Source: Candidatus Thermoplasmatota archaeon (GTDB lineage: Archaea > Thermoplasmatota > Thermoplasmata > RBG-16-68-12 > JAGMCJ01). From it: a stretch of 54,721 bases of DNA. The notes under the pieces were generated by a model, which made no database searches, was not told the origin of the DNA, and worked only from the letters and a program-made list of their open reading frames with translations. Every line of letters begins with the position of its first letter. The first letter of the stretch is position 1. The stretch is taken from the NCBI GenBank assembly GCA_022848865.1, contig JAJISE010000008.1, positions 1 through 54,721 on the forward strand, in the 5' to 3' direction. Positions 1 through 54,721 of the stretch are shown here, piece after piece. The position numbers and the translations under genes were made by a program.

Positions 1-819
1 TTCCCTTCGGTTGAACCTGAGGACGGCCAGTATCAGACAGACGACCAGATACCCTACCATGACAGCTACGCTTACCCAGACGTCAGGATAGAACTCGTGG
101 ATCGTCATCGTCTGGCCACTCATGGTCACCTCAAAGGAGCCATCCTGCGGATATGGGACGTTCCCGATGTAAGAGATCGTATCTCCCGCGAAGGTGATGA
201 AGAACCACGGCTTCACGCCGACGAAGGAGAGGATTTGCCCTATCATCGGCAGGATGAGGAAAAAGAGGAAGAACGTCAGTACGGTGGAGCCCATAGTGCC
301 CTTCATCACCGAACTTATGAGATATGCGACCCCCATCGCAGACGAGAGATAGAGAAGAGCCAGGAGGAACGAGTATGCGAACTCCACATCGATTGCTTTG
401 TAGATTCCACCTACAAAGAGGGCGATGAGACCGTAGTAGATGCATATCACCAAGATCGAGGCAATCATGCTCGCGCTGAACTTGCCCAGAGCGATTGTCG
501 ACCTCTTGACCGGGTTGGGGAATATCACGAATCCGGTCTTATGCTGGAATTCCGACACGAGAGCATCACTTCCGAAGAAGGTCGCGCACAACAGGATGAG
601 GATCCACGTGAAACTGAGGTATATCTGGGAGTACATCCCGAACTCGGGCGGGTAGTCGACACCGTACGCGGGAGGGACGAGAAGGATCAAGAAGAATATC
701 AAGAACACGATAGCGAGCATCGCCCAGAGCCTCCTCCTCCTGATATACCTGAAGATCTCATACCTCACGACGGTGACGAGCTGCTCGAAGTCCGTTGGAG
801 CCATGGTCTTCTGGTCCAC
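1..819 (-). CDS. ABC-2 type transporter permease, 3' end outside window
   Basis: This is the membrane subunit of an ABC-2 type exporter and partner of the ATPase just upstream. The 273 codons visible show a short cytoplasmic N-terminus rich in Arg (RYIRRRRLW), then several hydrophobic segments separated by short polar loops, with a soluble loop near residues 195-235, the usual ABC-2 topology. The reading frame is open at the window edge, so the C-terminus is missing. I chose the GTG at 819, one base after the ATPase stop, because GGAGGG lies 8 bases before it; an in-frame ATG at 804 is the alternative. The two genes are translationally coupled. Substrate cannot be told from the sequence. Confidence 0.85.
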   Translation of the reverse strand, partial: MDQKTMAPTDFEQLVTVVRYEIFRYIRRRRLWAMLAIVFLIFFLILLVPPAYGVDYPPEFGMYSQIYLSFTWILILLCATFFGSDALVSEFQHKTGFVIFPNPVKRSTIALGKFSASMIASILVICIYYGLIALFVGGIYKAIDVEFAYSFLLALLYLSSAMGVAYLISSVMKGTMGSTVLTFFLFFLILPMIGQILSFVGVKPWFFITFAGDTISYIGNVPYPQDGSFEVTMSGQTMTIHEFYPDVWVSVAVMVGYLVVCLILAVLRFNRRE

Positions 820-820
820 G

Positions 821-1756
821 CTATGACCCTCCCTCTATCATGCTCATGTAGAGGTCTTCGAGCTCCATTCCTGAGGACTTGAACGAAATAACTCCAACCC
901 CTTCGCCCACCAGCTTCGCCAGTATCTCCGCCCTCTCCTCGTTGCTTCCGTCGAATCGCAGAAGAACGACCTTTGGCTGGACGGCCTCGGCCTCGACAAC
1001 GCCTTCGGACGCTCTCAATGTGTCAAGGTGGCTTTCCGTGAGGTCCTCGACAGTCTGCAGCTCAATCTTCTTCGGGCCCATGAGCTTGCCTATGTTCTCG
1101 ACTTCGTCGAAGTAGATGAGCCTCCCCTTGTCCACCATGGCGACCCAGTCGCAGACCTCTTGTGCCTCGTACAGAAGATGAGAACTCATGAAGATCGTTC
1201 GCTTCTCCTTCTTGAGGTCCTTGATTATTTCTCGGACCTCGATCATTCCGCGCGGGTCGAGCCCGCTCGTCGGCTCGTCCAGTATCAGGACGGTGGGCTC
1301 GTGAAGTAAAGCCTGGGCGATTCCGAGCCTCTGCTTCATGCCCTTGGAGAACTTCCCTATCCTCGTCGTCGTCCACTCTTCCATGTGGACCTGTTCCAGG
1401 ACGCGTTTCGAACGATCTCTGATGTACTCCTCACCCATGCCACGCAGTTTTCCGAGGTAGTCCAGCGTCTCGATCGGTGTGAGATATGGATAGAACTCCG
1501 GTGTCTCGACAACGGAACCGACGTTCATGAGTGCGGACTTCGGGCTCTCTCGGATGTCAATCCCCTCCAAGTAAGCCTCCCCGGCGGTTGATCTTATCAG
1601 GCTCGTGAGTATCTTTATCGTGGTCGTCTTCCCCGCGCCATTGGGACCTATGAAGCCCACGCACACATCTGGCCCTATCGTCAAGGTCAGCTTCTCCAAG
1701 GCGGGGAACCCGTTGTACATTTTCGTCAAGCCGACGGTCTTGATGACCTCTCGCAT
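821..1756 (-). CDS. ABC transporter ATP-binding protein (exporter type)
   Basis: The nucleotide-binding subunit powers the adjacent ABC-2 permease. Walker A (GPNGAGKTT) is at residues 37-45, a signature-like SKGMKQR lies near residue 130, Walker B (LILDEPTSGLDP) follows, and the switch histidine is in SSHLL. About 90 residues follow the core, as in the CcmA/DrrA-like exporter ATPases. The start is set at ATG 1756 because a TATA-like element at 1780-1788 is centred 28 bases upstream, giving a leaderless message; a GTG at 1765 would lie too close to the TATA box. The gene is divergent from the PAC2 gene. Substrate unknown. Confidence 0.9.
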   Translation of the reverse strand: MREVIKTVGLTKMYNGFPALEKLTLTIGPDVCVGFIGPNGAGKTTTIKILTSLIRSTAGEAYLEGIDIRESPKSALMNVGSVVETPEFYPYLTPIETLDYLGKLRGMGEEYIRDRSKRVLEQVHMEEWTTTRIGKFSKGMKQRLGIAQALLHEPTVLILDEPTSGLDPRGMIEVREIIKDLKKEKRTIFMSSHLLYEAQEVCDWVAMVDKGRLIYFDEVENIGKLMGPKKIELQTVEDLTESHLDTLRASEGVVEAEAVQPKVVLLRFDGSNEERAEILAKLVGEGVGVISFKSSGMELEDLYMSMIEGGS

Positions 1757-1779
1757 TGACCACACAAAAGCAGGGACAG

Positions 1780-1788
1780 TATTTTAAG
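1780..1788 (-). promoter_or_regulatory. TATA box of ABC exporter operon
   Basis: CTTAAAATA on the minus strand is centred 28 bases upstream of ATG 1756, the spacing expected for a leaderless archaeal transcript. Confidence 0.55.
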
Positions 1789-1853
1789 CTTGATTGCGCG
1801 GTCCTCTCGAAAACGTTAAGTCTCGCGGAGGTCTTCCAGCAAAGGGAGATACG

Positions 1854-2621
1854 ATGGAGGACGACATAAGATTCCATGAGTACAAGAAGTGGGACTTCTC
1901 CAATTCCTTGGTCCTGACGAGTTTCCCCACGATCGGGCTCGTCAGCACGATAGCCGGGAGTTTTCTCGTGAAGACGCTCAAGATGGAGCTCGTGGGCGCG
2001 ATTATCTCCAGCAGGCTACCGCCCGTTGCGATAATACACGAGGGGAAGGTGTCCCCCGCCTTCAGGATGTACTCCACCTCGCAGAAGTGCGGGCCGGACA
2101 ATGAGTGCGACCAGCTGACGGTGCTGCTCTCGGAGTTCATGCCCAGGGCCGATGCCATCGAGCCTCTCGCGGTCAAGGTCCTGAACTGGGCGGTGGAGAA
2201 GGACGTGGGCTTCTTCGTTTCGCTCGAGGGCGTGAACTCGCCCGTCCCTCTCGTCGGGGACCCGAAGGTCTTCGGCGTCGGAAGCACGGCGCGGACGCAG
2301 AAGCTGATCAAGGAGTACGGTCTGGAACCGCTCAAGGATGGCATGGTCAGCGGGTTCCCGGGCGTGCTGTTATACCTGGCGGCGATGAAGGACCAGGGTG
2401 TTCTAGCGCTCCTGTCGGAGACGAGACCCGATTTCCCGGATGCGAGGGCGGCCGCGCGGATGCTCGAAGTACTCGGGAGGATGGTACCCAACCTGGAGAT
2501 CGATCCGGAGCCCCTGCTGAAGGAAGCGGAGCTCATCGAGCAGCAGATACTCGAGTCGATAGAGAACGCCAAGCCATCATCCCCGACGAGCCCCGAGATG
2601 CCGTCATCGATGTACGGATAG
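1854..2621 (+). CDS. PAC2 family protein (proteasome assembly chaperone-like)
   Basis: This 255-residue protein belongs to the archaeal PAC2/DUF75 family, ATP-grasp-associated and proteasome-assembly-chaperone-like proteins of largely unknown function. Family features visible are the early TSFPTIGLVSTIAGSFLV segment, a central GVNSPVPLVGDPKVFGVGST-like loop, and a C-terminal helical region ending in a low-complexity Ser/Pro tail. The frame extends upstream, but ATG 1854 has GGGAG 6 bases before it and a TATA-like TTAAG near 1817 that would place transcription start about 10 bases upstream. It stands alone between a divergent ABC operon and S3Ae, so context gives no further functional clue. 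Confidence 0.85.
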   Translation: MEDDIRFHEYKKWDFSNSLVLTSFPTIGLVSTIAGSFLVKTLKMELVGAIISSRLPPVAIIHEGKVSPAFRMYSTSQKCGPDNECDQLTVLLSEFMPRADAIEPLAVKVLNWAVEKDVGFFVSLEGVNSPVPLVGDPKVFGVGSTARTQKLIKEYGLEPLKDGMVSGFPGVLLYLAAMKDQGVLALLSETRPDFPDARAAARMLEVLGRMVPNLEIDPEPLLKEAELIEQQILESIENAKPSSPTSPEMPSSMYG

Positions 2622-2653
2622 GCCCGTCAGAGGTCCGAAGCCAGTCCGCAAAG

Positions 2654-2663
2654 TTATTTATAT
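2654..2663 (+). promoter_or_regulatory. TATA box of the S3Ae gene
   Basis: TTATTTATAT lies about 40 bases before the S3Ae ATG. Transcription would begin near 2684, leaving a short leader that contains GGAG, so this gene uses a Shine-Dalgarno site rather than a leaderless start. Confidence 0.6.
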
Positions 2664-2697
2664 CGTCCCAATTATGAGTGCGACCCGGAGAATCTGA

Positions 2698-3594
2698 ATG
2701 GCAAAGAAGTCCCGAACAGCTGCACGGAAAGTCAAGGACAAATGGAAGTCCAAGACGTGGTACAACATCATTGCGCCCGAGATGTTCGACAGCCGCATCC
2801 TCGGCGAGACCCCAGCGGACTCGCCCGAGAAGCTGATCAATCGCGTGACGGAGGTGACAGTGCAGGACATCACAGGCGACTTCAGCAAGATGCATATCAA
2901 GCTCAGGTTCAAGGTCCACGACGTGAGGGGAGGCGACGCCTACACGTACTTCATCGGTCACGACATGACGAGCGACTACATCCGAAGGCTCACTCGCAGG
3001 AAGAAGTCGAGAACGGACGGGACGTTCGACGTGATGACCAAGGATGACAACCTCATCAGGATCAAGCCCATGGCGATCGCGGAAAGGAGGATACAGTCCT
3101 CGAAGCAGTCAGCCATCAGGAAGAAGATGGAGGGCATAGTGAGGTCCGAAGCCTCCGGGAAGATCCTCAGCGAGCTGGTCCGGGTGATGATCATGGGAGA
3201 GATGTCCAAGAAGATCGCCGTGGCGTGCAGGAGCATCCAGCCGTTGCAGAGGGTCGAGATTCGCAAGTCTGAACTGTTGAGGATATCCAAGCTTCCCGAC
3301 ATCCCCGAGAAGGCGCCGGAGGAGGAGCCTGAGGAGCCACCCGCCACCGAAGAGCCGGAGGAGGGCGAGGAGCCCGCTGAAGAGACTCCCGAGGAGCCTG
3401 AGGCCGCGGAAGAGACGCCGGAGACCGCCCCCGAGGAATCCGATGTAGCGGAAGAGGCGCCTGAAGAGACTCCGGAAGAAGCCCCGGAAGAGGCTCCAGA
3501 GGAGCCCGAGGTTCCGGAAGAGCCGGTGGAAGCCTCCGAGGAAACGGTCGAGCCCGCGGAAGATGTCGAGGAAGAGGAACCCGCCGAGTCCTAG
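2698..3594 (+). CDS. rps3ae: 30S ribosomal protein S3Ae (eS1) with long acidic C-terminal tail
   Basis: Residues 1 to about 203 match archaeal/eukaryotic S3Ae (eS1): a basic N-terminus, then segments such as WKSKTWYNIIAPEMF, FKVHDVRGGDAYTYFIGHD and KPMAIAERRIQSSKQSAIR. eS1 sits on the platform of the small subunit near the mRNA exit. Usual archaeal length is about 195-230 residues; here a further roughly 95 residues are almost entirely Glu, Pro, Ala and Thr in short EEAPEE-like repeats. Start and SD (CGGAG) are clear. The tRNA-Met begins one base after the stop codon, so the two may share a transcript. The tail is encoded in frame without break and is probably disordered; its role is unknown. 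Confidence 0.95.
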   Translation: MAKKSRTAARKVKDKWKSKTWYNIIAPEMFDSRILGETPADSPEKLINRVTEVTVQDITGDFSKMHIKLRFKVHDVRGGDAYTYFIGHDMTSDYIRRLTRRKKSRTDGTFDVMTKDDNLIRIKPMAIAERRIQSSKQSAIRKKMEGIVRSEASGKILSELVRVMIMGEMSKKIAVACRSIQPLQRVEIRKSELLRISKLPDIPEKAPEEEPEEPPATEEPEEGEEPAEETPEEPEAAEETPETAPEESDVAEEAPEETPEEAPEEAPEEPEVPEEPVEASEETVEPAEDVEEEEPAES

Positions 3595-3595
3595 T

Positions 3596-3697
3596 GTCGG
3601 GGTGGCTCAGCCTGGTGGAGCGCCAGACTCATAGGGTTCGTTCGAAGAGCGCTCCTTGGAAATCTGGAGGTCGCGGGTTCAAAGCCCGCCCCCGACA
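3596..3697 (+). tRNA. tRNA-Met (CAU) with 28-nt intron
   Basis: A complete cloverleaf can be drawn: acceptor GTCGGGG with CCCCGAC, D-arm GCTC/GAGC, anticodon stem CCAGA with TCTGG, T-arm GCGGG-TTCAAAG-CCCGC, discriminator A, no encoded CCA. The loop CTCATA carries anticodon CAT at 3630-3632. Restoring a 7-base loop requires removing 3634-3661, which begins right after position 37, the canonical archaeal intron site. The G1-C72 acceptor pair argues against initiator tRNA; elongator Met is the best match, with tRNA-Ile2 (lysidine/agmatidine-type CAU) the alternative. I did not find a textbook bulge-helix-bulge by eye. Confidence 0.92.
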
Positions 3698-3778
3698 CCT
3701 ATTCTGAGAAAAGACAGTGCCCGCGCTCTCGCAACTGACTAGATGCGTCCTCCCGCGAACCGCACATGCGCCAGCGGA

Positions 3779-4039
3779 TCAGTCCTCGATGACCTTGTAC
3801 ACGAAATCGTTGGGACGGACCCTCTCGGCGACCTTGATGCCCACCGACTGACCTGGAGTTGCCTCCTGGATTGGGTTCCTGTCGATCTCCATGGACTCCA
3901 CGGTCAGAGTGAGGTCGGTCGTCGCACCCTGTATGGCTATCTCGTCCCCTACCTTCAGGGTGCCCTCCTCGATCTGGATGGCGGCGACCATGGGCTTCGC
4001 GAAGTACTTGAACACCCTCCCGACTTTCATCTTCTCCAT
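3779..4039 (-). CDS. Elongation-factor domain 2-like small protein
   Basis: This stand-alone beta-barrel of about 86 residues resembles domain 2 of EF-Tu/EF-1A and IF2 (IEEGTLKVGDEIAIQG, ATPGQSVGIKVAERVRPNDFVYKV). Archaea commonly carry such small translation-factor-like proteins without the GTPase domain; their function is not established. The frame also offers an ATG at 4060, but the TATA element TTTTTATC at 4072-4079 is centred about 35 bases from ATG 4039 and only about 16 from 4060, so 4039 (MEKMKVG) is preferred. Confidence 0.75.
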   Translation of the reverse strand: MEKMKVGRVFKYFAKPMVAAIQIEEGTLKVGDEIAIQGATTDLTLTVESMEIDRNPIQEATPGQSVGIKVAERVRPNDFVYKVIED

Positions 4040-4079
4040 GTAACCAACCGAGAACAACATCGGTTTGAACGATAAAAAG

Positions 4080-4442
4080 TCATCGTTCCGAGGGGAGGGA
4101 CGTGAGGGATAGGAGGCCCGCGGAGAGCGAGAGGAGTCCGCCGAAGAAGCTTCCCGTGTCGCCGACCCAGATGAGCACGATCCCCAGCGCGATGGCGGAG
4201 ATGCCCACGACGCGCGGGTGCCTGTCGAGAAAGACGAGGGATGTCATGATGAGGGCGCCCACGAGGTTCATCGCGTAGATGCCGACGTCGTAGAGCGTGT
4301 TCTTGCACCCGATTGTCTCCGCAAAGTAGGTGTCCATGCATATGTCGCGCAGCCACAACATGAGGACTCCCAGTATGACGCAGAGAACAGCGCCCACCAG
4401 CAAGATCCTCTGGACCAGGCTGAGACGCCTTCGAATGGGCAT
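4080..4442 (-). CDS. Hypothetical four-helix membrane protein
   Basis: The 120 residues contain a basic N-terminus (MPIRRRLSL) and about four hydrophobic segments at roughly 12-31, 53-70, 78-95 and 98-114, with a short extracytoplasmic loop holding two Cys (DICMDT, GCKNT) that could form a disulfide. No family was recognised. A TATA-like TATTAAG lies about 30 bases before the ATG, suggesting its own leaderless transcript. It reads in the same direction as the elongation-factor-like gene, 40 bases upstream of it. Confidence 0.6.
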   Translation of the reverse strand: MPIRRRLSLVQRILLVGAVLCVILGVLMLWLRDICMDTYFAETIGCKNTLYDVGIYAMNLVGALIMTSLVFLDRHPRVVGISAIALGIVLIWVGDTGSFFGGLLSLSAGLLSLTSLPSER

Positions 4443-4474
4443 TCAAGAGACGGATTGCTTCGGGCTTCTTAATA

Positions 4475-4618
4475 CTACTCTTGGCTTGTGTCGCTTTCAT
4501 CCACATGCTTCGGCTGTACCTGTAACCGAGAACGAGGAGTCGCCCGCACCGTGAGGAGACTACGTCCCCTCCAGGGGATCTTGTGGATGGTCCAGACGAA
4601 GATCACTATCGTATGCAC
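4475..4618 (-). CDS. Possible 47-residue ORF in intergenic region (weak)
   Basis: A GTG-started frame of 48 codons fills part of the 237-base gap between the membrane protein and the Sm gene. A TATA-like element (GATTTAAAG, minus strand, 4657-4666) would start a transcript near 4635 with GAGG just before the GTG. The predicted peptide begins MHTIVIFVWTIHKIP and then becomes Arg-rich, which is also what non-coding GC-rich DNA yields. No family recognised. I list it because the gap holds nothing else, apart from a small CCCCT/AGGGG hairpin at 4565-4576. Confidence 0.2.
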   Translation of the reverse strand: MHTIVIFVWTIHKIPWRGRSLLTVRATPRSRLQVQPKHVDESDTSQE

Positions 4619-4656
4619 ATGAGAGCCTCGGTAGGCAAGGCGTTGGCGGGGCAAAT

Positions 4657-4666
4657 CTTTAAATCG
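4657..4666 (+). promoter_or_regulatory. TATA box of the Sm-like gene
   Basis: CTTTAAATC is centred near 4661. Transcription would begin near 4687, after the first in-frame ATG (4680) and before ATG 4701, so it helps set the start codon. The element is nearly symmetric and could serve both strands. Confidence 0.5.
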
Positions 4667-4700
4667 GCGCGCTCATTACATGCCTGGGAAGGGGACTATC

Positions 4701-4916
4701 ATGGTTTTGCCCACGAAGGTATTGGAGAATGCGCTCAATAGGGAGATACTTCTAGTTTTGAAAGACAGCAGAGTGCTCGAAGGGAAGCTGGTGGGTTTCG
4801 ACGAGTACATGAACCTCGTGCTGGAGGATACCGAGGAGACGAAGGAGGAGCAGGTCCGAAGGCTCGGGACCGTTGTTCTCCGCGGGAACAACGTCGTCAC
4901 GATAAGCCCCAAGTGA
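4701..4916 (+). CDS. Sm-like (LSm) archaeal protein
   Basis: A small Sm-fold protein that forms ring oligomers binding U-rich RNA. The Sm1 motif (VLKDSRVLEGKLVGFDEYMNLVLEDTEE) and the Sm2 motif (VVLRGNNVVTISP) are both present, including the RG of Sm2 that contacts RNA. Length, about 71 residues, fits the family. An ATG at 4680 would add seven residues (MPGKGTI), but the TATA position and the GGGGA 6 bases before 4701 support the shorter form. Archaeal Sm genes are often next to ribosomal protein L37e; here the downstream gene is instead a nucleotidyltransferase. Confidence 0.88.
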   Translation: MVLPTKVLENALNREILLVLKDSRVLEGKLVGFDEYMNLVLEDTEETKEEQVRRLGTVVLRGNNVVTISPK

Positions 4917-4953
4917 ACAAAGGTTGATAAATCCCAAGACCCTTGTCCGGGCG

Positions 4954-5976
4954 ATGCAGGCGGTCCTTCTTGTTGGCGGTCTTGGAACGAGGCTCAGGCC
5001 TCTGACGTATTCCAGACCGAAGCCTCTTCTGCCATTGCTGAACCGGCCCATGGTCTCCTACCTCTTGGACCTGCTTCCCGATTTCGTCAACGAGGTGATC
5101 GTGCCCGTGAGCTACATGTCGCGGCGGATGCGGGACTACTTCAACTCGCTCCATGACGGCAGGAACTACGTCGTCGTTCACGAGGTCGAGCCCCTCGGGA
5201 CGGGAGGGGCGCTGGCCAATGTGGCCGATCACCTGACGGATGATTTTCTTGTGTTCAACGGTGACATCGTCAGCTCGATCGACATCAAGTCCCTCATCGA
5301 CTTCCACAGGGAGAAAGAAGGTGTCGGGACCATCGCGCTCTGGGATGTCGAGAATCCCGAGGCCTTCGGGATCGTGCAGATGGACGAGGATGACCGGATA
5401 ACGTTGTTCAAGGAGAAGCCCAGAGGGAGCGAGATAGTCTCGCACAAGGCGAACGCGGGCATCTACGTGCTCAACGAGAGCGTCCTGAACGACATTCCGG
5501 CAGAGAAGGTCGTCTCCCTCGAGCGGGAGGTCTTCCCGGAGCAGGTCAGGGAGGGGCTCTTCGGCTTCGGCTTCGAGGGTTACTGGGTCGACTGCGGGAC
5601 AACGGAGAACTTCCTGTCTGCCAGCGGTATGCTGATGGACTACTTCGGCACGGACGTGTCTAAGGAGGCCCTTCTGGGGAAGAACGTGAAGGAGGAGCAC
5701 CCCATCGTCATCGGTCAGGGGTCGAAAGTCTCTGGCGGACAAATCGGACCGCGAGTCTGTCTGGGCAATGACGTGGAGGTCAAAGGTGCGTCGCTGTCGG
5801 AGAGCGTGATCATGGACTCGACGACGATCGGCAAGGACGTGACGGTGACCTCGTCCATAATCGGAAAGCACTGCGTGGTCCCCGACAAGTGCGTCATCGA
5901 GAGGTCCGTGATCGCCGACGACTACGAGCTGGAGAAGGGCGAGAAGGTCATGGGCCGGAAGGTCGGTATGAGATGA
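4954..5976 (+). CDS. Nucleotidyltransferase (sugar-1-phosphate NDP transferase) with left-handed beta-helix
   Basis: This enzyme activates a sugar 1-phosphate with an NTP, producing an NDP-sugar for glycan or glycosylation pathways. The N-terminal Rossmann-like domain begins with MQAVLLVGGLGTRLRPLT, the nucleotide-binding signature, followed by the KPLLPLLNRPM loop and the catalytic FNGDIV. The C-terminal third contains hexapeptide-like repeats (VIGQGSKVSGGQIGPRVCLG) typical of a left-handed beta-helix. ATG 4954 is 26 bases after a TATA-like GATAAAT, so the message is leaderless. The stop overlaps the ATG of the phosphohexomutase (ATGA), a classic pairing of mutase and pyrophosphorylase. Sugar could be mannose, glucose or GlcNAc. 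Confidence 0.88.
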   Translation: MQAVLLVGGLGTRLRPLTYSRPKPLLPLLNRPMVSYLLDLLPDFVNEVIVPVSYMSRRMRDYFNSLHDGRNYVVVHEVEPLGTGGALANVADHLTDDFLVFNGDIVSSIDIKSLIDFHREKEGVGTIALWDVENPEAFGIVQMDEDDRITLFKEKPRGSEIVSHKANAGIYVLNESVLNDIPAEKVVSLEREVFPEQVREGLFGFGFEGYWVDCGTTENFLSASGMLMDYFGTDVSKEALLGKNVKEEHPIVIGQGSKVSGGQIGPRVCLGNDVEVKGASLSESVIMDSTTIGKDVTVTSSIIGKHCVVPDKCVIERSVIADDYELEKGEKVMGRKVGMR

Positions 5977-7343
5977 CCAGGCTCTTCGGGACGAACGGCG
6001 TCAGGGGTGTAGTGAACGAGATGATGACGATTGGCCTCGCGACCGACCTGAGCAGGGCCATCGGTACGTTTTTTGGCGGGGGCAATGTCGCCATCGGCTG
6101 CGACACGAGAACATCAGCGGACATGCTCAAGTCCGCGTCCGTATCCGGCCTCCTCTCGGCTGGCTGCTCCGTGATCGACCTCTCCATCGTGCCGTCCCCG
6201 ACGTTGCAGCTGGAGGTGAAGAACGGCGACTATTCCGGCGGGATCATAATCACCGCCTCGCACAATCCTCCCGAGTTCAACGGAATCAAGTGCGTCGATG
6301 CCGAGGGTATGGAGATGGACAAGGCGGGCGAGGAGGCCATCGAGGACATCTACTTCTCGAAGCGATTTCTCACTGTTGGATGGGAGGACTACAGGAACCG
6401 CGAGGAGAAGGTCGACGCCGTTAACAATTACATCTCGTCCATACTGGGGAACGTGGACGTGGAGTCCGTCAAGCGGGCGAAACCTAAGGTCGTCCTCGAC
6501 TGCGCGAACGGCGCCGCATACCTCTCCTCTCCTCGGCTACTCGAACGCCTGGGATGCGAGACGGTGCTGCTGAACGAGGTCCCGGACGGCACATTCCCCG
6601 GTCACGATTCGGAGCCGATCCAGGAGAACCTCGCCGAGCTGATGGAAGTCGTTGCGGACTCCGATGCGGTCCTCGGGATCGCGCACGATGGCGACGCGGA
6701 CAGGTCCGTGTTCGTCGACGAGAATGGCAACTACGTCCCCGGGGACAAGAGCCTGGCGCTGATCGCGAAGAGGACAGTGGAGGAGAAATCAGGCGGGCTC
6801 GTTGTCACGCCAGTGAGCTCATCGAGCTGTGTCGAAGAGGCCGTGACGAAGTCTGGCGGGGAGATCAGGTACACGGCCGTGGGTTCTCCGATAGTCGCGA
6901 GGGTGATGAAAGCGACGGGCGCCGTCTTTGGCGGGGAGGAGAACGGCGGTCTGATCTTTCCAGAGCATCAGTACTGCAGGGACGGAGGCATGGCAGCGGC
7001 GAAGGTCATCGAGCTTATGGCTCTCTCCGGAGAGCGGCTGTCGAGCCTTCTGCAGGAAGTGCCCGTCTATCACAACTTGAAGAAGAAGATCCACTGCCCC
7101 AACGAGATCAAGTCCGAGGTCCTCGAAGGGCTCTCCAGCGAGTTCGAAGGAAAGGAGATCGACACGACCGACGGTGTGAAGGTACTCTACCCGGACGGTT
7201 GGATTCTCGTGAGGCCATCGGGGACCGAGCCGCTCTTCAGAGTGTTCGCGGAATCGAAATCACAGGGAAGAGCGAAGGAGCTCGCGGACGAAGGAGTGAG
7301 AATAATCACCGAACTGATCGAGTCTAGACTGAAAGGCTCATAA
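5973..7343 (+). CDS. Phosphohexomutase, GlmM/ManB family
   Basis: This interconverts 6-phospho and 1-phospho hexoses, feeding the upstream nucleotidyltransferase. All four alpha-D-phosphohexomutase signatures are visible in order: the active serine loop TASHNP near residue 93, the metal loop DGDADR near residue 240, the sugar loop GEENGG near 320, and the phosphate-binding loop RPSGTEP near 415. Length 456 residues is typical. The early LFGTNGVRG resembles bacterial and archaeal phosphoglucosamine mutase (GlmM), but phosphomannomutase activity is equally possible. It starts at the ATGA overlap with the previous gene, and its last 20 bases overlap the end of the convergent DUF92 gene. Confidence 0.9.
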   Translation: MTRLFGTNGVRGVVNEMMTIGLATDLSRAIGTFFGGGNVAIGCDTRTSADMLKSASVSGLLSAGCSVIDLSIVPSPTLQLEVKNGDYSGGIIITASHNPPEFNGIKCVDAEGMEMDKAGEEAIEDIYFSKRFLTVGWEDYRNREEKVDAVNNYISSILGNVDVESVKRAKPKVVLDCANGAAYLSSPRLLERLGCETVLLNEVPDGTFPGHDSEPIQENLAELMEVVADSDAVLGIAHDGDADRSVFVDENGNYVPGDKSLALIAKRTVEEKSGGLVVTPVSSSSCVEEAVTKSGGEIRYTAVGSPIVARVMKATGAVFGGEENGGLIFPEHQYCRDGGMAAAKVIELMALSGERLSSLLQEVPVYHNLKKKIHCPNEIKSEVLEGLSSEFEGKEIDTTDGVKVLYPDGWILVRPSGTEPLFRVFAESKSQGRAKELADEGVRIITELIESRLKGS

Positions 7344-8121
7344 GCCAATTGAAGAAGTTGGAGTGCAGCACGAACCAGGTCAGAACTGCCCCGATGGACA
7401 CCGTGAGGAGGTTGTTGGTCTTTTTCGTAAGCCAGCCCCTCGTCTCCAGCGTCGCCCCGAACACGCTATCGATCTGACAGCCGACGAAGCCGATCACGAG
7501 CGGGATGACGATCACGAGCGGATTCATGGGCATCGTGTCCGTGAGGAGTGCGAGGAACACCCAGCCCATGACCGCCGTGTAGGCTGACGCGGCCAGCGCG
7601 GAGAGATTCCCGAGCCTTGACACGCCACCGTTCGTCCCCGGTGGGACCCTCTTGAGCGTTGTGATCAGATAGGTCCTGTCGCTCAGGACACCGATCTCGC
7701 TCGCAAGAGTATCCGCTGCGGCCACCGCTATGGCCGACACGAAGATAATGCCAGTATGCTCCAGGGGAAAGGGCTCGACCGCCATGCTCTGGGCTATGAA
7801 CGGCAGAAAGGCTATCGCTGCCGGTACAAGCCCGTTCGCGACGACATTCGCCCCTCCCCGCTCGCCCTTCACGCCTTCCTGGACGCCCTTCTTCTCCTTG
7901 AGCGCGAACTTGTAGCGCGTTGCCGCGAAGCTGGTCAGGAGGAATATCAGAAGGAGGATGAGCCACGCTATGTGACCAAAGACACCTATGACGAAGCCCA
8001 CTCCGAAGGCCGTGGCGGCGCCCTCCTTGTTGAGCACTTCCTTGCGGTAGGCCAGGAAGCTCAGGACCCCGCAGACGATCGCGACCGTCGGAATTGCGAC
8101 CTCGATTGGCCAGTCCAACAC
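7324..8121 (-). CDS. DUF92 family integral membrane protein
   Basis: A multi-span membrane protein of the DUF92/TMEM19 family, related to plant VTE6 phytyl-phosphate kinase; that suggests, but does not prove, an isoprenoid-phosphate role. Six or seven hydrophobic segments are visible, with the family hallmarks LNKEGAATAFGVGFVIG near residue 33, a DTLASEIG motif in the middle, and TNGGVSRLGN. A TTG at 8130 opens the frame, but the TATA box TTTTTATATC is centred 27 bases from GTG 8121, so the leaderless start at 8121 is preferred. It converges on the phosphohexomutase with a 20-base overlap. Confidence 0.82.
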   Translation of the reverse strand: MLDWPIEVAIPTVAIVCGVLSFLAYRKEVLNKEGAATAFGVGFVIGVFGHIAWLILLLIFLLTSFAATRYKFALKEKKGVQEGVKGERGGANVVANGLVPAAIAFLPFIAQSMAVEPFPLEHTGIIFVSAIAVAAADTLASEIGVLSDRTYLITTLKRVPPGTNGGVSRLGNLSALAASAYTAVMGWVFLALLTDTMPMNPLVIVIPLVIGFVGCQIDSVFGATLETRGWLTKKTNNLLTVSIGAVLTWFVLHSNFFNWLMSLSV

Positions 8122-8259
8122 GAGCGGCAATGAATTTCTCGTGATATAAAAAGGATGCGGTCTTCCAAGCCATCGCTGCGAGGGTCAAGCACGCGGATAT
8201 CGAGGAAGCGCGTTGGCGGTCCCGAACGCCGAAACGGAAACCTCCGCGTGGGGACGGTC

Positions 8260-9270
8260 TCAGAACCACTGGTCGAGGCTCTTCTGCTTCATCAACGATC
8301 TGCCCTCCCCCATCTTGCAGAGGGCCTTTCTCACCCGATCCTCGGAGAAGTCGAATCCGTCCCTGAGATACGCGACTGTCCCGTCCTCATCGGGCTCGGA
8401 CCATTCCAAGGAGAAGTCCACAGAGACGAGCGGCTCGAGGAAGATCTCCCTGATGCGTTGCACGTTCTCAACGTCGAACCCCTCCTTCTCGCACACTGTC
8501 TCGATGTCGCCGTGCTTCTTGATCATGTGAAGGGCCTTCTTCGGGCCGATGCCTCGGACGCCCTCGTTGAAATCCGTCCCCACCAGCATCGCCATGTCCA
8601 CGAGCTGCTCCCTCGTGACCTCGAGCGCCTCCAACGCCGAATCGAGAAGGACAAGCTCCGGAATGGCGGGACCGCCCCCCCGTCCCCGTCTCCGCCCGGA
8701 AACGGTGAGGTTGCGCACTAGTCTGTCTGCGCCAAAGAGGAGCGAGTCGAAGTCCTGGGAGGCCGTCGCCCAGACCTCCCCCTTCCTCGTCATGTCGCTT
8801 GCCTGGGCCTCTCCCTCGCCGGGCGCCTGGATGCATGGTATTCCGAGGAGCTCCAAGAGCTCCTTGGACTGGTCCACCATCTCCTTGTTCAATCGGGAGG
8901 ACTGAGATGCCTTGATCCTGGCCTTCTCCGTGTCTCCCGCTGCGAGCGCCTTCTTCCACTCCTTCTCGGCCTCTCTCCTGATGGCGCTCCTTGCGGCGAT
9001 CGTCTCCGACTTCAGCTTCGGCGGTTCTCCGTCGAAAACATACACGGGCTTGATGCCCATCTGCAGCAGGTTGGCGTTCCTGTACACGAGCCCCGAGAGA
9101 TGGGACGTTGTCCTTCCTTTCGAGTCCCTCAAAGGAGTGCCGTCCGGCTGGCGTATTATCGCGAGGAACTGGTAGATCGCATTGAAAGCGTCGATGGCAA
9201 CGGTCCTACCCCCGAGGTCCTCCAGTTTGATCTGCTTCGCCGGTATGATGTCCGCTATGTCGACTCCCAT
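8260..9270 (-). CDS. fen: Flap endonuclease 1
   Basis: A structure-specific 5' nuclease that removes flaps during Okazaki fragment maturation and base excision repair. The N-terminal nuclease region starts MGVDIADIIP, with DAFN, FDGEPP and the acidic APGEGEAQASD metal site; the internal domain carries ASQDFDSLLFG, GTDFNEGVRGIGPKKAL and the helix-hairpin-helix. The C-terminus ends QKSLDQWF, a PCNA-interacting (PIP) box. Length 336 is standard for archaea. A TATA-like TTTTTAGG is 26 bases before the ATG, so it is probably leaderless. A Gly/Arg-rich insert (RRRGRGGGP) sits near residue 190. Confidence 0.97.
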   Translation of the reverse strand: MGVDIADIIPAKQIKLEDLGGRTVAIDAFNAIYQFLAIIRQPDGTPLRDSKGRTTSHLSGLVYRNANLLQMGIKPVYVFDGEPPKLKSETIAARSAIRREAEKEWKKALAAGDTEKARIKASQSSRLNKEMVDQSKELLELLGIPCIQAPGEGEAQASDMTRKGEVWATASQDFDSLLFGADRLVRNLTVSGRRRGRGGGPAIPELVLLDSALEALEVTREQLVDMAMLVGTDFNEGVRGIGPKKALHMIKKHGDIETVCEKEGFDVENVQRIREIFLEPLVSVDFSLEWSEPDEDGTVAYLRDGFDFSEDRVRKALCKMGEGRSLMKQKSLDQWF

Positions 9271-9302
9271 CGCTTCCGAATGGGTCGACCGCCTAAAAAC
9301 AC

Positions 9303-9533
9303 CTAGGGTTGATCCTTCAGCAGGGTCTCTATCCGGCCCAGCTGCTCAGTGTTCTTCGTGGCCAGGTCCCTGTGGATCTTGTGTATCTTGAGCATCTCCT
9401 TGGAAAGACTGTTCTGGGCCTTCAGGTTGTCCTTGAGGAATCCGATCTCCCTCTCCATCGCTCTCTGATTCTCGACGAGTTGGAGAACCATCTCGCTTAA
9501 TTCCCTTAGTTCCAAATCCTTTTTCGAGTGCAT
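9303..9533 (-). CDS. Small coiled-coil protein
   Basis: The 76 residues are almost wholly helical, with heptad-like spacing of Leu, Met and Ile from residue 8 to 72, so a coiled-coil dimer is likely. No family was recognised. A TATA-like GTTTTTATC is about 32 bases upstream and GGGTGATGAG sits directly before the ATG, so it has its own expression signals. It is between pyrI and fen and runs in the same direction; the gap to fen is 32 bases. Confidence 0.6.
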   Translation of the reverse strand: MHSKKDLELRELSEMVLQLVENQRAMEREIGFLKDNLKAQNSLSKEMLKIHKIHRDLATKNTEQLGRIETLLKDQP

Positions 9534-9581
9534 CTCATCACCCGCCTGGAAATGGTCTTCGCAGATAAAAACCTTGTCGGT

Positions 9582-10040
9582 TCAGGTTATGGCGTCCACG
9601 ATGTTCTCGAGGTCTCTCTCGCAGTAGACGCATCTCAACCGGACCGGGCTCTTGGAGACGACAACGAACTCCGTCTCCACGGGCTCCCTGAGATTCGTGA
9701 TGCAGTTGGGGTTCCCGCATTTCAGGATCCCCTTCGCGACCTCCGGGAGCTCCACCTTGTGCTTCTGCTTCACGTTGAAGTTCTGGATGATGTTTATCGT
9801 CGCATTAGGTGCAACAAGGGCAATCTTGTCGACCTCCTTTTCCAGCAGCTCTCTGTCCTCCACCTTGACGATGTCCTTGAGCGTGCTCTTCTTGCTCGTC
9901 ACGCGCATCGCCACGCTGACAGTCGAGTCGGAGCTCTCCTCCGTTATCCCGAGTATCTTGAGGACCTTGAGCGCCATTCCCGCAGGTATGTGGTCGATCA
10001 CGGTGCCGTTCTTGATCGGCGTGACCCTGAGCTCCCTCAT
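9582..10040 (-). CDS. pyrI: Aspartate carbamoyltransferase regulatory subunit
   Basis: This subunit binds nucleotides and transmits allosteric control to PyrB in the first committed step of pyrimidine synthesis. The N-terminal allosteric domain has the [15 protein letters not shown] segment, and the C-terminal zinc domain has the four cysteines in CGNPNC and CVYC. Length 152 is standard. Its ATG overlaps the pyrB stop by four bases (ATGA), so the two subunits are translationally coupled. Confidence 0.96.
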
Positions 10041-10972
10041 TCGACCGCCCCCAGTATGAGCGCGAGAAGGGCCATCCTCACGGGGACACCGTTGAACGCC
10101 TGCTCGAAGTACCTGGCGTGGTGCGTGCCGTCGACGGATGGGTGTATCTCGTTGACCCTCGGCAGAGGGTGCATCACGATCAAGTCCTTCTTCGCCTCCT
10201 CGAGCAGCCCGACGTCCACCTTGTACAGACCGGCCACCCTCTGGTACTCCTGCGGGTCAGGGAACCTCTCCTTCTGGATCCGCGTGACGTAGAGGACATC
10301 GACCTTTCCGATCACGTCGTTCAGGTCGTCCGTCAGCTTGGGCCGCACCCTGCCCACCTTCGCATCATCCACGACCTCCTTGGGCATCTGCAACGTCGGG
10401 GGCGCGACGAAGTATAGCTTCGCCCCGAAGAGGGAAAGCGCGTAGGAGAGCGAGTGCGCCGTCCTTCCGTACTTGAGGTCACCGACGAGGGCGACCTTCT
10501 GCCCCTCTATCTTGCCCTTCTCCGTCCATATAGTGAACAGGTCAAGCATCGTCTGGGTCGGATGCTGGCCGGCACCGTCCCCGCCGTTTATGATGGGCTT
10601 CGCGGAGAAATTCGCAGCGAGTCTTGCCGCTCCCATGTGGTGGTGTCTCAGGACGGTCACATCCGCGTAGGACTCGGCCATCTTTATCGTGTCCGCCAGC
10701 GTCTCCCCCTTCTTCAGAGAGCTCGCCTCGGGGTCCGCCATTCCGATGGCCCTGCCGCCAAGCCTGCTCATCGCGCTCTCGAAGGAGAGGCGGGTCCTAG
10801 TGCTGGGCTCGAAGAAGATCGTGGCGAGGACCTTGCCCCTCAGGGACTCGTCCCTCCTTTCGCCCTTTGCCGCCGGAACCATCTTCTTCGCGGTCTTCAG
10901 AATATGCATGATCTCCTTCACGGAAAAGTCCTTGATGGATAGTATGTCCCTCCCCTCGAACTTCATGCTCAT
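10037..10972 (-). CDS. pyrB: Aspartate carbamoyltransferase catalytic subunit
   Basis: This condenses carbamoyl phosphate and aspartate to carbamoyl aspartate. The carbamoyl phosphate motif [15 protein letters not shown] is near residue 55, the 80s-loop region has [16 protein letters not shown], and HPTQTMLD and HPLPRVNEI mark the second domain. Length 311 fits. The TATA-like element at 10994-11003 is centred about 26 bases before ATG 10972, so it is leaderless. Operon order pyrB-pyrI is the archaeal norm; pyrD and pyrK are far away at 46-48 kb. Confidence 0.97.
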
Positions 10973-11020
10973 CCTTGCTCAGAATGAATCTATGAATAAT
11001 AAAGCTACCGAGGGCAAAGG

Positions 11021-11212
11021 TCACTTCTTCCCGAGAAGAGCGTAGGTCACCCATTCCTTCTTGTCCTTCATGCTCAACCACGCTCTTGTCAAGTCTGGGA
11101 CGTGCTTGGCTCTCTCCACGGCCAAGGATGCTATCGTCTTGGCCGCTATCGCATCCACGTCCACTCCCAGAACGCTCTTGAGCAGATACTTAATCCTTTC
11201 CCTCTTGTCCAT
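11021..11212 (-). CDS. Hypothetical 63-residue protein
   Basis: A small basic, helical protein (MDKRERIKYLLKSVLGVD, then AVERAKHVPDLTRAWLSMKDK). No family recognised. It has a clear promoter: TTTTTTATAT centred about 29 bases before the ATG, with TTGAG just before it. It ends 49 bases before the pyrB start and points the same way, but pyrB has its own TATA box. Composition is normal for the window, so I regard it as a real gene. Confidence 0.6.
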   Translation of the reverse strand: MDKRERIKYLLKSVLGVDVDAIAAKTIASLAVERAKHVPDLTRAWLSMKDKKEWVTYALLGKK

Positions 11213-11304
11213 CTCAATAATAATAGGCCTCGTTCAGGTATATAAAAAAGGGGGAAGGCCCAGGTCCTTTCGGGCCCGGTCCTTGGGGAGGAGGGGGTGA
11301 GCGT

Positions 11305-11312
11305 AAAAAAGG
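11305..11312 (-). terminator. Oligo-T terminator after regulator gene
   Basis: On the minus strand a run of six T follows C-rich sequence about 55 bases after the stop of the winged-helix gene at 11364, the form of an archaeal intrinsic terminator. The rest of 11213-11363 holds a GGCCC/GGGCC hairpin near 11259-11279. Confidence 0.4.
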
Positions 11313-11363
11313 GGGTGGGCAATTCCGGTTTCCCAGAACTGCCCGTGGGTTGTGGAGGAGGGG

Positions 11364-11711
11364 TTATCTTGATAGGACGTCGACGGCTTTCCAGTCGCCT
11401 CCGAAGTCCTTGGTGATGCCTGAGGACAGCTGGAACCTGACTCGAAGCCTGCCATTCTCGAAGAAGATGTAGGCGTTCCTGAGTTGCGAAAGATAGAGAC
11501 TGATCCGCTTCCCTCTCTGCGTGAGGGCCCTTTCAACACACTTTATCAGTCCGGCTTTCTCCAGCATGTGGATTCTTCGGTACGTAGCAGCGATTGGAAT
11601 CCCGTACTCCCTGCTGAGATCAATCGCGCTCTTGGGTTTCTTGAACGTCGCAACAAGGATTCTTGCTGCGTATTCGTCGGTTATCAGTCGTGATGCTTCC
11701 AAAGGATCCAT
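11364..11711 (-). CDS. Winged-helix regulator, paralog 1 of 4
   Basis: A 115-residue DNA-binding protein. Residues 1-75 form a winged helix (ILVATFKKPKSAIDLSREYG, then IPIAATYRRIHMLEKAGLI as recognition helix region and a basic wing TQRGKR). The C-terminal 40 residues form a small strand-rich domain (LRNAYIFFENGRLRVRF) ending in GGDWKAVD. It is strongly similar to the gene at 19772 and recognisably to those at 19361 and 20244. Start at ATG 11711 is fixed by GGAGGA 9 bases before it and by alignment with the paralogs; the frame extends further upstream. Its promoter has the regulon palindrome at 11776. Probably binds near the KaiC/DUF835 promoters. Confidence 0.82.
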   Translation of the reverse strand: MDPLEASRLITDEYAARILVATFKKPKSAIDLSREYGIPIAATYRRIHMLEKAGLIKCVERALTQRGKRISLYLSQLRNAYIFFENGRLRVRFQLSSGITKDFGGDWKAVDVLSR

Positions 11712-11775
11712 CTTCTTTCCTCCTGACCTCAATATTCCAATCCCCCACGACGGTATATATAACGCAACGGGACGA

Positions 11776-11791
11776 GTATCATGGCTGATTC
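11776..11791. promoter_or_regulatory. Regulon palindrome, promoter of winged-helix paralog 1
   Basis: GTATC-N6-GATTC, matching the core TATC-N6-GAT. It ends 15 bp before the TATATATA box (11754-11761) on the minus strand. A 15-base core (TATCATGGCTGATTC) is also found at 26048. Confidence 0.55.
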
Positions 11792-11804
11792 TCAATCGTA
11801 ATAA

Positions 11805-12341
11805 TCAGCCGCCTATTACGTCCGCGTTTCTCTCCAGAAGAGCTAGCTCCTTCGATTCAAAGGCCCGCGAGTCTATCGAGACGAGGAACAGGGCCTCCTT
11901 CTGCATCACGATCTCGTTCACGTACTCTATGAACTTCAGGATCCTCGGGAAGTCGTTGTTGATCATCAGATACTCGAGCCCGTCGAGGAGAATGGCTGAC
12001 TTGCCACCCTTGTCCATGAAGTTGCTAATGAGGTTCGTGAGGCTCCCGAGGTTGTGGGGGTCGACATAGTCCCTGCCGAGCGTGGTGGAGAGCCATATCA
12101 CCTTCATCCCATCCCGCCCGCGCTTCCTCGGTATGTGGTCCGGATGCCTCCTTGTGATGTAGAGGCCCGCGTAGCCATCATCCATCAGCTGGGTGAGGTA
12201 CTCGAGCGCTCTCTCGTGCCTCCGCTCGTGGAGGAAGTACGAGTGCCCCTCCTTGAGGACCTCCTGCCCTTTGCCCAGGAATATGTTTCGGAAGAGCTCG
12301 TCCGTCGCGTTGTCTATGCTCATCATTAGCAAGGGCAGCAT
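11805..12341 (-). CDS. DUF835 domain protein
   Basis: The protein is a single DUF835 domain of 178 residues, recognised by GHSYFLHERRHERALEYLTQL, GLYITRRHPDHI, VIWLSTTLGRD, LLDGLEYLMINNDF and the final SLDSRAFESKELALLERN-like end. DUF835 is an archaeal domain frequently linked with KaiC-like ATPases and proposed to work in signalling; it resembles a P-loop-less RecA-type fold, retaining a Walker B-like ILLDG. ATG 12341 is preferred to the TTG two codons upstream. TATA (12383-12390) and the palindrome at 12402 lie upstream. It is divergent from the wHTH-TPR gene. Confidence 0.82.
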   Translation of the reverse strand: MLPLLMMSIDNATDELFRNIFLGKGQEVLKEGHSYFLHERRHERALEYLTQLMDDGYAGLYITRRHPDHIPRKRGRDGMKVIWLSTTLGRDYVDPHNLGSLTNLISNFMDKGGKSAILLDGLEYLMINNDFPRILKFIEYVNEIVMQKEALFLVSIDSRAFESKELALLERNADVIGG

Positions 12342-12401
12342 TCCCAATCAATCCTCGCTTCTTGGATTACCTCTCATGGGTTCTTATACATTCTGCAATC
12401 A

Positions 12402-12417
12402 ATATCAGGAATGATAC
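12402..12417. promoter_or_regulatory. Regulon palindrome, DUF835 promoter
   Basis: ATATCAGGAATGATAC, a TATCA-N4-TGATA palindrome, ends 12 bp before the DUF835 TATA box on the minus strand. It lies in the divergent region shared with the wHTH-TPR gene, about 45 bp from that gene's TATA box. Confidence 0.6.
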
Positions 12418-12488
12418 TCTGGTCATGTTCTGGATTCGAGCCGCGAGCATGCGAAAACACTAAATCAAAGGCGACTGATACGACCCTT

Positions 12489-13826
12489 ATGATGCTCACC
12501 GCCTTGGAGAAGCCGACGGGCACCTTGAGAATCCTCGCGTACGTCCATCAGAACGAACGCGGGACTATCTCTGACTTCTACAGAAAGGTCGGGATAAACC
12601 AGGAATCCGCCTATTCCGCCCTGAGGAATCTCCTGCAGCTGGGCCTGATCTACGAGAAGGAGGAGGGCAAGTTCCCCTTCAGGAAGTTCTACTTGCTCAC
12701 AAGCAAGGGGGAGCAGATCGCGGAGAAGCTGTCGTCCATAGAGGAAACGCTGACCGACACGGTATACGGCTACTATCACAGGCTCGAGGAGCTGGAGGCA
12801 GCGCCTGAGGCTCCCGAGAACCTTGCTGCCAGGCTCGAGATGATGCTCAAGATCCAGGATGTCTGCTTCGCGACCGGCGAGTGGGATTCCTGCATGGAGT
12901 ACTGCGGGAAGTCGCTGGACCTCGCGCAGAGGTTAGATGACAAGGCCGCGCAGCTGAAGGTCTTCAGGGACATTGGGTGGATACACGAGAGGAGAAACGA
13001 GTGGGCCGCGGCCCGGAAGAACTTCGAGAGCGGTCTTGGGTTGGCGAGGGAGACGGGCGATATGTCCGCCATGGCCAGCATATTCTATGACCTGGGGGCC
13101 ATCCACGAGAGGAATGGAGAGTACGGCCGAGCGTTGGAGTTCTTTGACAAGTCAAGGCAAGCATCACAAGACGCCAAGAATGACTGGAATCTGGCAAGAG
13201 CTCTCTACGCCTTCGGTCGCGTGGAGGCTCAGAGGGGGAACTACAAGAAGTCCATTGCGTACATGGAGAAGTCCATCGGGATGCTCGAGAAGATCGGTGA
13301 CCTGAGCGAGCTGGCCAAGGTCTGCACCGGAATGGGGGCCACGTGGTTCTACCTGGACGACATGGACAAGACGATAGAGTACCACGAGAAGTGCATACGG
13401 ACCGCCGAGAAGCTGGGGGATGCGACGGGGATCGGATATGGCCTTTCCAACGCGGCCGAGGCCTACGCGCTGAAGGGCGACACGAAGAAGGCTTTTGAGT
13501 ACCTTGAGAGGGCGCTCCGCATCTTCGAGAAGCTCAACGAGAGGATGATGATTTCGTCCGTGTACTCCCACTACGGCCAGGCCCATCGACTCAGAGAGGA
13601 ATGGAAGAAGTCGGAGGAGTACTTCAGCAAGAGCATTGCCCTACTGGAAGAGCTCAATCTACCCTACAACATGGCCGATGCCCACTACAAGTTCGGTGTT
13701 ATGTACAAGGAGAAGGGTGAGCAGGACAACGCCGCGGAACACCTCTCCAAGGCGCACGAGATCTTCGAGAAGATCGGAAACAAGAGCATGATGGAGAAGG
13801 TGGCCGGTCTGAGAAACGGTCTCTAG
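12489..13826 (+). CDS. Winged-helix/TPR repeat protein
   Basis: The 445 residues begin with a winged-helix domain (residues 1-80: GTISDFYRKVGINQESAYSA recognition region, then a wing and LLTSKGEQIAEKL) followed by about eight tetratricopeptide repeats from residue 105 to 440, with motifs such as GDMSAMASIFYDLGAIHERN and YGRALEFFDKSRQA. TPR arrays bind partner proteins, so this looks like a ligand- or partner-controlled transcription regulator. ATG 12489 is 26 bases after CTAAATC, a leaderless start; the frame is open further upstream. It abuts the convergent secreted-protein gene with no gap. The partner is unknown, though the KaiC/DUF835 cluster is the obvious candidate. Confidence 0.82.
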   Translation: MMLTALEKPTGTLRILAYVHQNERGTISDFYRKVGINQESAYSALRNLLQLGLIYEKEEGKFPFRKFYLLTSKGEQIAEKLSSIEETLTDTVYGYYHRLEELEAAPEAPENLAARLEMMLKIQDVCFATGEWDSCMEYCGKSLDLAQRLDDKAAQLKVFRDIGWIHERRNEWAAARKNFESGLGLARETGDMSAMASIFYDLGAIHERNGEYGRALEFFDKSRQASQDAKNDWNLARALYAFGRVEAQRGNYKKSIAYMEKSIGMLEKIGDLSELAKVCTGMGATWFYLDDMDKTIEYHEKCIRTAEKLGDATGIGYGLSNAAEAYALKGDTKKAFEYLERALRIFEKLNERMMISSVYSHYGQAHRLREEWKKSEEYFSKSIALLEELNLPYNMADAHYKFGVMYKEKGEQDNAAEHLSKAHEIFEKIGNKSMMEKVAGLRNGL

Positions 13827-14303
13827 CTAGACGAGGTCCACCGGGAGCCACGACTGAGGCCAATCCTGGAAGGCCAGTGGTATTATGACCTCCTTGTAGT
13901 GAGGCCAATCCTGGTCGCTCAGCTCGATGATGAGCTCGTCCCAACCCTGAGGCCAGTCCTGGTCGAGGACCAGAACATATCGGTCCTCCTCCTGCGACGT
14001 ATCAAGGGCCAAGGGCATCAGAACCTCTTCTTCCTGCGATGCCGCTCGCAGCAGACCTCTTGCGGCCTTGGCCCCATCTGGCATCACAATGACAGGGATA
14101 TGTATGGCACCCGGGTCCGACGTCGACAGGTCGATCGTGACATACTCCTCGTGAATGTCCTGGATTACCATGCCGGCGTTCCCGTTCTCGACGTTGTCAG
14201 TGGGAACGGCTGTCCAGGTCCCGCCGGACGCTGTGGGTTGTAACGCTAGAGCAATCGATAGTACAACGAGTGCAGTTGCTAGCTCTCTCTTCCTCGCCCT
14301 CAT
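13827..14303 (-). CDS. Secreted protein with QDWP repeats
   Basis: No family recognised. The N-terminus has a signal peptide (MRARKRELATALVVLSIALAL, cleavage after about ASG). The mature part of some 130 residues is acidic. Three copies of a QDWP motif occur in the last 50 residues (DQDWPQGWDELIIEL, DQDWPHYKEVIIPL, FQDWPQSWLPV), each followed by a beta-prone hydrophobic stretch, so a small repeat domain is likely. ATG 14303 follows a TATA box CTATAAATA by about 25 bases, leaderless. The stop abuts the convergent TPR gene. Confidence 0.65.
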   Translation of the reverse strand: MRARKRELATALVVLSIALALQPTASGGTWTAVPTDNVENGNAGMVIQDIHEEYVTIDLSTSDPGAIHIPVIVMPDGAKAARGLLRAASQEEEVLMPLALDTSQEEDRYVLVLDQDWPQGWDELIIELSDQDWPHYKEVIIPLAFQDWPQSWLPVDLV

Positions 14304-14503
14304 CACCCTTTTCTATGTTTGAGGCGGTATTTATAGATATCGAGGTTCGGACACGAGTTCCCCAGGGCCTCCGACACATGATCCTGCTTGTCTGCGCAGT
14401 CGAAGTGCAGTCGCGCGAGAAGATCATGAGTGGACTGGACATTAGCCTCATCCTACCGTTTTATGTCCGTGCTATTATTCCGTATACCGAAAAACGATAA
14501 CCT

Positions 14504-14511
14504 TTTATAAT
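14504..14511 (+). promoter_or_regulatory. TATA box of candidate RNA gene
   Basis: TTTATAAT is centred at about 14507. The predicted start, 26 bases on, coincides with the first base of the 10-bp stem at 14532. Confidence 0.45.
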
Positions 14512-14531
14512 GTGCACGAGATTCATGGATG

Positions 14532-14691
14532 TTGCGGCTTCGGAGGTTCAAGTCTTTGCGAGGAAGCCGCAAGATAGGAGAGGGGTCCGGTAGATGCCTC
14601 GTATGATGAGAACTCGGCCAACAAGCTTGCAATCCTTGAGGGAGTCGGTGACGACTCCTTCGGTCGCTCCCGCGAAAACACCCGCTTTTTT
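14532..14691 (+). ncRNA. Candidate structured non-coding RNA
   Basis: The 605-base gap between two genes holds no convincing ORF but shows ordered RNA-like structure. From the predicted transcription start: a perfect 10-bp stem TTGCGGCTTC/GAAGCCGCAA (14532-14541 with 14563-14572); further on a 7-bp stem GGAGTCG/CGACTCC closed by a GTGA tetraloop of the GNRA class (14641-14658); and a run of six T at 14686-14691. A further 6-bp hairpin AGGGTC-GAA-GACCCT (14700-14714) follows, so the RNA could extend to about 14850, where there is a TTTT. I looked for and did not find SRP RNA, RNase P RNA, 5S rRNA or box C/D hallmarks. Strand and ends are inferred. The rest (14692-14850) shows only that hairpin. 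Confidence 0.4.
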
Positions 14692-14908
14692 GGACGCAGA
14701 GGGTCGAAGACCCTACCAATCCAGTGGGAGTGAATCGGATTCGGGCGCCTTTACCCTCCAATCTGTGTGTTTGATCCCCGCCCTGACTGGTGATTGCATC
14801 CCCAGGATGGCCGACTGAATCTCACCCAAACCGGACCCCTCAGTGTTTTGCGTCCTTGCCGACCTGTCTAGCAAACGTTTATTTCTCGCGAGAGTTTAAC
14901 CTCGCACG

Positions 14909-15631
14909 ATGACCGCCCGCCTGGGTATTATCACGGGTTCTGAAATGGAGATATCCCGGATCCTGGAAGGGACCAGGGATGAAAGGGTCGGCACGCCCTT
15001 TGGCGATCCCTCTTCGTCTGTTCAGATAGGTCTGATCAAGGGGAAGGAGGTTGCCTTCCTGTACCGACACGGAGAAGGACACAGGCATCCTCCGCACAGG
15101 GTGAACCATCACGCGAACATACATGCCCTCTCGGACGCGGGCGTCACGAGGATCATCGGTGCATCTTCAGTCGGCAGCATGAGGCAGGACATACGGCCCA
15201 TGGATTTCGTCATTCCTTCGGACTTCGTGAGCTTCTGGAACATCCCAACATTCCACGACGAGAATGTCGTTCACGTCACTCCCGTTCTCGATCCGGAACT
15301 CAGGAAGAGCCTCGTCGATTGCATCAGGGATCTGGGGTACACCGCCCATGATGGCGGCGTTTACATCCAAACAACTGGACCCAGGCTCGAGACCAAGGCC
15401 GAGATTCGCATCTTCAAGGAGTTCGGAGACCTGGTGGGCATGACGATGCCGTCCGAAGCCACTCTGGCGGTGGAGAAGGGCATCGCCTACGCGAGCATAT
15501 GCTGCGTTGACAACTACTGCCATGGCATGGCGGACGAGGACCTCTCCTACGACGTGATTCTCGAGCATCAGAAGAGGAATGCCGAGAGGCTGTTCAACAT
15601 CATCGCGAGGGTCATCGAGGTGCTTGCTTGA
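14909..15631 (+). CDS. Methylthioadenosine/methylthioinosine phosphorylase (purine nucleoside phosphorylase family)
   Basis: This cleaves a 5'-methylthio-nucleoside with phosphate into the base and methylthioribose 1-phosphate. Family motifs: RHGEGHRHPPHRVNHHANI, a phosphate-binding segment, GASSVGSM, QTTGPRLETKAEIR and GMTMPSEATLA. At 240 residues it is a little shorter than most (about 260-275). A TATA-like TTTATTT is 28 bases before the ATG, so it is leaderless. The stop overlaps the TTG of the deaminase. The deaminase next door converts MTA to MTI, so the true substrate is probably MTI, giving hypoxanthine for the Hpt gene that follows; MTA remains possible. Confidence 0.85.
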   Translation: MTARLGIITGSEMEISRILEGTRDERVGTPFGDPSSSVQIGLIKGKEVAFLYRHGEGHRHPPHRVNHHANIHALSDAGVTRIIGASSVGSMRQDIRPMDFVIPSDFVSFWNIPTFHDENVVHVTPVLDPELRKSLVDCIRDLGYTAHDGGVYIQTTGPRLETKAEIRIFKEFGDLVGMTMPSEATLAVEKGIAYASICCVDNYCHGMADEDLSYDVILEHQKRNAERLFNIIARVIEVLA

Positions 15632-16884
15632 GCATTCTCATCGAGGACGTCCTTCTCGATGGATATCGCAAGAACATACGCGTGGAGGGGAACCGAATCG
15701 CCTCCTTGGATTCGGATGAGGCCGCCGACACGGTGATCCATGGAAAGGGAAAGGCCGCCATCCCCGGGTTGGTGAACACCCACACGCACGCGGCCATGAG
15801 CCTTTTTCGTGGATATGCCGACGACATGCTTCTCCAGGACTGGCTGAGCAACAAGATATGGCCTCTCGAACGGCACCTGAAACCTGAGCACATATACTGG
15901 GGAACCAAGCTCGCGTGCCTGGAGATGATCAAGTCTGGCACGACCTGCTTCAATGATATGTACTTCTTCATGCAGGAGGCCGCCAGGGCCGTCGAGGAGA
16001 TGGGCATCAGGGCCGTTCTGAGCGAAGGATTCACGGATCTACTGGATCCCGACGCGGGAAAGGAGAGATTCCAGAGCTCCATCTCCCTGGTCGAGTCGAT
16101 TCGGTCGATGAGGAACGATAGGATCGTCCCCGCCCTCGGGCCCCATGCGATGTATACGGTGTCTCCGGAGAGCCTTCAGATGATTTCAGAATACGCGGAG
16201 AAGGAGGACCTTCTAGTCCACTTCCACCTATCCGAGACGGAGGATGAGGTGAACGCGTGCATCGAGGAGCATGGGAAGAGGCCAGTTGAATTCCTTGAGG
16301 AGATAGGATTCCTGAACCCTCGTCTTGTTGCCGCTCACTCTATCTGGCTGAACAAGGAGGAGATCGACCTCCTCAGTAAACACGATGTCAAGGTGTCCCA
16401 TAATCCCGTTTCAAACATGAAGCTCGCGGTTGGGAAGGCCATACCCTACAGGGAGATGAAGGAAGCGGGGCTTCTCGTATCTCTGGGGACCGATGGTTGC
16501 GCGTCGAACAACACGCTGGACATGTTCGAGACCGTGAAGTTCGCGGCGCTCTATCAGAAGGCGTACACGGGGGATCCGACAATCCTTCCCGCCCAAGAGG
16601 CGGTCGCCCTGGCGACGGAGAACGGTGCCAGAGCCCTTGGAATCGATGCAGGGAGAATAGCTCCCGGAAAGCTGGCGGACATCGTCCTGGTCGATCTGAG
16701 GGCGTCGCAGCTTCATCCTGGTCACAACCTCGTGTCGGATCTGGCGTACGCTGCGAACGGATCGTGCGTTGACACCGTGATATGCGACGGGAAGATACTG
16801 ATGCAGAACAGAAAGGTCGAGGGGGAGAATGAGATACTCGAAAGGGCAAACGAAGCGGCCCTGGACCTGGTTGGGAATGAGTAG
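15628..16884 (+). CDS. mtaD: 5'-methylthioadenosine/S-adenosylhomocysteine deaminase
   Basis: An amidohydrolase-superfamily deaminase acting on 5'-deoxyadenosine-type nucleosides (MtaD/DadD). Metal ligands are in NTHTHAAMS (HxH), VHFHLSETEDE, AAHSIW and GTDGCASNN; the second strand-sandwich domain closes with GRIAPGKLADIVLVD. Length 418 is typical. Start is the TTG that overlaps the phosphorylase stop (TTGA), implying translational coupling. Known methanogen DadD enzymes accept SAH, MTA and 5'-deoxyadenosine, so several S-adenosylmethionine by-products may be handled here. Confidence 0.9.
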   Translation: MSILIEDVLLDGYRKNIRVEGNRIASLDSDEAADTVIHGKGKAAIPGLVNTHTHAAMSLFRGYADDMLLQDWLSNKIWPLERHLKPEHIYWGTKLACLEMIKSGTTCFNDMYFFMQEAARAVEEMGIRAVLSEGFTDLLDPDAGKERFQSSISLVESIRSMRNDRIVPALGPHAMYTVSPESLQMISEYAEKEDLLVHFHLSETEDEVNACIEEHGKRPVEFLEEIGFLNPRLVAAHSIWLNKEEIDLLSKHDVKVSHNPVSNMKLAVGKAIPYREMKEAGLLVSLGTDGCASNNTLDMFETVKFAALYQKAYTGDPTILPAQEAVALATENGARALGIDAGRIAPGKLADIVLVDLRASQLHPGHNLVSDLAYAANGSCVDTVICDGKILMQNRKVEGENEILERANEAALDLVGNE

Positions 16885-16895
16885 GAAGCGATCGC

Positions 16896-17456
16896 ATGCT
16901 GGAGAAGCTGAAGGAATCCATGGATGAGTGCCTGGTCGTGAAGTTCGGTGACTATGAGTACTTCGTACACCCCATAACGGATGGCATTCCGCTCGGGGAC
17001 CCTGAGGTCCTGGAGGAAGTGACGGAGGCCATGATTAGTGTGGCGGATCTCGACTGCGACAAGATAGTCACAGCGGAGTCGATGGGCTTTCCCCTGGCAG
17101 CGTCGCTCTCTCTGGCAACGGGCATCCCATATGTCTTCATCAGGAAGAGGGAATACGGGCTTCCCGGTGAGATTTCAGTCAAGCAGATCACTGGATACTC
17201 GGGCTCGGATATGTTCATCAACTCCATCGACGAAGGAGACAGGGTCGTCTTCGTTGACGATGTCCTGAGCACCGGCGGGACCCTAAGGGCGATAGTCCAG
17301 GCGTTGAGGACTCTCAAGGCGGTTCTGATCGACGTCGTGATAGTGTTCAACAAGAACCCGGACAAGGAGAAACTCGAGAAGGAGTTGGATATGAGAATCA
17401 AGACGCTTCTTGACGTTCGTGTGATGGACGGAAAGGTCGTGTTCACTCAGGGCTAA
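16896..17456 (+). CDS. hpt: Hypoxanthine/guanine phosphoribosyltransferase, archaeal type
   Basis: This transfers ribose 5-phosphate from PRPP to hypoxanthine or guanine. The PRPP loop VVFVDDVLSTGGTL is near residue 120, and the N-terminus (FGDYEYFVHPITDGIPLGDPEV) and length of 186 match archaeal HptA. It begins 11 bases after the deaminase stop and completes a pathway in gene order: MTA to MTI, MTI to hypoxanthine, hypoxanthine to IMP. The 123-base region after it contains the next operon's palindrome and TATA box. Confidence 0.9.
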   Translation: MLEKLKESMDECLVVKFGDYEYFVHPITDGIPLGDPEVLEEVTEAMISVADLDCDKIVTAESMGFPLAASLSLATGIPYVFIRKREYGLPGEISVKQITGYSGSDMFINSIDEGDRVVFVDDVLSTGGTLRAIVQALRTLKAVLIDVVIVFNKNPDKEKLEKELDMRIKTLLDVRVMDGKVVFTQG

Positions 17457-17506
17457 GAATCCCCCCTGAAAATGCCTTTCTGTGCATTTGCCAGCTCACT
17501 TCGAAC

Positions 17507-17522
17507 TTATCAGTTCTGATAA
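17507..17522. promoter_or_regulatory. Regulon palindrome, perfect copy, KaiC-pair promoter
   Basis: TTATCAGTTCTGATAA has perfect 7-bp arms (TTATCAG/CTGATAA). It ends 16 bp before the CTTAATAG TATA element (17538-17545). Confidence 0.65.
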
Positions 17523-17579
17523 TCAGTGCGAAATCCACTTAATAGCGTGGCTCAATTCTTTTGATTAGGCTGGGTCCTA

Positions 17580-18275
17580 ATGGTATACGAAACTGAAGTA
17601 ATCGCCATGAGGGACGTCATATCCCAAATGATGAAGACCTCGCAGAACAGGCTCCTAGTGAACACTGACAGGGTCTACTTGGCGAAAACCAACCTCATCA
17701 CGCTTAAGTCCCTTCTAGAGGAGAGAGGGCCCAGAGGGATTTTCTTGTCCATCAACCGGCCCTATCACTACATGGCCCACCTGCTGAGGATCCACAAGGT
17801 CGACTACGAAGAGATGCTCTTCATCGACGCCGTCTCCAAGATATCTGGGGAGAGGAAGATGGATTGGAAGCAGACCACGTTCTTGGACAGCCCATTCCAG
17901 ATTCCCAAGATATTCGAGGACCTGCAGCTAATCGGGAAGACCCCGGACGGCTCTACGTCCATCATCAAGATCATCGAGGGCGACTTCGTGATGATAGACG
18001 ACATTTCCGCGATCTTCCACTACAACGAGCTGGGAACCGGAAAGCGCTTCCTGAAGGAGTTCCTCGATGCTGTCGCGTCCAATCCGAAGTCCTTCACTGC
18101 GTTCGCGATTGACCGGGAGACCCAGAGGGATGTCTACGAGTTCCTGGCCGATAGCTCCGACAGATTGGTGGACATGGGCAACGCAGCCTTCATGGAGGTT
18201 CCCAGGGAGCTCCAGGAAGAGCACGCCCCCATGGCACGCCCGTCAGATGGCGAGGGAGGGATGATCCATGAATAA
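17580..18275 (+). CDS. RecA/KaiC-like protein lacking Walker A
   Basis: The 231 residues have the strand-helix pattern of a RecA-type core: LLVNTDRVYLAK, GIFLSINRPYHYM, MLFIDAVSK and a Walker B-like FVMIDDISAIFHY. There is no P-loop, so it probably does not hydrolyse ATP. The last 20 residues are polar and likely disordered. It overlaps the active KaiC-like gene by 8 bases, so the two are made together, and I infer a catalytic/non-catalytic pair. An ATG at 17607 is an alternative start. Its TATA is at 17538-17545 with the regulon palindrome upstream. Close to DUF835-type sequences in style but not clearly the same family. Confidence 0.7.
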   Translation: MVYETEVIAMRDVISQMMKTSQNRLLVNTDRVYLAKTNLITLKSLLEERGPRGIFLSINRPYHYMAHLLRIHKVDYEEMLFIDAVSKISGERKMDWKQTTFLDSPFQIPKIFEDLQLIGKTPDGSTSIIKIIEGDFVMIDDISAIFHYNELGTGKRFLKEFLDAVASNPKSFTAFAIDRETQRDVYEFLADSSDRLVDMGNAAFMEVPRELQEEHAPMARPSDGEGGMIHE

Positions 18276-18951
18276 TGCGATAATAAGGCGGTCCAGCGGA
18301 ACGCCTGGCCTGGATGAGATGATATCTGGAGGTTTTCCCTTCCCCTCGGTTCTCCTCGTCGCTGGGAGTGCCGGGACGGGAAAGACGACCTTCGCTCAGA
18401 AGTTCCTCTTCGAGGGTGCCAAGAACGGAGAGCAGTGCATATTCTTCACGACGCTCAGCGAGCCCACCCAGTGGATGCTGAGATTCTCCTCCCAGTTCGA
18501 GTTCGTCGATCCAGAGTACTTCGGCAGGGAAATAATCTATATCGACATAGGGCACGACATAAGGGAGAGCGGCCCTCATGAGATCCTCGATATCCTGGAC
18601 GAGAAGATCGCCGCAATAATGCCACAGAGGATAGTCATCGATCCGATCACCATCGTTTGCGACCTCATCGAGAACAACTACAGGACATTCCTGTTCGATC
18701 TGGTCACCAGGCTGAAGAACTGGGATTGCGTGACGGTCCTGACGGGCGAGGTCGCTCCCGGTCAGCTTTATCCGCCGGAGATCGCCCATGCAGTGGATGG
18801 GATCGTCCTGCTCATGTACACCCATGAAGGCGAGGAGAGACGCAAGTACATCGAGGTCCTCAAGATGAGGGGAACGAACCACGTCACCGGAAAGCAGTCA
18901 ATAGACATCACAACCGAAGAGGGCATAGTCGTCCTCAAATCGAAGTTCTAG
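18268..18951 (+). CDS. KaiC-like RecA-superfamily ATPase
   Basis: A single-domain KaiC-like ATPase of 227 residues. It opens with the family signature GTPGLDEMISGGFPFPSVLLV, then Walker A GSAGTGKTT near residue 38, and a Walker B-like RIVIDPITIV near 120. The later DGIVLLMYTHEGEERRKYIEVLKMRG is the typical KaiC/RadA C-terminal region. Such archaeal KaiC-like proteins are proposed signal-transduction hubs, not circadian clocks. It overlaps the upstream P-loop-less partner. A T9 run after a CCTCCG/CGGAGG hairpin at 19065-19128 could terminate this operon. Confidence 0.88.
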   Translation: MNNAIIRRSSGTPGLDEMISGGFPFPSVLLVAGSAGTGKTTFAQKFLFEGAKNGEQCIFFTTLSEPTQWMLRFSSQFEFVDPEYFGREIIYIDIGHDIRESGPHEILDILDEKIAAIMPQRIVIDPITIVCDLIENNYRTFLFDLVTRLKNWDCVTVLTGEVAPGQLYPPEIAHAVDGIVLLMYTHEGEERRKYIEVLKMRGTNHVTGKQSIDITTEEGIVVLKSKF

Positions 18952-18979
18952 TATGCCTGGAGAGTGGGCCAGAGGGTCA

Positions 18980-18995
18980 TTATCACACGTGATAA
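18980..18995. promoter_or_regulatory. Regulon palindrome, perfect copy, before a gene-less promoter
   Basis: TTATCACACGTGATAA is fully symmetric. A TATA-like GCTTATACT lies 15 bp downstream on the plus strand, but no convincing CDS follows; a short transcript to the T9 run at 19128 is the likely product. Confidence 0.6.
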
Positions 18996-19039
18996 TTGGA
19001 AAACAAGATGCTTATACTCTGCGCCTGCTGTTTCAAAGA

Positions 19040-19128
19040 GCCAACAGATAACGATGACCCCTCCTCCGAGGAAAGACGGAGGCCCATTTTCTTGGGACCT
19101 TTGCTTTCCTCACCCCCCTTTTTTTTTC
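19040..19128 (+). ncRNA. Candidate short transcript between palindrome-promoter and T9 terminator
   Basis: A perfect regulon palindrome (18980), a TATA-like element (19010-19018), a CCTCCG/CGGAGG hairpin (19065-19084) and nine T (19120-19128) together outline a transcript of about 90 bases. No convincing ORF fits inside. It could instead be just the 3' end of the KaiC operon. Region 18952-19157 holds nothing else. Confidence 0.3.
19120..19128 (+). terminator. T9 terminator
   Basis: Nine consecutive T after a C-rich stretch and a 6-bp hairpin. It is the longest T run in the window and would end plus-strand transcription from the KaiC-like operon or the short transcript. Confidence 0.55.
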
Positions 19129-19157
19129 TGTGCAACGGGTGAGGATGGGTTAAGGAG

Positions 19158-19292
19158 CTACTCGAGATCCTTTTTCCTCGTGTCCTTGAAAACGATGACG
19201 TTGAGGCTTATGACCTCTTTCTCTTCGTCCTCCTCCTTTGGAAAAATCACGCTCTTCCCGTTGGGAAGGATTTTGTGGAATCTTAGTTTCAT
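19158..19292 (-). CDS. 44-residue protein under regulon control
   Basis: A small open frame (MKLRFHKILPNGKSVIF, then an acidic EEDEEKE stretch and a strand-like VISLNVIVFK). No family recognised. Its support is the promoter: AGTTTAAATA (19321-19329) centred 33 bases before the ATG, TGATAGG directly before the start, and the regulon palindrome at 19342 upstream of the TATA box. Small size, net balance of Lys and Glu, and lack of a membrane segment suggest a soluble small effector or partner protein. Confidence 0.5.
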   Translation of the reverse strand: MKLRFHKILPNGKSVIFPKEEDEEKEVISLNVIVFKDTRKKDLE

Positions 19293-19341
19293 CCTATCAG
19301 TTAATCGTAGAGGGCCGGCTTATTTAAACTCAGTCTCACGG

Positions 19342-19357
19342 TTATCGAGCGTGATTA
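19342..19357. promoter_or_regulatory. Regulon palindrome, promoter of 44-residue gene
   Basis: TTATC-N6-GATTA, one mismatch from full symmetry, ending 13 bp before the TATA element on the minus strand. Confidence 0.5.
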
Positions 19358-19360
19358 TCA

Positions 19361-19699
19361 TCACAGAATCTCAATCGTCTCCCAGTCCTGCGTCACTGCC
19401 TGCTCGTCCAGAGTGAGAACGAACTTGAGCTGGATGCCGTTGTCCTCGATGTGAATGTGCCCCTTGTTGAGATTCGCCTCGAAGAGCCTCACGACTCTCC
19501 CTCGCCGGGTAACGACTCTCTTCCTCACCGACAAGAGCCCCGCCTTCAACAGCAGGTTTATCTTCCTGTAGCACGAGGCGATCGGGATCGAGTACTTCCC
19601 GCAAAGCTCGTACGCAGATCTCGGTGACAGAAACGTCGCAACAAGGATGTGCTTCACGTCATCATCGCGCAGCAGTTTCAGCTTCTGATGGATGTTCAT
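19361..19699 (-). CDS. Winged-helix regulator, paralog 2 of 4 (divergent)
   Basis: The most divergent of the four paralogs, 112 residues. The winged helix retains ILVATFLSPRSAYEL, the key YSIPIASCYRKINLLLKAGLL recognition region and a very basic wing (KRVVTRRGRVVR). The C-terminal domain keeps HIHIEDNGIQLKFVL but loses the GGDW end. I set the start at ATG 19699 by aligning with the paralogs; the frame is open to a TTG at 19750. It has its own TATA-like element (19741-19750, minus strand) and its own palindrome at 19757, so it is not simply the tail of the upstream gene's operon. Confidence 0.78.
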   Translation of the reverse strand: MNIHQKLKLLRDDDVKHILVATFLSPRSAYELCGKYSIPIASCYRKINLLLKAGLLSVRKRVVTRRGRVVRLFEANLNKGHIHIEDNGIQLKFVLTLDEQAVTQDWETIEIL

Positions 19700-19756
19700 C
19701 AGAGAACGTATTAGCGTGACAAATGATGGCACTTTCGACGATTTTATCAAGAGAGA

Positions 19757-19772
19757 GAATCAGAACGGATAC
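19757..19772. promoter_or_regulatory. Regulon palindrome, promoter of winged-helix paralog 2
   Basis: GAATC-N6-GATAC on the plus strand (GTATC-N6-GATTC on the minus), about 10 bp before the ATAAAAT box. On the minus strand its CTGATTCTC half is the same as in the copies at 11776 and 26047. It overlaps the last codon of the upstream gene. Confidence 0.45.
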
Positions 19773-20116
19773 TACTCCTTTGAATCGACTCCCGTCCAGT
19801 CCCCGCCGAAGTCCTTGATCACACCGGTGGTCAAGTGGAAGCGGACCCTGAGCCTCCCGCCTTCGAAGAAAACATAGGCGTTCTTGAGCCTCGAGGTATA
19901 GAGGTTCTTCCTCTTCCCCTTCTGCGTCAGAATACGCTCCACGCATTCCAAGAGCCCTATGTCCTCAAGGGCCCTGATTTTTCGATAGCAGGCAGCAATG
20001 GGTATCCCGTATTTCCTGCTTATCTCTTGGGCGCTCAACTTCCTCTTGAAGGTCGCCAAGAGGATCTTCGCAGTGTATTCATCCGTCAGTAATTGAGAGG
20101 CTTCTAGCGGTGTCAT
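19772..20116 (-). CDS. Winged-helix regulator, paralog 3 of 4
   Basis: A 114-residue regulator and the closest relative of the gene at 11364: both start with PLEAS-LTDEY, share GIPIA-CYR in the recognition helix, TQ-GKR in the wing, and end GRLRVRF-GDW. A GGGAGGG lies 6 bases before the ATG. Its TATA box (20185-20194) sits about 70 bases upstream, leaving a leader of some 45 bases, and two palindromes lie above it (20207 and 20228). The duplication with 11364 must be fairly recent. Confidence 0.82.
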   Translation of the reverse strand: MTPLEASQLLTDEYTAKILLATFKRKLSAQEISRKYGIPIAACYRKIRALEDIGLLECVERILTQKGKRKNLYTSRLKNAYVFFEGGRLRVRFHLTTGVIKDFGGDWTGVDSKE

Positions 20117-20206
20117 TTCATACCCTCCCTGATACCCCCTCAGTGAGAAGTACTCAGGTATGGATATAGTTCTTATAACTCTTTGTATTTAAAGACTTCC
20201 TTGGGA

Positions 20207-20222
20207 TTATCAGCAAGGAAAA
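20207..20222. promoter_or_regulatory. Regulon palindrome (one mismatch), proximal site of paralog 3
   Basis: TTATC-N6-GAAAA, one mismatch in the second arm, ending 13 bp before the TATA box on the minus strand. Confidence 0.4.
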
Positions 20223-20227
20223 CACAA

Positions 20228-20243
20228 TTATCAGGACTGATAG
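20228..20243. promoter_or_regulatory. Regulon palindrome, distal site of paralog 3
   Basis: TTATCAGGACTGATAG, arms TATCAG/CTGATA perfect. It follows the stop codon of paralog 4 directly and lies 21 bp from the proximal site, about two helical turns, so two dimers could bind on one face. Confidence 0.6.
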
Positions 20244-20585
20244 CTACCTGGTCGGGATGGGGATCTTGATCCACGTGTTGTTGATGTCTTCGTCGTAGTT
20301 GAACTCGAGTCTGATTCTGAAATGCCCTTCCTGGAACATGATGCAGGCGCTCTTGAGCTGTGACTTGTAGAGCTTCATGTTCTTTCCCTTGGAGGTCGTG
20401 ACGATCTTCTCGACCTCGACCAATCCAGCGTCCTCGAGATCATGCATCTTGCGGTAGCAAGCGGCTATGGGGATATCGTACTTGTCGCTGATTTCCTGAA
20501 CTGACCGCGGGTAGAAGTACGTCGCAACAAGAATCCTCTCTGCGTAATCATCAGTCAGTAGTCTAGAAATTGCCTTCTCCCGCAT
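20244..20585 (-). CDS. Winged-helix regulator, paralog 4 of 4
   Basis: The 113 residues match the family: SRLLTDDYAERILVATYFYP, YDIPIAACYRKMHDLEDAGLV, a basic wing (TTSKGKNMKLYKS) and a C-terminal strand domain (CIMFQEGHFRIRLEF). ATG 20585 lies 26 bases after the TATA element TTAAATC on the minus strand, indicating a leaderless start; an ATG four codons upstream (20597) is too close to that box. The palindrome at 20630 is above the TATA. It is followed directly by the distal palindrome of paralog 3. Confidence 0.82.
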   Translation of the reverse strand: MREKAISRLLTDDYAERILVATYFYPRSVQEISDKYDIPIAACYRKMHDLEDAGLVEVEKIVTTSKGKNMKLYKSQLKSACIMFQEGHFRIRLEFNYDEDINNTWIKIPIPTR

Positions 20586-20629
20586 TGCGATACTCATTCT
20601 CTACTTGATTTAAGCACATTTCTATGCAA

Positions 20630-20645
20630 TTATCAACGATGATAC
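20630..20645. promoter_or_regulatory. Regulon palindrome, promoter of winged-helix paralog 4
   Basis: TTATCAACGATGATAC, a TATCA-N4-TGATA palindrome ending 15 bp before the TATA element on the minus strand. Confidence 0.6.
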
Positions 20646-20666
20646 CCATACGCCCGCTCTGGGGGG

Positions 20667-22181
20667 CTAGATTATCGGTATTAGCACCGTCTGCGGATAG
20701 CCCTTCGAGTGATCGAAGGAAAGGGCGTGGAGCTCGGTGTAGGGTTTCTCGCCGAAGAGCACAACTGAACCGTCTATGTTCTCGATCTTCAGGTGAGTAT
20801 GGGCGAGATTCGCGAGCGGTGCTGTAGAAGAGGTCGTTGACGTAACGATTCCTATGAAGATGTCCTTCGCCTTTCTGATTGACGACATGTGACCTGCCAT
20901 GTCCTCTATCACTTCGTGGCCGAAGACCGCCTCCAGGGTGTCGAACCCCATCAGGGACAGGATTGGACGCTCCGTCTGCGAGAGATGATACTCGATGTTG
21001 CTCCATTTCAGCTCGTTGTCGATGTCAGAACCCTCCATCGGGAGTGCTATCTTGGAACCCTCCACAGAAGTTGTGGCGGACGGTTCGAACACGCGCATGC
21101 ACCTCTCGAACGCTTCCTGGCCGACAAAAGGCATGATCTCGTCCCTTACCATCTCCGAGGAGGCCTTCTTCTCGGGGACGAACGCAACTCCCCTGCCAAG
21201 CGAGATGAAGTTCGACAAGAGCGAGGTCTTGATGAGGTCAGAGTACAGCGTGTCGACATTCCCGCCTATCTCCACAGCGACTATCGTACCCTTCTTGAAT
21301 CCGCCTATCAGAGCGTCGAGTTGCTCGCTTCCCGTCGAGATCCAGTTCTCCGATATGTCGGGCATGGGCTCCCAACTCGACTTCTCACGCGGAATCTCGA
21401 TCTTCTCGAAGCCAAAGGTCTTGATTCTCCCCCCGTCCAGACTGTAGACACATTTGTGCTGCCTAATCTCCGTGCCGCGAAGCTTCTCAATCTTCATTAT
21501 TCTCAGCCGTCTGCCTTCGTATTCCTCGCTCGTGAACGTGATGACCCCATCCCCAAGATAGTCGAGCCGCGTCTCCCCAGGGCTCTCCAGCACATACAGG
21601 ACGTCGGAGGAGGAGGTCTCGACCAGGTCCTTCTGGAGCGTGTTCATCAACTTCGAGGGGTGAATCCCGTATCTCTCTGCCAGTGCGTTGATGCTGTCTA
21701 TCAGTATGAGGCTCTTCTCTGGGAGGGTGTTCTCGACCACGTCATATGCCATGTCGATCTCGGGGAGGTCCGATCCAAGGTCCAGGATGAGACCAGTCTC
21801 ATTTACCTCTCCCTCGCTAATCTTGTCGTAAATGCTGCTCTCGTCCTCCTCACCCATCTCTATCCGGCCCTCGAGCTTCTTGAGCTCCGTTCTGTCGACC
21901 TTGCCCTCCTCTTCCTCACGCTTCTGAGTGAGCCTCGTCGGGGCGATTCGCTTCTTGAACTCGATTCTGTCCTTGAGCCAGGGGAACTGGTTGTACAGGG
22001 AATGATCGCTCACCCTGATTGACATGTAGTACGAGTTCTCGACGCTCCCCAGCTCCTCTGTCAGCTGCAGGGCGAATGTCGTCTTGCCCGTTCCCGCAGC
22101 ACCCTTGACTATCAAGGAATGTCCGCCTGGCCCTTTGAAGAAGTCTAGCAGTGCATCAGGAATACCCTTCTCTTCTTTCAT
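20667..22181 (-). CDS. Two-domain RecA/KaiC-like ATPase, second domain P-loop-less
   Basis: A 504-residue protein. Domain 1 (about 1-255) has Walker A KGAAGTGKTTFALQL near residue 25 and a Walker B-like SLILIDSINALAERYGI near 155, interrupted by a charged linker (EEEEGKVDRTELKKLEGR) around 85-115. Domain 2 (about 270-504) opens with the KaiC-like STGSEQLDALIGGFKKGTIVAVEIG but its P-loop position reads GGNVDTLYS, so it cannot bind ATP in the normal way. It ends with KPYTELHALSFDHSKG. The architecture recalls GvpD-like and KaiC-like proteins. TATA near 22210-22218, ATG 22181, palindrome at 22234. It mirrors the active/inactive pair at 17580-18951 in one chain. Confidence 0.8.
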   Translation of the reverse strand: MKEEKGIPDALLDFFKGPGGHSLIVKGAAGTGKTTFALQLTEELGSVENSYYMSIRVSDHSLYNQFPWLKDRIEFKKRIAPTRLTQKREEEEGKVDRTELKKLEGRIEMGEEDESSIYDKISEGEVNETGLILDLGSDLPEIDMAYDVVENTLPEKSLILIDSINALAERYGIHPSKLMNTLQKDLVETSSSDVLYVLESPGETRLDYLGDGVITFTSEEYEGRRLRIMKIEKLRGTEIRQHKCVYSLDGGRIKTFGFEKIEIPREKSSWEPMPDISENWISTGSEQLDALIGGFKKGTIVAVEIGGNVDTLYSDLIKTSLLSNFISLGRGVAFVPEKKASSEMVRDEIMPFVGQEAFERCMRVFEPSATTSVEGSKIALPMEGSDIDNELKWSNIEYHLSQTERPILSLMGFDTLEAVFGHEVIEDMAGHMSSIRKAKDIFIGIVTSTTSSTAPLANLAHTHLKIENIDGSVVLFGEKPYTELHALSFDHSKGYPQTVLIPII

Positions 22182-22233
22182 GTAACACCCTGCGTCAGTA
22201 AGGGCGAATCCCTTTTAGATGTTTTTCTCTTCG

Positions 22234-22249
22234 TTATCACGAGTGAGAA
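22234..22249. promoter_or_regulatory. Regulon palindrome, two-domain ATPase promoter
   Basis: TTATCACGAGTGAGAA, one mismatch, about 14 bp before the TATA element at 22210-22220 on the minus strand. Region 22182-22314 otherwise holds only GC-rich hairpins that may end the upstream operon. Confidence 0.5.
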
Positions 22250-22314
22250 CGCCCGGCTCGTGGAGATCGCCGCCTGCGGAGGCTTTTCCTGGGCGCGCCG
22301 CCCGCCGAGAACGA

Positions 22315-23310
22315 TCACTTCCTGATGGCCTCGAAGGCCTTCCGCGCAACGTTCACGTCGTTCTGATGGAAGAGGAGTTCCGCTGCCTCGGCCTCCGTGC
22401 ACCACTTGTACCTGTCAAACCTGAACTCCGGCTCTGGCTTTCCCTTGGGAGCACGCGCGAGGAAGTAGGTGACCTTCTTCCGGTTGTTGATATCGTCCTG
22501 GGGCCAGTAGTAGGAGTACTCGATGTCGCACAGCTCCTGCTCGATTCTTATCGACCAGAGCCCCGTCTCCTCCTTCATCTCTCTCAAGGCAGCGTGTTCC
22601 AGGCTCTCACCTGTCTCAACGTGACCCTTCGGGAGACACCAGAGTCTCTCGCTCTTCTTGCGGATGAGAAGGACCCTTCCCCTCCTGTGGATGACGCCTC
22701 CGGCGGCCCGGATGGAGACATCTCTCTTCCCCCTCCTAGCGGGCCCACTAATGACCCTAGTGTCCTCGGATTCTACGAACTCCTTCGCCCTCTTCAGATC
22801 TGACGTCAGATGCTTTAGTAGTCGTCTGTTGTAGAGGACCGCCGCGGGGTGATAGGTCGAGATCAATGGCCTTCCTCTGTATTCCCCAGTTTCGAGCCGA
22901 GCCTCGGACACCTTCGCCGACCTGCCCGCCAGGACCCTGTGCGCGAACGATCCCAGCGCCACGACTGCGTAGGGATCCACCGCATCGATGTACGCTTCCA
23001 GATTGGGTCGACATTTCTCTATCTCGTCCTTTCTGGGATTCCGATTCCTCGGCGGACGGCACCTGAGTACGCTCGTGATGAAAACGCCATCCCGCTTCAG
23101 ACCCGCCTTCTCGAGCGATTCGTTCAGGATCTTTCCCGCCGCTCCGACGAAGGGGCGACCTTGCTTGTCCTCCTCTCTCCCAGGGGCCTCCCCTACAAGG
23201 AAGATGCGCGCGTTCCTGTCTCCCTCACCTGGAACCGCCCTCTCGCGTGTCTTCCACAGCCTGCACTTCCTGCATCGCCTTACCTGCCTCGCGAGTGTCT
23301 CCAGACTCAT
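22315..23310 (-). CDS. Fusion of family 4 uracil-DNA glycosylase and Nudix hydrolase
   Basis: Residues 1 to about 195 are a family 4 (iron-sulfur) uracil-DNA glycosylase: cysteines in CRKC near residue 13 and in LRCRPP and EKCRPN, the GEAPGREEDKQGRPFVG active-site motif, and STYHPAAVLYN near the end. Residues about 198-331 are a Nudix domain with the full box GHVETGE, then REMKEETG. Typical family 4 enzymes are about 190-220 residues, so the Nudix part is an addition. One removes uracil from DNA; the other hydrolyses nucleoside diphosphate-linked compounds, possibly dUTP-like or oxidised nucleotides. The gene ends the dodecin-Hsp20 operon, 9 bases after hsp20. Confidence 0.88.
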   Translation of the reverse strand: MSLETLARQVRRCRKCRLWKTRERAVPGEGDRNARIFLVGEAPGREEDKQGRPFVGAAGKILNESLEKAGLKRDGVFITSVLRCRPPRNRNPRKDEIEKCRPNLEAYIDAVDPYAVVALGSFAHRVLAGRSAKVSEARLETGEYRGRPLISTYHPAAVLYNRRLLKHLTSDLKRAKEFVESEDTRVISGPARRGKRDVSIRAAGGVIHRRGRVLLIRKKSERLWCLPKGHVETGESLEHAALREMKEETGLWSIRIEQELCDIEYSYYWPQDDINNRKKVTYFLARAPKGKPEPEFRFDRYKWCTEAEAAELLFHQNDVNVARKAFEAIRK

Positions 23311-23319
23311 CCCAGGCCT

Positions 23320-23784
23320 CTAGATCTCCACGCCCCTGACGACTTCCCTCTTCAGAACGATGTCGAGCACGCCGTTTCGCAGAGTCCATCTCATGTCGTT
23401 TCCAAGGACGGTCGTGGGCAGGTCCACTTCCGCGTAGTACTTCCTCTCTCCTCCCACTCGGACTGTCAGTTTGGAGCCCTTCGCCTCGACCTCCACATCC
23501 TCTTCCGAAGCTCCCGGAAGTTCCATTGTGACGAAGATATCGTCCTTTCCCTGGATTACGTCCGTGAGCGGTTGCCTCTCTTCCAAGCCCTTTCTCTCTT
23601 CGAGATACCTGGTGTTGCCGAAATCCGAGATCTCTGTCTTGCCGTCGGGACCTGTTCGCAAGGAGAACCCGTATACGAAGGACTCGTCTCTCAGCGAATC
23701 TAGCTGAGATAGCGATAGCTGGTTGAACATCCTTCGCATGAGGCGACGCATCATTGCGAATTCGTCTTCTGGCTCCTCGTCCAT
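23320..23784 (-). CDS. Hsp20/alpha-crystallin family small heat shock protein
   Basis: An ATP-independent chaperone that holds unfolded proteins. The N-terminal part (1-75) is Met- and Arg-rich, followed by an alpha-crystallin-like domain from VIQGKDDIFVTMELPG to about residue 150 with the LRNGVLDIVLKR beta strand. It lacks the usual C-terminal IXI tail; the end is VVRGVEI. Length 154. It starts one base after the dodecin stop and 9 bases before the UDG-Nudix start, so the three are probably co-transcribed as a stress operon. Confidence 0.85.
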   Translation of the reverse strand: MDEEPEDEFAMMRRLMRRMFNQLSLSQLDSLRDESFVYGFSLRTGPDGKTEISDFGNTRYLEERKGLEERQPLTDVIQGKDDIFVTMELPGASEEDVEVEAKGSKLTVRVGGERKYYAEVDLPTTVLGNDMRWTLRNGVLDIVLKREVVRGVEI

Positions 23785-23785
23785 T

Positions 23786-23989
23786 CTATCTTTCTACCAG
23801 GAACGATACCTTCACATTCGCCCTGAACTCAACGATCTCGTCATCCCTTACTTTGGCGGAGAACTTGACCACATCGATGCCACTGATACCTCTCGTGGTC
23901 TTCTTCGCGTCGGTGAAGGCGTTGAGGATAGCATCCTCGAAGTTCTTGTTTGAGCAGCCAACAAGCTCGATTACTTTTGCAGTTGTCAT
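23786..23989 (-). CDS. Dodecin (flavin-storage protein)
   Basis: A 67-residue dodecin, a small protein that assembles into a dodecamer and binds riboflavin or FAD in pairs. Visible are TTAKVIELVGCSNKNFEDAI, the A-T/A-K-RGI segment (KKTTRGISGIDVV), and VEFRANVKVSFLVER. The frame continues 19 codons upstream, but GGGGAGG stands 4 bases before ATG 23989 and the TATA element CTTATACC is about 32 bases before it, so 23989 is the start. First gene of the dodecin-hsp20-udg/nudix operon. Confidence 0.9.
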   Translation of the reverse strand: MTTAKVIELVGCSNKNFEDAILNAFTDAKKTTRGISGIDVVKFSAKVRDDEIVEFRANVKVSFLVER

Positions 23990-24030
23990 GTAACCTCCCC
24001 GGTTCAGAATCGCGTCGTGGTATAAGATTC

Positions 24031-25764
24031 TTAGGACTTGAACCACGCCAGGAGTTCTTTGGCGGGCAGAGTGTTTAGAACGTCCTCTGGCTCAAGCCAG
24101 CCTCGCCTGGCCGTGCCGATTCCGTACCTCATGAAGTGCATTTGCCCCAACGTGTGCGCGTCCGTCCCGAGAACCAGCTTGACTCCCCGCTCCTTTGCCA
24201 ATCTCGCGTCCCTGTCGTTCAGGTCGAGCCTGTCGATCCACGAGTTGATCTCGAGAGCCGTGTTCGTCTCCAGCGCAGCATCCATTATCCTGTCCATGTC
24301 CACTTCGTAAGGCTCCCTTTTGCCGATGAGCCGCCCAGTGGGATGTGAGATGAAATCGACGTGCTCGTTCTCCATTGCCGTCACTATCCTGTCCGTCATC
24401 CTCTCCTTCTCCATCTTGAACTGGGAGTGCACCGCACCGATCACTATGTCCAGCTCCTGGAGTATCTCGTCATCGTAGTCCAGCTCACCGCTCGCTTTGA
24501 TGTTCACCTCATTGCTCGAGAAGATCTTGAACCCCTTCTCCCTCTTGTTCAGTTCCTTGATAGCGTCGACTTGCTCGAGCAGGACATCATCATCCAGTCC
24601 ACCGGCGATTTTGATTCCCCTTGAGTGATCGGCGATGCTGACGTAGGAGTAGCCAAGCGTCTTGGATTCCTCCACCATCCTCTCGATGGATTCCGTCCCA
24701 TCGCTCCACTCCGTGTGGATGTGGAGGTCTCCTTTGACGTCGTCGAGTCCTATCAACCCGGGCAGGCAGTCCGACTGGGCAGCTTCGATCTCCCCTCTGT
24801 CCTCCCTCAGCTCGGGTGCGACGAAGTCCATCCCCAGTGCTTCATAGATGCCCTCCTCGGTCTCTCCCGCGATCCGTTTCTCTCCCTCGAAGAGACCGTA
24901 CTCGTTCAGCTTCCAGTTCTTGGTCTGGGCGATTCTCCTCAGACGGATGTTGTGGTCCTTGGACCCGGTGAAGTACTGGAGCGCGGAACCGAAGCTCTGG
25001 GCGTCAACGACCCGGAGGTCCGTCTGCAGTCTTACGGTCGTCTGAAGCTCAACATTCCTTCTCTCCACAATCACGCTTGTCTTCGTAGGCCCGCTCACGA
25101 TGACCTCTTCAACGCCTGGGAGCGCAACAAAGGCCTCCATCACTCCTTCTGGTTCGTCTGAGGCCACCAGAATGTCGAGGTCACCCACCGTTTCCCGCAT
25201 CCTCCGGGACGAGCCCGCCACGGATATTCTGTCGATGTGGCACTTTGTCCTCAGCTCTTCGATCAGCTCTTCAGCAAGTGGGAGACCCAATCCCAAGAGT
25301 GCTCTCTTCCCTGCTCCGGAGAACGTGCGGAGACCGTTGAGAATGTTCTCCTCGCTCTTCTTGCTGAACCCTCTTAGCTTCCTGATTCTGCCTTTCCTTG
25401 CGGCCCGCTCAAGTTCCTCGACGCTCGTCACTCCGAGCTGCTGGTACAGGACCTTGACGGTCTTCGGGCCAACGCCAGGGATGTGAAGGAGTTCCAGAAG
25501 ACCTGGCGGGAATTCGGCTCTGAGCTTCTCCAGGTAAGCTATCTTCCCGGTCTTGACATACTCCTCGATCTTCTTGGCCAATGCCTTTCCGATTCCCTGG
25601 AGGTCTTGCAGCTCCCTCCTCTCAGCGATTCCAGCAACATCCTCCCTGAGCCCCTCCACAATCCTCGCCGCCCGCCTGTAGGCATTCGCCTTGAACGGCT
25701 CGTCCTTCATAACCTCGAGATCGCCAATCTGGCCTAGGATTCTCGCGAGCTCCCTGTTCTTCAC
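24031..25764 (-). CDS. polX: Family X DNA polymerase with PHP domain (PolX)
   Basis: A repair polymerase with a PHP nuclease domain. Order: helix-hairpin-helix lyase-type region (residues 1-150, LQGIGKALAKKIEEY and IPGVGPKTVKVLYQQLG), the palm with nucleotidyltransferase signature GSSRRMRETVGDLDILV near 190, a third catalytic strand QTDLRVVD near 245, then the PHP domain from about 340 (DLHIHTEWSDGTESI, IADHS, GAVHS, FISHP, GTDAHT). Length 577 matches bacterial and archaeal PolX. It probably supports base excision repair. An interesting detail is the extra ERRNVELQTTVRL before the third Asp. Start fits the local TATA pattern. Confidence 0.93.
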   Translation of the reverse strand: MKNRELARILGQIGDLEVMKDEPFKANAYRRAARIVEGLREDVAGIAERRELQDLQGIGKALAKKIEEYVKTGKIAYLEKLRAEFPPGLLELLHIPGVGPKTVKVLYQQLGVTSVEELERAARKGRIRKLRGFSKKSEENILNGLRTFSGAGKRALLGLGLPLAEELIEELRTKCHIDRISVAGSSRRMRETVGDLDILVASDEPEGVMEAFVALPGVEEVIVSGPTKTSVIVERRNVELQTTVRLQTDLRVVDAQSFGSALQYFTGSKDHNIRLRRIAQTKNWKLNEYGLFEGEKRIAGETEEGIYEALGMDFVAPELREDRGEIEAAQSDCLPGLIGLDDVKGDLHIHTEWSDGTESIERMVEESKTLGYSYVSIADHSRGIKIAGGLDDDVLLEQVDAIKELNKREKGFKIFSSNEVNIKASGELDYDDEILQELDIVIGAVHSQFKMEKERMTDRIVTAMENEHVDFISHPTGRLIGKREPYEVDMDRIMDAALETNTALEINSWIDRLDLNDRDARLAKERGVKLVLGTDAHTLGQMHFMRYGIGTARRGWLEPEDVLNTLPAKELLAWFKS

Positions 25765-25852
25765 ATGGTCTCAAATGAAACAGGTCATAAAAACCTTCTC
25801 GCGATTCATCCGTCCACCTAGAAGAAGGGCTCTCAAACCGACCGAGCGCGGT

Positions 25853-25984
25853 CTATTCCTCGAAACCGAAGCCCACTTCCTGCTCGCGCCATATGAGAAG
25901 GGACCTCGGCAGGTCATCGAAATCCTTGAATCTGAGACTCAGAATCTCGTACTTCCCATCAGGAGTCATTCTTGCGGTCTTCAT
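25853..25984 (-). CDS. 43-residue protein, distant member of the regulon
   Basis: A short frame (MKTARMTPDGKYEILSLRF, then KDFDDLPRSLLIWREQEVG). No family recognised. The start has GGGAG 4 bases upstream and a CTTAAAT box about 45 bases upstream. The palindrome at 26047, with a 15-base core identical to the one at 11776, lies above the TATA box. It sits alone between PolX and the DUF47 gene, 4 kb from the main regulatory cluster. Regions 25765-25852 and 26063-26165 around it hold nothing I can identify. Confidence 0.5.
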   Translation of the reverse strand: MKTARMTPDGKYEILSLRFKDFDDLPRSLLIWREQEVGFGFEE

Positions 25985-26046
25985 CTCGCTCCCTTTGCCA
26001 TGAACTCTCTTGATTTGTTTTGCAGGACTTAAATGTTACGTCCGGC

Positions 26047-26062
26047 CTATCATGGCTGATTC
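26047..26062. promoter_or_regulatory. Regulon palindrome, promoter of 43-residue gene
   Basis: CTATC-N6-GATTC, inner core identical to the site at 11776 over 15 bases. It ends 13 bp before the TATA element on the minus strand. Confidence 0.5.
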
Positions 26063-26165
26063 TCTGGCAGACGATTGTGCGCTCAGAATCCGTCCGACTC
26101 AAATGAGCAAAAGCCCAGGCTGGGACCGGGGATACGAAGAACACCCGTTCGTTGTCGAAATTCGA

Positions 26166-26837
26166 CTATACTCCGGATGCCACCATTATGAAGAGCATCT
26201 CGGCTGCTGCAGCACAGGAATCCGAGGCGTTCTCCAGCGCGGTGAGGAAGTCGTTCAGCACGACCACGGCCTTGGCGTCATCGACCGTCCTGAGCATATC
26301 CCTCTTGAGGTCGTAGTAGAGCCGATCCACCTGCCTCTCGAACCGGTCGACTTCCTTTCGTCCCTTGAGGACACGCGCATCGTTCACACCCAGGGCGTCC
26401 AAGCTTCGTCTGAGAGCCCTTCCGCTATCGACGTTGAGTTTGGTCACTTCCTTGAACCCCATCCACAGGATGGGTTTGATGCGGACCCTCGTGTCTATGA
26501 GGATCTCCAGGTTTCGCGATCCTGCCTTTGCCCAGTCCGCGGCCGAATCCACTCTTCTTATCAGCCGCATCAGGTCTCCTCTTGCGGAGGGGTCCATGTC
26601 CCCTTTCGAGACTTCCTCGAAGATGTCGTCCTCTATGCTGTCTGCTGCCGTTTCGTTTATGTCAAGACGCTTGATGGCCTCCAGGGCCTGGGGTCTCCTG
26701 CCGGCTATCATTGCCGCAATGGCATTGTCCAGCTCAACAAGTGCATCTTCGACCTTCTTTGCCAACTCTCGGGTTTGTTGCATCGCTCTAGATTCTCTTC
26801 TTCTGCGGAACCAGCTGAGCATTCCGCTGTCACTCAA
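26166..26837 (-). CDS. DUF47/PhoU-like protein
   Basis: A 223-residue all-helical protein of the DUF47 (TIGR00153, PhoU-like) family: helix bundle with RRRESRAMQQTRELA at the N-terminus and ALENASDSCAAAAEMLFIMVAS at the end, where acidic residues in related proteins bind metals. Such proteins usually sit beside phosphate transporters. The TTG start at 26837 is supported by GGAGGTGAT 5 bases upstream and overlaps the ATPase stop. It is the last gene of the ABC importer operon, so it may regulate that transporter. Confidence 0.8.
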   Translation of the reverse strand: MSDSGMLSWFRRRRESRAMQQTRELAKKVEDALVELDNAIAAMIAGRRPQALEAIKRLDINETAADSIEDDIFEEVSKGDMDPSARGDLMRLIRRVDSAADWAKAGSRNLEILIDTRVRIKPILWMGFKEVTKLNVDSGRALRRSLDALGVNDARVLKGRKEVDRFERQVDRLYYDLKRDMLRTVDDAKAVVVLNDFLTALENASDSCAAAAEMLFIMVASGV

Positions 26838-27930
26838 GTTTTATCACCTCCGAAAGGCCCTCCCTCGGTGCCGGGAAGGTGAGGATGTTCGTCTCATCGA
26901 AAGAGACTGCCACCTGCTCGCCCTCCTTGAACTCCTCTCCCGCGAAGCTGTCCACGAAGACGTGGTCGTCGCTTGCGAGGAGCACTTCGTACCTCAGGTA
27001 GGACCCCATGAACCTAATGCTCTTGATTCTTCCGGGGATCGCATTTCCAAGTCTCGTTCCCCTCAACTCCTCAACTCTCAGATTCTCCGGCCTCATCGCC
27101 AGGATTATCGCGGCACCCTTCCGGAAGTCGCGATTGCTCAGCGTCAAGTACTCGTGATTCCTCAGCTCTATGATCGCCCAGTAGTCTCTGAGCTTGTTAA
27201 TCGCTCCCTGGAGGAAGTTCATCTCGCCCACGAAATTCGCCGTGAAGATGCTCTTCGGGTTGTTGTAGAGGTTCTCCGGGGAGTCGATTTCCACTATCCT
27301 CCCCGCCCTCATCACCACTATTCTGTCGGAGACGGAGCTCGCTTCCTCCTGATCATGCGTGACGTGGACCGCTGTCAGGCCGAGGTCCTTGACGAGTCTT
27401 CTGAGCTCGTATCTCAGGTCGACTCTGACCCTGGCATCCAACGCTGACATCGGCTCGTCCAGAATCAACAGCTTCGCCTGCGATGCCAACGCCCTCGCAA
27501 GGCCAGCCTTCTGTTGTGTGCCCGTGCTCAGCTCTCCTGGAAAGAACTTCTTGCGGTCCAGCAGGCCGACGAGGTCCAGAACCTCCTGGGCGATCCTGTC
27601 CCTCTCCTCGACCGGGAAGTCCTTCACGATCGGTGCATATGTTGCGTTCGAGAGGACCGTCATATGGGGAAAGAGGGCGATGTTCTGGAACACGTAGCCT
27701 AGGTCCCTGTCCTCCACGGGGACCTCGTTCATTCTCTTCCCGTCTATGAGAACCTCTCCCTCCGTCGGCTCCCAGATCCCTGAGATTATTTTGACGAGCG
27801 TCGTCTTTCCGCAACCGCTGGGTCCGAGGAGGGTGACGTATTCCTTGTCCTCGATCGTGAGGTTCACGTCCTTCACGGCAACGATCTCGCCGAACCGCTT
27901 CGTAATCCCCTTGAGCTCGATCCGAGGCAC
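26830..27930 (-). CDS. ABC importer ATPase 2 (degenerate signature motif)
   Basis: ATPase of the CysA/PotA/FbpC type with a C-terminal TOBE-like regulatory region. Walker A GPSGCGKTT is near residue 33, Walker B LLILDEPMSALDAR near 155, the H-loop is in VHVTHDQEEA. The signature reads LSTGTQQK instead of LSGGQQR, so this half of the ATPase pair may have weakened activity. The start is GTG 27930, which overlaps the upstream stop (TAGTG) with GGAGGTGGAG just before; the frame extends upstream, but that would lie inside the other gene. Confidence 0.87.
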   Translation of the reverse strand: MPRIELKGITKRFGEIVAVKDVNLTIEDKEYVTLLGPSGCGKTTLVKIISGIWEPTEGEVLIDGKRMNEVPVEDRDLGYVFQNIALFPHMTVLSNATYAPIVKDFPVEERDRIAQEVLDLVGLLDRKKFFPGELSTGTQQKAGLARALASQAKLLILDEPMSALDARVRVDLRYELRRLVKDLGLTAVHVTHDQEEASSVSDRIVVMRAGRIVEIDSPENLYNNPKSIFTANFVGEMNFLQGAINKLRDYWAIIELRNHEYLTLSNRDFRKGAAIILAMRPENLRVEELRGTRLGNAIPGRIKSIRFMGSYLRYEVLLASDDHVFVDSFAGEEFKEGEQVAVSFDETNILTFPAPREGLSEVIKLE

Positions 27931-29039
27931 TACTCCACCTCCAGTTCTTCCTTCAGACCCTTCTCGGGTATGGGAAAGATGATGCACTTCGGTGGTTCCA
28001 GGTGTGCCGTTACCTCCATGCCCTTGCTGAATCTGACGCCGATGGATGATGGCGTCTTGACATGGAGCATCTTTCCATCGTCCGTCTCAATCACTATGCT
28101 CACCAGCCTGCCGAGGAAGAGCTTCCTCACGACTTTGGCGGGAATGTGGTTCTGCCCCTCCACGACCCCGTCGAGCAGCCTGACGTTCTCCGTCTTTATT
28201 CCAACACAAGCCTCCGAGCCCCGCGGCAGGTCCGTCGGGCGGGCACGGAGGACGTGGCCCTCCCCCTCGAGCTCACTGTGGTCCTCGCTCACGGAATGCA
28301 CGGTGCCCTCGAAGAAGTTGGCCTCGCCGACGAAATGGCAGATGAAAGGTCTCGCGGGATTGTCATATATCTCCTCAGGTCCACCCACTTGCTCTATCTT
28401 TCCCTTTCTCAGCACGGCTACCCTGTCCGCCATCGTCATCGCGATTTCCTGGTCATGGGTGACGTGCAGGGCGGTGATACCGAGGTCGGAGGTCAAACGC
28501 GCGAGCTCGTACCTGAGCTCGATCCTCAGGCGGGCGTCGAGGGCCCGCAGTGGCTCATCCAACAGCAGGATCTTGACGTCAGTTGCCAGCGCCCGGGCGA
28601 GCGCATTCCTCTGCTTCATCCCGCCGCTTAGCTCGTCGGGGCGGGCGGTCCTCCTGTCATAGAGCCTGACGAGGTTCAGCATCTCCCGGGCGAGCATATC
28701 GCATTTCGACTCATCCCAGTTCTTGACTGTGGGGCCGAACTTCGTGTTATCCCAGACCGTCATGTGGCGGAACAGCGCATATGTCTGAGAAAGGTAGACC
28801 ATTCCCCTGTCCTCTGGCGGGAGGTTGTCCACCCGCTCGCCGTCCACGAATATCTTCCCGCTGTCAGGAGGCGTCAGACCGGCTATCATCTTCAGGAGCG
28901 TCGTCTTTCCCGCTCCCGTCGGTCCGAGGATTACGATGTACTCTCCGTCCTTGACTTCGAGACTGATGTCATCCGCAGCGACTATGCCATCGAACCTCTT
29001 GCTGAGGCCTTCGAGCCTTATCGAGGGAATTCTAGGCAC
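27930..29039 (-). CDS. ABC importer ATPase 1
   Basis: The second CysA/PotA-type ATPase of this operon, 369 residues. Walker A GPTGAGKTT, signature LSGGMKQRNALARAL, Walker B LLLDEPLRALDAR and H-loop HVTHDQEIAM are all intact, followed by a TOBE-like domain (CVGIKTENVRLLD and later). It starts with GTG 29039 inside the end of the permease gene, with GAGAGGAG before it. Having two different ATPases for one fused permease points to a heterodimeric motor; they are clearly related but not near-identical. Confidence 0.9.
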   Translation of the reverse strand: MPRIPSIRLEGLSKRFDGIVAADDISLEVKDGEYIVILGPTGAGKTTLLKMIAGLTPPDSGKIFVDGERVDNLPPEDRGMVYLSQTYALFRHMTVWDNTKFGPTVKNWDESKCDMLAREMLNLVRLYDRRTARPDELSGGMKQRNALARALATDVKILLLDEPLRALDARLRIELRYELARLTSDLGITALHVTHDQEIAMTMADRVAVLRKGKIEQVGGPEEIYDNPARPFICHFVGEANFFEGTVHSVSEDHSELEGEGHVLRARPTDLPRGSEACVGIKTENVRLLDGVVEGQNHIPAKVVRKLFLGRLVSIVIETDDGKMLHVKTPSSIGVRFSKGMEVTAHLEPPKCIIFPIPEKGLKEELEVE

Positions 29040-31311
29040 CTCCTCTCGTTGTCAACCTTCTCATGACGAGGACGATTATGAACGAGACCATTATCAATAG
29101 AATGCTGGCAAGCCCCGCCTGGTAGAAGCTTCCCGATCTGATGAGTTCCACGATGTAGACCGGGGCGGTGATCGCTTTGGGGGATACCGCCAGCGTCGCA
29201 CCTGTCTCTCCCAAGCTCCTGGTGAAGGTCATTATCGCACCAGCTAGGACTGAGGCCTTCATCATGGGGAACATCACCCGCTTGAAGACTTGCAGGGGTT
29301 TCGCACCGAGTGTTCTCGCGGTATCTTCGTATGTCGTGTCCAAACTCTCAAGGGCTCCGACCACATTTCTGACAACAAAGGGATAGGTGAAGGCCACATG
29401 GGCCATTACGATGAGAAAGACGTCAGCAGTGACCGGCAGGAAGGGCTGGGTCGTCCAGAAGAGTCCAAGGGAGAACCCCAATGCGGCGGTCGGAACGATG
29501 AACGGTATGTTCACCAGAACATCGAGGATGCCCGCCGCCTTCTTCTTACGTGAGCGTGCGATGAGAATCCCCATCGGGATCCCGAGAAGAAGGACTATCG
29601 TGGTCACCACGCCCGCGATCGCGAACGAGAGGCCAAGGCTGCTCCAGAACGCTCCCCAATCTGCCGTCTGAGAGGGCTCTGCAGTCGCCACGAAGCCGAA
29701 GATGAAGAACGCTGGGACTAGGACCACGAACGTGAGGAAGAAGAAGGCCCCCGCGTCCTTCAGTTTGGGGAAGGCCCCTTTACTCAGTTTCTTCTCCAGA
29801 TTCGTCCAGACCTTTCTCATCGGCAGCTTGACTTTCGTGACTATTAGCTTCACGATGATGAGCAGGATGATCGAGATGACGATGAGCACAATGCTCACGA
29901 AGGCGAGGGCGGGAACGAGAGCGTCATTGAAGAGCGAGGCCGATTTCATCGTTCCGATCAGAGCCGTGGCATTGTATTCCCTGCTTTGAATCGTCGACAG
30001 TGCCGCCATGACGCCGCCCGTTTCGCTCAGCGTCTTCGCCAGGCAGAGTATGGCACCTGTCACGATGCCGGACCTGAAGAGGGGCAAAGTGACGGTCCTC
30101 GCGGCAGTAAGTCTGCTCGCACCGCAGGCCCTCGCTGCCACCTCGTAGTTGATGTCGATCTCCTCGAGTATTGCCGCAAGGGACCTGACCATGTACGGGA
30201 AGGAGAATACGATCTGTAGGAGGAGAAGCAGGACGAAGGCGGAGTTTGTGAAGCTTATCGCACCCCAGGGCTTGTCTATTCCCGGCGTTATCCCCCAGAA
30301 GAGGGCAGCCGAGAATCCCATGGCCGCCGTCGGGATCGCGAGCGGCATGTCGATCAGAGTGTTGACGTACGACTTCCCTCTGAACTCCTTCCTCACCAGG
30401 ACCCAGGCGATTGGGAGACCCACCACGAGATCGATGAGGGTCGCGATTATCGCAACGACGAAGGACAGCGTCAGCGCCCCGGTGACTTGGGAGAGCACCT
30501 CCCTCGAGAACGATCTCGTGAGGACCATCGGTGCCGGCGAGGAGCCATCTGCCGGGTCGGACACATTGACGCCGATCCCTTTGAGATTGGAATCCGTCCA
30601 CAGGCCAGAGTCCTCGACAACCCTGACCCTGAAGTAGTGTACATCATTGAGAGCGACGGTGACGACGGTTGAGTTATTGGTGGGGATTGATATAGTGTCC
30701 ACGAGCGTGGCGCTTCCAGGAACGAATTGCGAATCATTGGACGCGTACACTTCGTAGCTGGAGAAGTCGTCGTCCTCTGAGACGGTCCAGTTCAATGTGA
30801 CGATGTCACCCTGAACCCAGAGCGAGAGGAGCTCGACGGGCTCGGGCGATGAGTATTGCGCGTCCATGTTGTCCGACAGCTGGTTCGAGTCCGTCCACAG
30901 CCCGCTCGAATCGACTACCCGTATCCTGGCGTAGTACCGATCACCGGCCGGTATCCCCGAGACCATGGTGAAGGTGCTCGACCTTGCCTTCTCGAGGCTG
31001 ACATCTCCTCCCTTGGTGTCTATGGTCAGAACGAGCGTTGAGCTGTTGGGAGCGAATCCGCTTGTCGTTGAGAAGTGCACCTCGTATCTGGCGAAGTCCG
31101 GATCGTTGTTCTTCTCCCAGTAGAGGTTCGTGGTCTTCTTGTTCCCGAACACCTGGGTCTGGATATCGTCCCACCCCGTGAAGGCGTAGGACATGACGTA
31201 AAGCGTGGGGAGTAGAACGATCAGGAGAAAGAAGAGAATGATGAAGGCATACCAAGCCTTGGAGACGGACCGCCCTGAAACGAAGTTCAGCGCTCTCCTC
31301 CCCAAGTTCAT
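29032..31311 (-). CDS. Fused ABC importer permease with extracellular beta-sandwich insert
   Basis: A 759-residue membrane protein with two MetI-type permease domains in one chain, as in ThiP and FbpB. Each has the EAA-type loop (EVAARACGASRLTAARTVTLP near 400; EDTARTLGAKPLQVFKRVMFP near 670). Between the first helix (about 20-42) and the rest lies an extracellular region of some 210 residues with two copies of a fibronectin III-like unit: YYARIRVVDSSGLWTDSNQL and HYFRVRVVEDSGLWTDSNLK. No substrate-binding protein gene is adjacent. Start ATG 31311 or GTG 31326. Substrate unknown; sulfate/tungstate/phosphate, iron(III) or thiamine are the usual choices for this permease type. Confidence 0.87.
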   Translation of the reverse strand: MNLGRRALNFVSGRSVSKAWYAFIILFFLLIVLLPTLYVMSYAFTGWDDIQTQVFGNKKTTNLYWEKNNDPDFARYEVHFSTTSGFAPNSSTLVLTIDTKGGDVSLEKARSSTFTMVSGIPAGDRYYARIRVVDSSGLWTDSNQLSDNMDAQYSSPEPVELLSLWVQGDIVTLNWTVSEDDDFSSYEVYASNDSQFVPGSATLVDTISIPTNNSTVVTVALNDVHYFRVRVVEDSGLWTDSNLKGIGVNVSDPADGSSPAPMVLTRSFSREVLSQVTGALTLSFVVAIIATLIDLVVGLPIAWVLVRKEFRGKSYVNTLIDMPLAIPTAAMGFSAALFWGITPGIDKPWGAISFTNSAFVLLLLLQIVFSFPYMVRSLAAILEEIDINYEVAARACGASRLTAARTVTLPLFRSGIVTGAILCLAKTLSETGGVMAALSTIQSREYNATALIGTMKSASLFNDALVPALAFVSIVLIVISIILLIIVKLIVTKVKLPMRKVWTNLEKKLSKGAFPKLKDAGAFFFLTFVVLVPAFFIFGFVATAEPSQTADWGAFWSSLGLSFAIAGVVTTIVLLLGIPMGILIARSRKKKAAGILDVLVNIPFIVPTAALGFSLGLFWTTQPFLPVTADVFLIVMAHVAFTYPFVVRNVVGALESLDTTYEDTARTLGAKPLQVFKRVMFPMMKASVLAGAIMTFTRSLGETGATLAVSPKAITAPVYIVELIRSGSFYQAGLASILLIMVSFIIVLVMRRLTTRGGA

Positions 31312-31462
31312 AGTTCCAACCTTCACAAGTTGGCCTAAGCCTTTGGGGGATATTCTCCTTCGATAGTTATAGTTTAGCCCTCTCAGGTTCGGCCCCCCGG
31401 TGGTCTGAGAAAGTCATTATATGCGGTGTCACATCACCCTCTTGCCTAGGGAGGAGGACGAA

Positions 31463-33127
31463 ATGGTTCAGGATTTTCTTACAGTGATTGTGGGCGGGGA
31501 AGCAGGTCACGGCGTCAAGAAGAGCGGCAATGTGATATCCATACTGATGAACGAACTCGGCAGATACGTCTTCGAGATGGACGACTATCAGTCCCTGATC
31601 AGGGGAGGTCACAACTTCTCGGTTGTCTCCTCTTCTACATCTCCGGTGTACAGCCACTACATGTCAGCCGACATCATCGTCTGCTTGGACAAGAGGAGCG
31701 TCGACATTCACAAGGACAGGCTGAAGGACGGAGGCACCCTTGTCTACAACGCGGACACCGTCACATTGGATTCCGGGACTGGCCTTCCGATGAAGACGTG
31801 GATCAAGGACATCAAGGGCATTCCCCTGATGGCGGGAACGATCGGGGTCGCGGCCGTGTCCGCCCTTTGCGGCGTCGAGTTCTCCTTCCTTGAGAGGATC
31901 TTCAAGGCAAACTATCCGCGCGGTCTGGAAGCCAACGTCGAGCTGGCAAGGATGGTCTACGAGCGGATGAAGGACGACGAGGGCAAGTTCGAGCTGGCTA
32001 CGGCGGAAACCCCGCCGGGCCATCTGCTGGCGGGGAACGAGGCGATTGCGCTTGGTGCCGCAGCGGCGGGTCTGGATGTCTACATCGCATATCCCATGAC
32101 ACCCGCTTCGACAGTCCTTCACTACCTGGCTGCTTTGAGCAAGAAGCTGGGGATAGCAGTCGTTCATCCCGAGACCGAGATCGCGGTTGTCAACATGGCC
32201 TTGGGGTCAGCGTATGCAGGGGCTAGGACGGCGGTCGGGTCGAGCGGAGGAGGCTTTGCCCTGATGCACGAGGCCTTCAGCCTGGCGGGGATGAGCGAGA
32301 CACCTCTCATGGTCATCCTAGCGTCACGTCCGGGCCCGTCGACGGGTGTGCCGACCTACACTGGTCAGGGAGATCTGGACTTCGCGCTCAACGTGGGCCA
32401 CGGCGAGTTCCCGAGAATCGTCCTGTCGCCATCAGGAACGAACCAGGCATTCGAGAAGGCCGCCGAGCTGCTCAATCTCGTCTGGAAGTTCCAGGTTCCC
32501 GGAATACTGCTCACCGAGAAGCATCTGGGAGAGAGCTGGATGACGACAATCATCGACCCGGAGAGCGTGAAGGTCACGAAACCGATCCTCTACGACGGGC
32601 CTCTCGAGCAATACGGGCGGTACGAGAAGACCGATTCGGGCATCTCTCCGATGCTCTACCCGCCCGCGAAGGGGACCGTTGTCAAGGCAAGCAGCTACGA
32701 GCATGACCAGAAGGGCATCACCACCGAAGAGGCAGGGAAGATCGAGGAGATGCAGGAGAAGCGGTACCGGAAGGAGAAGGCGATCGTGGAGGAGATGCGG
32801 GATCTGTTAACGATTACCACGCACGGCGAGGGAAGCACGTCCCTTGTGACGTACGGCTCAACGACACTGTCCGCCCTGGAGGCGGTGAAGAACGTGGACG
32901 ACGTGAAGGTCGTCCAGGTCATCTACCTCAGGCCGTTCCCGGACTGGGCGCTCTGGGAGGCGCTCTCGGATTCCGAGGTCATCGTCGCGGAGCTCAGCGT
33001 ATCCGGTCAGTTCGAGAACCTCCTCCGCTCGGAAGGCTTCGACGTTTCGGCTCATATAAGGCAGTATGACGGGCGGGCATTCGACCCGCCTGAACTCGCA
33101 GCGCGCGTGCGGGAGGCGATTCAATGA
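31463..33127 (+). CDS. 2-oxoacid:ferredoxin oxidoreductase, fused gamma-alpha subunit
   Basis: Catalyses oxidative decarboxylation of a 2-oxoacid to acyl-CoA with ferredoxin reduction, together with the next gene. Residues 1-180 are the gamma domain (GGEAGHGVKKSGNVIS, MDDYQSLIRGGHNF), and from about 190 the alpha pyrimidine-binding domain (GNEAIALGAAAAGLDVYIAYPMTP, HPETEIAVVNMALGSAYAG) and the transketolase C-terminal domain (SLVTYGSTTLSALEAV). GGAGGA stands 7 bases before ATG 31463. A TATA-like CATTATATG lies 40-50 bases upstream. Substrate could be 2-oxoglutarate or a generic 2-oxoacid. Confidence 0.93.
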   Translation: MVQDFLTVIVGGEAGHGVKKSGNVISILMNELGRYVFEMDDYQSLIRGGHNFSVVSSSTSPVYSHYMSADIIVCLDKRSVDIHKDRLKDGGTLVYNADTVTLDSGTGLPMKTWIKDIKGIPLMAGTIGVAAVSALCGVEFSFLERIFKANYPRGLEANVELARMVYERMKDDEGKFELATAETPPGHLLAGNEAIALGAAAAGLDVYIAYPMTPASTVLHYLAALSKKLGIAVVHPETEIAVVNMALGSAYAGARTAVGSSGGGFALMHEAFSLAGMSETPLMVILASRPGPSTGVPTYTGQGDLDFALNVGHGEFPRIVLSPSGTNQAFEKAAELLNLVWKFQVPGILLTEKHLGESWMTTIIDPESVKVTKPILYDGPLEQYGRYEKTDSGISPMLYPPAKGTVVKASSYEHDQKGITTEEAGKIEEMQEKRYRKEKAIVEEMRDLLTITTHGEGSTSLVTYGSTTLSALEAVKNVDDVKVVQVIYLRPFPDWALWEALSDSEVIVAELSVSGQFENLLRSEGFDVSAHIRQYDGRAFDPPELAARVREAIQ

Positions 33128-33966
33128 ACCTGGAGACCTACGCCGAGAACACTTGGTGCAAGGGATGCGGGAACTTCGGCCTTCTGAACTCCTTCAAGGA
33201 CGCAGTCAGCGAGCTCGTCGAGGAGGGAGCGCTCAGGGCGGAGAACATGGTCATCAGCTCAGGGATAGGCTGTCATGGCAAGACCGTGGACTACCTCAAC
33301 CTCAACAGCTTCTATTCCCTCCACGGAAGGGCGATCTCGTGCGTTTCCGGAATGAAGATCGCCAATCCGAATCTAACCGTGGTCGCGTTCCAAGGGGACG
33401 GCGACGCGTTCGGAGAGGGGATAGCTCACGTGGTCTTCTCCGCCAAGAGGAACATAGACGCCACGCTTCTCGTCCACGACAACAGCGTCTATGGGCTGAC
33501 GACGGGCCAGTTCACACCGACCAGCGAAAAGGGGTTCAAGGGGAAGAGCACTCCCAGAGGAAGCATAGAGGAGCCAATGAACCCGCTGGCGCTCGTCCTT
33601 GCCTCAGGCGGGACGTTCGTGGCGAGGGGCTTCGTCGGGAAGAGGAAGCACTTGGTCGGACTGTTCAAGAAGGCGCTCCTCCACAAGGGGTTCTCTTTTG
33701 TGAACGTGCTTCAGCCCTGCGTCACGTTCAACAACACGTATTCGCGCTACAGGGAGAGCACGTACATCCTCGAGGATGAGGGTCACGACGCGACGGACTT
33801 CCAAGCGGCCTGGGGCAAGGCTCGCGAGACCGAGAGGATCCCGATAGGTCTCCTCTATCAGGTCGAGAGGCCGACCTTCAATGACCTGCTCCTCGAAGGC
33901 CTGGTCCCGGCTGAGCCGCGAGCACCTCCGCTCTCAGCCATATCAGAAATCATCAGCGAGAGATAG
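33124..33966 (+). CDS. 2-oxoacid:ferredoxin oxidoreductase beta subunit (ThDP-binding)
   Basis: The thiamine diphosphate subunit, 280 residues, starting at ATGA overlap with the alpha gene. ThDP/Mg motif GDGDAFGEGI followed by ...NSVYGLTTGQ is present, with the WCKGCGNF cysteine motif near residue 11 and SSGIGCHGK. The two-gene arrangement lacks a delta (2x4Fe4S) gene, as is common for two-subunit archaeal enzymes of this type. Confidence 0.93.
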   Translation: MNLETYAENTWCKGCGNFGLLNSFKDAVSELVEEGALRAENMVISSGIGCHGKTVDYLNLNSFYSLHGRAISCVSGMKIANPNLTVVAFQGDGDAFGEGIAHVVFSAKRNIDATLLVHDNSVYGLTTGQFTPTSEKGFKGKSTPRGSIEEPMNPLALVLASGGTFVARGFVGKRKHLVGLFKKALLHKGFSFVNVLQPCVTFNNTYSRYRESTYILEDEGHDATDFQAAWGKARETERIPIGLLYQVERPTFNDLLLEGLVPAEPRAPPLSAISEIISER

Positions 33967-33978
33967 GTCGAGGACCCC

Positions 33979-34461
33979 TCACCCGATCTCCGCCAGGACT
34001 CCCTGTATCTCCTCGTAGTCAGGTTCGACGCCCTGGTCCTCTGTAACCCATTTGTATCGCACGATTCCTTGCTTGTCCACGATGAAGATGGACCTCTTGG
34101 CAGCCGTGTACCCGTTCATTCCCGCAAAGCTCTCCAAGGAAACGCCGAAAGCCTCGGCAGCCTCCCTCTTGTAGTCGCTCAGTAGCGGGAAGTTGATCGC
34201 GTTCCTCTCCGCGAAGGCCGCGTTCGTAAAAGGATCGTTGACGCTGATCCCCGCGACTCCCGAGTCCAATTCCTCCAGTCTCGCTATGGAGTCTCTGAAG
34301 GCACACATCTCCTTCGTGCAGACGGACGTGAACGCGCCCGGGTAGAATGCAACCACCAGATTCTTGCCGAGAAACTCGTCAAGCGTCCGAGGTTTCCTTT
34401 CAGTGTCCAACAAGGAGAAGCCAGGGGCCTTGTCTCCAACATCTGGTCCGTTCATAGTCAT
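33979..34461 (-). CDS. Peroxiredoxin
   Basis: A thiol peroxidase of 160 residues, with the peroxidatic cysteine in YPGAFTSVCTKEMC (T-x-x-C) near residue 48 and a second Cys five residues later. It detoxifies peroxides using a thiol partner. Length and GDKAPGFSLLDTE at the N-terminus fit the AhpE/Bcp group. A TATA-like CAAATAC about 25 bases before the ATG suggests a leaderless start. Convergent with the oxidoreductase operon, an oxygen-sensitive enzyme. Confidence 0.92.
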   Translation of the reverse strand: MTMNGPDVGDKAPGFSLLDTERKPRTLDEFLGKNLVVAFYPGAFTSVCTKEMCAFRDSIARLEELDSGVAGISVNDPFTNAAFAERNAINFPLLSDYKREAAEAFGVSLESFAGMNGYTAAKRSIFIVDKQGIVRYKWVTEDQGVEPDYEEIQGVLAEIG

Positions 34462-34557
34462 CAGGCGAAGAAAGCAGGTCCCGTATTTGCGCCTTTTGTG
34501 GGCCGCTCCACCAATCTATAAATATCGTTACCAAGTTGGTTCTCACGAAGCCCCTGA

Positions 34558-34611
34558 ATGCCGAGTCTGGACGTCTCAGAGAACGCCGTGGTCATTCCGG
34601 AAGGGCGGTGA
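34558..34611 (+). CDS. Possible 17-codon leader ORF before dtdA
   Basis: A strong TATA box CTATAAATATC (34516-34526) predicts transcription from near 34546, 75 bases before the dtdA ATG. Between them is a short frame (MPSLDVSENAVVIPEGR) ending at 34611, 10 bases before dtdA, with the dtdA ribosome binding site lying across its stop. Could be a translated leader or chance. Confidence 0.25.
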   Translation: MPSLDVSENAVVIPEGR

Positions 34612-34621
34612 TGTCACGAGA

Positions 34622-35434
34622 ATGCTGATAGTCACATCGGAGATCGACAAGGCCTCAATGAACATCCTTGAGCACCTTCTCAGAATCGGCAGGTGGCGCA
34701 AGTTCGGCGAGTTCGAAGGCAATCCCGCCAGGGAGTATGGAAACAGGCGGCTGGTCACGATCCACGATGAGTTTCTCTTTCGGGACGGCCTCGATGCAGA
34801 GATACGGGAGAGCTTGGGAATCGACTTCGATGTGATGGTGTTCGCGTCCCGCCACAAGAGCGAGAGCGGCCTCAGGTCGCTCACGGTCCATCCCCTGGGC
34901 AACTACGACAAGGCGGAGTTCGGCGGGCATCCCAGGACGCTCGTTCCAACGTCCCCGAACGTGATGACGATGGCTCTGAGGCTGCTCAAGAACAGGAGCG
35001 CGGGCCTTGACACGCCCGTTTCTTTTGAGGTGACGCATCACGGCCCGCACGTGAACACGCCTGCGTTCAACATCGAGATCGGGAGCGAAGAGAGAGCGTG
35101 GGTCGAGGAAGCGCCTGCCAAGGCGATAGCGTCGGTGATCATGTCCATGGAGGAGCAGAGGCTTCCTGTGGCCGTCGGGATTGGCGGCGGACACTACACG
35201 CCTAGGATCACGGACGTCGCGCTTGAGAAGAACGTCTCCTTCGGCCACATGGTTCCGACATACGCCCTGGACCATCTCGATAGGACCATGCTCAAGCAGG
35301 TCATCGAACTGAGTCCCGATGCCAGGTACGTCTACTTCCACAGGAAGGCAATGAGCAAGCCCAGAGCGAGAGAGTTGTCTCAACTCTGTGAACGGAGCGG
35401 TCTCAGAACGGTCAGAACCAGGGATCTAGACTGA
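34622..35434 (+). CDS. dtdA: D-aminoacyl-tRNA deacylase (GEK1/Dtd2 type)
   Basis: Removes D-amino acids from mischarged tRNAs, a proofreading step in archaea and plants. Recognised by SRHKSESGLRSLTVHP, the signature SFEVTHHGPHVNTPAF and GIGGGHYTPRITDV, all zinc or substrate sites. Length 270 is standard. ATG 34622 has GGGCGGTGAT before it; the frame is open for 86 codons upstream, but those overlap the divergent peroxiredoxin gene and are not conserved in the family. Confidence 0.95.
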   Translation: MLIVTSEIDKASMNILEHLLRIGRWRKFGEFEGNPAREYGNRRLVTIHDEFLFRDGLDAEIRESLGIDFDVMVFASRHKSESGLRSLTVHPLGNYDKAEFGGHPRTLVPTSPNVMTMALRLLKNRSAGLDTPVSFEVTHHGPHVNTPAFNIEIGSEERAWVEEAPAKAIASVIMSMEEQRLPVAVGIGGGHYTPRITDVALEKNVSFGHMVPTYALDHLDRTMLKQVIELSPDARYVYFHRKAMSKPRARELSQLCERSGLRTVRTRDLD

Positions 35435-35529
35435 CTCTCGCGGTCTCCGATGCACGGTCTCTCGACGAACGACCTAGCAGAGCAAAAACTATAATCCCCC
35501 GAGCGCATACACGCACAGAGGGGAGACGT

Positions 35530-36204
35530 TTGCTCAAAGAGTGCAGATCTCATGGTTTCTTCCGCGGGGAAATCTGTCCCAACTGTGGTGACGAATCGAA
35601 ATTCCTGCTCAACGACAGGGAGCTGGAGCTGCTGGGAAGAACGATGGCAGGCATCCTGAGGCACTTCCCGGAGCGCTACGGTCTGGATATGGACGAACAC
35701 GGTTGGGTCGACCTCAGGGACTTCGTGACAGCCGTTCAGATCAGGCACAAGAAGTTCAGGTTCCTCAAGCCGCATCACGTGCTCGGGATCATCGATACTG
35801 ATCCCAAGGGGAGATATCAGTTCCTGGAGGGAAAGATAAGGGCAACGTACGCTCACTCATGTGACGTGAGTCCAGATCTGCCGACTGATGACATCCCGGA
35901 GATACTGTTCTTCCCCACGACGGAGGAGGAGTGCAGCATCTTGCTCGAGATTGGGCTGAAACCCTCGGACAGGAAGATGGTTCACTTGAGCGGGACACTT
36001 CCCTCGGCGATGGAGGCTGGTCAGGTGAGGGTCAATGACCCTGTGATCCTCGAAGTGGATACGAAGAAGGCCTCGGATGAAGGAGTCGAGATAGGCAAGG
36101 CCGGAACGACGGTCTACACGACAAAGGATGTCCCCCCAGGCTGCCTGAGAAGACTGGCCCCGGAAGAGATCGAAGAGGGGATGGAAATGGGAGTCAGCGA
36201 GTAG
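35530..36204 (+). CDS. kptA: RNA 2'-phosphotransferase (Tpt1/KptA)
   Basis: This transfers a 2'-phosphate from RNA to NAD+. An N-terminal zinc knuckle (CRSHGFFRGEICPNCG) is followed by the catalytic domain with GILRHFPERYGLDMDEHGWV, IRATYAHSC and the later MVHLSGT. Archaeal length about 210-225. The start is TTG 35530 with GAGGGGAGACG before it. In yeast the enzyme finishes tRNA splicing; archaeal splicing leaves no such 2'-phosphate, so its role here is open. TATA-like AACTATAAT precedes it. Confidence 0.92.
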   Translation: MLKECRSHGFFRGEICPNCGDESKFLLNDRELELLGRTMAGILRHFPERYGLDMDEHGWVDLRDFVTAVQIRHKKFRFLKPHHVLGIIDTDPKGRYQFLEGKIRATYAHSCDVSPDLPTDDIPEILFFPTTEEECSILLEIGLKPSDRKMVHLSGTLPSAMEAGQVRVNDPVILEVDTKKASDEGVEIGKAGTTVYTTKDVPPGCLRRLAPEEIEEGMEMGVSE

Positions 36205-36288
36205 GAAGTTCCCGTTGCTGATATCTCTTCCAAAGGTTTTATTGCCTACCTTCTTATTACACTTTAACTCAGTAGGCAGGTGATTGGG

Positions 36289-37020
36289 ATGGGTACCACT
36301 GGTTTTAATCAGCTTGGGAACAAGGCTTTGCAGGAGCATTGGCTGAGGAGATTCGTTGCCATCATAATAGACAACATCATCGTATGGATACCTCTTTTCA
36401 TCCTCAGCTTCTTTCCATTCTTCTGGTTCTTCGGAATCTGGACATGGGGATGGCTGGGCCAGTCCGTCTTCTTCTTCCTTTACTGCGTTGTCCTCGAGAT
36501 CTCCATGGGCGCAACGATCGGGAAGAGACTCATGAGCCTGCATGTCGTCGGCATACAGGAGCAGCGGACTCCAATGATGATCCTCGTGAGGAACGTCTCC
36601 AAGATATTCGGCCTACTGCTGATCCTCGATTGGCTCGTCGGCATGCTCACGCCTGGAGATCCGAGGCAGAAGTACACCGACAGGATGATTGGCTGCACCG
36701 TTGCGAGGACGGATGAAAAGGCCTATATGGAGGAGCAGTTCAGGGTGGCTCAGTTCTACCGACCACCTCCCGCTCACGGATACCAGCCCTATCAGCAGCA
36801 ACCCCAGCAGCAGCCTTACCAACAGCAACCATATCAGCAGCAACCCCAGCAGCAGCCCCAGCAGCAACCGTACCAGCAGCCACCCGCGACAGGCGGGGGC
36901 TGGGGTGAACAGCCGGAACAGACCGGACCACAGCCCAAGTACTGTCAAAGCTGCGGTGGTCCGCTGAATGTCAGGCCCGACGGCAGATTGCAGTGCCCCA
37001 GTTGCGGCGCGATGTACTAG
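36289..37020 (+). CDS. RDD family membrane protein with poly-Gln linker and zinc ribbon
   Basis: Residues 8 to about 140 are an RDD domain (HWLRRFVAIIIDNIIVWIPL, SMGATIGKRLMSLHVV, TDRMIG) with about four membrane segments. A flexible linker from about 160 to 205 is nearly all Gln, Pro and Tyr in YQQQP repeats. The last 35 residues form a zinc ribbon, CQSCGG and CPSCGA. ATG 36289 is preferred; AGGTGAT precedes it. The leader contains a 7-bp inverted repeat TGCCTAC/GTAGGCA (36244 and 36272). Function unknown. It overlaps the purP stop. Confidence 0.8.
   Translation: MGTTGFNQLGNKALQEHWLRRFVAIIIDNIIVWIPLFILSFFPFFWFFGIWTWGWLGQSVFFFLYCVVLEISMGATIGKRLMSLHVVGIQEQRTPMMILVRNVSKIFGLLLILDWLVGMLTPGDPRQKYTDRMIGCTVARTDEKAYMEEQFRVAQFYRPPPAHGYQPYQQQPQQQPYQQQPYQQQPQQQPQQQPYQQPPATGGGWGEQPEQTGPQPKYCQSCGGPLNVRPDGRLQCPSCGAMY
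36781..36884 (+). repeat. CAG/CCN-rich codon repeat (poly-Gln/Pro linker)
   Basis: In-frame repeats of about 15 bases encode YQQQP and PQQQP units within the RDD gene. Slippage here could change linker length between strains. Confidence 0.7.
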
Positions 37021-38177
37021 GTGATTATCTTCTCGAGCTCATCGGTCTCGAGGGCTCTTCTGATTTCCATCGCTACCCTACGGCCAGTGCTAACTCTCGA
37101 CCGCCAAAGCGTGTTTCCGTAGGGATGTCCCACCGACATATGGACGTTCGTCCCGCCGCCGATTCTTGGCGAGACGTCGTATATGAAGAAGTTCATGTCC
37201 TTGTCCACGCACGTCTGCAGCGTGAACGGGCCTATCATCCCTGGCGGCGAGTACTTCTGCGTCCCCTTCACGTAGATCTCGGCCAGCGGGAAGACCTTCC
37301 TGAGCAGCGATTCGCGCAGCGTGGCCGAGTTGTGCCCGCAGACAGTGTATTCTGGGGTTCTCTGCTCCTCAAGGAGGGACATCTGCTGCGCGGCAGGCAG
37401 GCGGACGTGCCCGTCAAGGGACGACTCGAATCTCCAGTCGATGCCGAGCAGCTCGATCGGCTCCTCGTCCTTTTCCAGCGGTGAGTAGAAGAAGTCGAAA
37501 TTGAAGACAGGTCCGATGATGTACCTCTCTATCCTGGCGTTCTGCAGGTCCTCCTGCGTGATAACGTCGTTCTTGAGAAGCTCCTCCGACTTCTCCTGGT
37601 ACTCCGCGTAGCTCGCGGCTGTGAAGAAGCCCCTCTCCAGTCTCTTGACCTTGTGCTTCAGCTTGACGAGTGCGAGTGAATCGATATCTTCGGGCGATTC
37701 GATCTTCTCCGGAGCGGGAAGATTGACCTTCTCCAGAAGCCAGTAGTAGTCCTCCTCAACGTCCCCTCTCTCCTCTGACCTGAGCAGATTACGGCTCCCC
37801 ATCATTGGGATGGCGAAATCGTCCTCCACCGCGTCCATGCCCGCATAGGAGAAGAACGAGCGGTTCGGGATGAATATGACGTTGTTCTTGGCCAGCCATT
37901 CCATGTTCTCGGCCTTGACCGCGTCCTTGAACTTATCGAGGACGAGGGCCTCGTCCACCACGCCTCTGATCACGTTCCCGTTGGCATCCCGTTTCGACTT
38001 GAAGTAGCGGGTGTACGGTTCCTCTCTGCCCTTCTCGCAGACAGCCACGGTCGGAAAACCTTCCTCGATCGCGCCATCGTAGACGTCCAGGCCCGAGTGC
38101 GAGGCGATGCATCCGATCTTCATCTTGCTCTTGTCATAACCGCTGAGAACTTCGAAAACCTTCTCCCTTTCTATCAA
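37017..38177 (-). CDS. purP: FAICAR synthetase PurP (formate-dependent)
   Basis: An ATP-grasp enzyme making FAICAR from AICAR and formate, the archaeal route in purine synthesis. Recognised by IASHSGLDVYDGA, NNVIFIPNRSFFSYAG, FNFDFFYSPL, and the final VSPRIGGGTNVHMSVGHPY. Length 386 fits. The start is TTG 38177 with GGTGGGGAG directly before it; a TATA-like CTCTAAATAC is about 31 bases before. Divergent from the sulfur operon. Confidence 0.94.
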   Translation of the reverse strand: MIEREKVFEVLSGYDKSKMKIGCIASHSGLDVYDGAIEEGFPTVAVCEKGREEPYTRYFKSKRDANGNVIRGVVDEALVLDKFKDAVKAENMEWLAKNNVIFIPNRSFFSYAGMDAVEDDFAIPMMGSRNLLRSEERGDVEEDYYWLLEKVNLPAPEKIESPEDIDSLALVKLKHKVKRLERGFFTAASYAEYQEKSEELLKNDVITQEDLQNARIERYIIGPVFNFDFFYSPLEKDEEPIELLGIDWRFESSLDGHVRLPAAQQMSLLEEQRTPEYTVCGHNSATLRESLLRKVFPLAEIYVKGTQKYSPPGMIGPFTLQTCVDKDMNFFIYDVSPRIGGGTNVHMSVGHPYGNTLWRSRVSTGRRVAMEIRRALETDELEKIIT

Positions 38178-38253
38178 CTCCCCACCTCTTTGGCGGGAAG
38201 GGAGTAAGCGTATTTAGAGCTATTTGTGGACAGGAATCGTAAAGTATATTACT

Positions 38254-38265
38254 ATATTCGAATAT
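38254..38265. promoter_or_regulatory. Palindrome in sulfur operon promoter, possible ArsR operator
   Basis: ATATTCGAATAT is a perfect 12-bp palindrome between the likely TATA box (GTATATTAC near 38244-38252) and the predicted start near 38273. A site here would block initiation, as expected for the ArsR-type repressor encoded last in the operon. Confidence 0.5.
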
Positions 38266-38284
38266 GCGTATATAGAGTGATATC

Positions 38285-38701
38285 ATGGCGAACAAGATGA
38301 CCCTGATAGTATTCTCCGGCACAGTCGACAAGCTCATGCCTGTCGGGATACTCGCAAGCGGTGCTGTGGCAATGGGGATGGAGGTGGAGATCTATCTGAC
38401 CTTCTGGGGACTTCAGGCCTTCAGGCAGGGCGCTCCCCAGCAAGTGACGAAGATGAGCGCGGAGTACGAGGACATGGCTCCCATGATGATGCAGCTCATG
38501 AAGGAGAAGAACATGCCTTCCTGGTACGACACCCTCAAGCAGGCAAAGGAGCTCGGGACCATCAGGGTACATGCGTGCGCGGCCACCATGGACCTGATGG
38601 GAATGACGAAGGAGGACCTCGACCCGATGGTTGACGACATCGTCGGCGTGGCGGAGTACGTTGAGTTCGCGAGGGAGTCCGAGATAACGCTGTTCATGTA
38701 G
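38285..38701 (+). CDS. DsrE/DsrF-like sulfur-relay protein
   Basis: A 138-residue DsrE-family protein (KMTLIVFSGTVDKLMPVGILASGAVAMG, then TFWGLQAF). A Cys near residue 99 in RVHACAATMDLMGM matches the sulfur-carrying Cys of the DsrE2 group. These proteins pass persulfide sulfur between enzymes. First gene of the operon, with the TusA-like, SQR-like and ArsR genes following closely. Confidence 0.87.
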   Translation: MANKMTLIVFSGTVDKLMPVGILASGAVAMGMEVEIYLTFWGLQAFRQGAPQQVTKMSAEYEDMAPMMMQLMKEKNMPSWYDTLKQAKELGTIRVHACAATMDLMGMTKEDLDPMVDDIVGVAEYVEFARESEITLFM

Positions 38702-38715
38702 CTGGAGGGTTAGGT

Positions 38716-38949
38716 CTGTACGAAATCGACAGGACGGTTGACGCGAGGGACACTTTCTGTCCAGGACCCTTGATGGAACTGATACGAGCGGTGAAAGAGG
38801 GAGAGGTCGGAGAGGTCATCGCGGTTTGGTCCAAGGACGCCGGCTCGCAAAGAGACATTCCTTTGTGGATCGAAAAAGCAGGTCACGAGCTTCTTGCAGT
38901 CAACGAGAAGGAAGAGTACAACGAGTTCGTGATCAAGAAGCTCAGATAG
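38716..38949 (+). CDS. TusA-like sulfur carrier, possible CTG start
   Basis: A 77-codon frame with the TusA/SirA signature: EIDRTVDARDTFCPGPLMEL, the CPxP cysteine that carries sulfur, and the later GSQRDIPLWIEKAGHELL. No ATG, GTG or TTG exists upstream of the CPGP motif in this frame within the gap after DsrE; the best ribosome binding site, GGAGGG, lies 6 bases before CTG 38716. I therefore propose a CTG start; a sequencing error is the alternative. The gene is between DsrE and SQR, as expected for a sulfur relay. Confidence 0.72.
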   Translation: MYEIDRTVDARDTFCPGPLMELIRAVKEGEVGEVIAVWSKDAGSQRDIPLWIEKAGHELLAVNEKEEYNEFVIKKLR

Positions 38950-38973
38950 ACCCGGGATACTGAGGCGGAAAAA

Positions 38974-40104
38974 ATGCAGAACGTTGTCGTTCTTGGTGGC
39001 GGAGTCGGAGGAAGCGTCGTCGCCAATCACCTTGCCAAGAAGTCTAGGCGCGGGGACTGCAAGATCACCGTGGTAGATGAAGACGGCAAGCACGTGTACC
39101 AGCCCGGATTCCTCTATGTCACCCTCGGGAAGCAGAACCCCGCCAAGCTCATGAGGGACGAGAGAACGCTTCTCAAGAGAAGAGTGGACATGGTCACGTC
39201 GAGGGCCGAGAGGATCGACGCCGGGGAAAGAACGGTCCATCTCGCGGGCGGTAAGAAGCTCGACTACGATTACCTTGTGATCGCGACAGGCTCGACTCTG
39301 CATCCTGAGCAGGTCCCTGGCTTCGAAGGTGCCCACCATTTCTACAGCCTGGAGGGTTCGATAGGCCTCAGGAACGCCCTGATGAAGTTCAACGGCGGGG
39401 ACGTCGTAATCGCCGTTGGAGGCGTTCCCTACAAGTGCCCTCCCGCCCCTGCCGAGTCCGCATGCCTCTTGGACTACTACTTCACAAAGAGGGGAATCCG
39501 GGACAAGGTTAACCTGAAGTTCCTGTCTCCTCTCGGCCGCGTCTTTCCCCTGGAGTCTTTGGATCCCTTGGTCACTGAGGTCTTCAAGCAGAAGAACGTC
39601 GAGACCACGATCTTCTTCAACATTGAATCGATAGATCCGAAGTCCAAAAAGGTGGAATCGCTCGAGGGCGAGACGGTCAGCTACGATCTCCTGATAGCCA
39701 TCCCACCCCACAGCGGGGCGGATGTGGTGATTGACTCTGGATTAGGAGACAGAGGCGGATGGATTCCAACCGACAGGCACTCGCTTCTCGCGAAGGGGCA
39801 CGGCGACATCTATGTGGTCGGTGATGCAACCGACATACCTATCTCAAAGGCAGGCGCGACCGCTCACTACGAGGGCCTGGTCGTCGGCGACAACATCGCC
39901 GCCAGACTGAAAGGACAATCACCGCCAGACAACTACGATGGCAAGGTCACGTGCTTCTGTGATGCGGGCTTCCACAAAGGGATAATGATGACCTTCGACT
40001 ACGAGAACCCGCCAGTGCCTCCACCGCTGAATCGAAGGCATTACCTCGGAAAGATGATGATAAACAGGCTCTACTGGATGCTCATCCCGAAGGCGAGGGT
40101 CTAG
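38974..40104 (+). CDS. Sulfide:quinone oxidoreductase-like flavoprotein
   Basis: A two-dinucleotide-binding flavoprotein of 376 residues. The N-terminal FAD motif is VVVLGGGVGGSVVANHL, a second ATGSTL lies near residue 108, the substrate-side region YKCPPAPAESACLL contains a redox Cys, and GDATDIPISKAGATAHYEG is the typical C-terminal FAD contact. A later CFCDAG pair adds two Cys. The match is to the SQR group, which oxidises sulfide; with DsrE and TusA alongside it may hand off polysulfide. SD not obvious; it begins 24 bases after TusA. Confidence 0.85.
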   Translation: MQNVVVLGGGVGGSVVANHLAKKSRRGDCKITVVDEDGKHVYQPGFLYVTLGKQNPAKLMRDERTLLKRRVDMVTSRAERIDAGERTVHLAGGKKLDYDYLVIATGSTLHPEQVPGFEGAHHFYSLEGSIGLRNALMKFNGGDVVIAVGGVPYKCPPAPAESACLLDYYFTKRGIRDKVNLKFLSPLGRVFPLESLDPLVTEVFKQKNVETTIFFNIESIDPKSKKVESLEGETVSYDLLIAIPPHSGADVVIDSGLGDRGGWIPTDRHSLLAKGHGDIYVVGDATDIPISKAGATAHYEGLVVGDNIAARLKGQSPPDNYDGKVTCFCDAGFHKGIMMTFDYENPPVPPPLNRRHYLGKMMINRLYWMLIPKARV

Positions 40105-40431
40105 ATGCCGCTCAACGATGAGAGGATTTACACACTGCAGGCAAGTCTGTGCAAGGCTCTCTCGAATCCGGTGAGGCTGATGATAATCGACATTCTCAAG
40201 GAAGGGGAGACGAGCGTCAGCGACCTGCAAGAGAAACTGGGAAGGCAGCAGTCCAACCTGTCGCAGCATCTGGCAGTCCTCCGAGGGAACGGGATAGTCA
40301 AGAATCGCAGAGAAGGCACGACGATGCTGTACTCTCTGACAAGCCCGAAGATAGTCGAAGCCTGCTCTTTGGTCAGACAGATTCTGCGGGAGCAGAGCGA
40401 AGAGCTCGGGAAGCTGATGAAGGGCCCGTAG
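40105..40431 (+). CDS. ArsR family transcriptional regulator
   Basis: A 108-residue winged-helix repressor: SNPVRLMIIDILKEGETSVSDL, LGRQQSNLSQHLAVLRGNGIV and RREGTTMLYSLTSPKI. A pair of Cys at about residues 13 and 92 could sense sulfur species or metal. It starts at the base after the SQR stop, so it is the last gene of the sulfur operon and probably autoregulates via the palindrome at 38254. Confidence 0.9.
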   Translation: MPLNDERIYTLQASLCKALSNPVRLMIIDILKEGETSVSDLQEKLGRQQSNLSQHLAVLRGNGIVKNRREGTTMLYSLTSPKIVEACSLVRQILREQSEELGKLMKGP

Positions 40432-40483
40432 TCCATATGTGCTCGGTCACGGCATCTGCAGTGGCTCCGTACGGGGAAGTGTA

Positions 40484-40585
40484 TATCCCCGGGCAGATTC
40501 GAACTGCCGTCTAGAGATCCAGAACCTCTTATGATTGGCCGGCTGAGGCTTTGAGCCTGGCCTTTGACCGCTACACTACGGGGCT
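40484..40585 (-). tRNA. tRNA-Gln (CUG) with D-arm insertion and acceptor mismatch
   Basis: Removing about 29 bases from the D-arm leaves a normal archaeal tRNA-Gln: acceptor AGCCCCG with CGGGGAT (G2 opposite A71 is a mismatch), D-arm GTGTAGCGGTCAATCAT, anticodon stem AGAGG/TCTCT with loop TTCTGGA, T-arm GGCAG-TTCGAAT-CTGCC, discriminator A. The insertion begins after GCGGTCA(A), lies at about 40541-40570, and includes an AGGC/GCCT hairpin flanked by GGCC repeats, so it could be a non-canonical intron. The same CATAAGAGG core is in the other tRNA-Gln. It follows glnS on the same strand, with no strong promoter between, so it may be co-transcribed. It could also be a decaying copy. Confidence 0.75.
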
Positions 40586-40669
40586 GCGCGCACTCCGCAA
40601 AGGACACTCCCCTGGATGAGTATTCCTCGCAGATGAGTGTTCAAGGGAAGCACATAGCCGCGCGGACGA

Positions 40670-42358
40670 TCACTTCGCTTCCTGACGCTTCCGAATCTTG
40701 GCCCAAGTGTCCCGCAATTGAACGGTCCGGTTGAGGACTAGCCTCTCTCCTGTTGTGTCCGGGTCAACGCAGAAATAGCCCAGACGCTCGAACTGGAACT
40801 GATCGAAGGGCTCGAGATTCCCCACGGCGGGTTCCACCTTGCACGAGCGGAGGACGACCAACGAATCGGGGTTGATCAACTCCTTGAAGTCTGTGCCCTT
40901 CTGGCCCAGGGGATCTGGCACGGTGAACAAACGGTCGTACAGGCGGACCTCCGCGTCGATGGCGTGCGCGGCTGATACCCAGTGGAGAGTGGACCTCACC
41001 TTCCGTCCGTCCGGGGCATCACCACCGCAGGTTTCCGGGTCCACGGTGCACCTCAGCTCCACGACCTCGCCGTTCTCCTTGACGGCCTCCTTGCACGTGA
41101 CCAAGTAGGCGTTCCGGAACCGGACCTCCCTGCCCGGAGCCAGTCGGTAGAATTTCTTTGGCGGTTCCTCCATGAAGTCGTCCCGCTCGATGTAGACGAC
41201 CCGAGAGAAAGGCACCTTCCTCGTGCCCGCTTCGGGCTCCTCGGGGTTCCTCATGAGCTCCATCTCCTCCGCCTTGTCGTCGGGATAGTTATCGAGTACG
41301 ACCTTGAGCGGGCGAAGGACGCCCATGAACCGAGGAGCGGTCTTGTTCAGGTCCTCTCGGATGCAATGCTCCAGGAACTCGAAGTCCACCGTGCTGTGGA
41401 CCTTAGCAACACCTATGCGCTTGCAGAAGCTCCTTATGGCGGCCGGGGAATAGCCACGCCTCCTCATCCCGCTTATCGTGGGGAGCCGGGGGTCGTCCCA
41501 TCCCTTCGCGTACCCGTCCTCCACCAGCTCGAGCAGTTTCCGCTTGCTCATGACCGTGTAGGTGAGGTTCAGGCGGGCGAACTCGATTTGCTGCGGGTGA
41601 TACGCGCCAAGCTCATCCAGGTACCAGTCGTAGAGCGGGCGGTGGTCTTCGAACTCAAGAGTGCAGATCGAGTGCGTTATACGCTCAATCGAATCCTCAA
41701 GGCCGTGCGCCCAGTCGTACGTTGCATAGATGCACCACCTGTCGCCGGTGTTGTGATGGGGCGCGTGGAGTATCCTGTACATGACAGGGTCCCTCATGTT
41801 CATGTTCCGGTGGGTCATGTCGATCCTGGCCCGGAGCACCTTCTCGCCGTTCGCGAACTCACCTGCCTTCATGCGCTCCAGCAGGTCGAGGTTCTCCTCC
41901 GCGGACCGGTCCCGATGGGGGCTCTCCCTGCCCGGTGTGGTGAGCGTCCCCCGGTACTCGCTGATCTCCTCCGCCGAGAGGTCGTCCACGTACGCCTTCC
42001 CATCCTTCACGAGCTGCACCGCGTACTCGTACATCTGGTCGAAGTAGTCCGAGGCGAAGTACAGCCGATCCCCCCAGTCGAACCCGAGCCACTTGACGTC
42101 CTCGATGATGGCCTTCACGTACTTGTCCTCCTCCTTCATCGGGTTCGTGTCATCGAAACGCAGGTTGCACAATCCCCCGTACTCCTCGGCGATGCCGAAG
42201 TTGAGACAGATGGACTTCGCGTGTCCGATGTGCAGGTCGCCGTTGGGTTCAGGCGGGAAGCGAGTATGCACTCTACCTTTGTGCTTGCCGGTTCTGTTGT
42301 CCTCGTCGATCATCTGGCGGATGAAGTCGCGAGCGGGAGGTTCACCAGAGTGCATCAT
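40670..42358 (-). CDS. glnS: Glutaminyl-tRNA synthetase, bacterial type
   Basis: A full class I GlnRS of 562 residues, closely similar in motifs to the E. coli enzyme: [18 protein letters not shown] (HIGH), LRFDDTNP, the [11 protein letters not shown] (KMSKS counterpart) and [19 protein letters not shown] loops, then the anticodon-binding beta-barrels ([25 protein letters not shown]-like [14 protein letters not shown] at the end). Archaea normally lack GlnRS and make Gln-tRNA via GluRS and GatDE, so this is a likely bacterial acquisition. SD AAAGGTGATGA precedes ATG 42358 and a TATA box CATATAAC is near 42412. It is flanked by two tRNA-Gln genes. Confidence 0.95.
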
Positions 42359-42439
42359 TCATCACCTTTGCTGTCCCTGTCGTGGGAACTCCTTAATCGG
42401 GAGTGGTGTAGTTATATGTATTGGGATTGGAGCGGGAGA

Positions 42440-42510
42440 TAGCCCCGACCGGATTTGAACCGGTGCCAAGAGGTCCAGAGCCTCTTATGCTGCCGCTACA
42501 CCACGGGGCT
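42440..42510 (-). tRNA. tRNA-Gln (CUG)
   Basis: A clean cloverleaf: acceptor AGCCCCG/CGGGGCT, D-arm GTGTAGCGGCAGCAT, anticodon stem AGAGG/CCTCT with loop CTCTGGA, T-arm ACCGG-TTCAAAT-CCGGT, discriminator A, no CCA encoded. Opening A1-U72 pair and GTGTAGCGG D-arm are archaeal, not bacterial. A TATA-like ATTAATAT lies about 30 bases upstream. Same strand as, and just before, glnS. Confidence 0.95.
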
Positions 42511-42583
42511 AGTGCGCAGAAATAAGCCACGATTGGATATTAATTGTTTCCCTAGTGTCTCCCGGAAACGTTCTGGCGGTTCT

Positions 42584-44173
42584 CTACCGGGAGGAGATCT
42601 CTTCGAGCCGCCCGAGGACGAAGTCCCTGTCTAAAACGGAGAGGAACGGAGCCGCTCTGGGCCCCCTCTCCTTCCCCAGGAAGACGAGGTACAGGGACAT
42701 GAAGAACCTCCTGGTCTTCACGGGAAGCTCACCGCTCTTCGTCAAGCGGGTCATCGCATTCTTCAGCTCCTCCTCGGTCCAGCGAATGTCAGAGAGCGAT
42801 TCGCGGAACATCCCAAGGGCCTCTCGGTCCGTGCGCTCGAGCCTGTCCTCAATCGAGCCGATGTCCTTCAAGACGTCGATTCTCAAGTCCTCTGGGGCGT
42901 GCGTCCGTGTCCAGTTCTTCGAGAGCGTCAGCCTCCTGGCCACCTGCTCCCTCTCATCGTCGCTCAGCTCGGTTCCGAGCACACCTGTGTCCCGAAGTCT
43001 CTCGATGGCCCAATCGACCGGGTCCTCGGGAGGCGCGGTCTGGGCTAGGAGGGAGGCATGCCTGTAGGGGACTCGGAATGGCACGGACGAGGGAGCTTCA
43101 TCGAGCCGCGAAAGCTCGTAGGCTCTTGCCCTCTCGTCGTCCTTGTCCTCGAAGAACAGTCCTTCCGCCTCATCGTATCGATCGTGATAGCTGTCCACCT
43201 TGGACAGGTCCAGGACGATCCTCTTTGACGTGCTGTTGAACAGGAAGACATATCTCAGGACCTCCGGCTCCCCCACCTCAAGCCATTCCTTCGGAGTGAA
43301 CCCGAGGAATCCTGAGCTGCTCATGTCGCCCAAGTCCTTGCCCTGGCTCTGCATCCCCACCCACTCGTAGGGTATCCCGTACGGAGGGAGCATATCCATG
43401 ACCTCACGGGCGATCTCCTTGCAGCTGTCCCTCGAACCGCCTGGCGTAGCGTGATCCTTCCCGAAGGCCTCGATGTCGACTTCCAGGAGCCTCCACAGGG
43501 CGGGCCATTCGAGCCGCCAGTTCAGCTTCCCCTCCTCCAGTCCGGACACACCGTCGTGCCCTTCCCTGCATTTGTATTGGACGTCTCCATCCTCTGTCAT
43601 CCCTGTGGTCTCGGCCGTCCCGATCGTGTTGCACTCCGTGCAGAACGCATCGAAGGGTATCCAGCCCTCGGGGTACTTCCTCTCCCCTCTGTACTTGTTT
43701 ATCAGCGGTCTCACGGTCTCGCTCTTCTTGACCAGTTCGAGGACGATCTCGCGCATCTCCTTCTTGCCGTAGACATCTCCGGTCCTCTCCAGTTCCACGT
43801 CCGGTGCGAACTCTTCCATGTAGTCGCCGAAATCCTCCCAATAGTGCTCGACCCAGGAGGAGTGACACCCGAAGGGATCGGGGACGTCCTTCAACCGCCA
43901 GCTGACGTAATCCGTACCCTCGTCTCCGGTGAACTGAGAGAGCTGCCCCTCCGTACCTTTCCACGGGTCCTGCGTGTAGAGCACGAGGTACTGCGTGACA
44001 TCCTTGCCCGCCGCCCTCAGCTCTCTCGAAACCGAGTTCGTGAGGACCACCTCACCCCTGAGCCTACCGACGTGCTGGAGCCCGCTCACGGAGAGACCCG
44101 CAGAGCTGTGAACAACATCCTTTCCTCGAAGGAACTCTTCGATTTGAGGGAGAAGAACATCAAGCCAGTGCAT
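42584..44173 (-). CDS. lysK: Class I lysyl-tRNA synthetase
   Basis: The class I LysRS typical of many archaea (not the class II enzyme). The N-terminal HIGH-like segment is LSVSGLQHVGRLRGEVVLT, followed by zinc-ribbon cysteines in FCTECNTIG and KCREGH, and the KMSKS counterpart reads DLGDMSSSGFLGFTP. A helical anticodon-binding domain fills the end. Length from ATG 44173 is 529. The open frame begins upstream at 44236, but the first 21 codons overlap the GfcR gene and are not LysK-like. The start lies 4 bases after the GfcR stop. Confidence 0.92.
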   Translation of the reverse strand: MHWLDVLLPQIEEFLRGKDVVHSSAGLSVSGLQHVGRLRGEVVLTNSVSRELRAAGKDVTQYLVLYTQDPWKGTEGQLSQFTGDEGTDYVSWRLKDVPDPFGCHSSWVEHYWEDFGDYMEEFAPDVELERTGDVYGKKEMREIVLELVKKSETVRPLINKYRGERKYPEGWIPFDAFCTECNTIGTAETTGMTEDGDVQYKCREGHDGVSGLEEGKLNWRLEWPALWRLLEVDIEAFGKDHATPGGSRDSCKEIAREVMDMLPPYGIPYEWVGMQSQGKDLGDMSSSGFLGFTPKEWLEVGEPEVLRYVFLFNSTSKRIVLDLSKVDSYHDRYDEAEGLFFEDKDDERARAYELSRLDEAPSSVPFRVPYRHASLLAQTAPPEDPVDWAIERLRDTGVLGTELSDDEREQVARRLTLSKNWTRTHAPEDLRIDVLKDIGSIEDRLERTDREALGMFRESLSDIRWTEEELKNAMTRLTKSGELPVKTRRFFMSLYLVFLGKERGPRAAPFLSVLDRDFVLGRLEEISSR

Positions 44174-44177
44174 GATT

Positions 44178-44774
44178 TCACGCAATCGTGCGGGCCCTGA
44201 CCAGCGCCCTGAGCGGGACCCCATGGATATCATCATTGGCTGTCTTGTTCACGAAGACCACGGACAGGACCGTGGTCCCGCCAGCATCCTGTATGTCGTC
44301 TATGGTGCACCTTATGGTGTCGCCAGAGCTCACAACATCATCGACTATGACGACCTTCTTCCCGCTCGGGTCCGCGTAGTTCGAGCTGAAGGCTCCGCCG
44401 CCTCGTTCCCTCTCCTGACTGGGCCTGTAGACTATTAGCTCCCGCTCAAGGTCCTCCGATATGATTGTGGCATATGGGATGCCGTTGATCGCGATGCCCG
44501 CCACGGAATCGAAGTCCCCCTCGCTCTTCTCCATCTCCTCGAGTATGATGTCTGCCATTGCTGCGGACACGAAACCGAGCCTGCTGCCGTAAACCCCAAC
44601 AGATCTCCATCCGATCTTGACGTCCTTGGGAGGCTCTCCTCCCTTCATCCCTCTCGTCAGAAGCCACGTCACGGTGTTGACGGAAAGGTGGAGCTCGTCC
44701 CCGATTTCTTTCTCATTGAGACCCTTTTTCTTGAACTCAAGGGCCTTCTTCACTAGGTCATCCAACCTCTTCAT
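44178..44774 (-). CDS. gfcR: GfcR-type regulator: HTH plus phosphoribosyltransferase domain
   Basis: An archaeal regulator, 198 residues. The first 45 form a helix-turn-helix (LNEKEIGDELHLSVNTVTWLLTRG), the rest a type I phosphoribosyltransferase fold with the PRPP motif VVIVDDVVSSGDTI near residue 148. It resembles orotate phosphoribosyltransferase but is thought to act as a PRPP/metabolite-sensing regulator; in haloarchaea GfcR activates glycolytic genes. A TATA-like TTCAAATA is about 20 bases before the ATG. LysK follows 4 bases downstream. Confidence 0.87.
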   Translation of the reverse strand: MKRLDDLVKKALEFKKKGLNEKEIGDELHLSVNTVTWLLTRGMKGGEPPKDVKIGWRSVGVYGSRLGFVSAAMADIILEEMEKSEGDFDSVAGIAINGIPYATIISEDLERELIVYRPSQERERGGGAFSSNYADPSGKKVVIVDDVVSSGDTIRCTIDDIQDAGGTTVLSVVFVNKTANDDIHGVPLRALVRARTIA

Positions 44775-44827
44775 TACTCTCCCTCGCTATTTGAACCTCA
44801 ATTTGATACTCGCTAATAAAGATACGC

Positions 44828-46462
44828 TCAGAGTCCCAATTCCTTTAGTTGCCTGTCGAACTCCAAGCGGAGGAACTTGACGGGAATGCTTCCCGCATAG
44901 AGGATAGTGTCGTGGAAGAACCTCTCCGAATATTCTGCGTCCATTCTCTCCTTGACTTCATCCCTCAGCTCCAGGATCAGATGTTTGCCCAGGAGATAGC
45001 ACAGCTGGTAGCCTTGGCTCTGGGTGTATCTCTTCACCTCCGCCAGTGCGAAAGGCTCCTCCATTCCGACCTCGTCCATTAGGAACTTCACGGCCTCATC
45101 GAAACTCATCTTGCCCGTGCTGAGATCGATGTCCACGATGATTCTAGCGGCCCGCCAGATGAGATCGATGGACTGCATGAACCTGGCTTCTGGACTGTCC
45201 TGATAGCCGTGCTCCTTCATCATCTCCTCGCAGTAGTGGGCCCATCCTTCAACTGTCTCAGTCGCGCCAATGATCGTTCTCACGACTGAGGGATTGGCGT
45301 TTGAGCAGACGAGCTGAAGATGATGGCCCGGATACGCTTCGTGGACCGACGTGTTCCCAATCACCGCGTAGTTGTGTTCTTTGAGCATCTCGGTTCTCTC
45401 CTCGACCGGCGTAACGAGATAGACGCCCTGTTGCTCCCGTTCGAACTTCCCGGGTGGTGAATACGCCGCGTGCGGGATCAGGTGCCTCAGGAAATCTGGC
45501 GTTTCGATGATCTTGAGAGTTTCGGAGATCGGCATCGTCGCTATGTCCCCGTCCACGACGAATTCCCGCACCTGTTCGATCGACTCCCTGTAGAGTTCCA
45601 TGGCCTCCTCGAAGTTCTTCGGGTGGTCTGCCTTGACGAGTTCCTTCACCTCGTCGAGGGTCGCGTCGGGTCTGATCTCCTTCGCTATCCCCTCAACCTT
45701 CCGCTTTTCCTCTTCGAGGTATCTCTTGCCGAGGGAGTATATTTCCTCGACGGGCATCTCAATGCTTGACAGTTTCATGAGCCGCTCGAGCTTCTCCGGA
45801 CCGATGGCGAAGTCCTCTCTCGCGTCCGGAAGTAGGTTCTTCATCCAGGATGTGTAGTCCTGCACGGATTCTACAGTTGCGGCGATAGCTTCCTCAAGCG
45901 CGCTTAGGTTGTTCTCGTCAAGGACCTCCTCTCCTGTCGATGATACGAGGCTGAGAAACCCAGGGAATCGCTCTGCCGATTCGATCTGATTCTCTGTCCA
46001 GATCCTTACAGGATCGACTATGAAGCTCCTGACTCGCTCCAGGTAGATGGGGGCAGCCTTCAGTCTGTTCGTGATGTTCTTGAGACGGACTCCGATTGAC
46101 GCGAAATCGCGCATGTAAAGGGACAATACGTGGCTTCCGACCATGCTCACACCCGAAGGCGCCGATTCCCAGAACCTTAGCTTCTCCAGCTGGAAAATGT
46201 TCAGGTCAGACCTCGCTAGTGCAATAAGCCTGTCAGTCCTGTGGACCTCGGAAAGCCCGCCTTCATCAAGTGACTGGAAGGCCTCCCTGAATTCCTTAAG
46301 CTTCGCGATGTGCTGGAGCATCGTCTCCCGCCGCCCATCAGGCATGAGACTGTCGTACTCGTGGAGACCGAGACTCGTCCCCCACGAGGGATACATCTCA
46401 AGCATACAATCGATGACCTGTTGCACGATATCCTCTAGCTCCCTATCTGCATCTGACTTCAC
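44828..46462 (-). CDS. DUF885 family metallohydrolase-like protein
   Basis: A 544-residue helical protein of the DUF885 family. The key feature is HEAYPGHHLQ near residue 380, an altered HExxH zinc motif, followed by EGWAHYCEEMM about 40 residues on, which supplies the third ligand in this family. Members are probably metallopeptidases, but activity is mostly unproven. It begins with a GTG (GTGA overlap with the pyrK stop), so it is the last gene of the pyrD-pyrK operon. Its link to pyrimidine synthesis is not obvious. Confidence 0.85.
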   Translation of the reverse strand: MKSDADRELEDIVQQVIDCMLEMYPSWGTSLGLHEYDSLMPDGRRETMLQHIAKLKEFREAFQSLDEGGLSEVHRTDRLIALARSDLNIFQLEKLRFWESAPSGVSMVGSHVLSLYMRDFASIGVRLKNITNRLKAAPIYLERVRSFIVDPVRIWTENQIESAERFPGFLSLVSSTGEEVLDENNLSALEEAIAATVESVQDYTSWMKNLLPDAREDFAIGPEKLERLMKLSSIEMPVEEIYSLGKRYLEEEKRKVEGIAKEIRPDATLDEVKELVKADHPKNFEEAMELYRESIEQVREFVVDGDIATMPISETLKIIETPDFLRHLIPHAAYSPPGKFEREQQGVYLVTPVEERTEMLKEHNYAVIGNTSVHEAYPGHHLQLVCSNANPSVVRTIIGATETVEGWAHYCEEMMKEHGYQDSPEARFMQSIDLIWRAARIIVDIDLSTGKMSFDEAVKFLMDEVGMEEPFALAEVKRYTQSQGYQLCYLLGKHLILELRDEVKERMDAEYSERFFHDTILYAGSIPVKFLRLEFDRQLKELGL

Positions 46463-47241
46463 GGGATTACCTCCTTGCTCCCGTCTGCTGACCGCCTGAA
46501 AACTCCGAAATCCTCAATCTCGATGATGTCCTTGCCGTCGAACACGGGGCCGTCCACGCAGACGTGCAGTCCCCCAAATGAACAGGAATCACATATTCCC
46601 ATTCCACACCTCATGAACCTCTCCAGCGAGACTTGAACGGGGATGCCTTTCTCCAGGCAGGCGGTCACGACGGTCTTCATCATTCTCTCGGGCCCGCAGG
46701 TGAGGACCCTATCGAAGGAACCCTCCTGGAGAACCTGCATCGCGAGGTCGGACGCGAATCCCTTGTACTCCTTGCTCCCGTCATCCGTCGATATCCTCAC
46801 GTCCGCGCCAAGACTTATCGCCCTGTCTACAAAGATCAGCTCTGACGCCGTCTTCGCCCCAATCACGATCGTTGATCCGATCCCGCTTCCCACCGCGACC
46901 TCAAGCGCTGGCATGAGGGACGCAGCTCCAGTTCCGCCCGACACGAAGAGGATGCTCTCGCCCTCGATTCTGTAGTCCCTGCCGAAGGGTCCTCGGATGC
47001 CGAGCTTGTCCCCCCTGCTCGCATCATGAAGGGCCGCAGTCGCCTCACCCACGTTGTGAACGGTCACGCCCTTCAGATCCCCGATGTATGAGAAGCTCAT
47101 AGGGACCTCGTCCAGCCCGGGAATCCAGACCATGGCGAACTGTCCCGGTCTCGCCAAGCTCTCGTCCTGGAAGCGGACGGTCACGGTGTGGGAGCACTCG
47201 ACATCCGTTCTCTCGACCCTCACGATCCTAGTTCTCGTCAT
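46459..47241 (-). CDS. pyrK: Dihydroorotate dehydrogenase electron-transfer subunit
   Basis: FAD and 2Fe-2S subunit that passes electrons from PyrD to NAD+. Ferredoxin reductase fold with FSGGTG-like FVSGGTGAASLMP, and cysteines in RCGMGICDSC and HVCVDG for the 2Fe-2S cluster. Length 260 fits. It overlaps the pyrD 3' end by 14 bases; the overlap with the next gene (GTGA) implies translational coupling. Confidence 0.95.
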   Translation of the reverse strand: MTRTRIVRVERTDVECSHTVTVRFQDESLARPGQFAMVWIPGLDEVPMSFSYIGDLKGVTVHNVGEATAALHDASRGDKLGIRGPFGRDYRIEGESILFVSGGTGAASLMPALEVAVGSGIGSTIVIGAKTASELIFVDRAISLGADVRISTDDGSKEYKGFASDLAMQVLQEGSFDRVLTCGPERMMKTVVTACLEKGIPVQVSLERFMRCGMGICDSCSFGGLHVCVDGPVFDGKDIIEIEDFGVFRRSADGSKEVIP

Positions 47242-48142
47242 GAGCTATCCCAACAACATCTCCAACCGATTCGTACCCGTACTCGTCCAAGAACTCCCCG
47301 ATCTCCTCCACGACTCTCCCGAAGACCTCGATCCCTCGGTAGTACGCGGCGCTTCCTATCTGAACGGCCTTGGCACCCGCCATGAGGTATTCGAGGGCAT
47401 CCTTTCCCGTGAGAATCCCGCCGACGCCTATGATAGGGACATCGACGCTCTCATAGAGCTCGTAGACGCATCTCACGCCAATGGGCTTTATGGCGGGCCC
47501 GCTAAGACCTCCGATTCTGTTCGACAGGACCGGTCTGCCAGTTTCTGGACAGATGGCCATCGCCTTCACAGTGTTGATCGCGACTATGCCATCCCCGCGC
47601 GAGTTCGCCACCGCCAGGGCGGCATCCACGATGTCCGTGACGTTCGGAGTGATTTTGGCGAAGACCGGTATATGGACGGACTTCTTCACCGCGGAGACCA
47701 CGGATCCCACGATCTCAGGATCCTTTCCCAGCTCTGCCCCTACATTGCGGGCATGTGGACAGCTGAGGTTGAGCTCTATCGCCGACGCTCCCGCCTCCTC
47801 CATGAGACTGGCGATCTCGCTCATCTCCCCCTCGCTCTTTCCGAAAACGCTCCCGATCACGGGCACTTCCGCCTGTGCCGCCACCTTGAGCTCGTCCACA
47901 TAGGCCGCGATGCCAGGGTTTGCAAGCCCCACGGCGTTGATAATCCCCGCCTCCAGTTCCACCACGGTCGGATTGGGATACCCCTCCCTTGGCTCTGCGC
48001 CTATCGATTTGGTGACGACGGCACCGGCTCCCGCCTCGGCGACCCGGACGAGTGAGCTCCCCGTTTCCCCAAGAATGCCAGAAGCGAGCATGACCGGATT
48101 CCTCAGTCTCAGGCCCGCGATTTCCACGCTCAGGTCGGCCAT
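47228..48142 (-). CDS. pyrD: Dihydroorotate dehydrogenase B catalytic subunit
   Basis: A TIM-barrel flavoprotein that oxidises dihydroorotate to orotate. Class 1B features: RNPVMLASGILGETG, VGLANPGIAAYVDEL, the catalytic Cys in ELNLSCPHARN, and GVGGILTGKDALEYLMAGA for FMN phosphate. Length 304. First gene of the pyrD-pyrK-DUF885 operon; pyrB and pyrI are 37 kb away. Confidence 0.95.
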   Translation of the reverse strand: MADLSVEIAGLRLRNPVMLASGILGETGSSLVRVAEAGAGAVVTKSIGAEPREGYPNPTVVELEAGIINAVGLANPGIAAYVDELKVAAQAEVPVIGSVFGKSEGEMSEIASLMEEAGASAIELNLSCPHARNVGAELGKDPEIVGSVVSAVKKSVHIPVFAKITPNVTDIVDAALAVANSRGDGIVAINTVKAMAICPETGRPVLSNRIGGLSGPAIKPIGVRCVYELYESVDVPIIGVGGILTGKDALEYLMAGAKAVQIGSAAYYRGIEVFGRVVEEIGEFLDEYGYESVGDVVGIAHDEN

Positions 48143-48267
48143 TGCACGGGCATAACTCCTATCAGCGTTAAAAGGCTTTTCCGAGTGCGCTCAGCCCAAC
48201 TCTCTGGCCCACGAATGGTATGACCGTGTGGTGAATGGTACATAATCGGGTGATTTTCCGGCAACGC

Positions 48268-48275
48268 TTATATAT
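48268..48275 (+). promoter_or_regulatory. TATA box of giant surface protein
   Basis: CTTATATAT predicts a start near 48297, about 98 bases before the TTG start codon. Between 48143 and 48267 I see no gene; the leader (48297-48394) is G-rich, with a GGAAGGGGGGAAGGGG run. Confidence 0.5.
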
Positions 48276-48394
48276 CCAGTAGGTCAATTGCAGCTAAAGG
48301 CCCCAGTGGACCGTCTAGAGTCTAACTTGCAGGATTGCGGTTTTTCTTTGGAAGGGGGGAAGGGGTACGAAACGACGCAGAGGAGTGGGTTAGT

Positions 48395-51300
48395 TTGACG
48401 AAATGGACTGCTATTCTACAGCAGACAAGGAGAGCCAGGTCTATATCGATTGTTGTTGTCCTTATTCTTGGCACTCTGGTAATGGCTGCACAGCAACAAG
48501 AGGAAGGGCAAGGGGAATCACCACCGAATTGGAACGTAGCCGATTGGGTGAACTACACCTTTGATGGAGAGAGGATCCGTGATTGGGAGGACAAACCCTA
48601 CGAGACAGATCCCACACATGGTCCCGCTGATGTCAACCCAGACGCGGTGGATATCGCATCTGGTGTCGACGCCACGGGCGGTGGTCCCGAGAACAATCCA
48701 GGTGAGTACACGTCTGTCCAGTACTACTACTATGATGAGTATGGTGACAGCGACGGCTTCACAAACATCGACGACGACTGGATGTTTCTCAGGATGCGGG
48801 TCGCGGGTGATCCCACGCACGGTGGGAAATACGCCTACAAGGCCTACCATTGGGACATCCTCTTCGAGTTCGACTATGACGAGTGGAAGGAGCTTGTCGT
48901 CGACCTCAACGGGGGCAACGGACACTATAAGTTCGGCACAGTAGGAACCTATTACAACAATTCGGACACGCATAGATACGATCCGGATAACGACTGGATC
49001 TGGAGAGAGGAGGCCAGTGGGAACTCGAATCATTACACACGGGTCACGGACATCGATTATGGCACCGGAGATCCTGATGATAATCAATGGTGGATTGAGT
49101 ACATGATACCCGTCACAGCCTTCGAGTCCGGCGATGGAGACCCGCTCATGGGGAAAGATACGTACTTCCTCCTGTTCTTCAGCACCTCTGCGTCGCTGAC
49201 GAATCCTCTGCAGAAGGACTGGATGGGAGAGTTCGTGTTCGGGGAGCCGGCAAACCTTACGGTTGCGAAGGTCGCTCAGGAGGAGATAGTCTCCCCGGGT
49301 GACACTATTCACTATACTATGTATTACAACAACACGGGAGACTTCCTATCGAAGTACGTCTGGGTGAACGACACCATTCCCGCGGGAACGACGTACGAGA
49401 GCGCCTACCCTGCTCCGGACTCAATCGATGGGAGCGTCATCAGGTGGTACTTCGAGGACGTTCTTCCCGGAAACCACACCATCCTTCTGAACGTGACGGT
49501 CGGTCCTGACATAGGTGACGGCACGATCCTCACGAACTATGTCTATCTCAACTTCACGGACTCGACCGGCGGATACGTGGGCGAGGTCTGGGACAGCGTG
49601 GATGTCCTCGTAACGGGACCCACAATGGAGTTCTCAAAGGCCGCCAACGTTGAGTATGCGGATCCTGGTGACACAATAACCTACACGCTCACATATTCGA
49701 ACGTCGGGGCGGGGACGGCCACGGATGTCACGATCGTCGACATGATCCCGTCAGAGACCACATTCGTGGACTCAACTCCGATGTACGATGAAGTGGACGG
49801 AGACACATACACGTGGTATATCGGGACCGGGTCAGGGTACACGACTGGATATGTCTACATCGATGTCACAGTGGACGCCTACACCGAGAACGGAACGCTC
49901 CTCGTCAACTATGCTACCATGGACTTCGATGACGTGAACGGCAATCCGCAGGACCAGCTGGATGACTATGCCAACGTAACCGTGACCGCTCCACTTATGA
50001 CTGTATCGAAGGTCGCCGATGTGGAATATGCTGACCCAGGCGACACGATCGTCTACACGATAACGTATGAGAACACACTGACTGGTACTGCTACGGATGT
50101 CGTCGTCGAGGACGTCATACCGAGCTACACCACGCTTGTTGAGACCAATCCGATGTACGACGACTTCGATGGTTCAACGATTACCTGGCTACTCGGAGAA
50201 GTCCCTGGAGGCTCAGGCGGAACGATCACTGTAACGGTGACTGTCGACGCCTTCACGCCAGATGAGACAGTTCTTACCAACCTTGTGATGCTCAACTACG
50301 ATGACGCGAATGGTAACCCCTATCCGATGGAGAGCGACACGGCAACGGTTGTCGTGACCGCACCGATTATGTCGTTCTCGAAGGAAACCGATGCCGATTA
50401 CGCGGATCCGGGGGACACAATCACGTATTGGCTCAACTACTCGAACGATGGAACGGGACTTGCGACGGATGTCACGGTCGTGGATGTTATACCATCAGAC
50501 ACGACGTTCATCTCGTCCGATCCTTCATACACATCGCATGATGGTGACACGTACACATGGTTAGTGGGAGATGTCTCCTCTGGAGGTTCAGGCACGATAA
50601 CCGTTCAGGTTCAGGTGGACGCTGGAACAGCAGATGGCACTGAGCTCACTAACTACGCAACCCTGGACTATGATGACGCGAACGGGAACCCGCAGCCTCA
50701 GCTGGACGATAGCACGACTACCTTCGTCACTGCCCCAGTCATGACCGTGACAAAGACGGCCAATGTCGACTTCGCTGACCCGGGAGACCAGATAGTCTAT
50801 TCGATCTTCTACGAGAACACGGGGACTGGATGGGCGACAAATGTGGTGATACAGGACACCATTCCCGAGCATGTGACATTCATCAGTTCCAACCCAGCGT
50901 ACACGAGTGTCGATGGCAGGACCTACACCTGGGAGATAGGCGATGTTGGTCCGAGTTCCAGTGGCACCGTCACCATCACCGTCGAGGTCGATGCGGGAAC
51001 ATCTGATGAGATCGTACTCACGAACTACGTGCTCCTCCAGTACCAGGACAACAATGGCAACGATATGCCCGATGAGGAGGACAGTGCAACGGTCACCGTG
51101 ACCGCCCCAGTGATGACGTTCAGCAAGACTGTCGACATCGGCTACGCGGACCCAGGCGACGAGATTACGTATACTCTGAGCTATGAGAATGTTGGGACTG
51201 GCGTGGCAACGGATGTCGTCGTCACGGATACGATCCCAGAGCACACTACCTATGTGAGCTCCAGTCCGACCTACGACCAGGTGAGTGATCGCACGTATAC

Positions 51301-54300
51301 TTGGAACGTCGGGACCGTTCAGCCCGGTGCAGGAGGTTCGATAACCCTTGTCGTCGAGGTCGATGCGGGAACTGCTGACGAGACAGTGCTCACAAACACC
51401 GGCACACTGGACTACGACGATGCAAATGGGAACCCCCTGCCTCAACTAACCGATACCGCCGAAACCACGGTCACCTCGCCGATAATGTCACTCTCCAAGG
51501 AGGCTGACGTGGAGTACGCCGACCCAGGGGACAGCATTGTCTACACGATATCCTACTACAACCATGGCACTGGTGTCGCCACCGATGTGACAATCGTGGA
51601 TACGATTCCATCCGATACCACCTTCCAGAGCGCATCGCCCTCACCGGATAACGAGAACGGCGATGTTCTGACTTGGTATGTGGGAATCGTGGATGCCGAC
51701 TCAGGCGGAACGATAACAGTGACAGTGACCGTTGATGCGTTCACACCCGATGAGACAGTTCTCAACAACACCGTCACGCTCGACTATGACGACGCAAACG
51801 GGAATCCTTACGACCAGCTCTCAGACTATGCGGTAACGTTCACAACGGCCCCGATCATGACCGTGACGAAGGTGGCCGACGTGGAATACGCGGATCCCGG
51901 CGATACCATCATGTACACCATCACGTACACGAACTCCGGGACCGGATCTGCCACCAACGTCGTCATCGAGGATACGATACCGCCAGAGACCACATTCCAG
52001 AATTCCAATCCCACCTACACATCCGTGAGCGGAGACACGTACACGTGGGATATCGGAACAGTAGGTCCAGGCGTTACTGGACACATCTACATCAACGTGA
52101 CAGTGGACGCAGGAACTCCAGATCAGACCGTGATGACCAACTTCGTCGTTCTGAACTATGAGGACAACAACAGCAATGAGCAACCGGAAGAGGACGACAG
52201 TGTGGACGTGACAGTCACTGCACCCGTCATGACCATCGACAAGGTTGCGGATGTGACCACGGCCGATCCCGGTGATTACATAGAGTACACAATTACGTAT
52301 GAGAACACAGGGACAGGCGATGCCACCGACGTGACGATAGTGGACACGATTCCGGCGGAGACCACCTTCATCGATTCGGATCCCGACTACACGTCTCAGA
52401 GCGGGGACACCTACACATGGGAGGTCGGCGATGTCGGAGCTGGTGATAGCGGGACCATTTCGGTCACCGTTCAGGTTGATGTCGGAACAGCTGACGGCAC
52501 GGTCTTGACCAACACGGTCGTCATGAACTATGACGATGCCAATGGGAACCCGATTCCGGAGGAGTCTGACAGCGTAGATGTCACAGTCACGGCTCCGATA
52601 ATGACGATCAGCAAGTCCGCGGATGTCAGTACCGCCGACCCAGGCGATTCCATTACATACACGATAGAGTACGAGAACACTGGAAGCGGACAGGCCACAG
52701 GTGTTGTGGTCAAGGACACGATACCTGCTGATACGACATTCAGCAGTTCAAGTCCAACCTACGACGAGGTGAGTGGAGACACGTACACCTGGAACATCGG
52801 CATTGTTGACGCATACAGCAGCGGAACGATAACCGTTGTTGTAACTGTCGATGTCGGAACTGCTGACGGCACCGTCCTCACGAACAGCGTGACGCTGGAT
52901 TACGACGATGCCAATGGGAACCCGTACCCGCAGGAAAGCGACTCCGTGGATGTTACTGTAACGGCTCCGATAGTGTCGTTCAGCAAGTCCGTTGACAAGA
53001 GCCAGGCGAATCCTGGTGACACGCTCGTCTACACGCTTTCGTATGAGAACACCGGAACTGGCTGGACAACCGGCATTGTCGTGAATGACACGATACCCGA
53101 GGATACAACCTTTGTCAGCTCTGACCCAAGCTACGATTACAACGACGGTGATCTCTACTCGTGGGATGTTGGAAGCCTTGGCCCCGGAGCAAGCGGAACG
53201 ATAACGATTACCGTGACCGTGGATGCCTACACTCCTGACGGGACAACCCTTCTCAACACAGCGACACTCGACTATGCGGATGCAAACGGTAACTACTATC
53301 CTCAGCTGAGTGACGATGCAGAAACAACAGTCACCGGGCCCGTGATGACAATCGAGAAGTCCGCCGATGTCACAAGTGCTGACCCAGACGATACGATTGT
53401 CTACACAATCACCTATGAGAACATTGGAAGCGGCGATGCTACCGATGTGGTTGTGCAGGATACGATTCCTGCAGACACTACGTTCGTTAGCGCGAGCCCC
53501 TCTCCTGATCAGCAGATCGGGGATGTCTTCACATGGAACATTGGGACCGTAGCAGGGGAGTCAAGTGGAACGATAACACTGACAGTGACCGTTGACGTGG
53601 GCACTCCCGATGGCACGCTTCTTCACAATGTTGTGACGCTGAACTATGATGATACAAATGGCAATCCTCAGGATGAGGAGACTGACTATGCCGATGTGAC
53701 ATGCACTGCTCCAGTGATGACATTCAGCAAGACCGCGGATGTCACCTCAGCCGATCCCAGCGACACCATCGTGTACACTCTCGAATACGAGAACGCGGGA
53801 AGCGGTATCGCCACGGATGTTGTCGTCACGGACACGATCCCAGCAGACACAACGTTCGTCAGCTCCGACCCGTCCTATGACAGCGTCTCCGGTGACACCT
53901 ACACGTGGAACATCGGGACCTTGGGAGCCTACACCAGCGGAACCATCACGGTAACGGTCACAGTAGATGTCGGCGTTGCTGATGGAACACTCCTGCATAA
54001 CACCGCCACTTTCGACTATGATGACGCCAACGGTAACCCATATGATCAGCTCACTGATCACGCGGACGTCACTGTCACAGCTCCTGTCATGACATTCAGC
54101 AAGACCGCGGATGTCACCTCAGCCGATCCCAGCGACACCATCGTGTACACTCTGACGTACATCAACAGTGGAAGCGGTGTGGCGACAGACGCCGTCGTGA
54201 CAGATACAATACCCGCCGATACAACGTTCGTGAGTTCCAATCCAGCCTACGACGACGTGAGCGGAGACACCTACACGTGGAACATCGGAATCGTGGGAGC

Positions 54301-54721
54301 CTATTCGAGCGGAACGGTAACGATAACCGTAACCGTGGACGCTGGAACGGACGATGGAACGCTGCTCCATAACGAAGCCACACTCGACTACGATGACGCG
54401 AACGGTAACCCGTATCCTCAGCTCTCGGATTATGCGGATGTTACGGTCACAGCACCCATCCTGAATGTCACGAAGACAGCGGATGTATCCACGGCCGATC
54501 CCGGCGATGAGATAACCTACACGATTGTGTTCGAGAATACTGGCACGGGCAACGCAACGAACGTCTGGATAAATGACACGATTCCTTCGGATACGACTCT
54601 TGTGAGCACAACACCGTCCTACGATTCCAGTGATGGTGACACGTACATGTGGCACTACGATCTCGTCGAGAGCGGAACTTCAATAACGATTACCATTGTG
54701 GTTGAGGTCGATGTCGGAACA
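48395..54721 (+). CDS. Giant secreted surface protein with DUF11 repeats, 3' end outside window
   Basis: The frame stays open for 2109 codons to the window edge and is the largest gene here. The N-terminus is a signal peptide (TTG start; RRARSISIVVVLILGTLVMA, then QQQEEG). Residues about 40-285 are a non-repeated Trp/Tyr/Asp-rich beta domain (similar to DOMON/CBM9-like folds, unproven). From about residue 290, DUF11 domains follow: first 123 residues, then 13 full units of exactly 124 residues, and a 15th cut by the window end. Each has YADPGDTI-YT, TDV--DTIP--TTF and a D-Y-D-D-A-N-G-N loop. The gene has no Cys-rich or transmembrane part visible; an anchor is probably at the missing C-terminus. 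Confidence 0.92.
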   Translation, partial: MTKWTAILQQTRRARSISIVVVLILGTLVMAAQQQEEGQGESPPNWNVADWVNYTFDGERIRDWEDKPYETDPTHGPADVNPDAVDIASGVDATGGGPENNPGEYTSVQYYYYDEYGDSDGFTNIDDDWMFLRMRVAGDPTHGGKYAYKAYHWDILFEFDYDEWKELVVDLNGGNGHYKFGTVGTYYNNSDTHRYDPDNDWIWREEASGNSNHYTRVTDIDYGTGDPDDNQWWIEYMIPVTAFESGDGDPLMGKDTYFLLFFSTSASLTNPLQKDWMGEFVFGEPANLTVAKVAQEEIVSPGDTIHYTMYYNNTGDFLSKYVWVNDTIPAGTTYESAYPAPDSIDGSVIRWYFEDVLPGNHTILLNVTVGPDIGDGTILTNYVYLNFTDSTGGYVGEVWDSVDVLVTGPTMEFSKAANVEYADPGDTITYTLTYSNVGAGTATDVTIVDMIPSETTFVDSTPMYDEVDGDTYTWYIGTGSGYTTGYVYIDVTVDAYTENGTLLVNYATMDFDDVNGNPQDQLDDYANVTVTAPLMTVSKVADVEYADPGDTIVYTITYENTLTGTATDVVVEDVIPSYTTLVETNPMYDDFDGSTITWLLGEVPGGSGGTITVTVTVDAFTPDETVLTNLVMLNYDDANGNPYPMESDTATVVVTAPIMSFSKETDADYADPGDTITYWLNYSNDGTGLATDVTVVDVIPSDTTFISSDPSYTSHDGDTYTWLVGDVSSGGSGTITVQVQVDAGTADGTELTNYATLDYDDANGNPQPQLDDSTTTFVTAPVMTVTKTANVDFADPGDQIVYSIFYENTGTGWATNVVIQDTIPEHVTFISSNPAYTSVDGRTYTWEIGDVGPSSSGTVTITVEVDAGTSDEIVLTNYVLLQYQDNNGNDMPDEEDSATVTVTAPVMTFSKTVDIGYADPGDEITYTLSYENVGTGVATDVVVTDTIPEHTTYVSSSPTYDQVSDRTYTWNVGTVQPGAGGSITLVVEVDAGTADETVLTNTGTLDYDDANGNPLPQLTDTAETTVTSPIMSLSKEADVEYADPGDSIVYTISYYNHGTGVATDVTIVDTIPSDTTFQSASPSPDNENGDVLTWYVGIVDADSGGTITVTVTVDAFTPDETVLNNTVTLDYDDANGNPYDQLSDYAVTFTTAPIMTVTKVADVEYADPGDTIMYTITYTNSGTGSATNVVIEDTIPPETTFQNSNPTYTSVSGDTYTWDIGTVGPGVTGHIYINVTVDAGTPDQTVMTNFVVLNYEDNNSNEQPEEDDSVDVTVTAPVMTIDKVADVTTADPGDYIEYTITYENTGTGDATDVTIVDTIPAETTFIDSDPDYTSQSGDTYTWEVGDVGAGDSGTISVTVQVDVGTADGTVLTNTVVMNYDDANGNPIPEESDSVDVTVTAPIMTISKSADVSTADPGDSITYTIEYENTGSGQATGVVVKDTIPADTTFSSSSPTYDEVSGDTYTWNIGIVDAYSSGTITVVVTVDVGTADGTVLTNSVTLDYDDANGNPYPQESDSVDVTVTAPIVSFSKSVDKSQANPGDTLVYTLSYENTGTGWTTGIVVNDTIPEDTTFVSSDPSYDYNDGDLYSWDVGSLGPGASGTITITVTVDAYTPDGTTLLNTATLDYADANGNYYPQLSDDAETTVTGPVMTIEKSADVTSADPDDTIVYTITYENIGSGDATDVVVQDTIPADTTFVSASPSPDQQIGDVFTWNIGTVAGESSGTITLTVTVDVGTPDGTLLHNVVTLNYDDTNGNPQDEETDYADVTCTAPVMTFSKTADVTSADPSDTIVYTLEYENAGSGIATDVVVTDTIPADTTFVSSDPSYDSVSGDTYTWNIGTLGAYTSGTITVTVTVDVGVADGTLLHNTATFDYDDANGNPYDQLTDHADVTVTAPVMTFSKTADVTSADPSDTIVYTLTYINSGSGVATDAVVTDTIPADTTFVSSNPAYDDVSGDTYTWNIGIVGAYSSGTVTITVTVDAGTDDGTLLHNEATLDYDDANGNPYPQLSDYADVTVTAPILNVTKTADVSTADPGDEITYTIVFENTGTGNATNVWINDTIPSDTTLVSTTPSYDSSDGDTYMWHYDLVESGTSITITIVVEVDVGT
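49622..54721 (+). repeat. Tandem 372-bp DUF11 repeats, 13 full units plus a partial one
   Basis: Unit starts at 49622, 49994, 50366, 50738, 51110, 51482, 51854, 52226, 52598, 52970, 53342, 53714, 54086 and 54458: each step is exactly 372 bases, with no insertion or deletion, although the units differ at many bases. The units starting at 53714 and 54086 share a stretch of about 60 identical bases near their 5' ends, indicating recent duplication or gene conversion. Confidence 0.93.

Follow-up and report, generated by a model that had tools for sequence, protein, structure and literature searches.

The window, the whole 54,721-nt stretch of DNA that we analyzed, contains a cluster of genes for small winged-helix (WH) proteins and KaiC- or GvpD-like ATPases whose upstream regions share a palindrome (Table 1). 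The four WH paralogs are 112-117 aa long, and their alignment shows a common recognition helix, IPIAxxYR, in all four. The structure model of WH3 (pLDDT 89.7) consists of four helices followed by five strands, and the top match, by sequence and by fold, is Phr (2P4W).

Table 1. Features of the cluster, in window coordinates; palindrome scores are those of the symmetric weight matrix.
Feature	Position	Strand	Details
RNA element B2	11245..11297	-	second, weaker tandem copy; model R1, 20.6 bits
RNA element B1	11310..11364	-	directly after WH1 stop; ACCCCTCCTCCACAACCCA + hairpin
WH1, winged-helix, 115 aa	11364..11711	-	HTH_20 9.8e-5, TrmB-like
Tandem palindromes 11776-11791 + 11789-11804	11776..11804	-	WH1 promoter; scores 15.4, 17.1; TATATA downstream
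DUF835 protein	11805..12347	-	inactivated-KaiC-like domain; PF05763 5.1e-36
Palindrome	12402..12417	-	DUF835 gene promoter; score 19.1; TATA on that side only
Perfect palindrome	17507..17522	+	RecA-like/KaiC operon promoter
RecA/KaiC-like partner, 231 aa	17580..18275	+	no Pfam or NCBIfam match
KaiC-like ATPase	18268..18951	+	PF06745 1.6e-43
Perfect palindrome	18980..18995	+	promoter of element A; conserved with synteny in family G014
Small-RNA-like element A	19036..19131	+	C-rich CCCCTCCTCC, hairpin, CACCCCCC + T-run
Conserved 44-residue ORF, MKLRFHKILP...	19158..19292	-	orthologs beside WH genes across the order
Palindrome	19342..19357	-	promoter of 44-residue ORF; score 18.1
WH2, winged-helix	19361..19699	-	alignment with other paralogs
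Tandem palindromes 19744-19759 + 19757-19772	19744..19772	-	upstream of WH2; scores 15.5, 12.9
WH3, winged-helix	19772..20116	-	HTH_20 1e-6; predicted structure
Palindromes 20207 (proximal) + 20228 (distal)	20207..20243	-	WH3 promoter; scores 15.7, 22.2
WH4, winged-helix	20244..20597	-	alignment with other paralogs
Palindrome	20630..20645	-	WH4 promoter; score 20.5
GvpD-like two-domain P-loop ATPase	20667..22181	-	both GvpD domains (P-loop and basic region 2) exceed their Pfam cut-offs: PF07088 62.6 bits (cut-off 24), PF20440 42.8 (cut-off 27.9)
Palindrome	22234..22249	-	GvpD-like ATPase promoter; score 20.7

The palindrome is a genuine, repeated element. An earlier note on this DNA had given its core as TTATC-N6-GATAA, and this core is real: it occurs 17 times genome-wide, mostly between genes, against 0 for the reversed pattern, and with at most one mismatch there are 65 sites against 15, although this control is biased by the TAG stops that it contains. 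The core is too short, however, since a symmetric weight matrix extends it to RTTATCA-N4-TGATAAY, with the flanking R/Y conservation emerging unseeded. At a matrix score of at least 14, there are 55 sites in 418 kb (stretches around sites, used in place of the whole genome), compared with 2.1 for column-permuted matrices. Although ∼87% of the DNA is coding, 48 of these 55 sites are intergenic; the equal density in coding sequence that the earlier note named as contrary evidence was not seen. Allowing up to two mismatches, the window itself holds 25 sites against 11.6±3.3 expected.

Ten of the eleven copies originally listed hold. At ten fixed positions, the copies at 17507 and 18980 match 10/10, those at 19342, 20207, 20228, 20630 and 22234 match 9/10, 12402 matches 8/10, and 11776, 19757 and 26047 match 7/10. 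Two of the weakest, 11776 and 19757, belong to tandem pairs of palindromes offset by 13 bp (11776/11789 and 19744/19757), whose higher-scoring partners at 11789 and 19744 had been missed. The copy at 26047-26062 (no strand assigned) is attributed to chance: its matrix score is 9.3, it lies 283 bp from the nearest start, and it is away from any promoter. A TATA-like element had been placed about 10-16 bp past the site, which is about right: of 46 site-gene pairs, 25 have the start of their best TATA-like octamer at +12 to +17, and in 12 of these 25 it is exactly +14. In the WH3 promoter, TTTAAATA lies at +14 of the proximal palindrome; at the tandem pair upstream of WH2, a clear TATA was not found. 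The proposal of one regulon with sites upstream of BRE/TATA is supported.

The regulon reaches well beyond this cluster. Within the window, no promoter-type site scoring at least 14 lies outside 11.3-22.3 kb; in the genome at large, sites are widespread. All five members of the genus have 16-19 exact sites each (0-2 in the control), genomes of a second family have 6-34 (control 0-2), and the regulon is common to another family, G014. Across families, the position of the site is kept while the spacer varies. WH1 orthologs are 80-98% identical (29 loci), and the site precedes WH orthologs across the class at 54 of 66 loci (mean of the controls, 0.86), in keeping with the suggestion that the WH genes are probable autoregulated targets; with distant families included, the count is 32 of 47 against 1.7. 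Sysuiplasma-like WH orthologs lack the site. The palindrome also precedes 9 of 10 DUF835 orthologs, 13 of 23 orthologs of the 44-residue ORF, and 17 of 42 orthologs of the GvpD-like ATPase (controls 0.1-0.4), and this ATPase adjoins WH genes across the class.

A matrix scan was predicted to return TATA-proximal sites mostly at KaiC-like, DUF835 and WH genes. The TATA-proximal sites and the WH and DUF835 genes were recovered, but Ras-like GTPase genes carry the site in 12 of 19 cases (control 0.1), compared with 2 of 26 KaiC genes; we have dropped the description "KaiC regulon", as 24 of the 26 lack it. TPR genes are further targets. Families without WH matches still show a roughly 2-5-fold ratio of forward to control sites, and the class-wide site count tracks the presence of WH genes uncleanly; stop codons bias the reversed control, which keeps this correlation from being decisive.

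A literature query with the exact motif returned unrelated papers only, and CsmR surfaced through a KaiC/winged-helix search. CsmR (HVO_1209) of Haloferax volcanii is a 13-kDa WH regulator of motility and cell shape (PMC13286277, PLoS Genetics 2026); its ChIP-seq motif, TATCA(N4)TGATA, adjoins TATA, and it works with the KaiC-like CirA, by which it is proposed to be gated. The window palindrome has the same half-sites and spacing, TATCA-N4-TGATA, in the same place beside TATA. The proteins are also alike: CsmR, by its published description, shares with the window paralogs a small size, an N-terminal winged helix, a beta-rich C-terminus and a structural match to Phr (2P4W), and both systems include a KaiC-family partner, in the window the KaiC at 18268 and the GvpD-like ATPase at 20667. 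Because the same sequence is the CsmR target in a very different archaeon, the circuit looks old and shared. The reported distribution of CsmR covers chiefly Halobacteria, with some Thaumarchaeota, and its co-occurrence with archaellin genes was reported for Halobacteria only (PMC13286277). Unlike CsmR, the present system lies in Thermoplasmata, with four paralogs, proposed autoregulation and a 13-bp tandem register, and its targets are Ras-like GTPases, DUF835, TPR, the GvpD-like ATPase and RNAs, with no known archaellum set. Plasmid-borne haloarchaeal WH homologs are ∼26-45% identical (up to 45% over 75 aa), and none of six such loci has a full site upstream.

Taken with the motif, its enrichment, position, conservation and gene linkage, which are direct observations, this comparison makes it likely in our judgment that the palindrome is the operator of CsmR-like small WH regulators. 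The earlier note had named the WH paralogs as binders; they probably do bind the palindrome, a strongly supported conclusion drawn from the retention of the site at WH orthologs across families and from the binding of the same sequence by CsmR. WH dimers would sit immediately before BRE/TATA, in some cases as tandem pairs with a 13-bp offset. Their targets would be the WH genes themselves, the genes of the partner ATPases (GvpD-like, RecA-like/KaiC and DUF835) and a small RNA. Genome-wide, they would run a signaling regulon in which the largest class found is the Ras-like GTPases.

The position of the sites upstream of BRE/TATA favors activation, which we infer to proceed via TFB/TBP recruitment. 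Repression is common among small WH proteins that regulate their own genes, and it is possible, if somewhat doubtful, that the paralogs act mainly in this way, with negative autoregulation and the ATPase as anti-repressor. The usual place of a repressor site, however, is over TATA or beyond it on the downstream side. The upstream position is the activation side for TrmBL1/Tgr (PMC4158304) and GvpE (PMC4390858); on the side of repression, motif-bearing genes rise when csmR is deleted in H. volcanii (PMC13286277). It is improbable that another regulator, for example of the Lrp/AsnC type, binds the motif and the WH genes are merely its targets: perfect palindromes do precede two genes for AsnC-domain proteins (L020, L024), and CsmR is structurally classed as Lrp/AsnC-like, but Pfam shows only a ligand-binding domain in both of these proteins, the deepest conserved site found lies upstream of WH genes, and CsmR is itself a WH protein of the size of the window paralogs. 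That the sites reflect chance, composition or a repeat element is refuted by the present data, because despite the biased reversed control and the modest ratios in families without WH matches, the sites show intergenic bias, a fixed TATA register, unseeded R/Y flanks, and a position conserved across families with varying spacers.

For the operator of CsmR-like regulators favored here, control by an ATPase is plausible, given the conserved adjacency of the GvpD-like ATPase and the GvpD-GvpE and CirA-CsmR precedents: the nucleotide-binding GvpD-like ATPase probably gates the WH proteins, much as GvpE is gated by GvpD. In both systems, a GvpD-family P-loop ATPase is paired with a transcription factor, the operator abuts BRE, and both genes are under the operator. 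GvpE of haloarchaeal gas vesicles is leucine-zipper-like, with a 20-nt UAS (PMC4390858), whereas in the window a WH protein takes its place and the operator differs; no gvp genes or GvpE leucine-zipper partner were seen in the neighborhood of the window ATPase. Thermococcal TrmBL1/Tgr offers a further likeness in its WH family, core half-site TATCA/TGATA, upstream activating position and proposed autoregulation, but in its TGM operator, TATCAC-N5-GTGATA (PMC4158304), these cores are 7 bp apart, compared with 4 bp here. The paralogs reach at best 24.9 bits against TrmB PF01978, below the cut-off of 25.6, and the sugar-binding/effector domain is absent. KaiC-like ATPases have been described as archaeal signaling hubs (Makarova et al. 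2017, as cited by PMC5847659), and signaling neighborhoods with KaiC, DUF835 (iKaiC) and HTH genes are a feature in common; the proposal, as cited there, concerns the ATPases, and the shared operator and Ras-like GTPase targets come from the present analysis.

The palindrome at 18980 had been taken for a gene-less promoter. This perfect palindrome is followed by a conserved small-RNA-like element: element A folds with z = -3.3, and its boxes are conserved in two families. Element B1 is present in a single copy per genome, and covariation supports its hairpin. In one of the RNA elements, all orthologs examined within the order have an identical 18-base segment. On alignment A2, RNAalifold paired the conserved C-rich strand in place of the hairpin, which was then tested with its pairs named. 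Rfam 15 gave no family between 11,000 and 27,000, the only match being a chance one to U6atac (E = 0.8). Regulon mRNAs are not favored as partners of the C-rich segment (mean -9.4 versus -11.5 kcal/mol for others), and its pairing differs little from that of shuffled seeds; the absence of target preference leaves the anti-Shine-Dalgarno idea unsupported so far. We put forward a broader joint reading only tentatively and think it rather unlikely as a whole: an ancient euryarchaeal circuit common to Thermoplasmatota and Halobacteria, in which a WH factor and a nucleotide-binding ATPase act through one operator on motility, shape or signaling genes, would have in this Thermoplasmatota order an RNA arm of C-rich small RNAs. 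One of these would be transcribed from a palindrome promoter of its own and the other cut out of the 3' end of WH1, and both might mimic the anti-Shine-Dalgarno sequence and act on translation.

What is new here is the proposed class-wide autoregulation, the conserved pairing of WH protein and ATPase, the 13-bp tandem sites, and two undescribed RNA elements, to which the analysis points: element A and the ultraconserved hairpin after WH1. A regulon conserved among uncultured Thermoplasmatota is now tied to an experimentally found haloarchaeal operator. The system provides a testable example, spanning the class, of a KaiC/GvpD-type ATPase paired with a transcription factor, an archaeal pairing so far proposed mostly from gene neighborhoods, and would place most of the Ras-like GTPase genes of the genome under one switch.

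Direct reading of the eleven palindrome copies listed in the earlier note bears out ten of them, two being perfect and five having one mismatch, while the copy at 26047 is rejected as noise. Sites with at most two mismatches number 25 in the window against 11.6 expected. The whole-genome count is the stronger test: it gives 17 exact palindromes but no exact match to the reversed pattern, and when one mismatch is allowed the figures are 65 and 15. Exact sites are similarly enriched in all five members of the genus (16-19 against 0-2 reversed) and in a second family (6-34 against 0-2). In the 17 exact sites, an unseeded flanking purine is found in 31 of 34 half-sites and an A after the core in 26 of 34, giving the consensus RTTATCA-N4-TGATAAY. 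With a symmetric weight matrix, 55 sites score ≥14, compared with 2.1 for permuted matrices, in 418 kb of stretches picked around sites, so that their site density does not stand for the genome as a whole. Of these 55, 48 lie between genes, although ∼87% of the DNA is coding. High-scoring sites inside coding sequence (stretches L017 at 5019, L024 at 9462 and L031 at 10001) may be decoys or internal promoters.

Coordinates of features in the window
Feature	Position	Strand	Remark
Palindromes	17507, 18980		perfect
Palindrome	12402		two mismatches; TATA on DUF835 side only
Palindromes	11776, 19757, 26047		three mismatches
13-bp site pairs	11776/11789, 19744/19757		
WH1	11364-11711	-	winged-helix (WH) paralog
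WH2	19361-19699	-	WH paralog
WH3	19772-20116	-	WH paralog
WH4	20244-20597	-	WH paralog
DUF835 gene	11805-12347	-	
RecA-like/KaiC operon	17580-18951	+	
44-residue ORF	19158-19292	-	MKLRFHKILP...; kept beside WH genes across the order, own palindrome promoter
GvpD-like ATPase	20667-22181	-	
RNA element after 18980	19036-19131	+	
RNA element after WH1	11310-11364	-	directly 3' of stop
C-rich hairpin copy	11245-11297	-	second, weaker tandem copy

The claimed closeness of the palindromes to a downstream TATA holds. By base composition, positions +10 to +12 form an A-rich BRE-like stretch and positions +14 to +21 a TATA zone; in 25 of 46 site-gene pairs, the best TATA-like octamer begins between +12 and +17. 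A minor octamer peak at +27 is consistent with a second site lying 13 bp more distant; this genome has seven site pairs with exactly this spacing, and one relative likewise has seven. In stretch L026, a perfect palindrome at 10204 has a TATA-like element after it and then, at 10280-10384, a basic ORF of 34 residues.

The helix IPIAxxYR is common to all four WH paralogs, as fits a single shared operator. The WH3 model (pLDDT 89.7) has Phr of Pyrococcus furiosus (2p4w) as its top fold match, and a sequence-profile search also ranks it first. A search of named genomes recovered 66 WH loci, in records named Thermoplasmata, Thermoplasmatota, Methanomassiliicoccales or unclassified Euryarchaeota; 54 of these 66 have an upstream site (permuted control mean 0.86, maximum 4). 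A second WH set, reaching distant families, has it at 32 of 47 loci (control 1.7). The loci are not independent of each other, but their GC contents range from 0.36 to 0.69. Sysuiplasma-like WH orthologs (L109-L113, ∼60% identity) are without an upstream palindrome. The site is also kept at orthologs of DUF835 (9/10), the 44-residue ORF (13/23) and the GvpD-like ATPase (17/42). The ATPase gene adjoins WH genes at most of these loci and in some families lies directly 3' of one, where it would share the WH promoter. The WH proteins are strong candidates for the binder of a real, conserved operator.

The main support from elsewhere comes from CsmR of Haloferax volcanii, a 13-kDa winged-helix protein structurally related to Phr that acts together with the KaiC homolog CirA; its ChIP-seq motif, TATCA(N4)TGATA, adjoins TATA and is present in 50 of 65 peaks (PMC13286277). 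This is the same operator. By operator and Phr-like structure, the WH proteins are candidate members of the CsmR family. Haloarchaeal plasmids carry WH-family homologs; one, on a Natronorubrum bangense plasmid (L254, 4944-5297; 45% identity over 75 aa), has a very similar recognition helix and lies a few kb from the gas-vesicle genes gvpO and gvpN.

Targets in the window are WH1-WH4, DUF835, the RecA-like/KaiC operon, the GvpD-like ATPase, the 44-residue ORF and the 18980 promoter; elsewhere in the genome they include Ras-like GTPases, KaiC, DUF835 and TPR proteins, a response regulator, AsnC-domain proteins and large surface-type proteins. An upstream site scoring ≥14 precedes only 2 of 26 KaiC matches (control 0.02), compared with 12 of 19 scorable Ras-family matches (control 0.10). 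This marks a signalling regulon whose largest class found is that of the Ras-like GTPases rather than the KaiC genes. In a genome of another family (G014), sites precede counterparts of the GvpD-like ATPase, WH1, WH4, the 44-residue ORF, KaiC and DUF835, and also those of the Ras-like GTPases, of a response regulator and of surface proteins. The 2-Mb archaeal genome G000 (loci L202-L221) holds ∼18-20 Ras-family matches, four of which form a tandem array (L029), each with its own palindrome.

The 18980 promoter, previously called gene-less, is followed by a conserved small-RNA-like element. Its CCCCTCCTC and TTCCTCACCCCC boxes are invariant, and it also contains a hairpin (fold z = -3.3) and a T-run; a second family keeps this arrangement, palindrome included, in syntenic position. 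The ultraconserved element after WH1 consists of ACCCCTCCTCCACAACCCA and a hairpin. All 29 WH1 orthologs examined have the CCCTCCTCCACAACCCA core, once per genome; in a 392-genome draw of the phylum, each of the three order members drawn has it once and all other genomes lack it. The hairpin covaries, with 88% of cells paired and 17 double-sided changes against 6.6 shuffled; slid controls lower pairing to 34-52%. Second copies of the C-rich hairpin element, similar to the one at 11245-11297, follow WH1 in L072, L076, L079 and L081. Neither element has a match in Rfam. Although the C-rich segment looks like an anti-Shine-Dalgarno sequence, a target scan lent that reading no support.

The position of the site upstream of BRE/TATA, from which the TrmBL1/Tgr operators (PMC4158304) and that of GvpE (PMC4390858) activate, argues for activation, in which the bound regulator would recruit TFB/TBP. 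The P-loop ATPase GvpD brings down GvpE levels (PMC4390858), and both Pfam domains place the window ATPase in the GvpD family; by analogy, it probably gates the WH proteins. On the sign of regulation, the H. volcanii data point both ways: csmR deletion raises motif-bearing genes, yet overexpression increases motility (PMC13286277). The circuit is a variant of one for which a haloarchaeal example was published in 2026; what is new is how deep it runs phylogenetically, its pairing with an ATPase, its Ras-like targets and the RNA elements.

Follow-up and report, generated by a model that had tools for sequence, protein, structure and literature searches.

The DUF11 domain, which has been solved and renamed CLIPPER, is an Ig domain of CnaA-like type that carries an isopeptide bond between Lys and Asn together with a catalytic Asp; it is usual in the stalks of fibrillar adhesins of bacteria and archaea, and confers resistance to heat and proteolysis (PMC12617251). 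The gene described here shares with these stalks (9IFR, Acinetobacter silvestris B9T28_05395; PMC12617251) the predicted fold, the Lys-Asp-Asn triad at equal spacing, and an N-terminal head followed by a tandem array, with a C-terminal anchor after it in the complete homologues. It differs in being archaeal, in having a head unrelated to any Pfam family, in that its homologues have a transmembrane anchor after PKD domains and not an OmpA-like domain, and in that the triad occurs together with a nearly invariant DxNxN loop in every complete unit, each exactly 124 residues long. The kind of stalk is already known; what is unusual is the strictness of the step in this lineage.

Periscope Proteins (SasG, Rib and Sgo0707; PMC9704523) also have a single-chain, rod-like stalk with its length set by the number of tandem domains, but their repeats are highly identical in DNA and vary within populations, whereas the slots of the present array are stable between species. 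Assignment of this gene as a Periscope Protein was rejected because its units are too diverged (51-78% DNA identity). The C123 rods of streptococcal antigen I/II and the isopeptide pilins (BcpA) likewise consist of Ig-like domains joined head to tail, and three of the present units as modelled superpose on C123; however, a sequence relation was not detected, there are three domains there against 13-29 here, and the anchoring differs. Other DUF11 arrays of the Thermoplasmatota (for example G083:C10 and G053:C31, the latter genome also having the same head) belong to the same domain family but have steps of 112-148 residues, a patchy triad and at most one DxNxN loop per array. Tandem stalk domains are common, but arrays so diverged without a change of length are not, and the other DUF11 arrays of the phylum vary freely.

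The gene and its domains

The window, meaning the whole stretch of DNA that was analysed (54,721 bases), is contig C8 of G000, a 2.03-Mb archaeal genome that is 95.8% complete. Its edge at 54721 is the true contig end, where the gene runs off at its 3' side. The following features were read in the gene.

48335..54721, + strand: open reading frame, 5' end at the first in-frame TTG, no stop up to the contig end
48380..48385, + strand: Shine-Dalgarno-like GAGGAG ahead of TTG 48395, read in the sequence with a comparison of f2 spacing
48395..48493, + strand: putative signal peptide or N-terminal hydrophobic segment TKWTAILQQTRRARSISIVVVLILGTLVMAAQ, read in the translation
48548..49243, + strand: orphan N-terminal head domain of 232 aa that aligns with homologues without gaps at 68-91% identity
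49244..49615, + strand: DUF11/CLIPPER unit 0, divergent, K/D/N triad present, orthologous in all relatives
49616..49987, + strand: CLIPPER unit 1, slot orthologous in the f1, f2 and CP070751 genes
49988..53707, + strand: CLIPPER units 2-11, ten 372-bp units in succession, same slots in G001 and G002
53708..54079, + strand: CLIPPER unit 12
53717..53781, + strand: 65-nt tract identical to 54089-54153, apparently from a recent event between units 12 and 13, either conversion or unequal exchange
54080..54451, + strand: CLIPPER unit 13
54452..54721, + strand: CLIPPER unit 14, 90 aa before the contig end

TTG 48395 is the more likely start than TTG 48335, as its distance to the hydrophobic segment equals that in the f2 homologues and it is preceded by GAGGAG. 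The encoded protein has, in order, the signal-like segment, the head, unit 0, the complete units 1-13 and the partial unit 14. The original prediction was of a DUF11 surface protein, open at the edge and possibly a stalk, and this is supported. The frame continues without a stop to the contig end; the DUF11 profile (PF01345) scores 673.6 bits over 15 stretches, against a curated cut-off of 24.6; and complete homologues consist of a signal sequence, head, array, PKD domains and a transmembrane tail. These complete homologues, from family f2, have 2,583 to 4,563 residues and 13 to 29 units including unit 0, and after the array they carry a domain of ~130 residues, a further DUF11 domain, four PKD domains, a transmembrane segment (read from sequence) and a basic tail. 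Of the parts of a fibrillar adhesin, the signal sequence, N-terminal head and tandem stalk lie in the window, and the anchor is seen only in the complete f2 homologues because the contig ends within the stalk. The gene product is likely to be a stalk protein of the fibrillar-adhesin type that is secreted and anchored in the membrane, the anchoring in this strain being predicted and its adhesin function suggested by the architecture.

The units of the array are CLIPPER (DUF11) Ig-like domains. When a profile of the array was searched against the PDB, 9IFR, the CLIPPER crystal structure, was the sole match at E ≤ 0.01 (E 1.2e-4), with the K, D and N columns aligned; a phmmer query of three units gave no match in the PDB, and 9IFR was reached through the array profile alone. 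For units 8-11, the AlphaFold model had a pLDDT of 97.1 without a drop at the junctions and a pTM of 0.75, and its strands alternate, with nine per unit as in 9IFR. The fourth unit of the model superposed on 9IFR with a VIA-align Z of 13.6 (2.2 Å, 117/123 residues), and three modelled units superposed on the C-terminal three-domain rod of streptococcal antigen I/II with a Z of 14.0 (337 residues, 5.6 Å). In the model, the array units have the CnaA-like Ig fold of 9IFR.

Residues K8, D42, N98, D106 and N110 were present in 129/129 units, and N108 in 128/129. No complete unit of the strict arrays lacks any residue of the Lys-Asp-Asn triad, whereas in the control arrays the triad is patchy; the DxNxN loop is nearly invariant in the strict arrays and occurs at most once per array in the controls. 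The HMMER alignment puts the catalytic Asp 34 residues after the Lys, compared with 33 in the numbering of PMC12617251, and this is taken as a matter of numbering. Judging from sequence, each unit is probably locked by a spontaneous isopeptide bond between Lys8 and Asn98, with Asp42 as the catalyst.

Unit length in a diverged array

The anchors of 14 successive units are spaced by exactly 124 residues (13/13 intervals), and units 1-13 are complete, gap-free and 124 aa each, which confirms the predicted 372-bp repeat of 13 units without an indel. The predicted tally was right for the complete units, but it left out the divergent unit 0 and the partial last one, so the window gene has at least 15 units (unit 0, 13 complete units and a partial fifteenth). 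Unit 0 spans 124 residues, with its core one residue out of register, which gives 123 by the DUF11 register.

The units have diverged, as had been proposed, with identities between them of 48-83% in protein (mean 59) and 51-78% in DNA. Differences between units at the three codon positions are 0.33, 0.27 and 0.63, and third positions are therefore near saturation; the median dS between units is 2.5 (Nei-Gojobori), with 32 of 78 pairs saturated or undefined. Units 12 and 13 share the identical 65-nt tract, which the original prediction had given as about 60 bases common to the units at 53714 and 54086. Elsewhere the two are 73% identical, and the next-longest in-register identity of any unit pair is 21 nt. 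The tract appears to be the mark of a recent exchange and, together with lineages that differ by whole units, it supports the occasional recombination that had been suggested. The dN/dS of the array is about 0.096, compared with 0.13-0.21 for the head, values that indicate strong purifying selection on the array.

Other DUF11 arrays of the phylum, measured with the same profile, served as controls. Their steps ranged over 112-148 residues and none was regular; gap events per 100 substitutions were 2.6-6.8 in the controls and at most 0.3 in the f1 and f2 arrays. On trees, the strict family (125 units from eight proteins) changed length once over about 2,976 substitutions, compared with at least 30 changes in about 5,305 (about 1 per 177) for eight control arrays. 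At the control rate about 17 changes would be expected in the strict family where one was observed, and the Poisson estimate for one or fewer is about 1e-6, a rough figure as divergence is greater in the controls and 124 columns give poorly resolved trees. The window alone had no length change in about 544 substitutions where about three would be expected (P about 0.05). On these figures the family clearly lacks indels, while for the window by itself the effect is marginal. Plasmid DUF11 arrays were also sought as extra controls, and two weak matches only were obtained.

Selection on spacing, which the original prediction had argued from strict length at variable sequence, is supported in part. 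The constraint on length relative to the control arrays and the low dN/dS are in its favour, but the constraint is not absolute, as a few units of 123 or 125 residues occur: G014 has one unit of 123 residues, and CP070751, a more distant relative, has in one gene a few steps of 123 or 125, with a step of 110 farther along the same locus. In addition, the head, which is not repetitive, is likewise without indels over 13-82 substitutions, and given this the strict length may be partly a general trait of the whole protein.

The constant length could instead be mostly historical, with the units derived from one progenitor by in-frame unequal crossing-over, too little time for indels, and spacing under no particular selection. 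Well-packed beta domains seldom acquire indels, and both the indel-free head of the same gene and the marginal shortage in the window agree with such a history. It is harder to reconcile with the saturation of synonymous sites between the units, with the roughly 17-fold deficit of indels across the family, and with control array L069, in which unit identity is near 51% and length already varies. The array is also old. In the unit tree, slot 0 and slot 1 each group across families and the other f1, f2 and CP070751 units interleave; the grouping of these two slots means that the array predates the split of the f1, f2 and CP070751 families. A mostly historical origin of the constant length is considered rather unlikely.

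At the CP070751 locus (about 4.71-4.74 Mb of a 5.16-Mb chromosome), L061 and L063 are adjacent head-bearing paralogues, one with an array of 123- and 125-residue units and the other strict.

Stalk geometry

While the reading of the gene as a stalk is well supported, the reason for its exact step is put forward as a hypothesis. The signal sequence would export the protein, and the N-terminal head would be held away from the cell by at least 15 CLIPPER domains arranged head to tail, with a junction of three residues (Thr-Ala-Pro) and no flexible linker. Anchoring would be through the C-terminal DUF11 domain, four PKD domains and transmembrane helix, as in the complete homologues. Two polar, nearly invariant loops, ADPGD and DxNxN, would lie at opposite ends of each domain, and from the topology of the model ADPGD would be at the C-terminal pole and DxNxN at the N-terminal pole, so that they would meet at each junction. 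It is proposed that, because the junctions are short and these end loops nearly invariant, rise and twist are equal from one unit to the next, which would give a stiff rod; both the rigidity and the junction contacts are predictions. Indels would then break the geometry of the junction and be purged, and the length of the stalk would change by whole units through unequal recombination.

Identical length despite wide divergence suggests that selection holds the stalk geometry fixed. It is more tentatively proposed, as a possibility of lower probability, that the isopeptide-locked domains form a rod specific to this lineage, that their ADPGD and DxNxN loops meet between neighbours, perhaps around a metal ion, that rise and twist are exact, and that selection on this geometry has kept unit length fixed through synonymous saturation. 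An Ig domain is about 4 nm long, which would put a stalk of 15 units at some 60 nm and one of 29 at about 115 nm. As the strict arrays have the triad and loop throughout and in the irregular arrays these are patchy or missing, it becomes testable how a protein rod comes to have a fixed step.

An exact step could also serve lateral assembly, in which stalks lying side by side in a sheet, a bundle or an S-layer-like coat would stay aligned through their identical steps. Such alignment of molecules would call for a step as exact as that seen over 13-29 units, and DUF11 repeats have been noted in proposed archaeal S-layer components (PMC12617251). A fixed lattice is, however, a poor fit to unit numbers of 13 to 29 among relatives and to the two stalk paralogues of unequal length found in one genome, and this reading is improbable compared with that of a single rod of fixed step.

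Relatives, copy number and the head domain

That collapsed or tiled repeats in the assembly created the regularity, a worry named with the original prediction, is very hard to credit and was rejected for everything except the copy number of the window strain: although the window contig and the contigs of four congeners all end in the stalk gene, slots 0-11 of G000, G001 and G002, which were assembled separately, are reciprocal best matches (90-100% protein identity), 29/29 slots match in register between G010 and G005b (family f2), and several complete arrays sit within contigs.

Between G010 and G014, slots 0, 2-10 and the last two are common and the middle differs, and whole units have therefore been gained or lost in the interior of the array. 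Contigs of the genus break within the stalk gene in five of five cases, which makes the copy number of the window strain a lower bound only. Two of the breakpoints are in slot 12, 30 nt into it in G001 and 201 nt into it in G002, and the 65-nt tract of the window strain lies in the same slot; exact repeats longer than an assembly word would account for the breaks there. The array of CP070767 is interrupted by a gap of 100 N, so that this long-read check is not clean.

Within the order, families f1 and f2 both carry the head; it also occurs in CP070751 and CP070739, with a distant version in G053. The named relatives of the gene are metagenome-assembled Thermoplasmata. Profile and sequence searches of the head against Pfam and the PDB gave no match. 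The AlphaFold model of the head was of low confidence, and its Foldseek and VIA matches were discarded because they fell on unit 0 or on low-confidence parts. As the head had no match in plasmids or viral contigs and the array had none in phages, an origin from a mobile element or plasmid was rejected. G053, which is of another class, joins the same head domain (E 1.4e-34) to a DUF11 array that is irregular and has few complete triads (L078, G053:C31:33456-34115 and following), and constitutes a natural control. For the Thermoplasmata of sediments, the gene is a specific candidate for a surface stalk, and its conserved head could be expressed and assayed.

The 3' end of the gene was sought in the G000 contigs with the f2 C-terminal region, and there was no end-to-end match, only sub-domains common to other proteins. 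One of the domains of this region, that of ~130 residues following the array in f2 (L043 and L044, e.g. L044:16746-17175), has counterparts of 45-49% identity in at least six further G000 proteins, on contigs C64, C23, C1, C28, C27 and C11, one of these proteins having a C25 peptidase, PA14 and PKD domains. Also in G000, on contig C7, L046 (2502-6878) encodes a protein of 1459 aa whose parts, as read from its sequence, make an odd set: the N-terminus looks cytoplasmic in type, a tandem repeat of the GLVNG type comes next, and DUF11 domains follow, with a hydrophobic segment at the C-terminus.

Elsewhere in the window, a Gln/Pro-rich tandem repeat (YQQQPQQQP) at 36784-36885 lies in a membrane protein of 246 aa with a C-terminal, zinc-ribbon-like pair of CxxC motifs, and a probable ribosomal protein S3Ae at 2698-3594 has a long, acidic, Glu/Pro-rich C-terminal extension.
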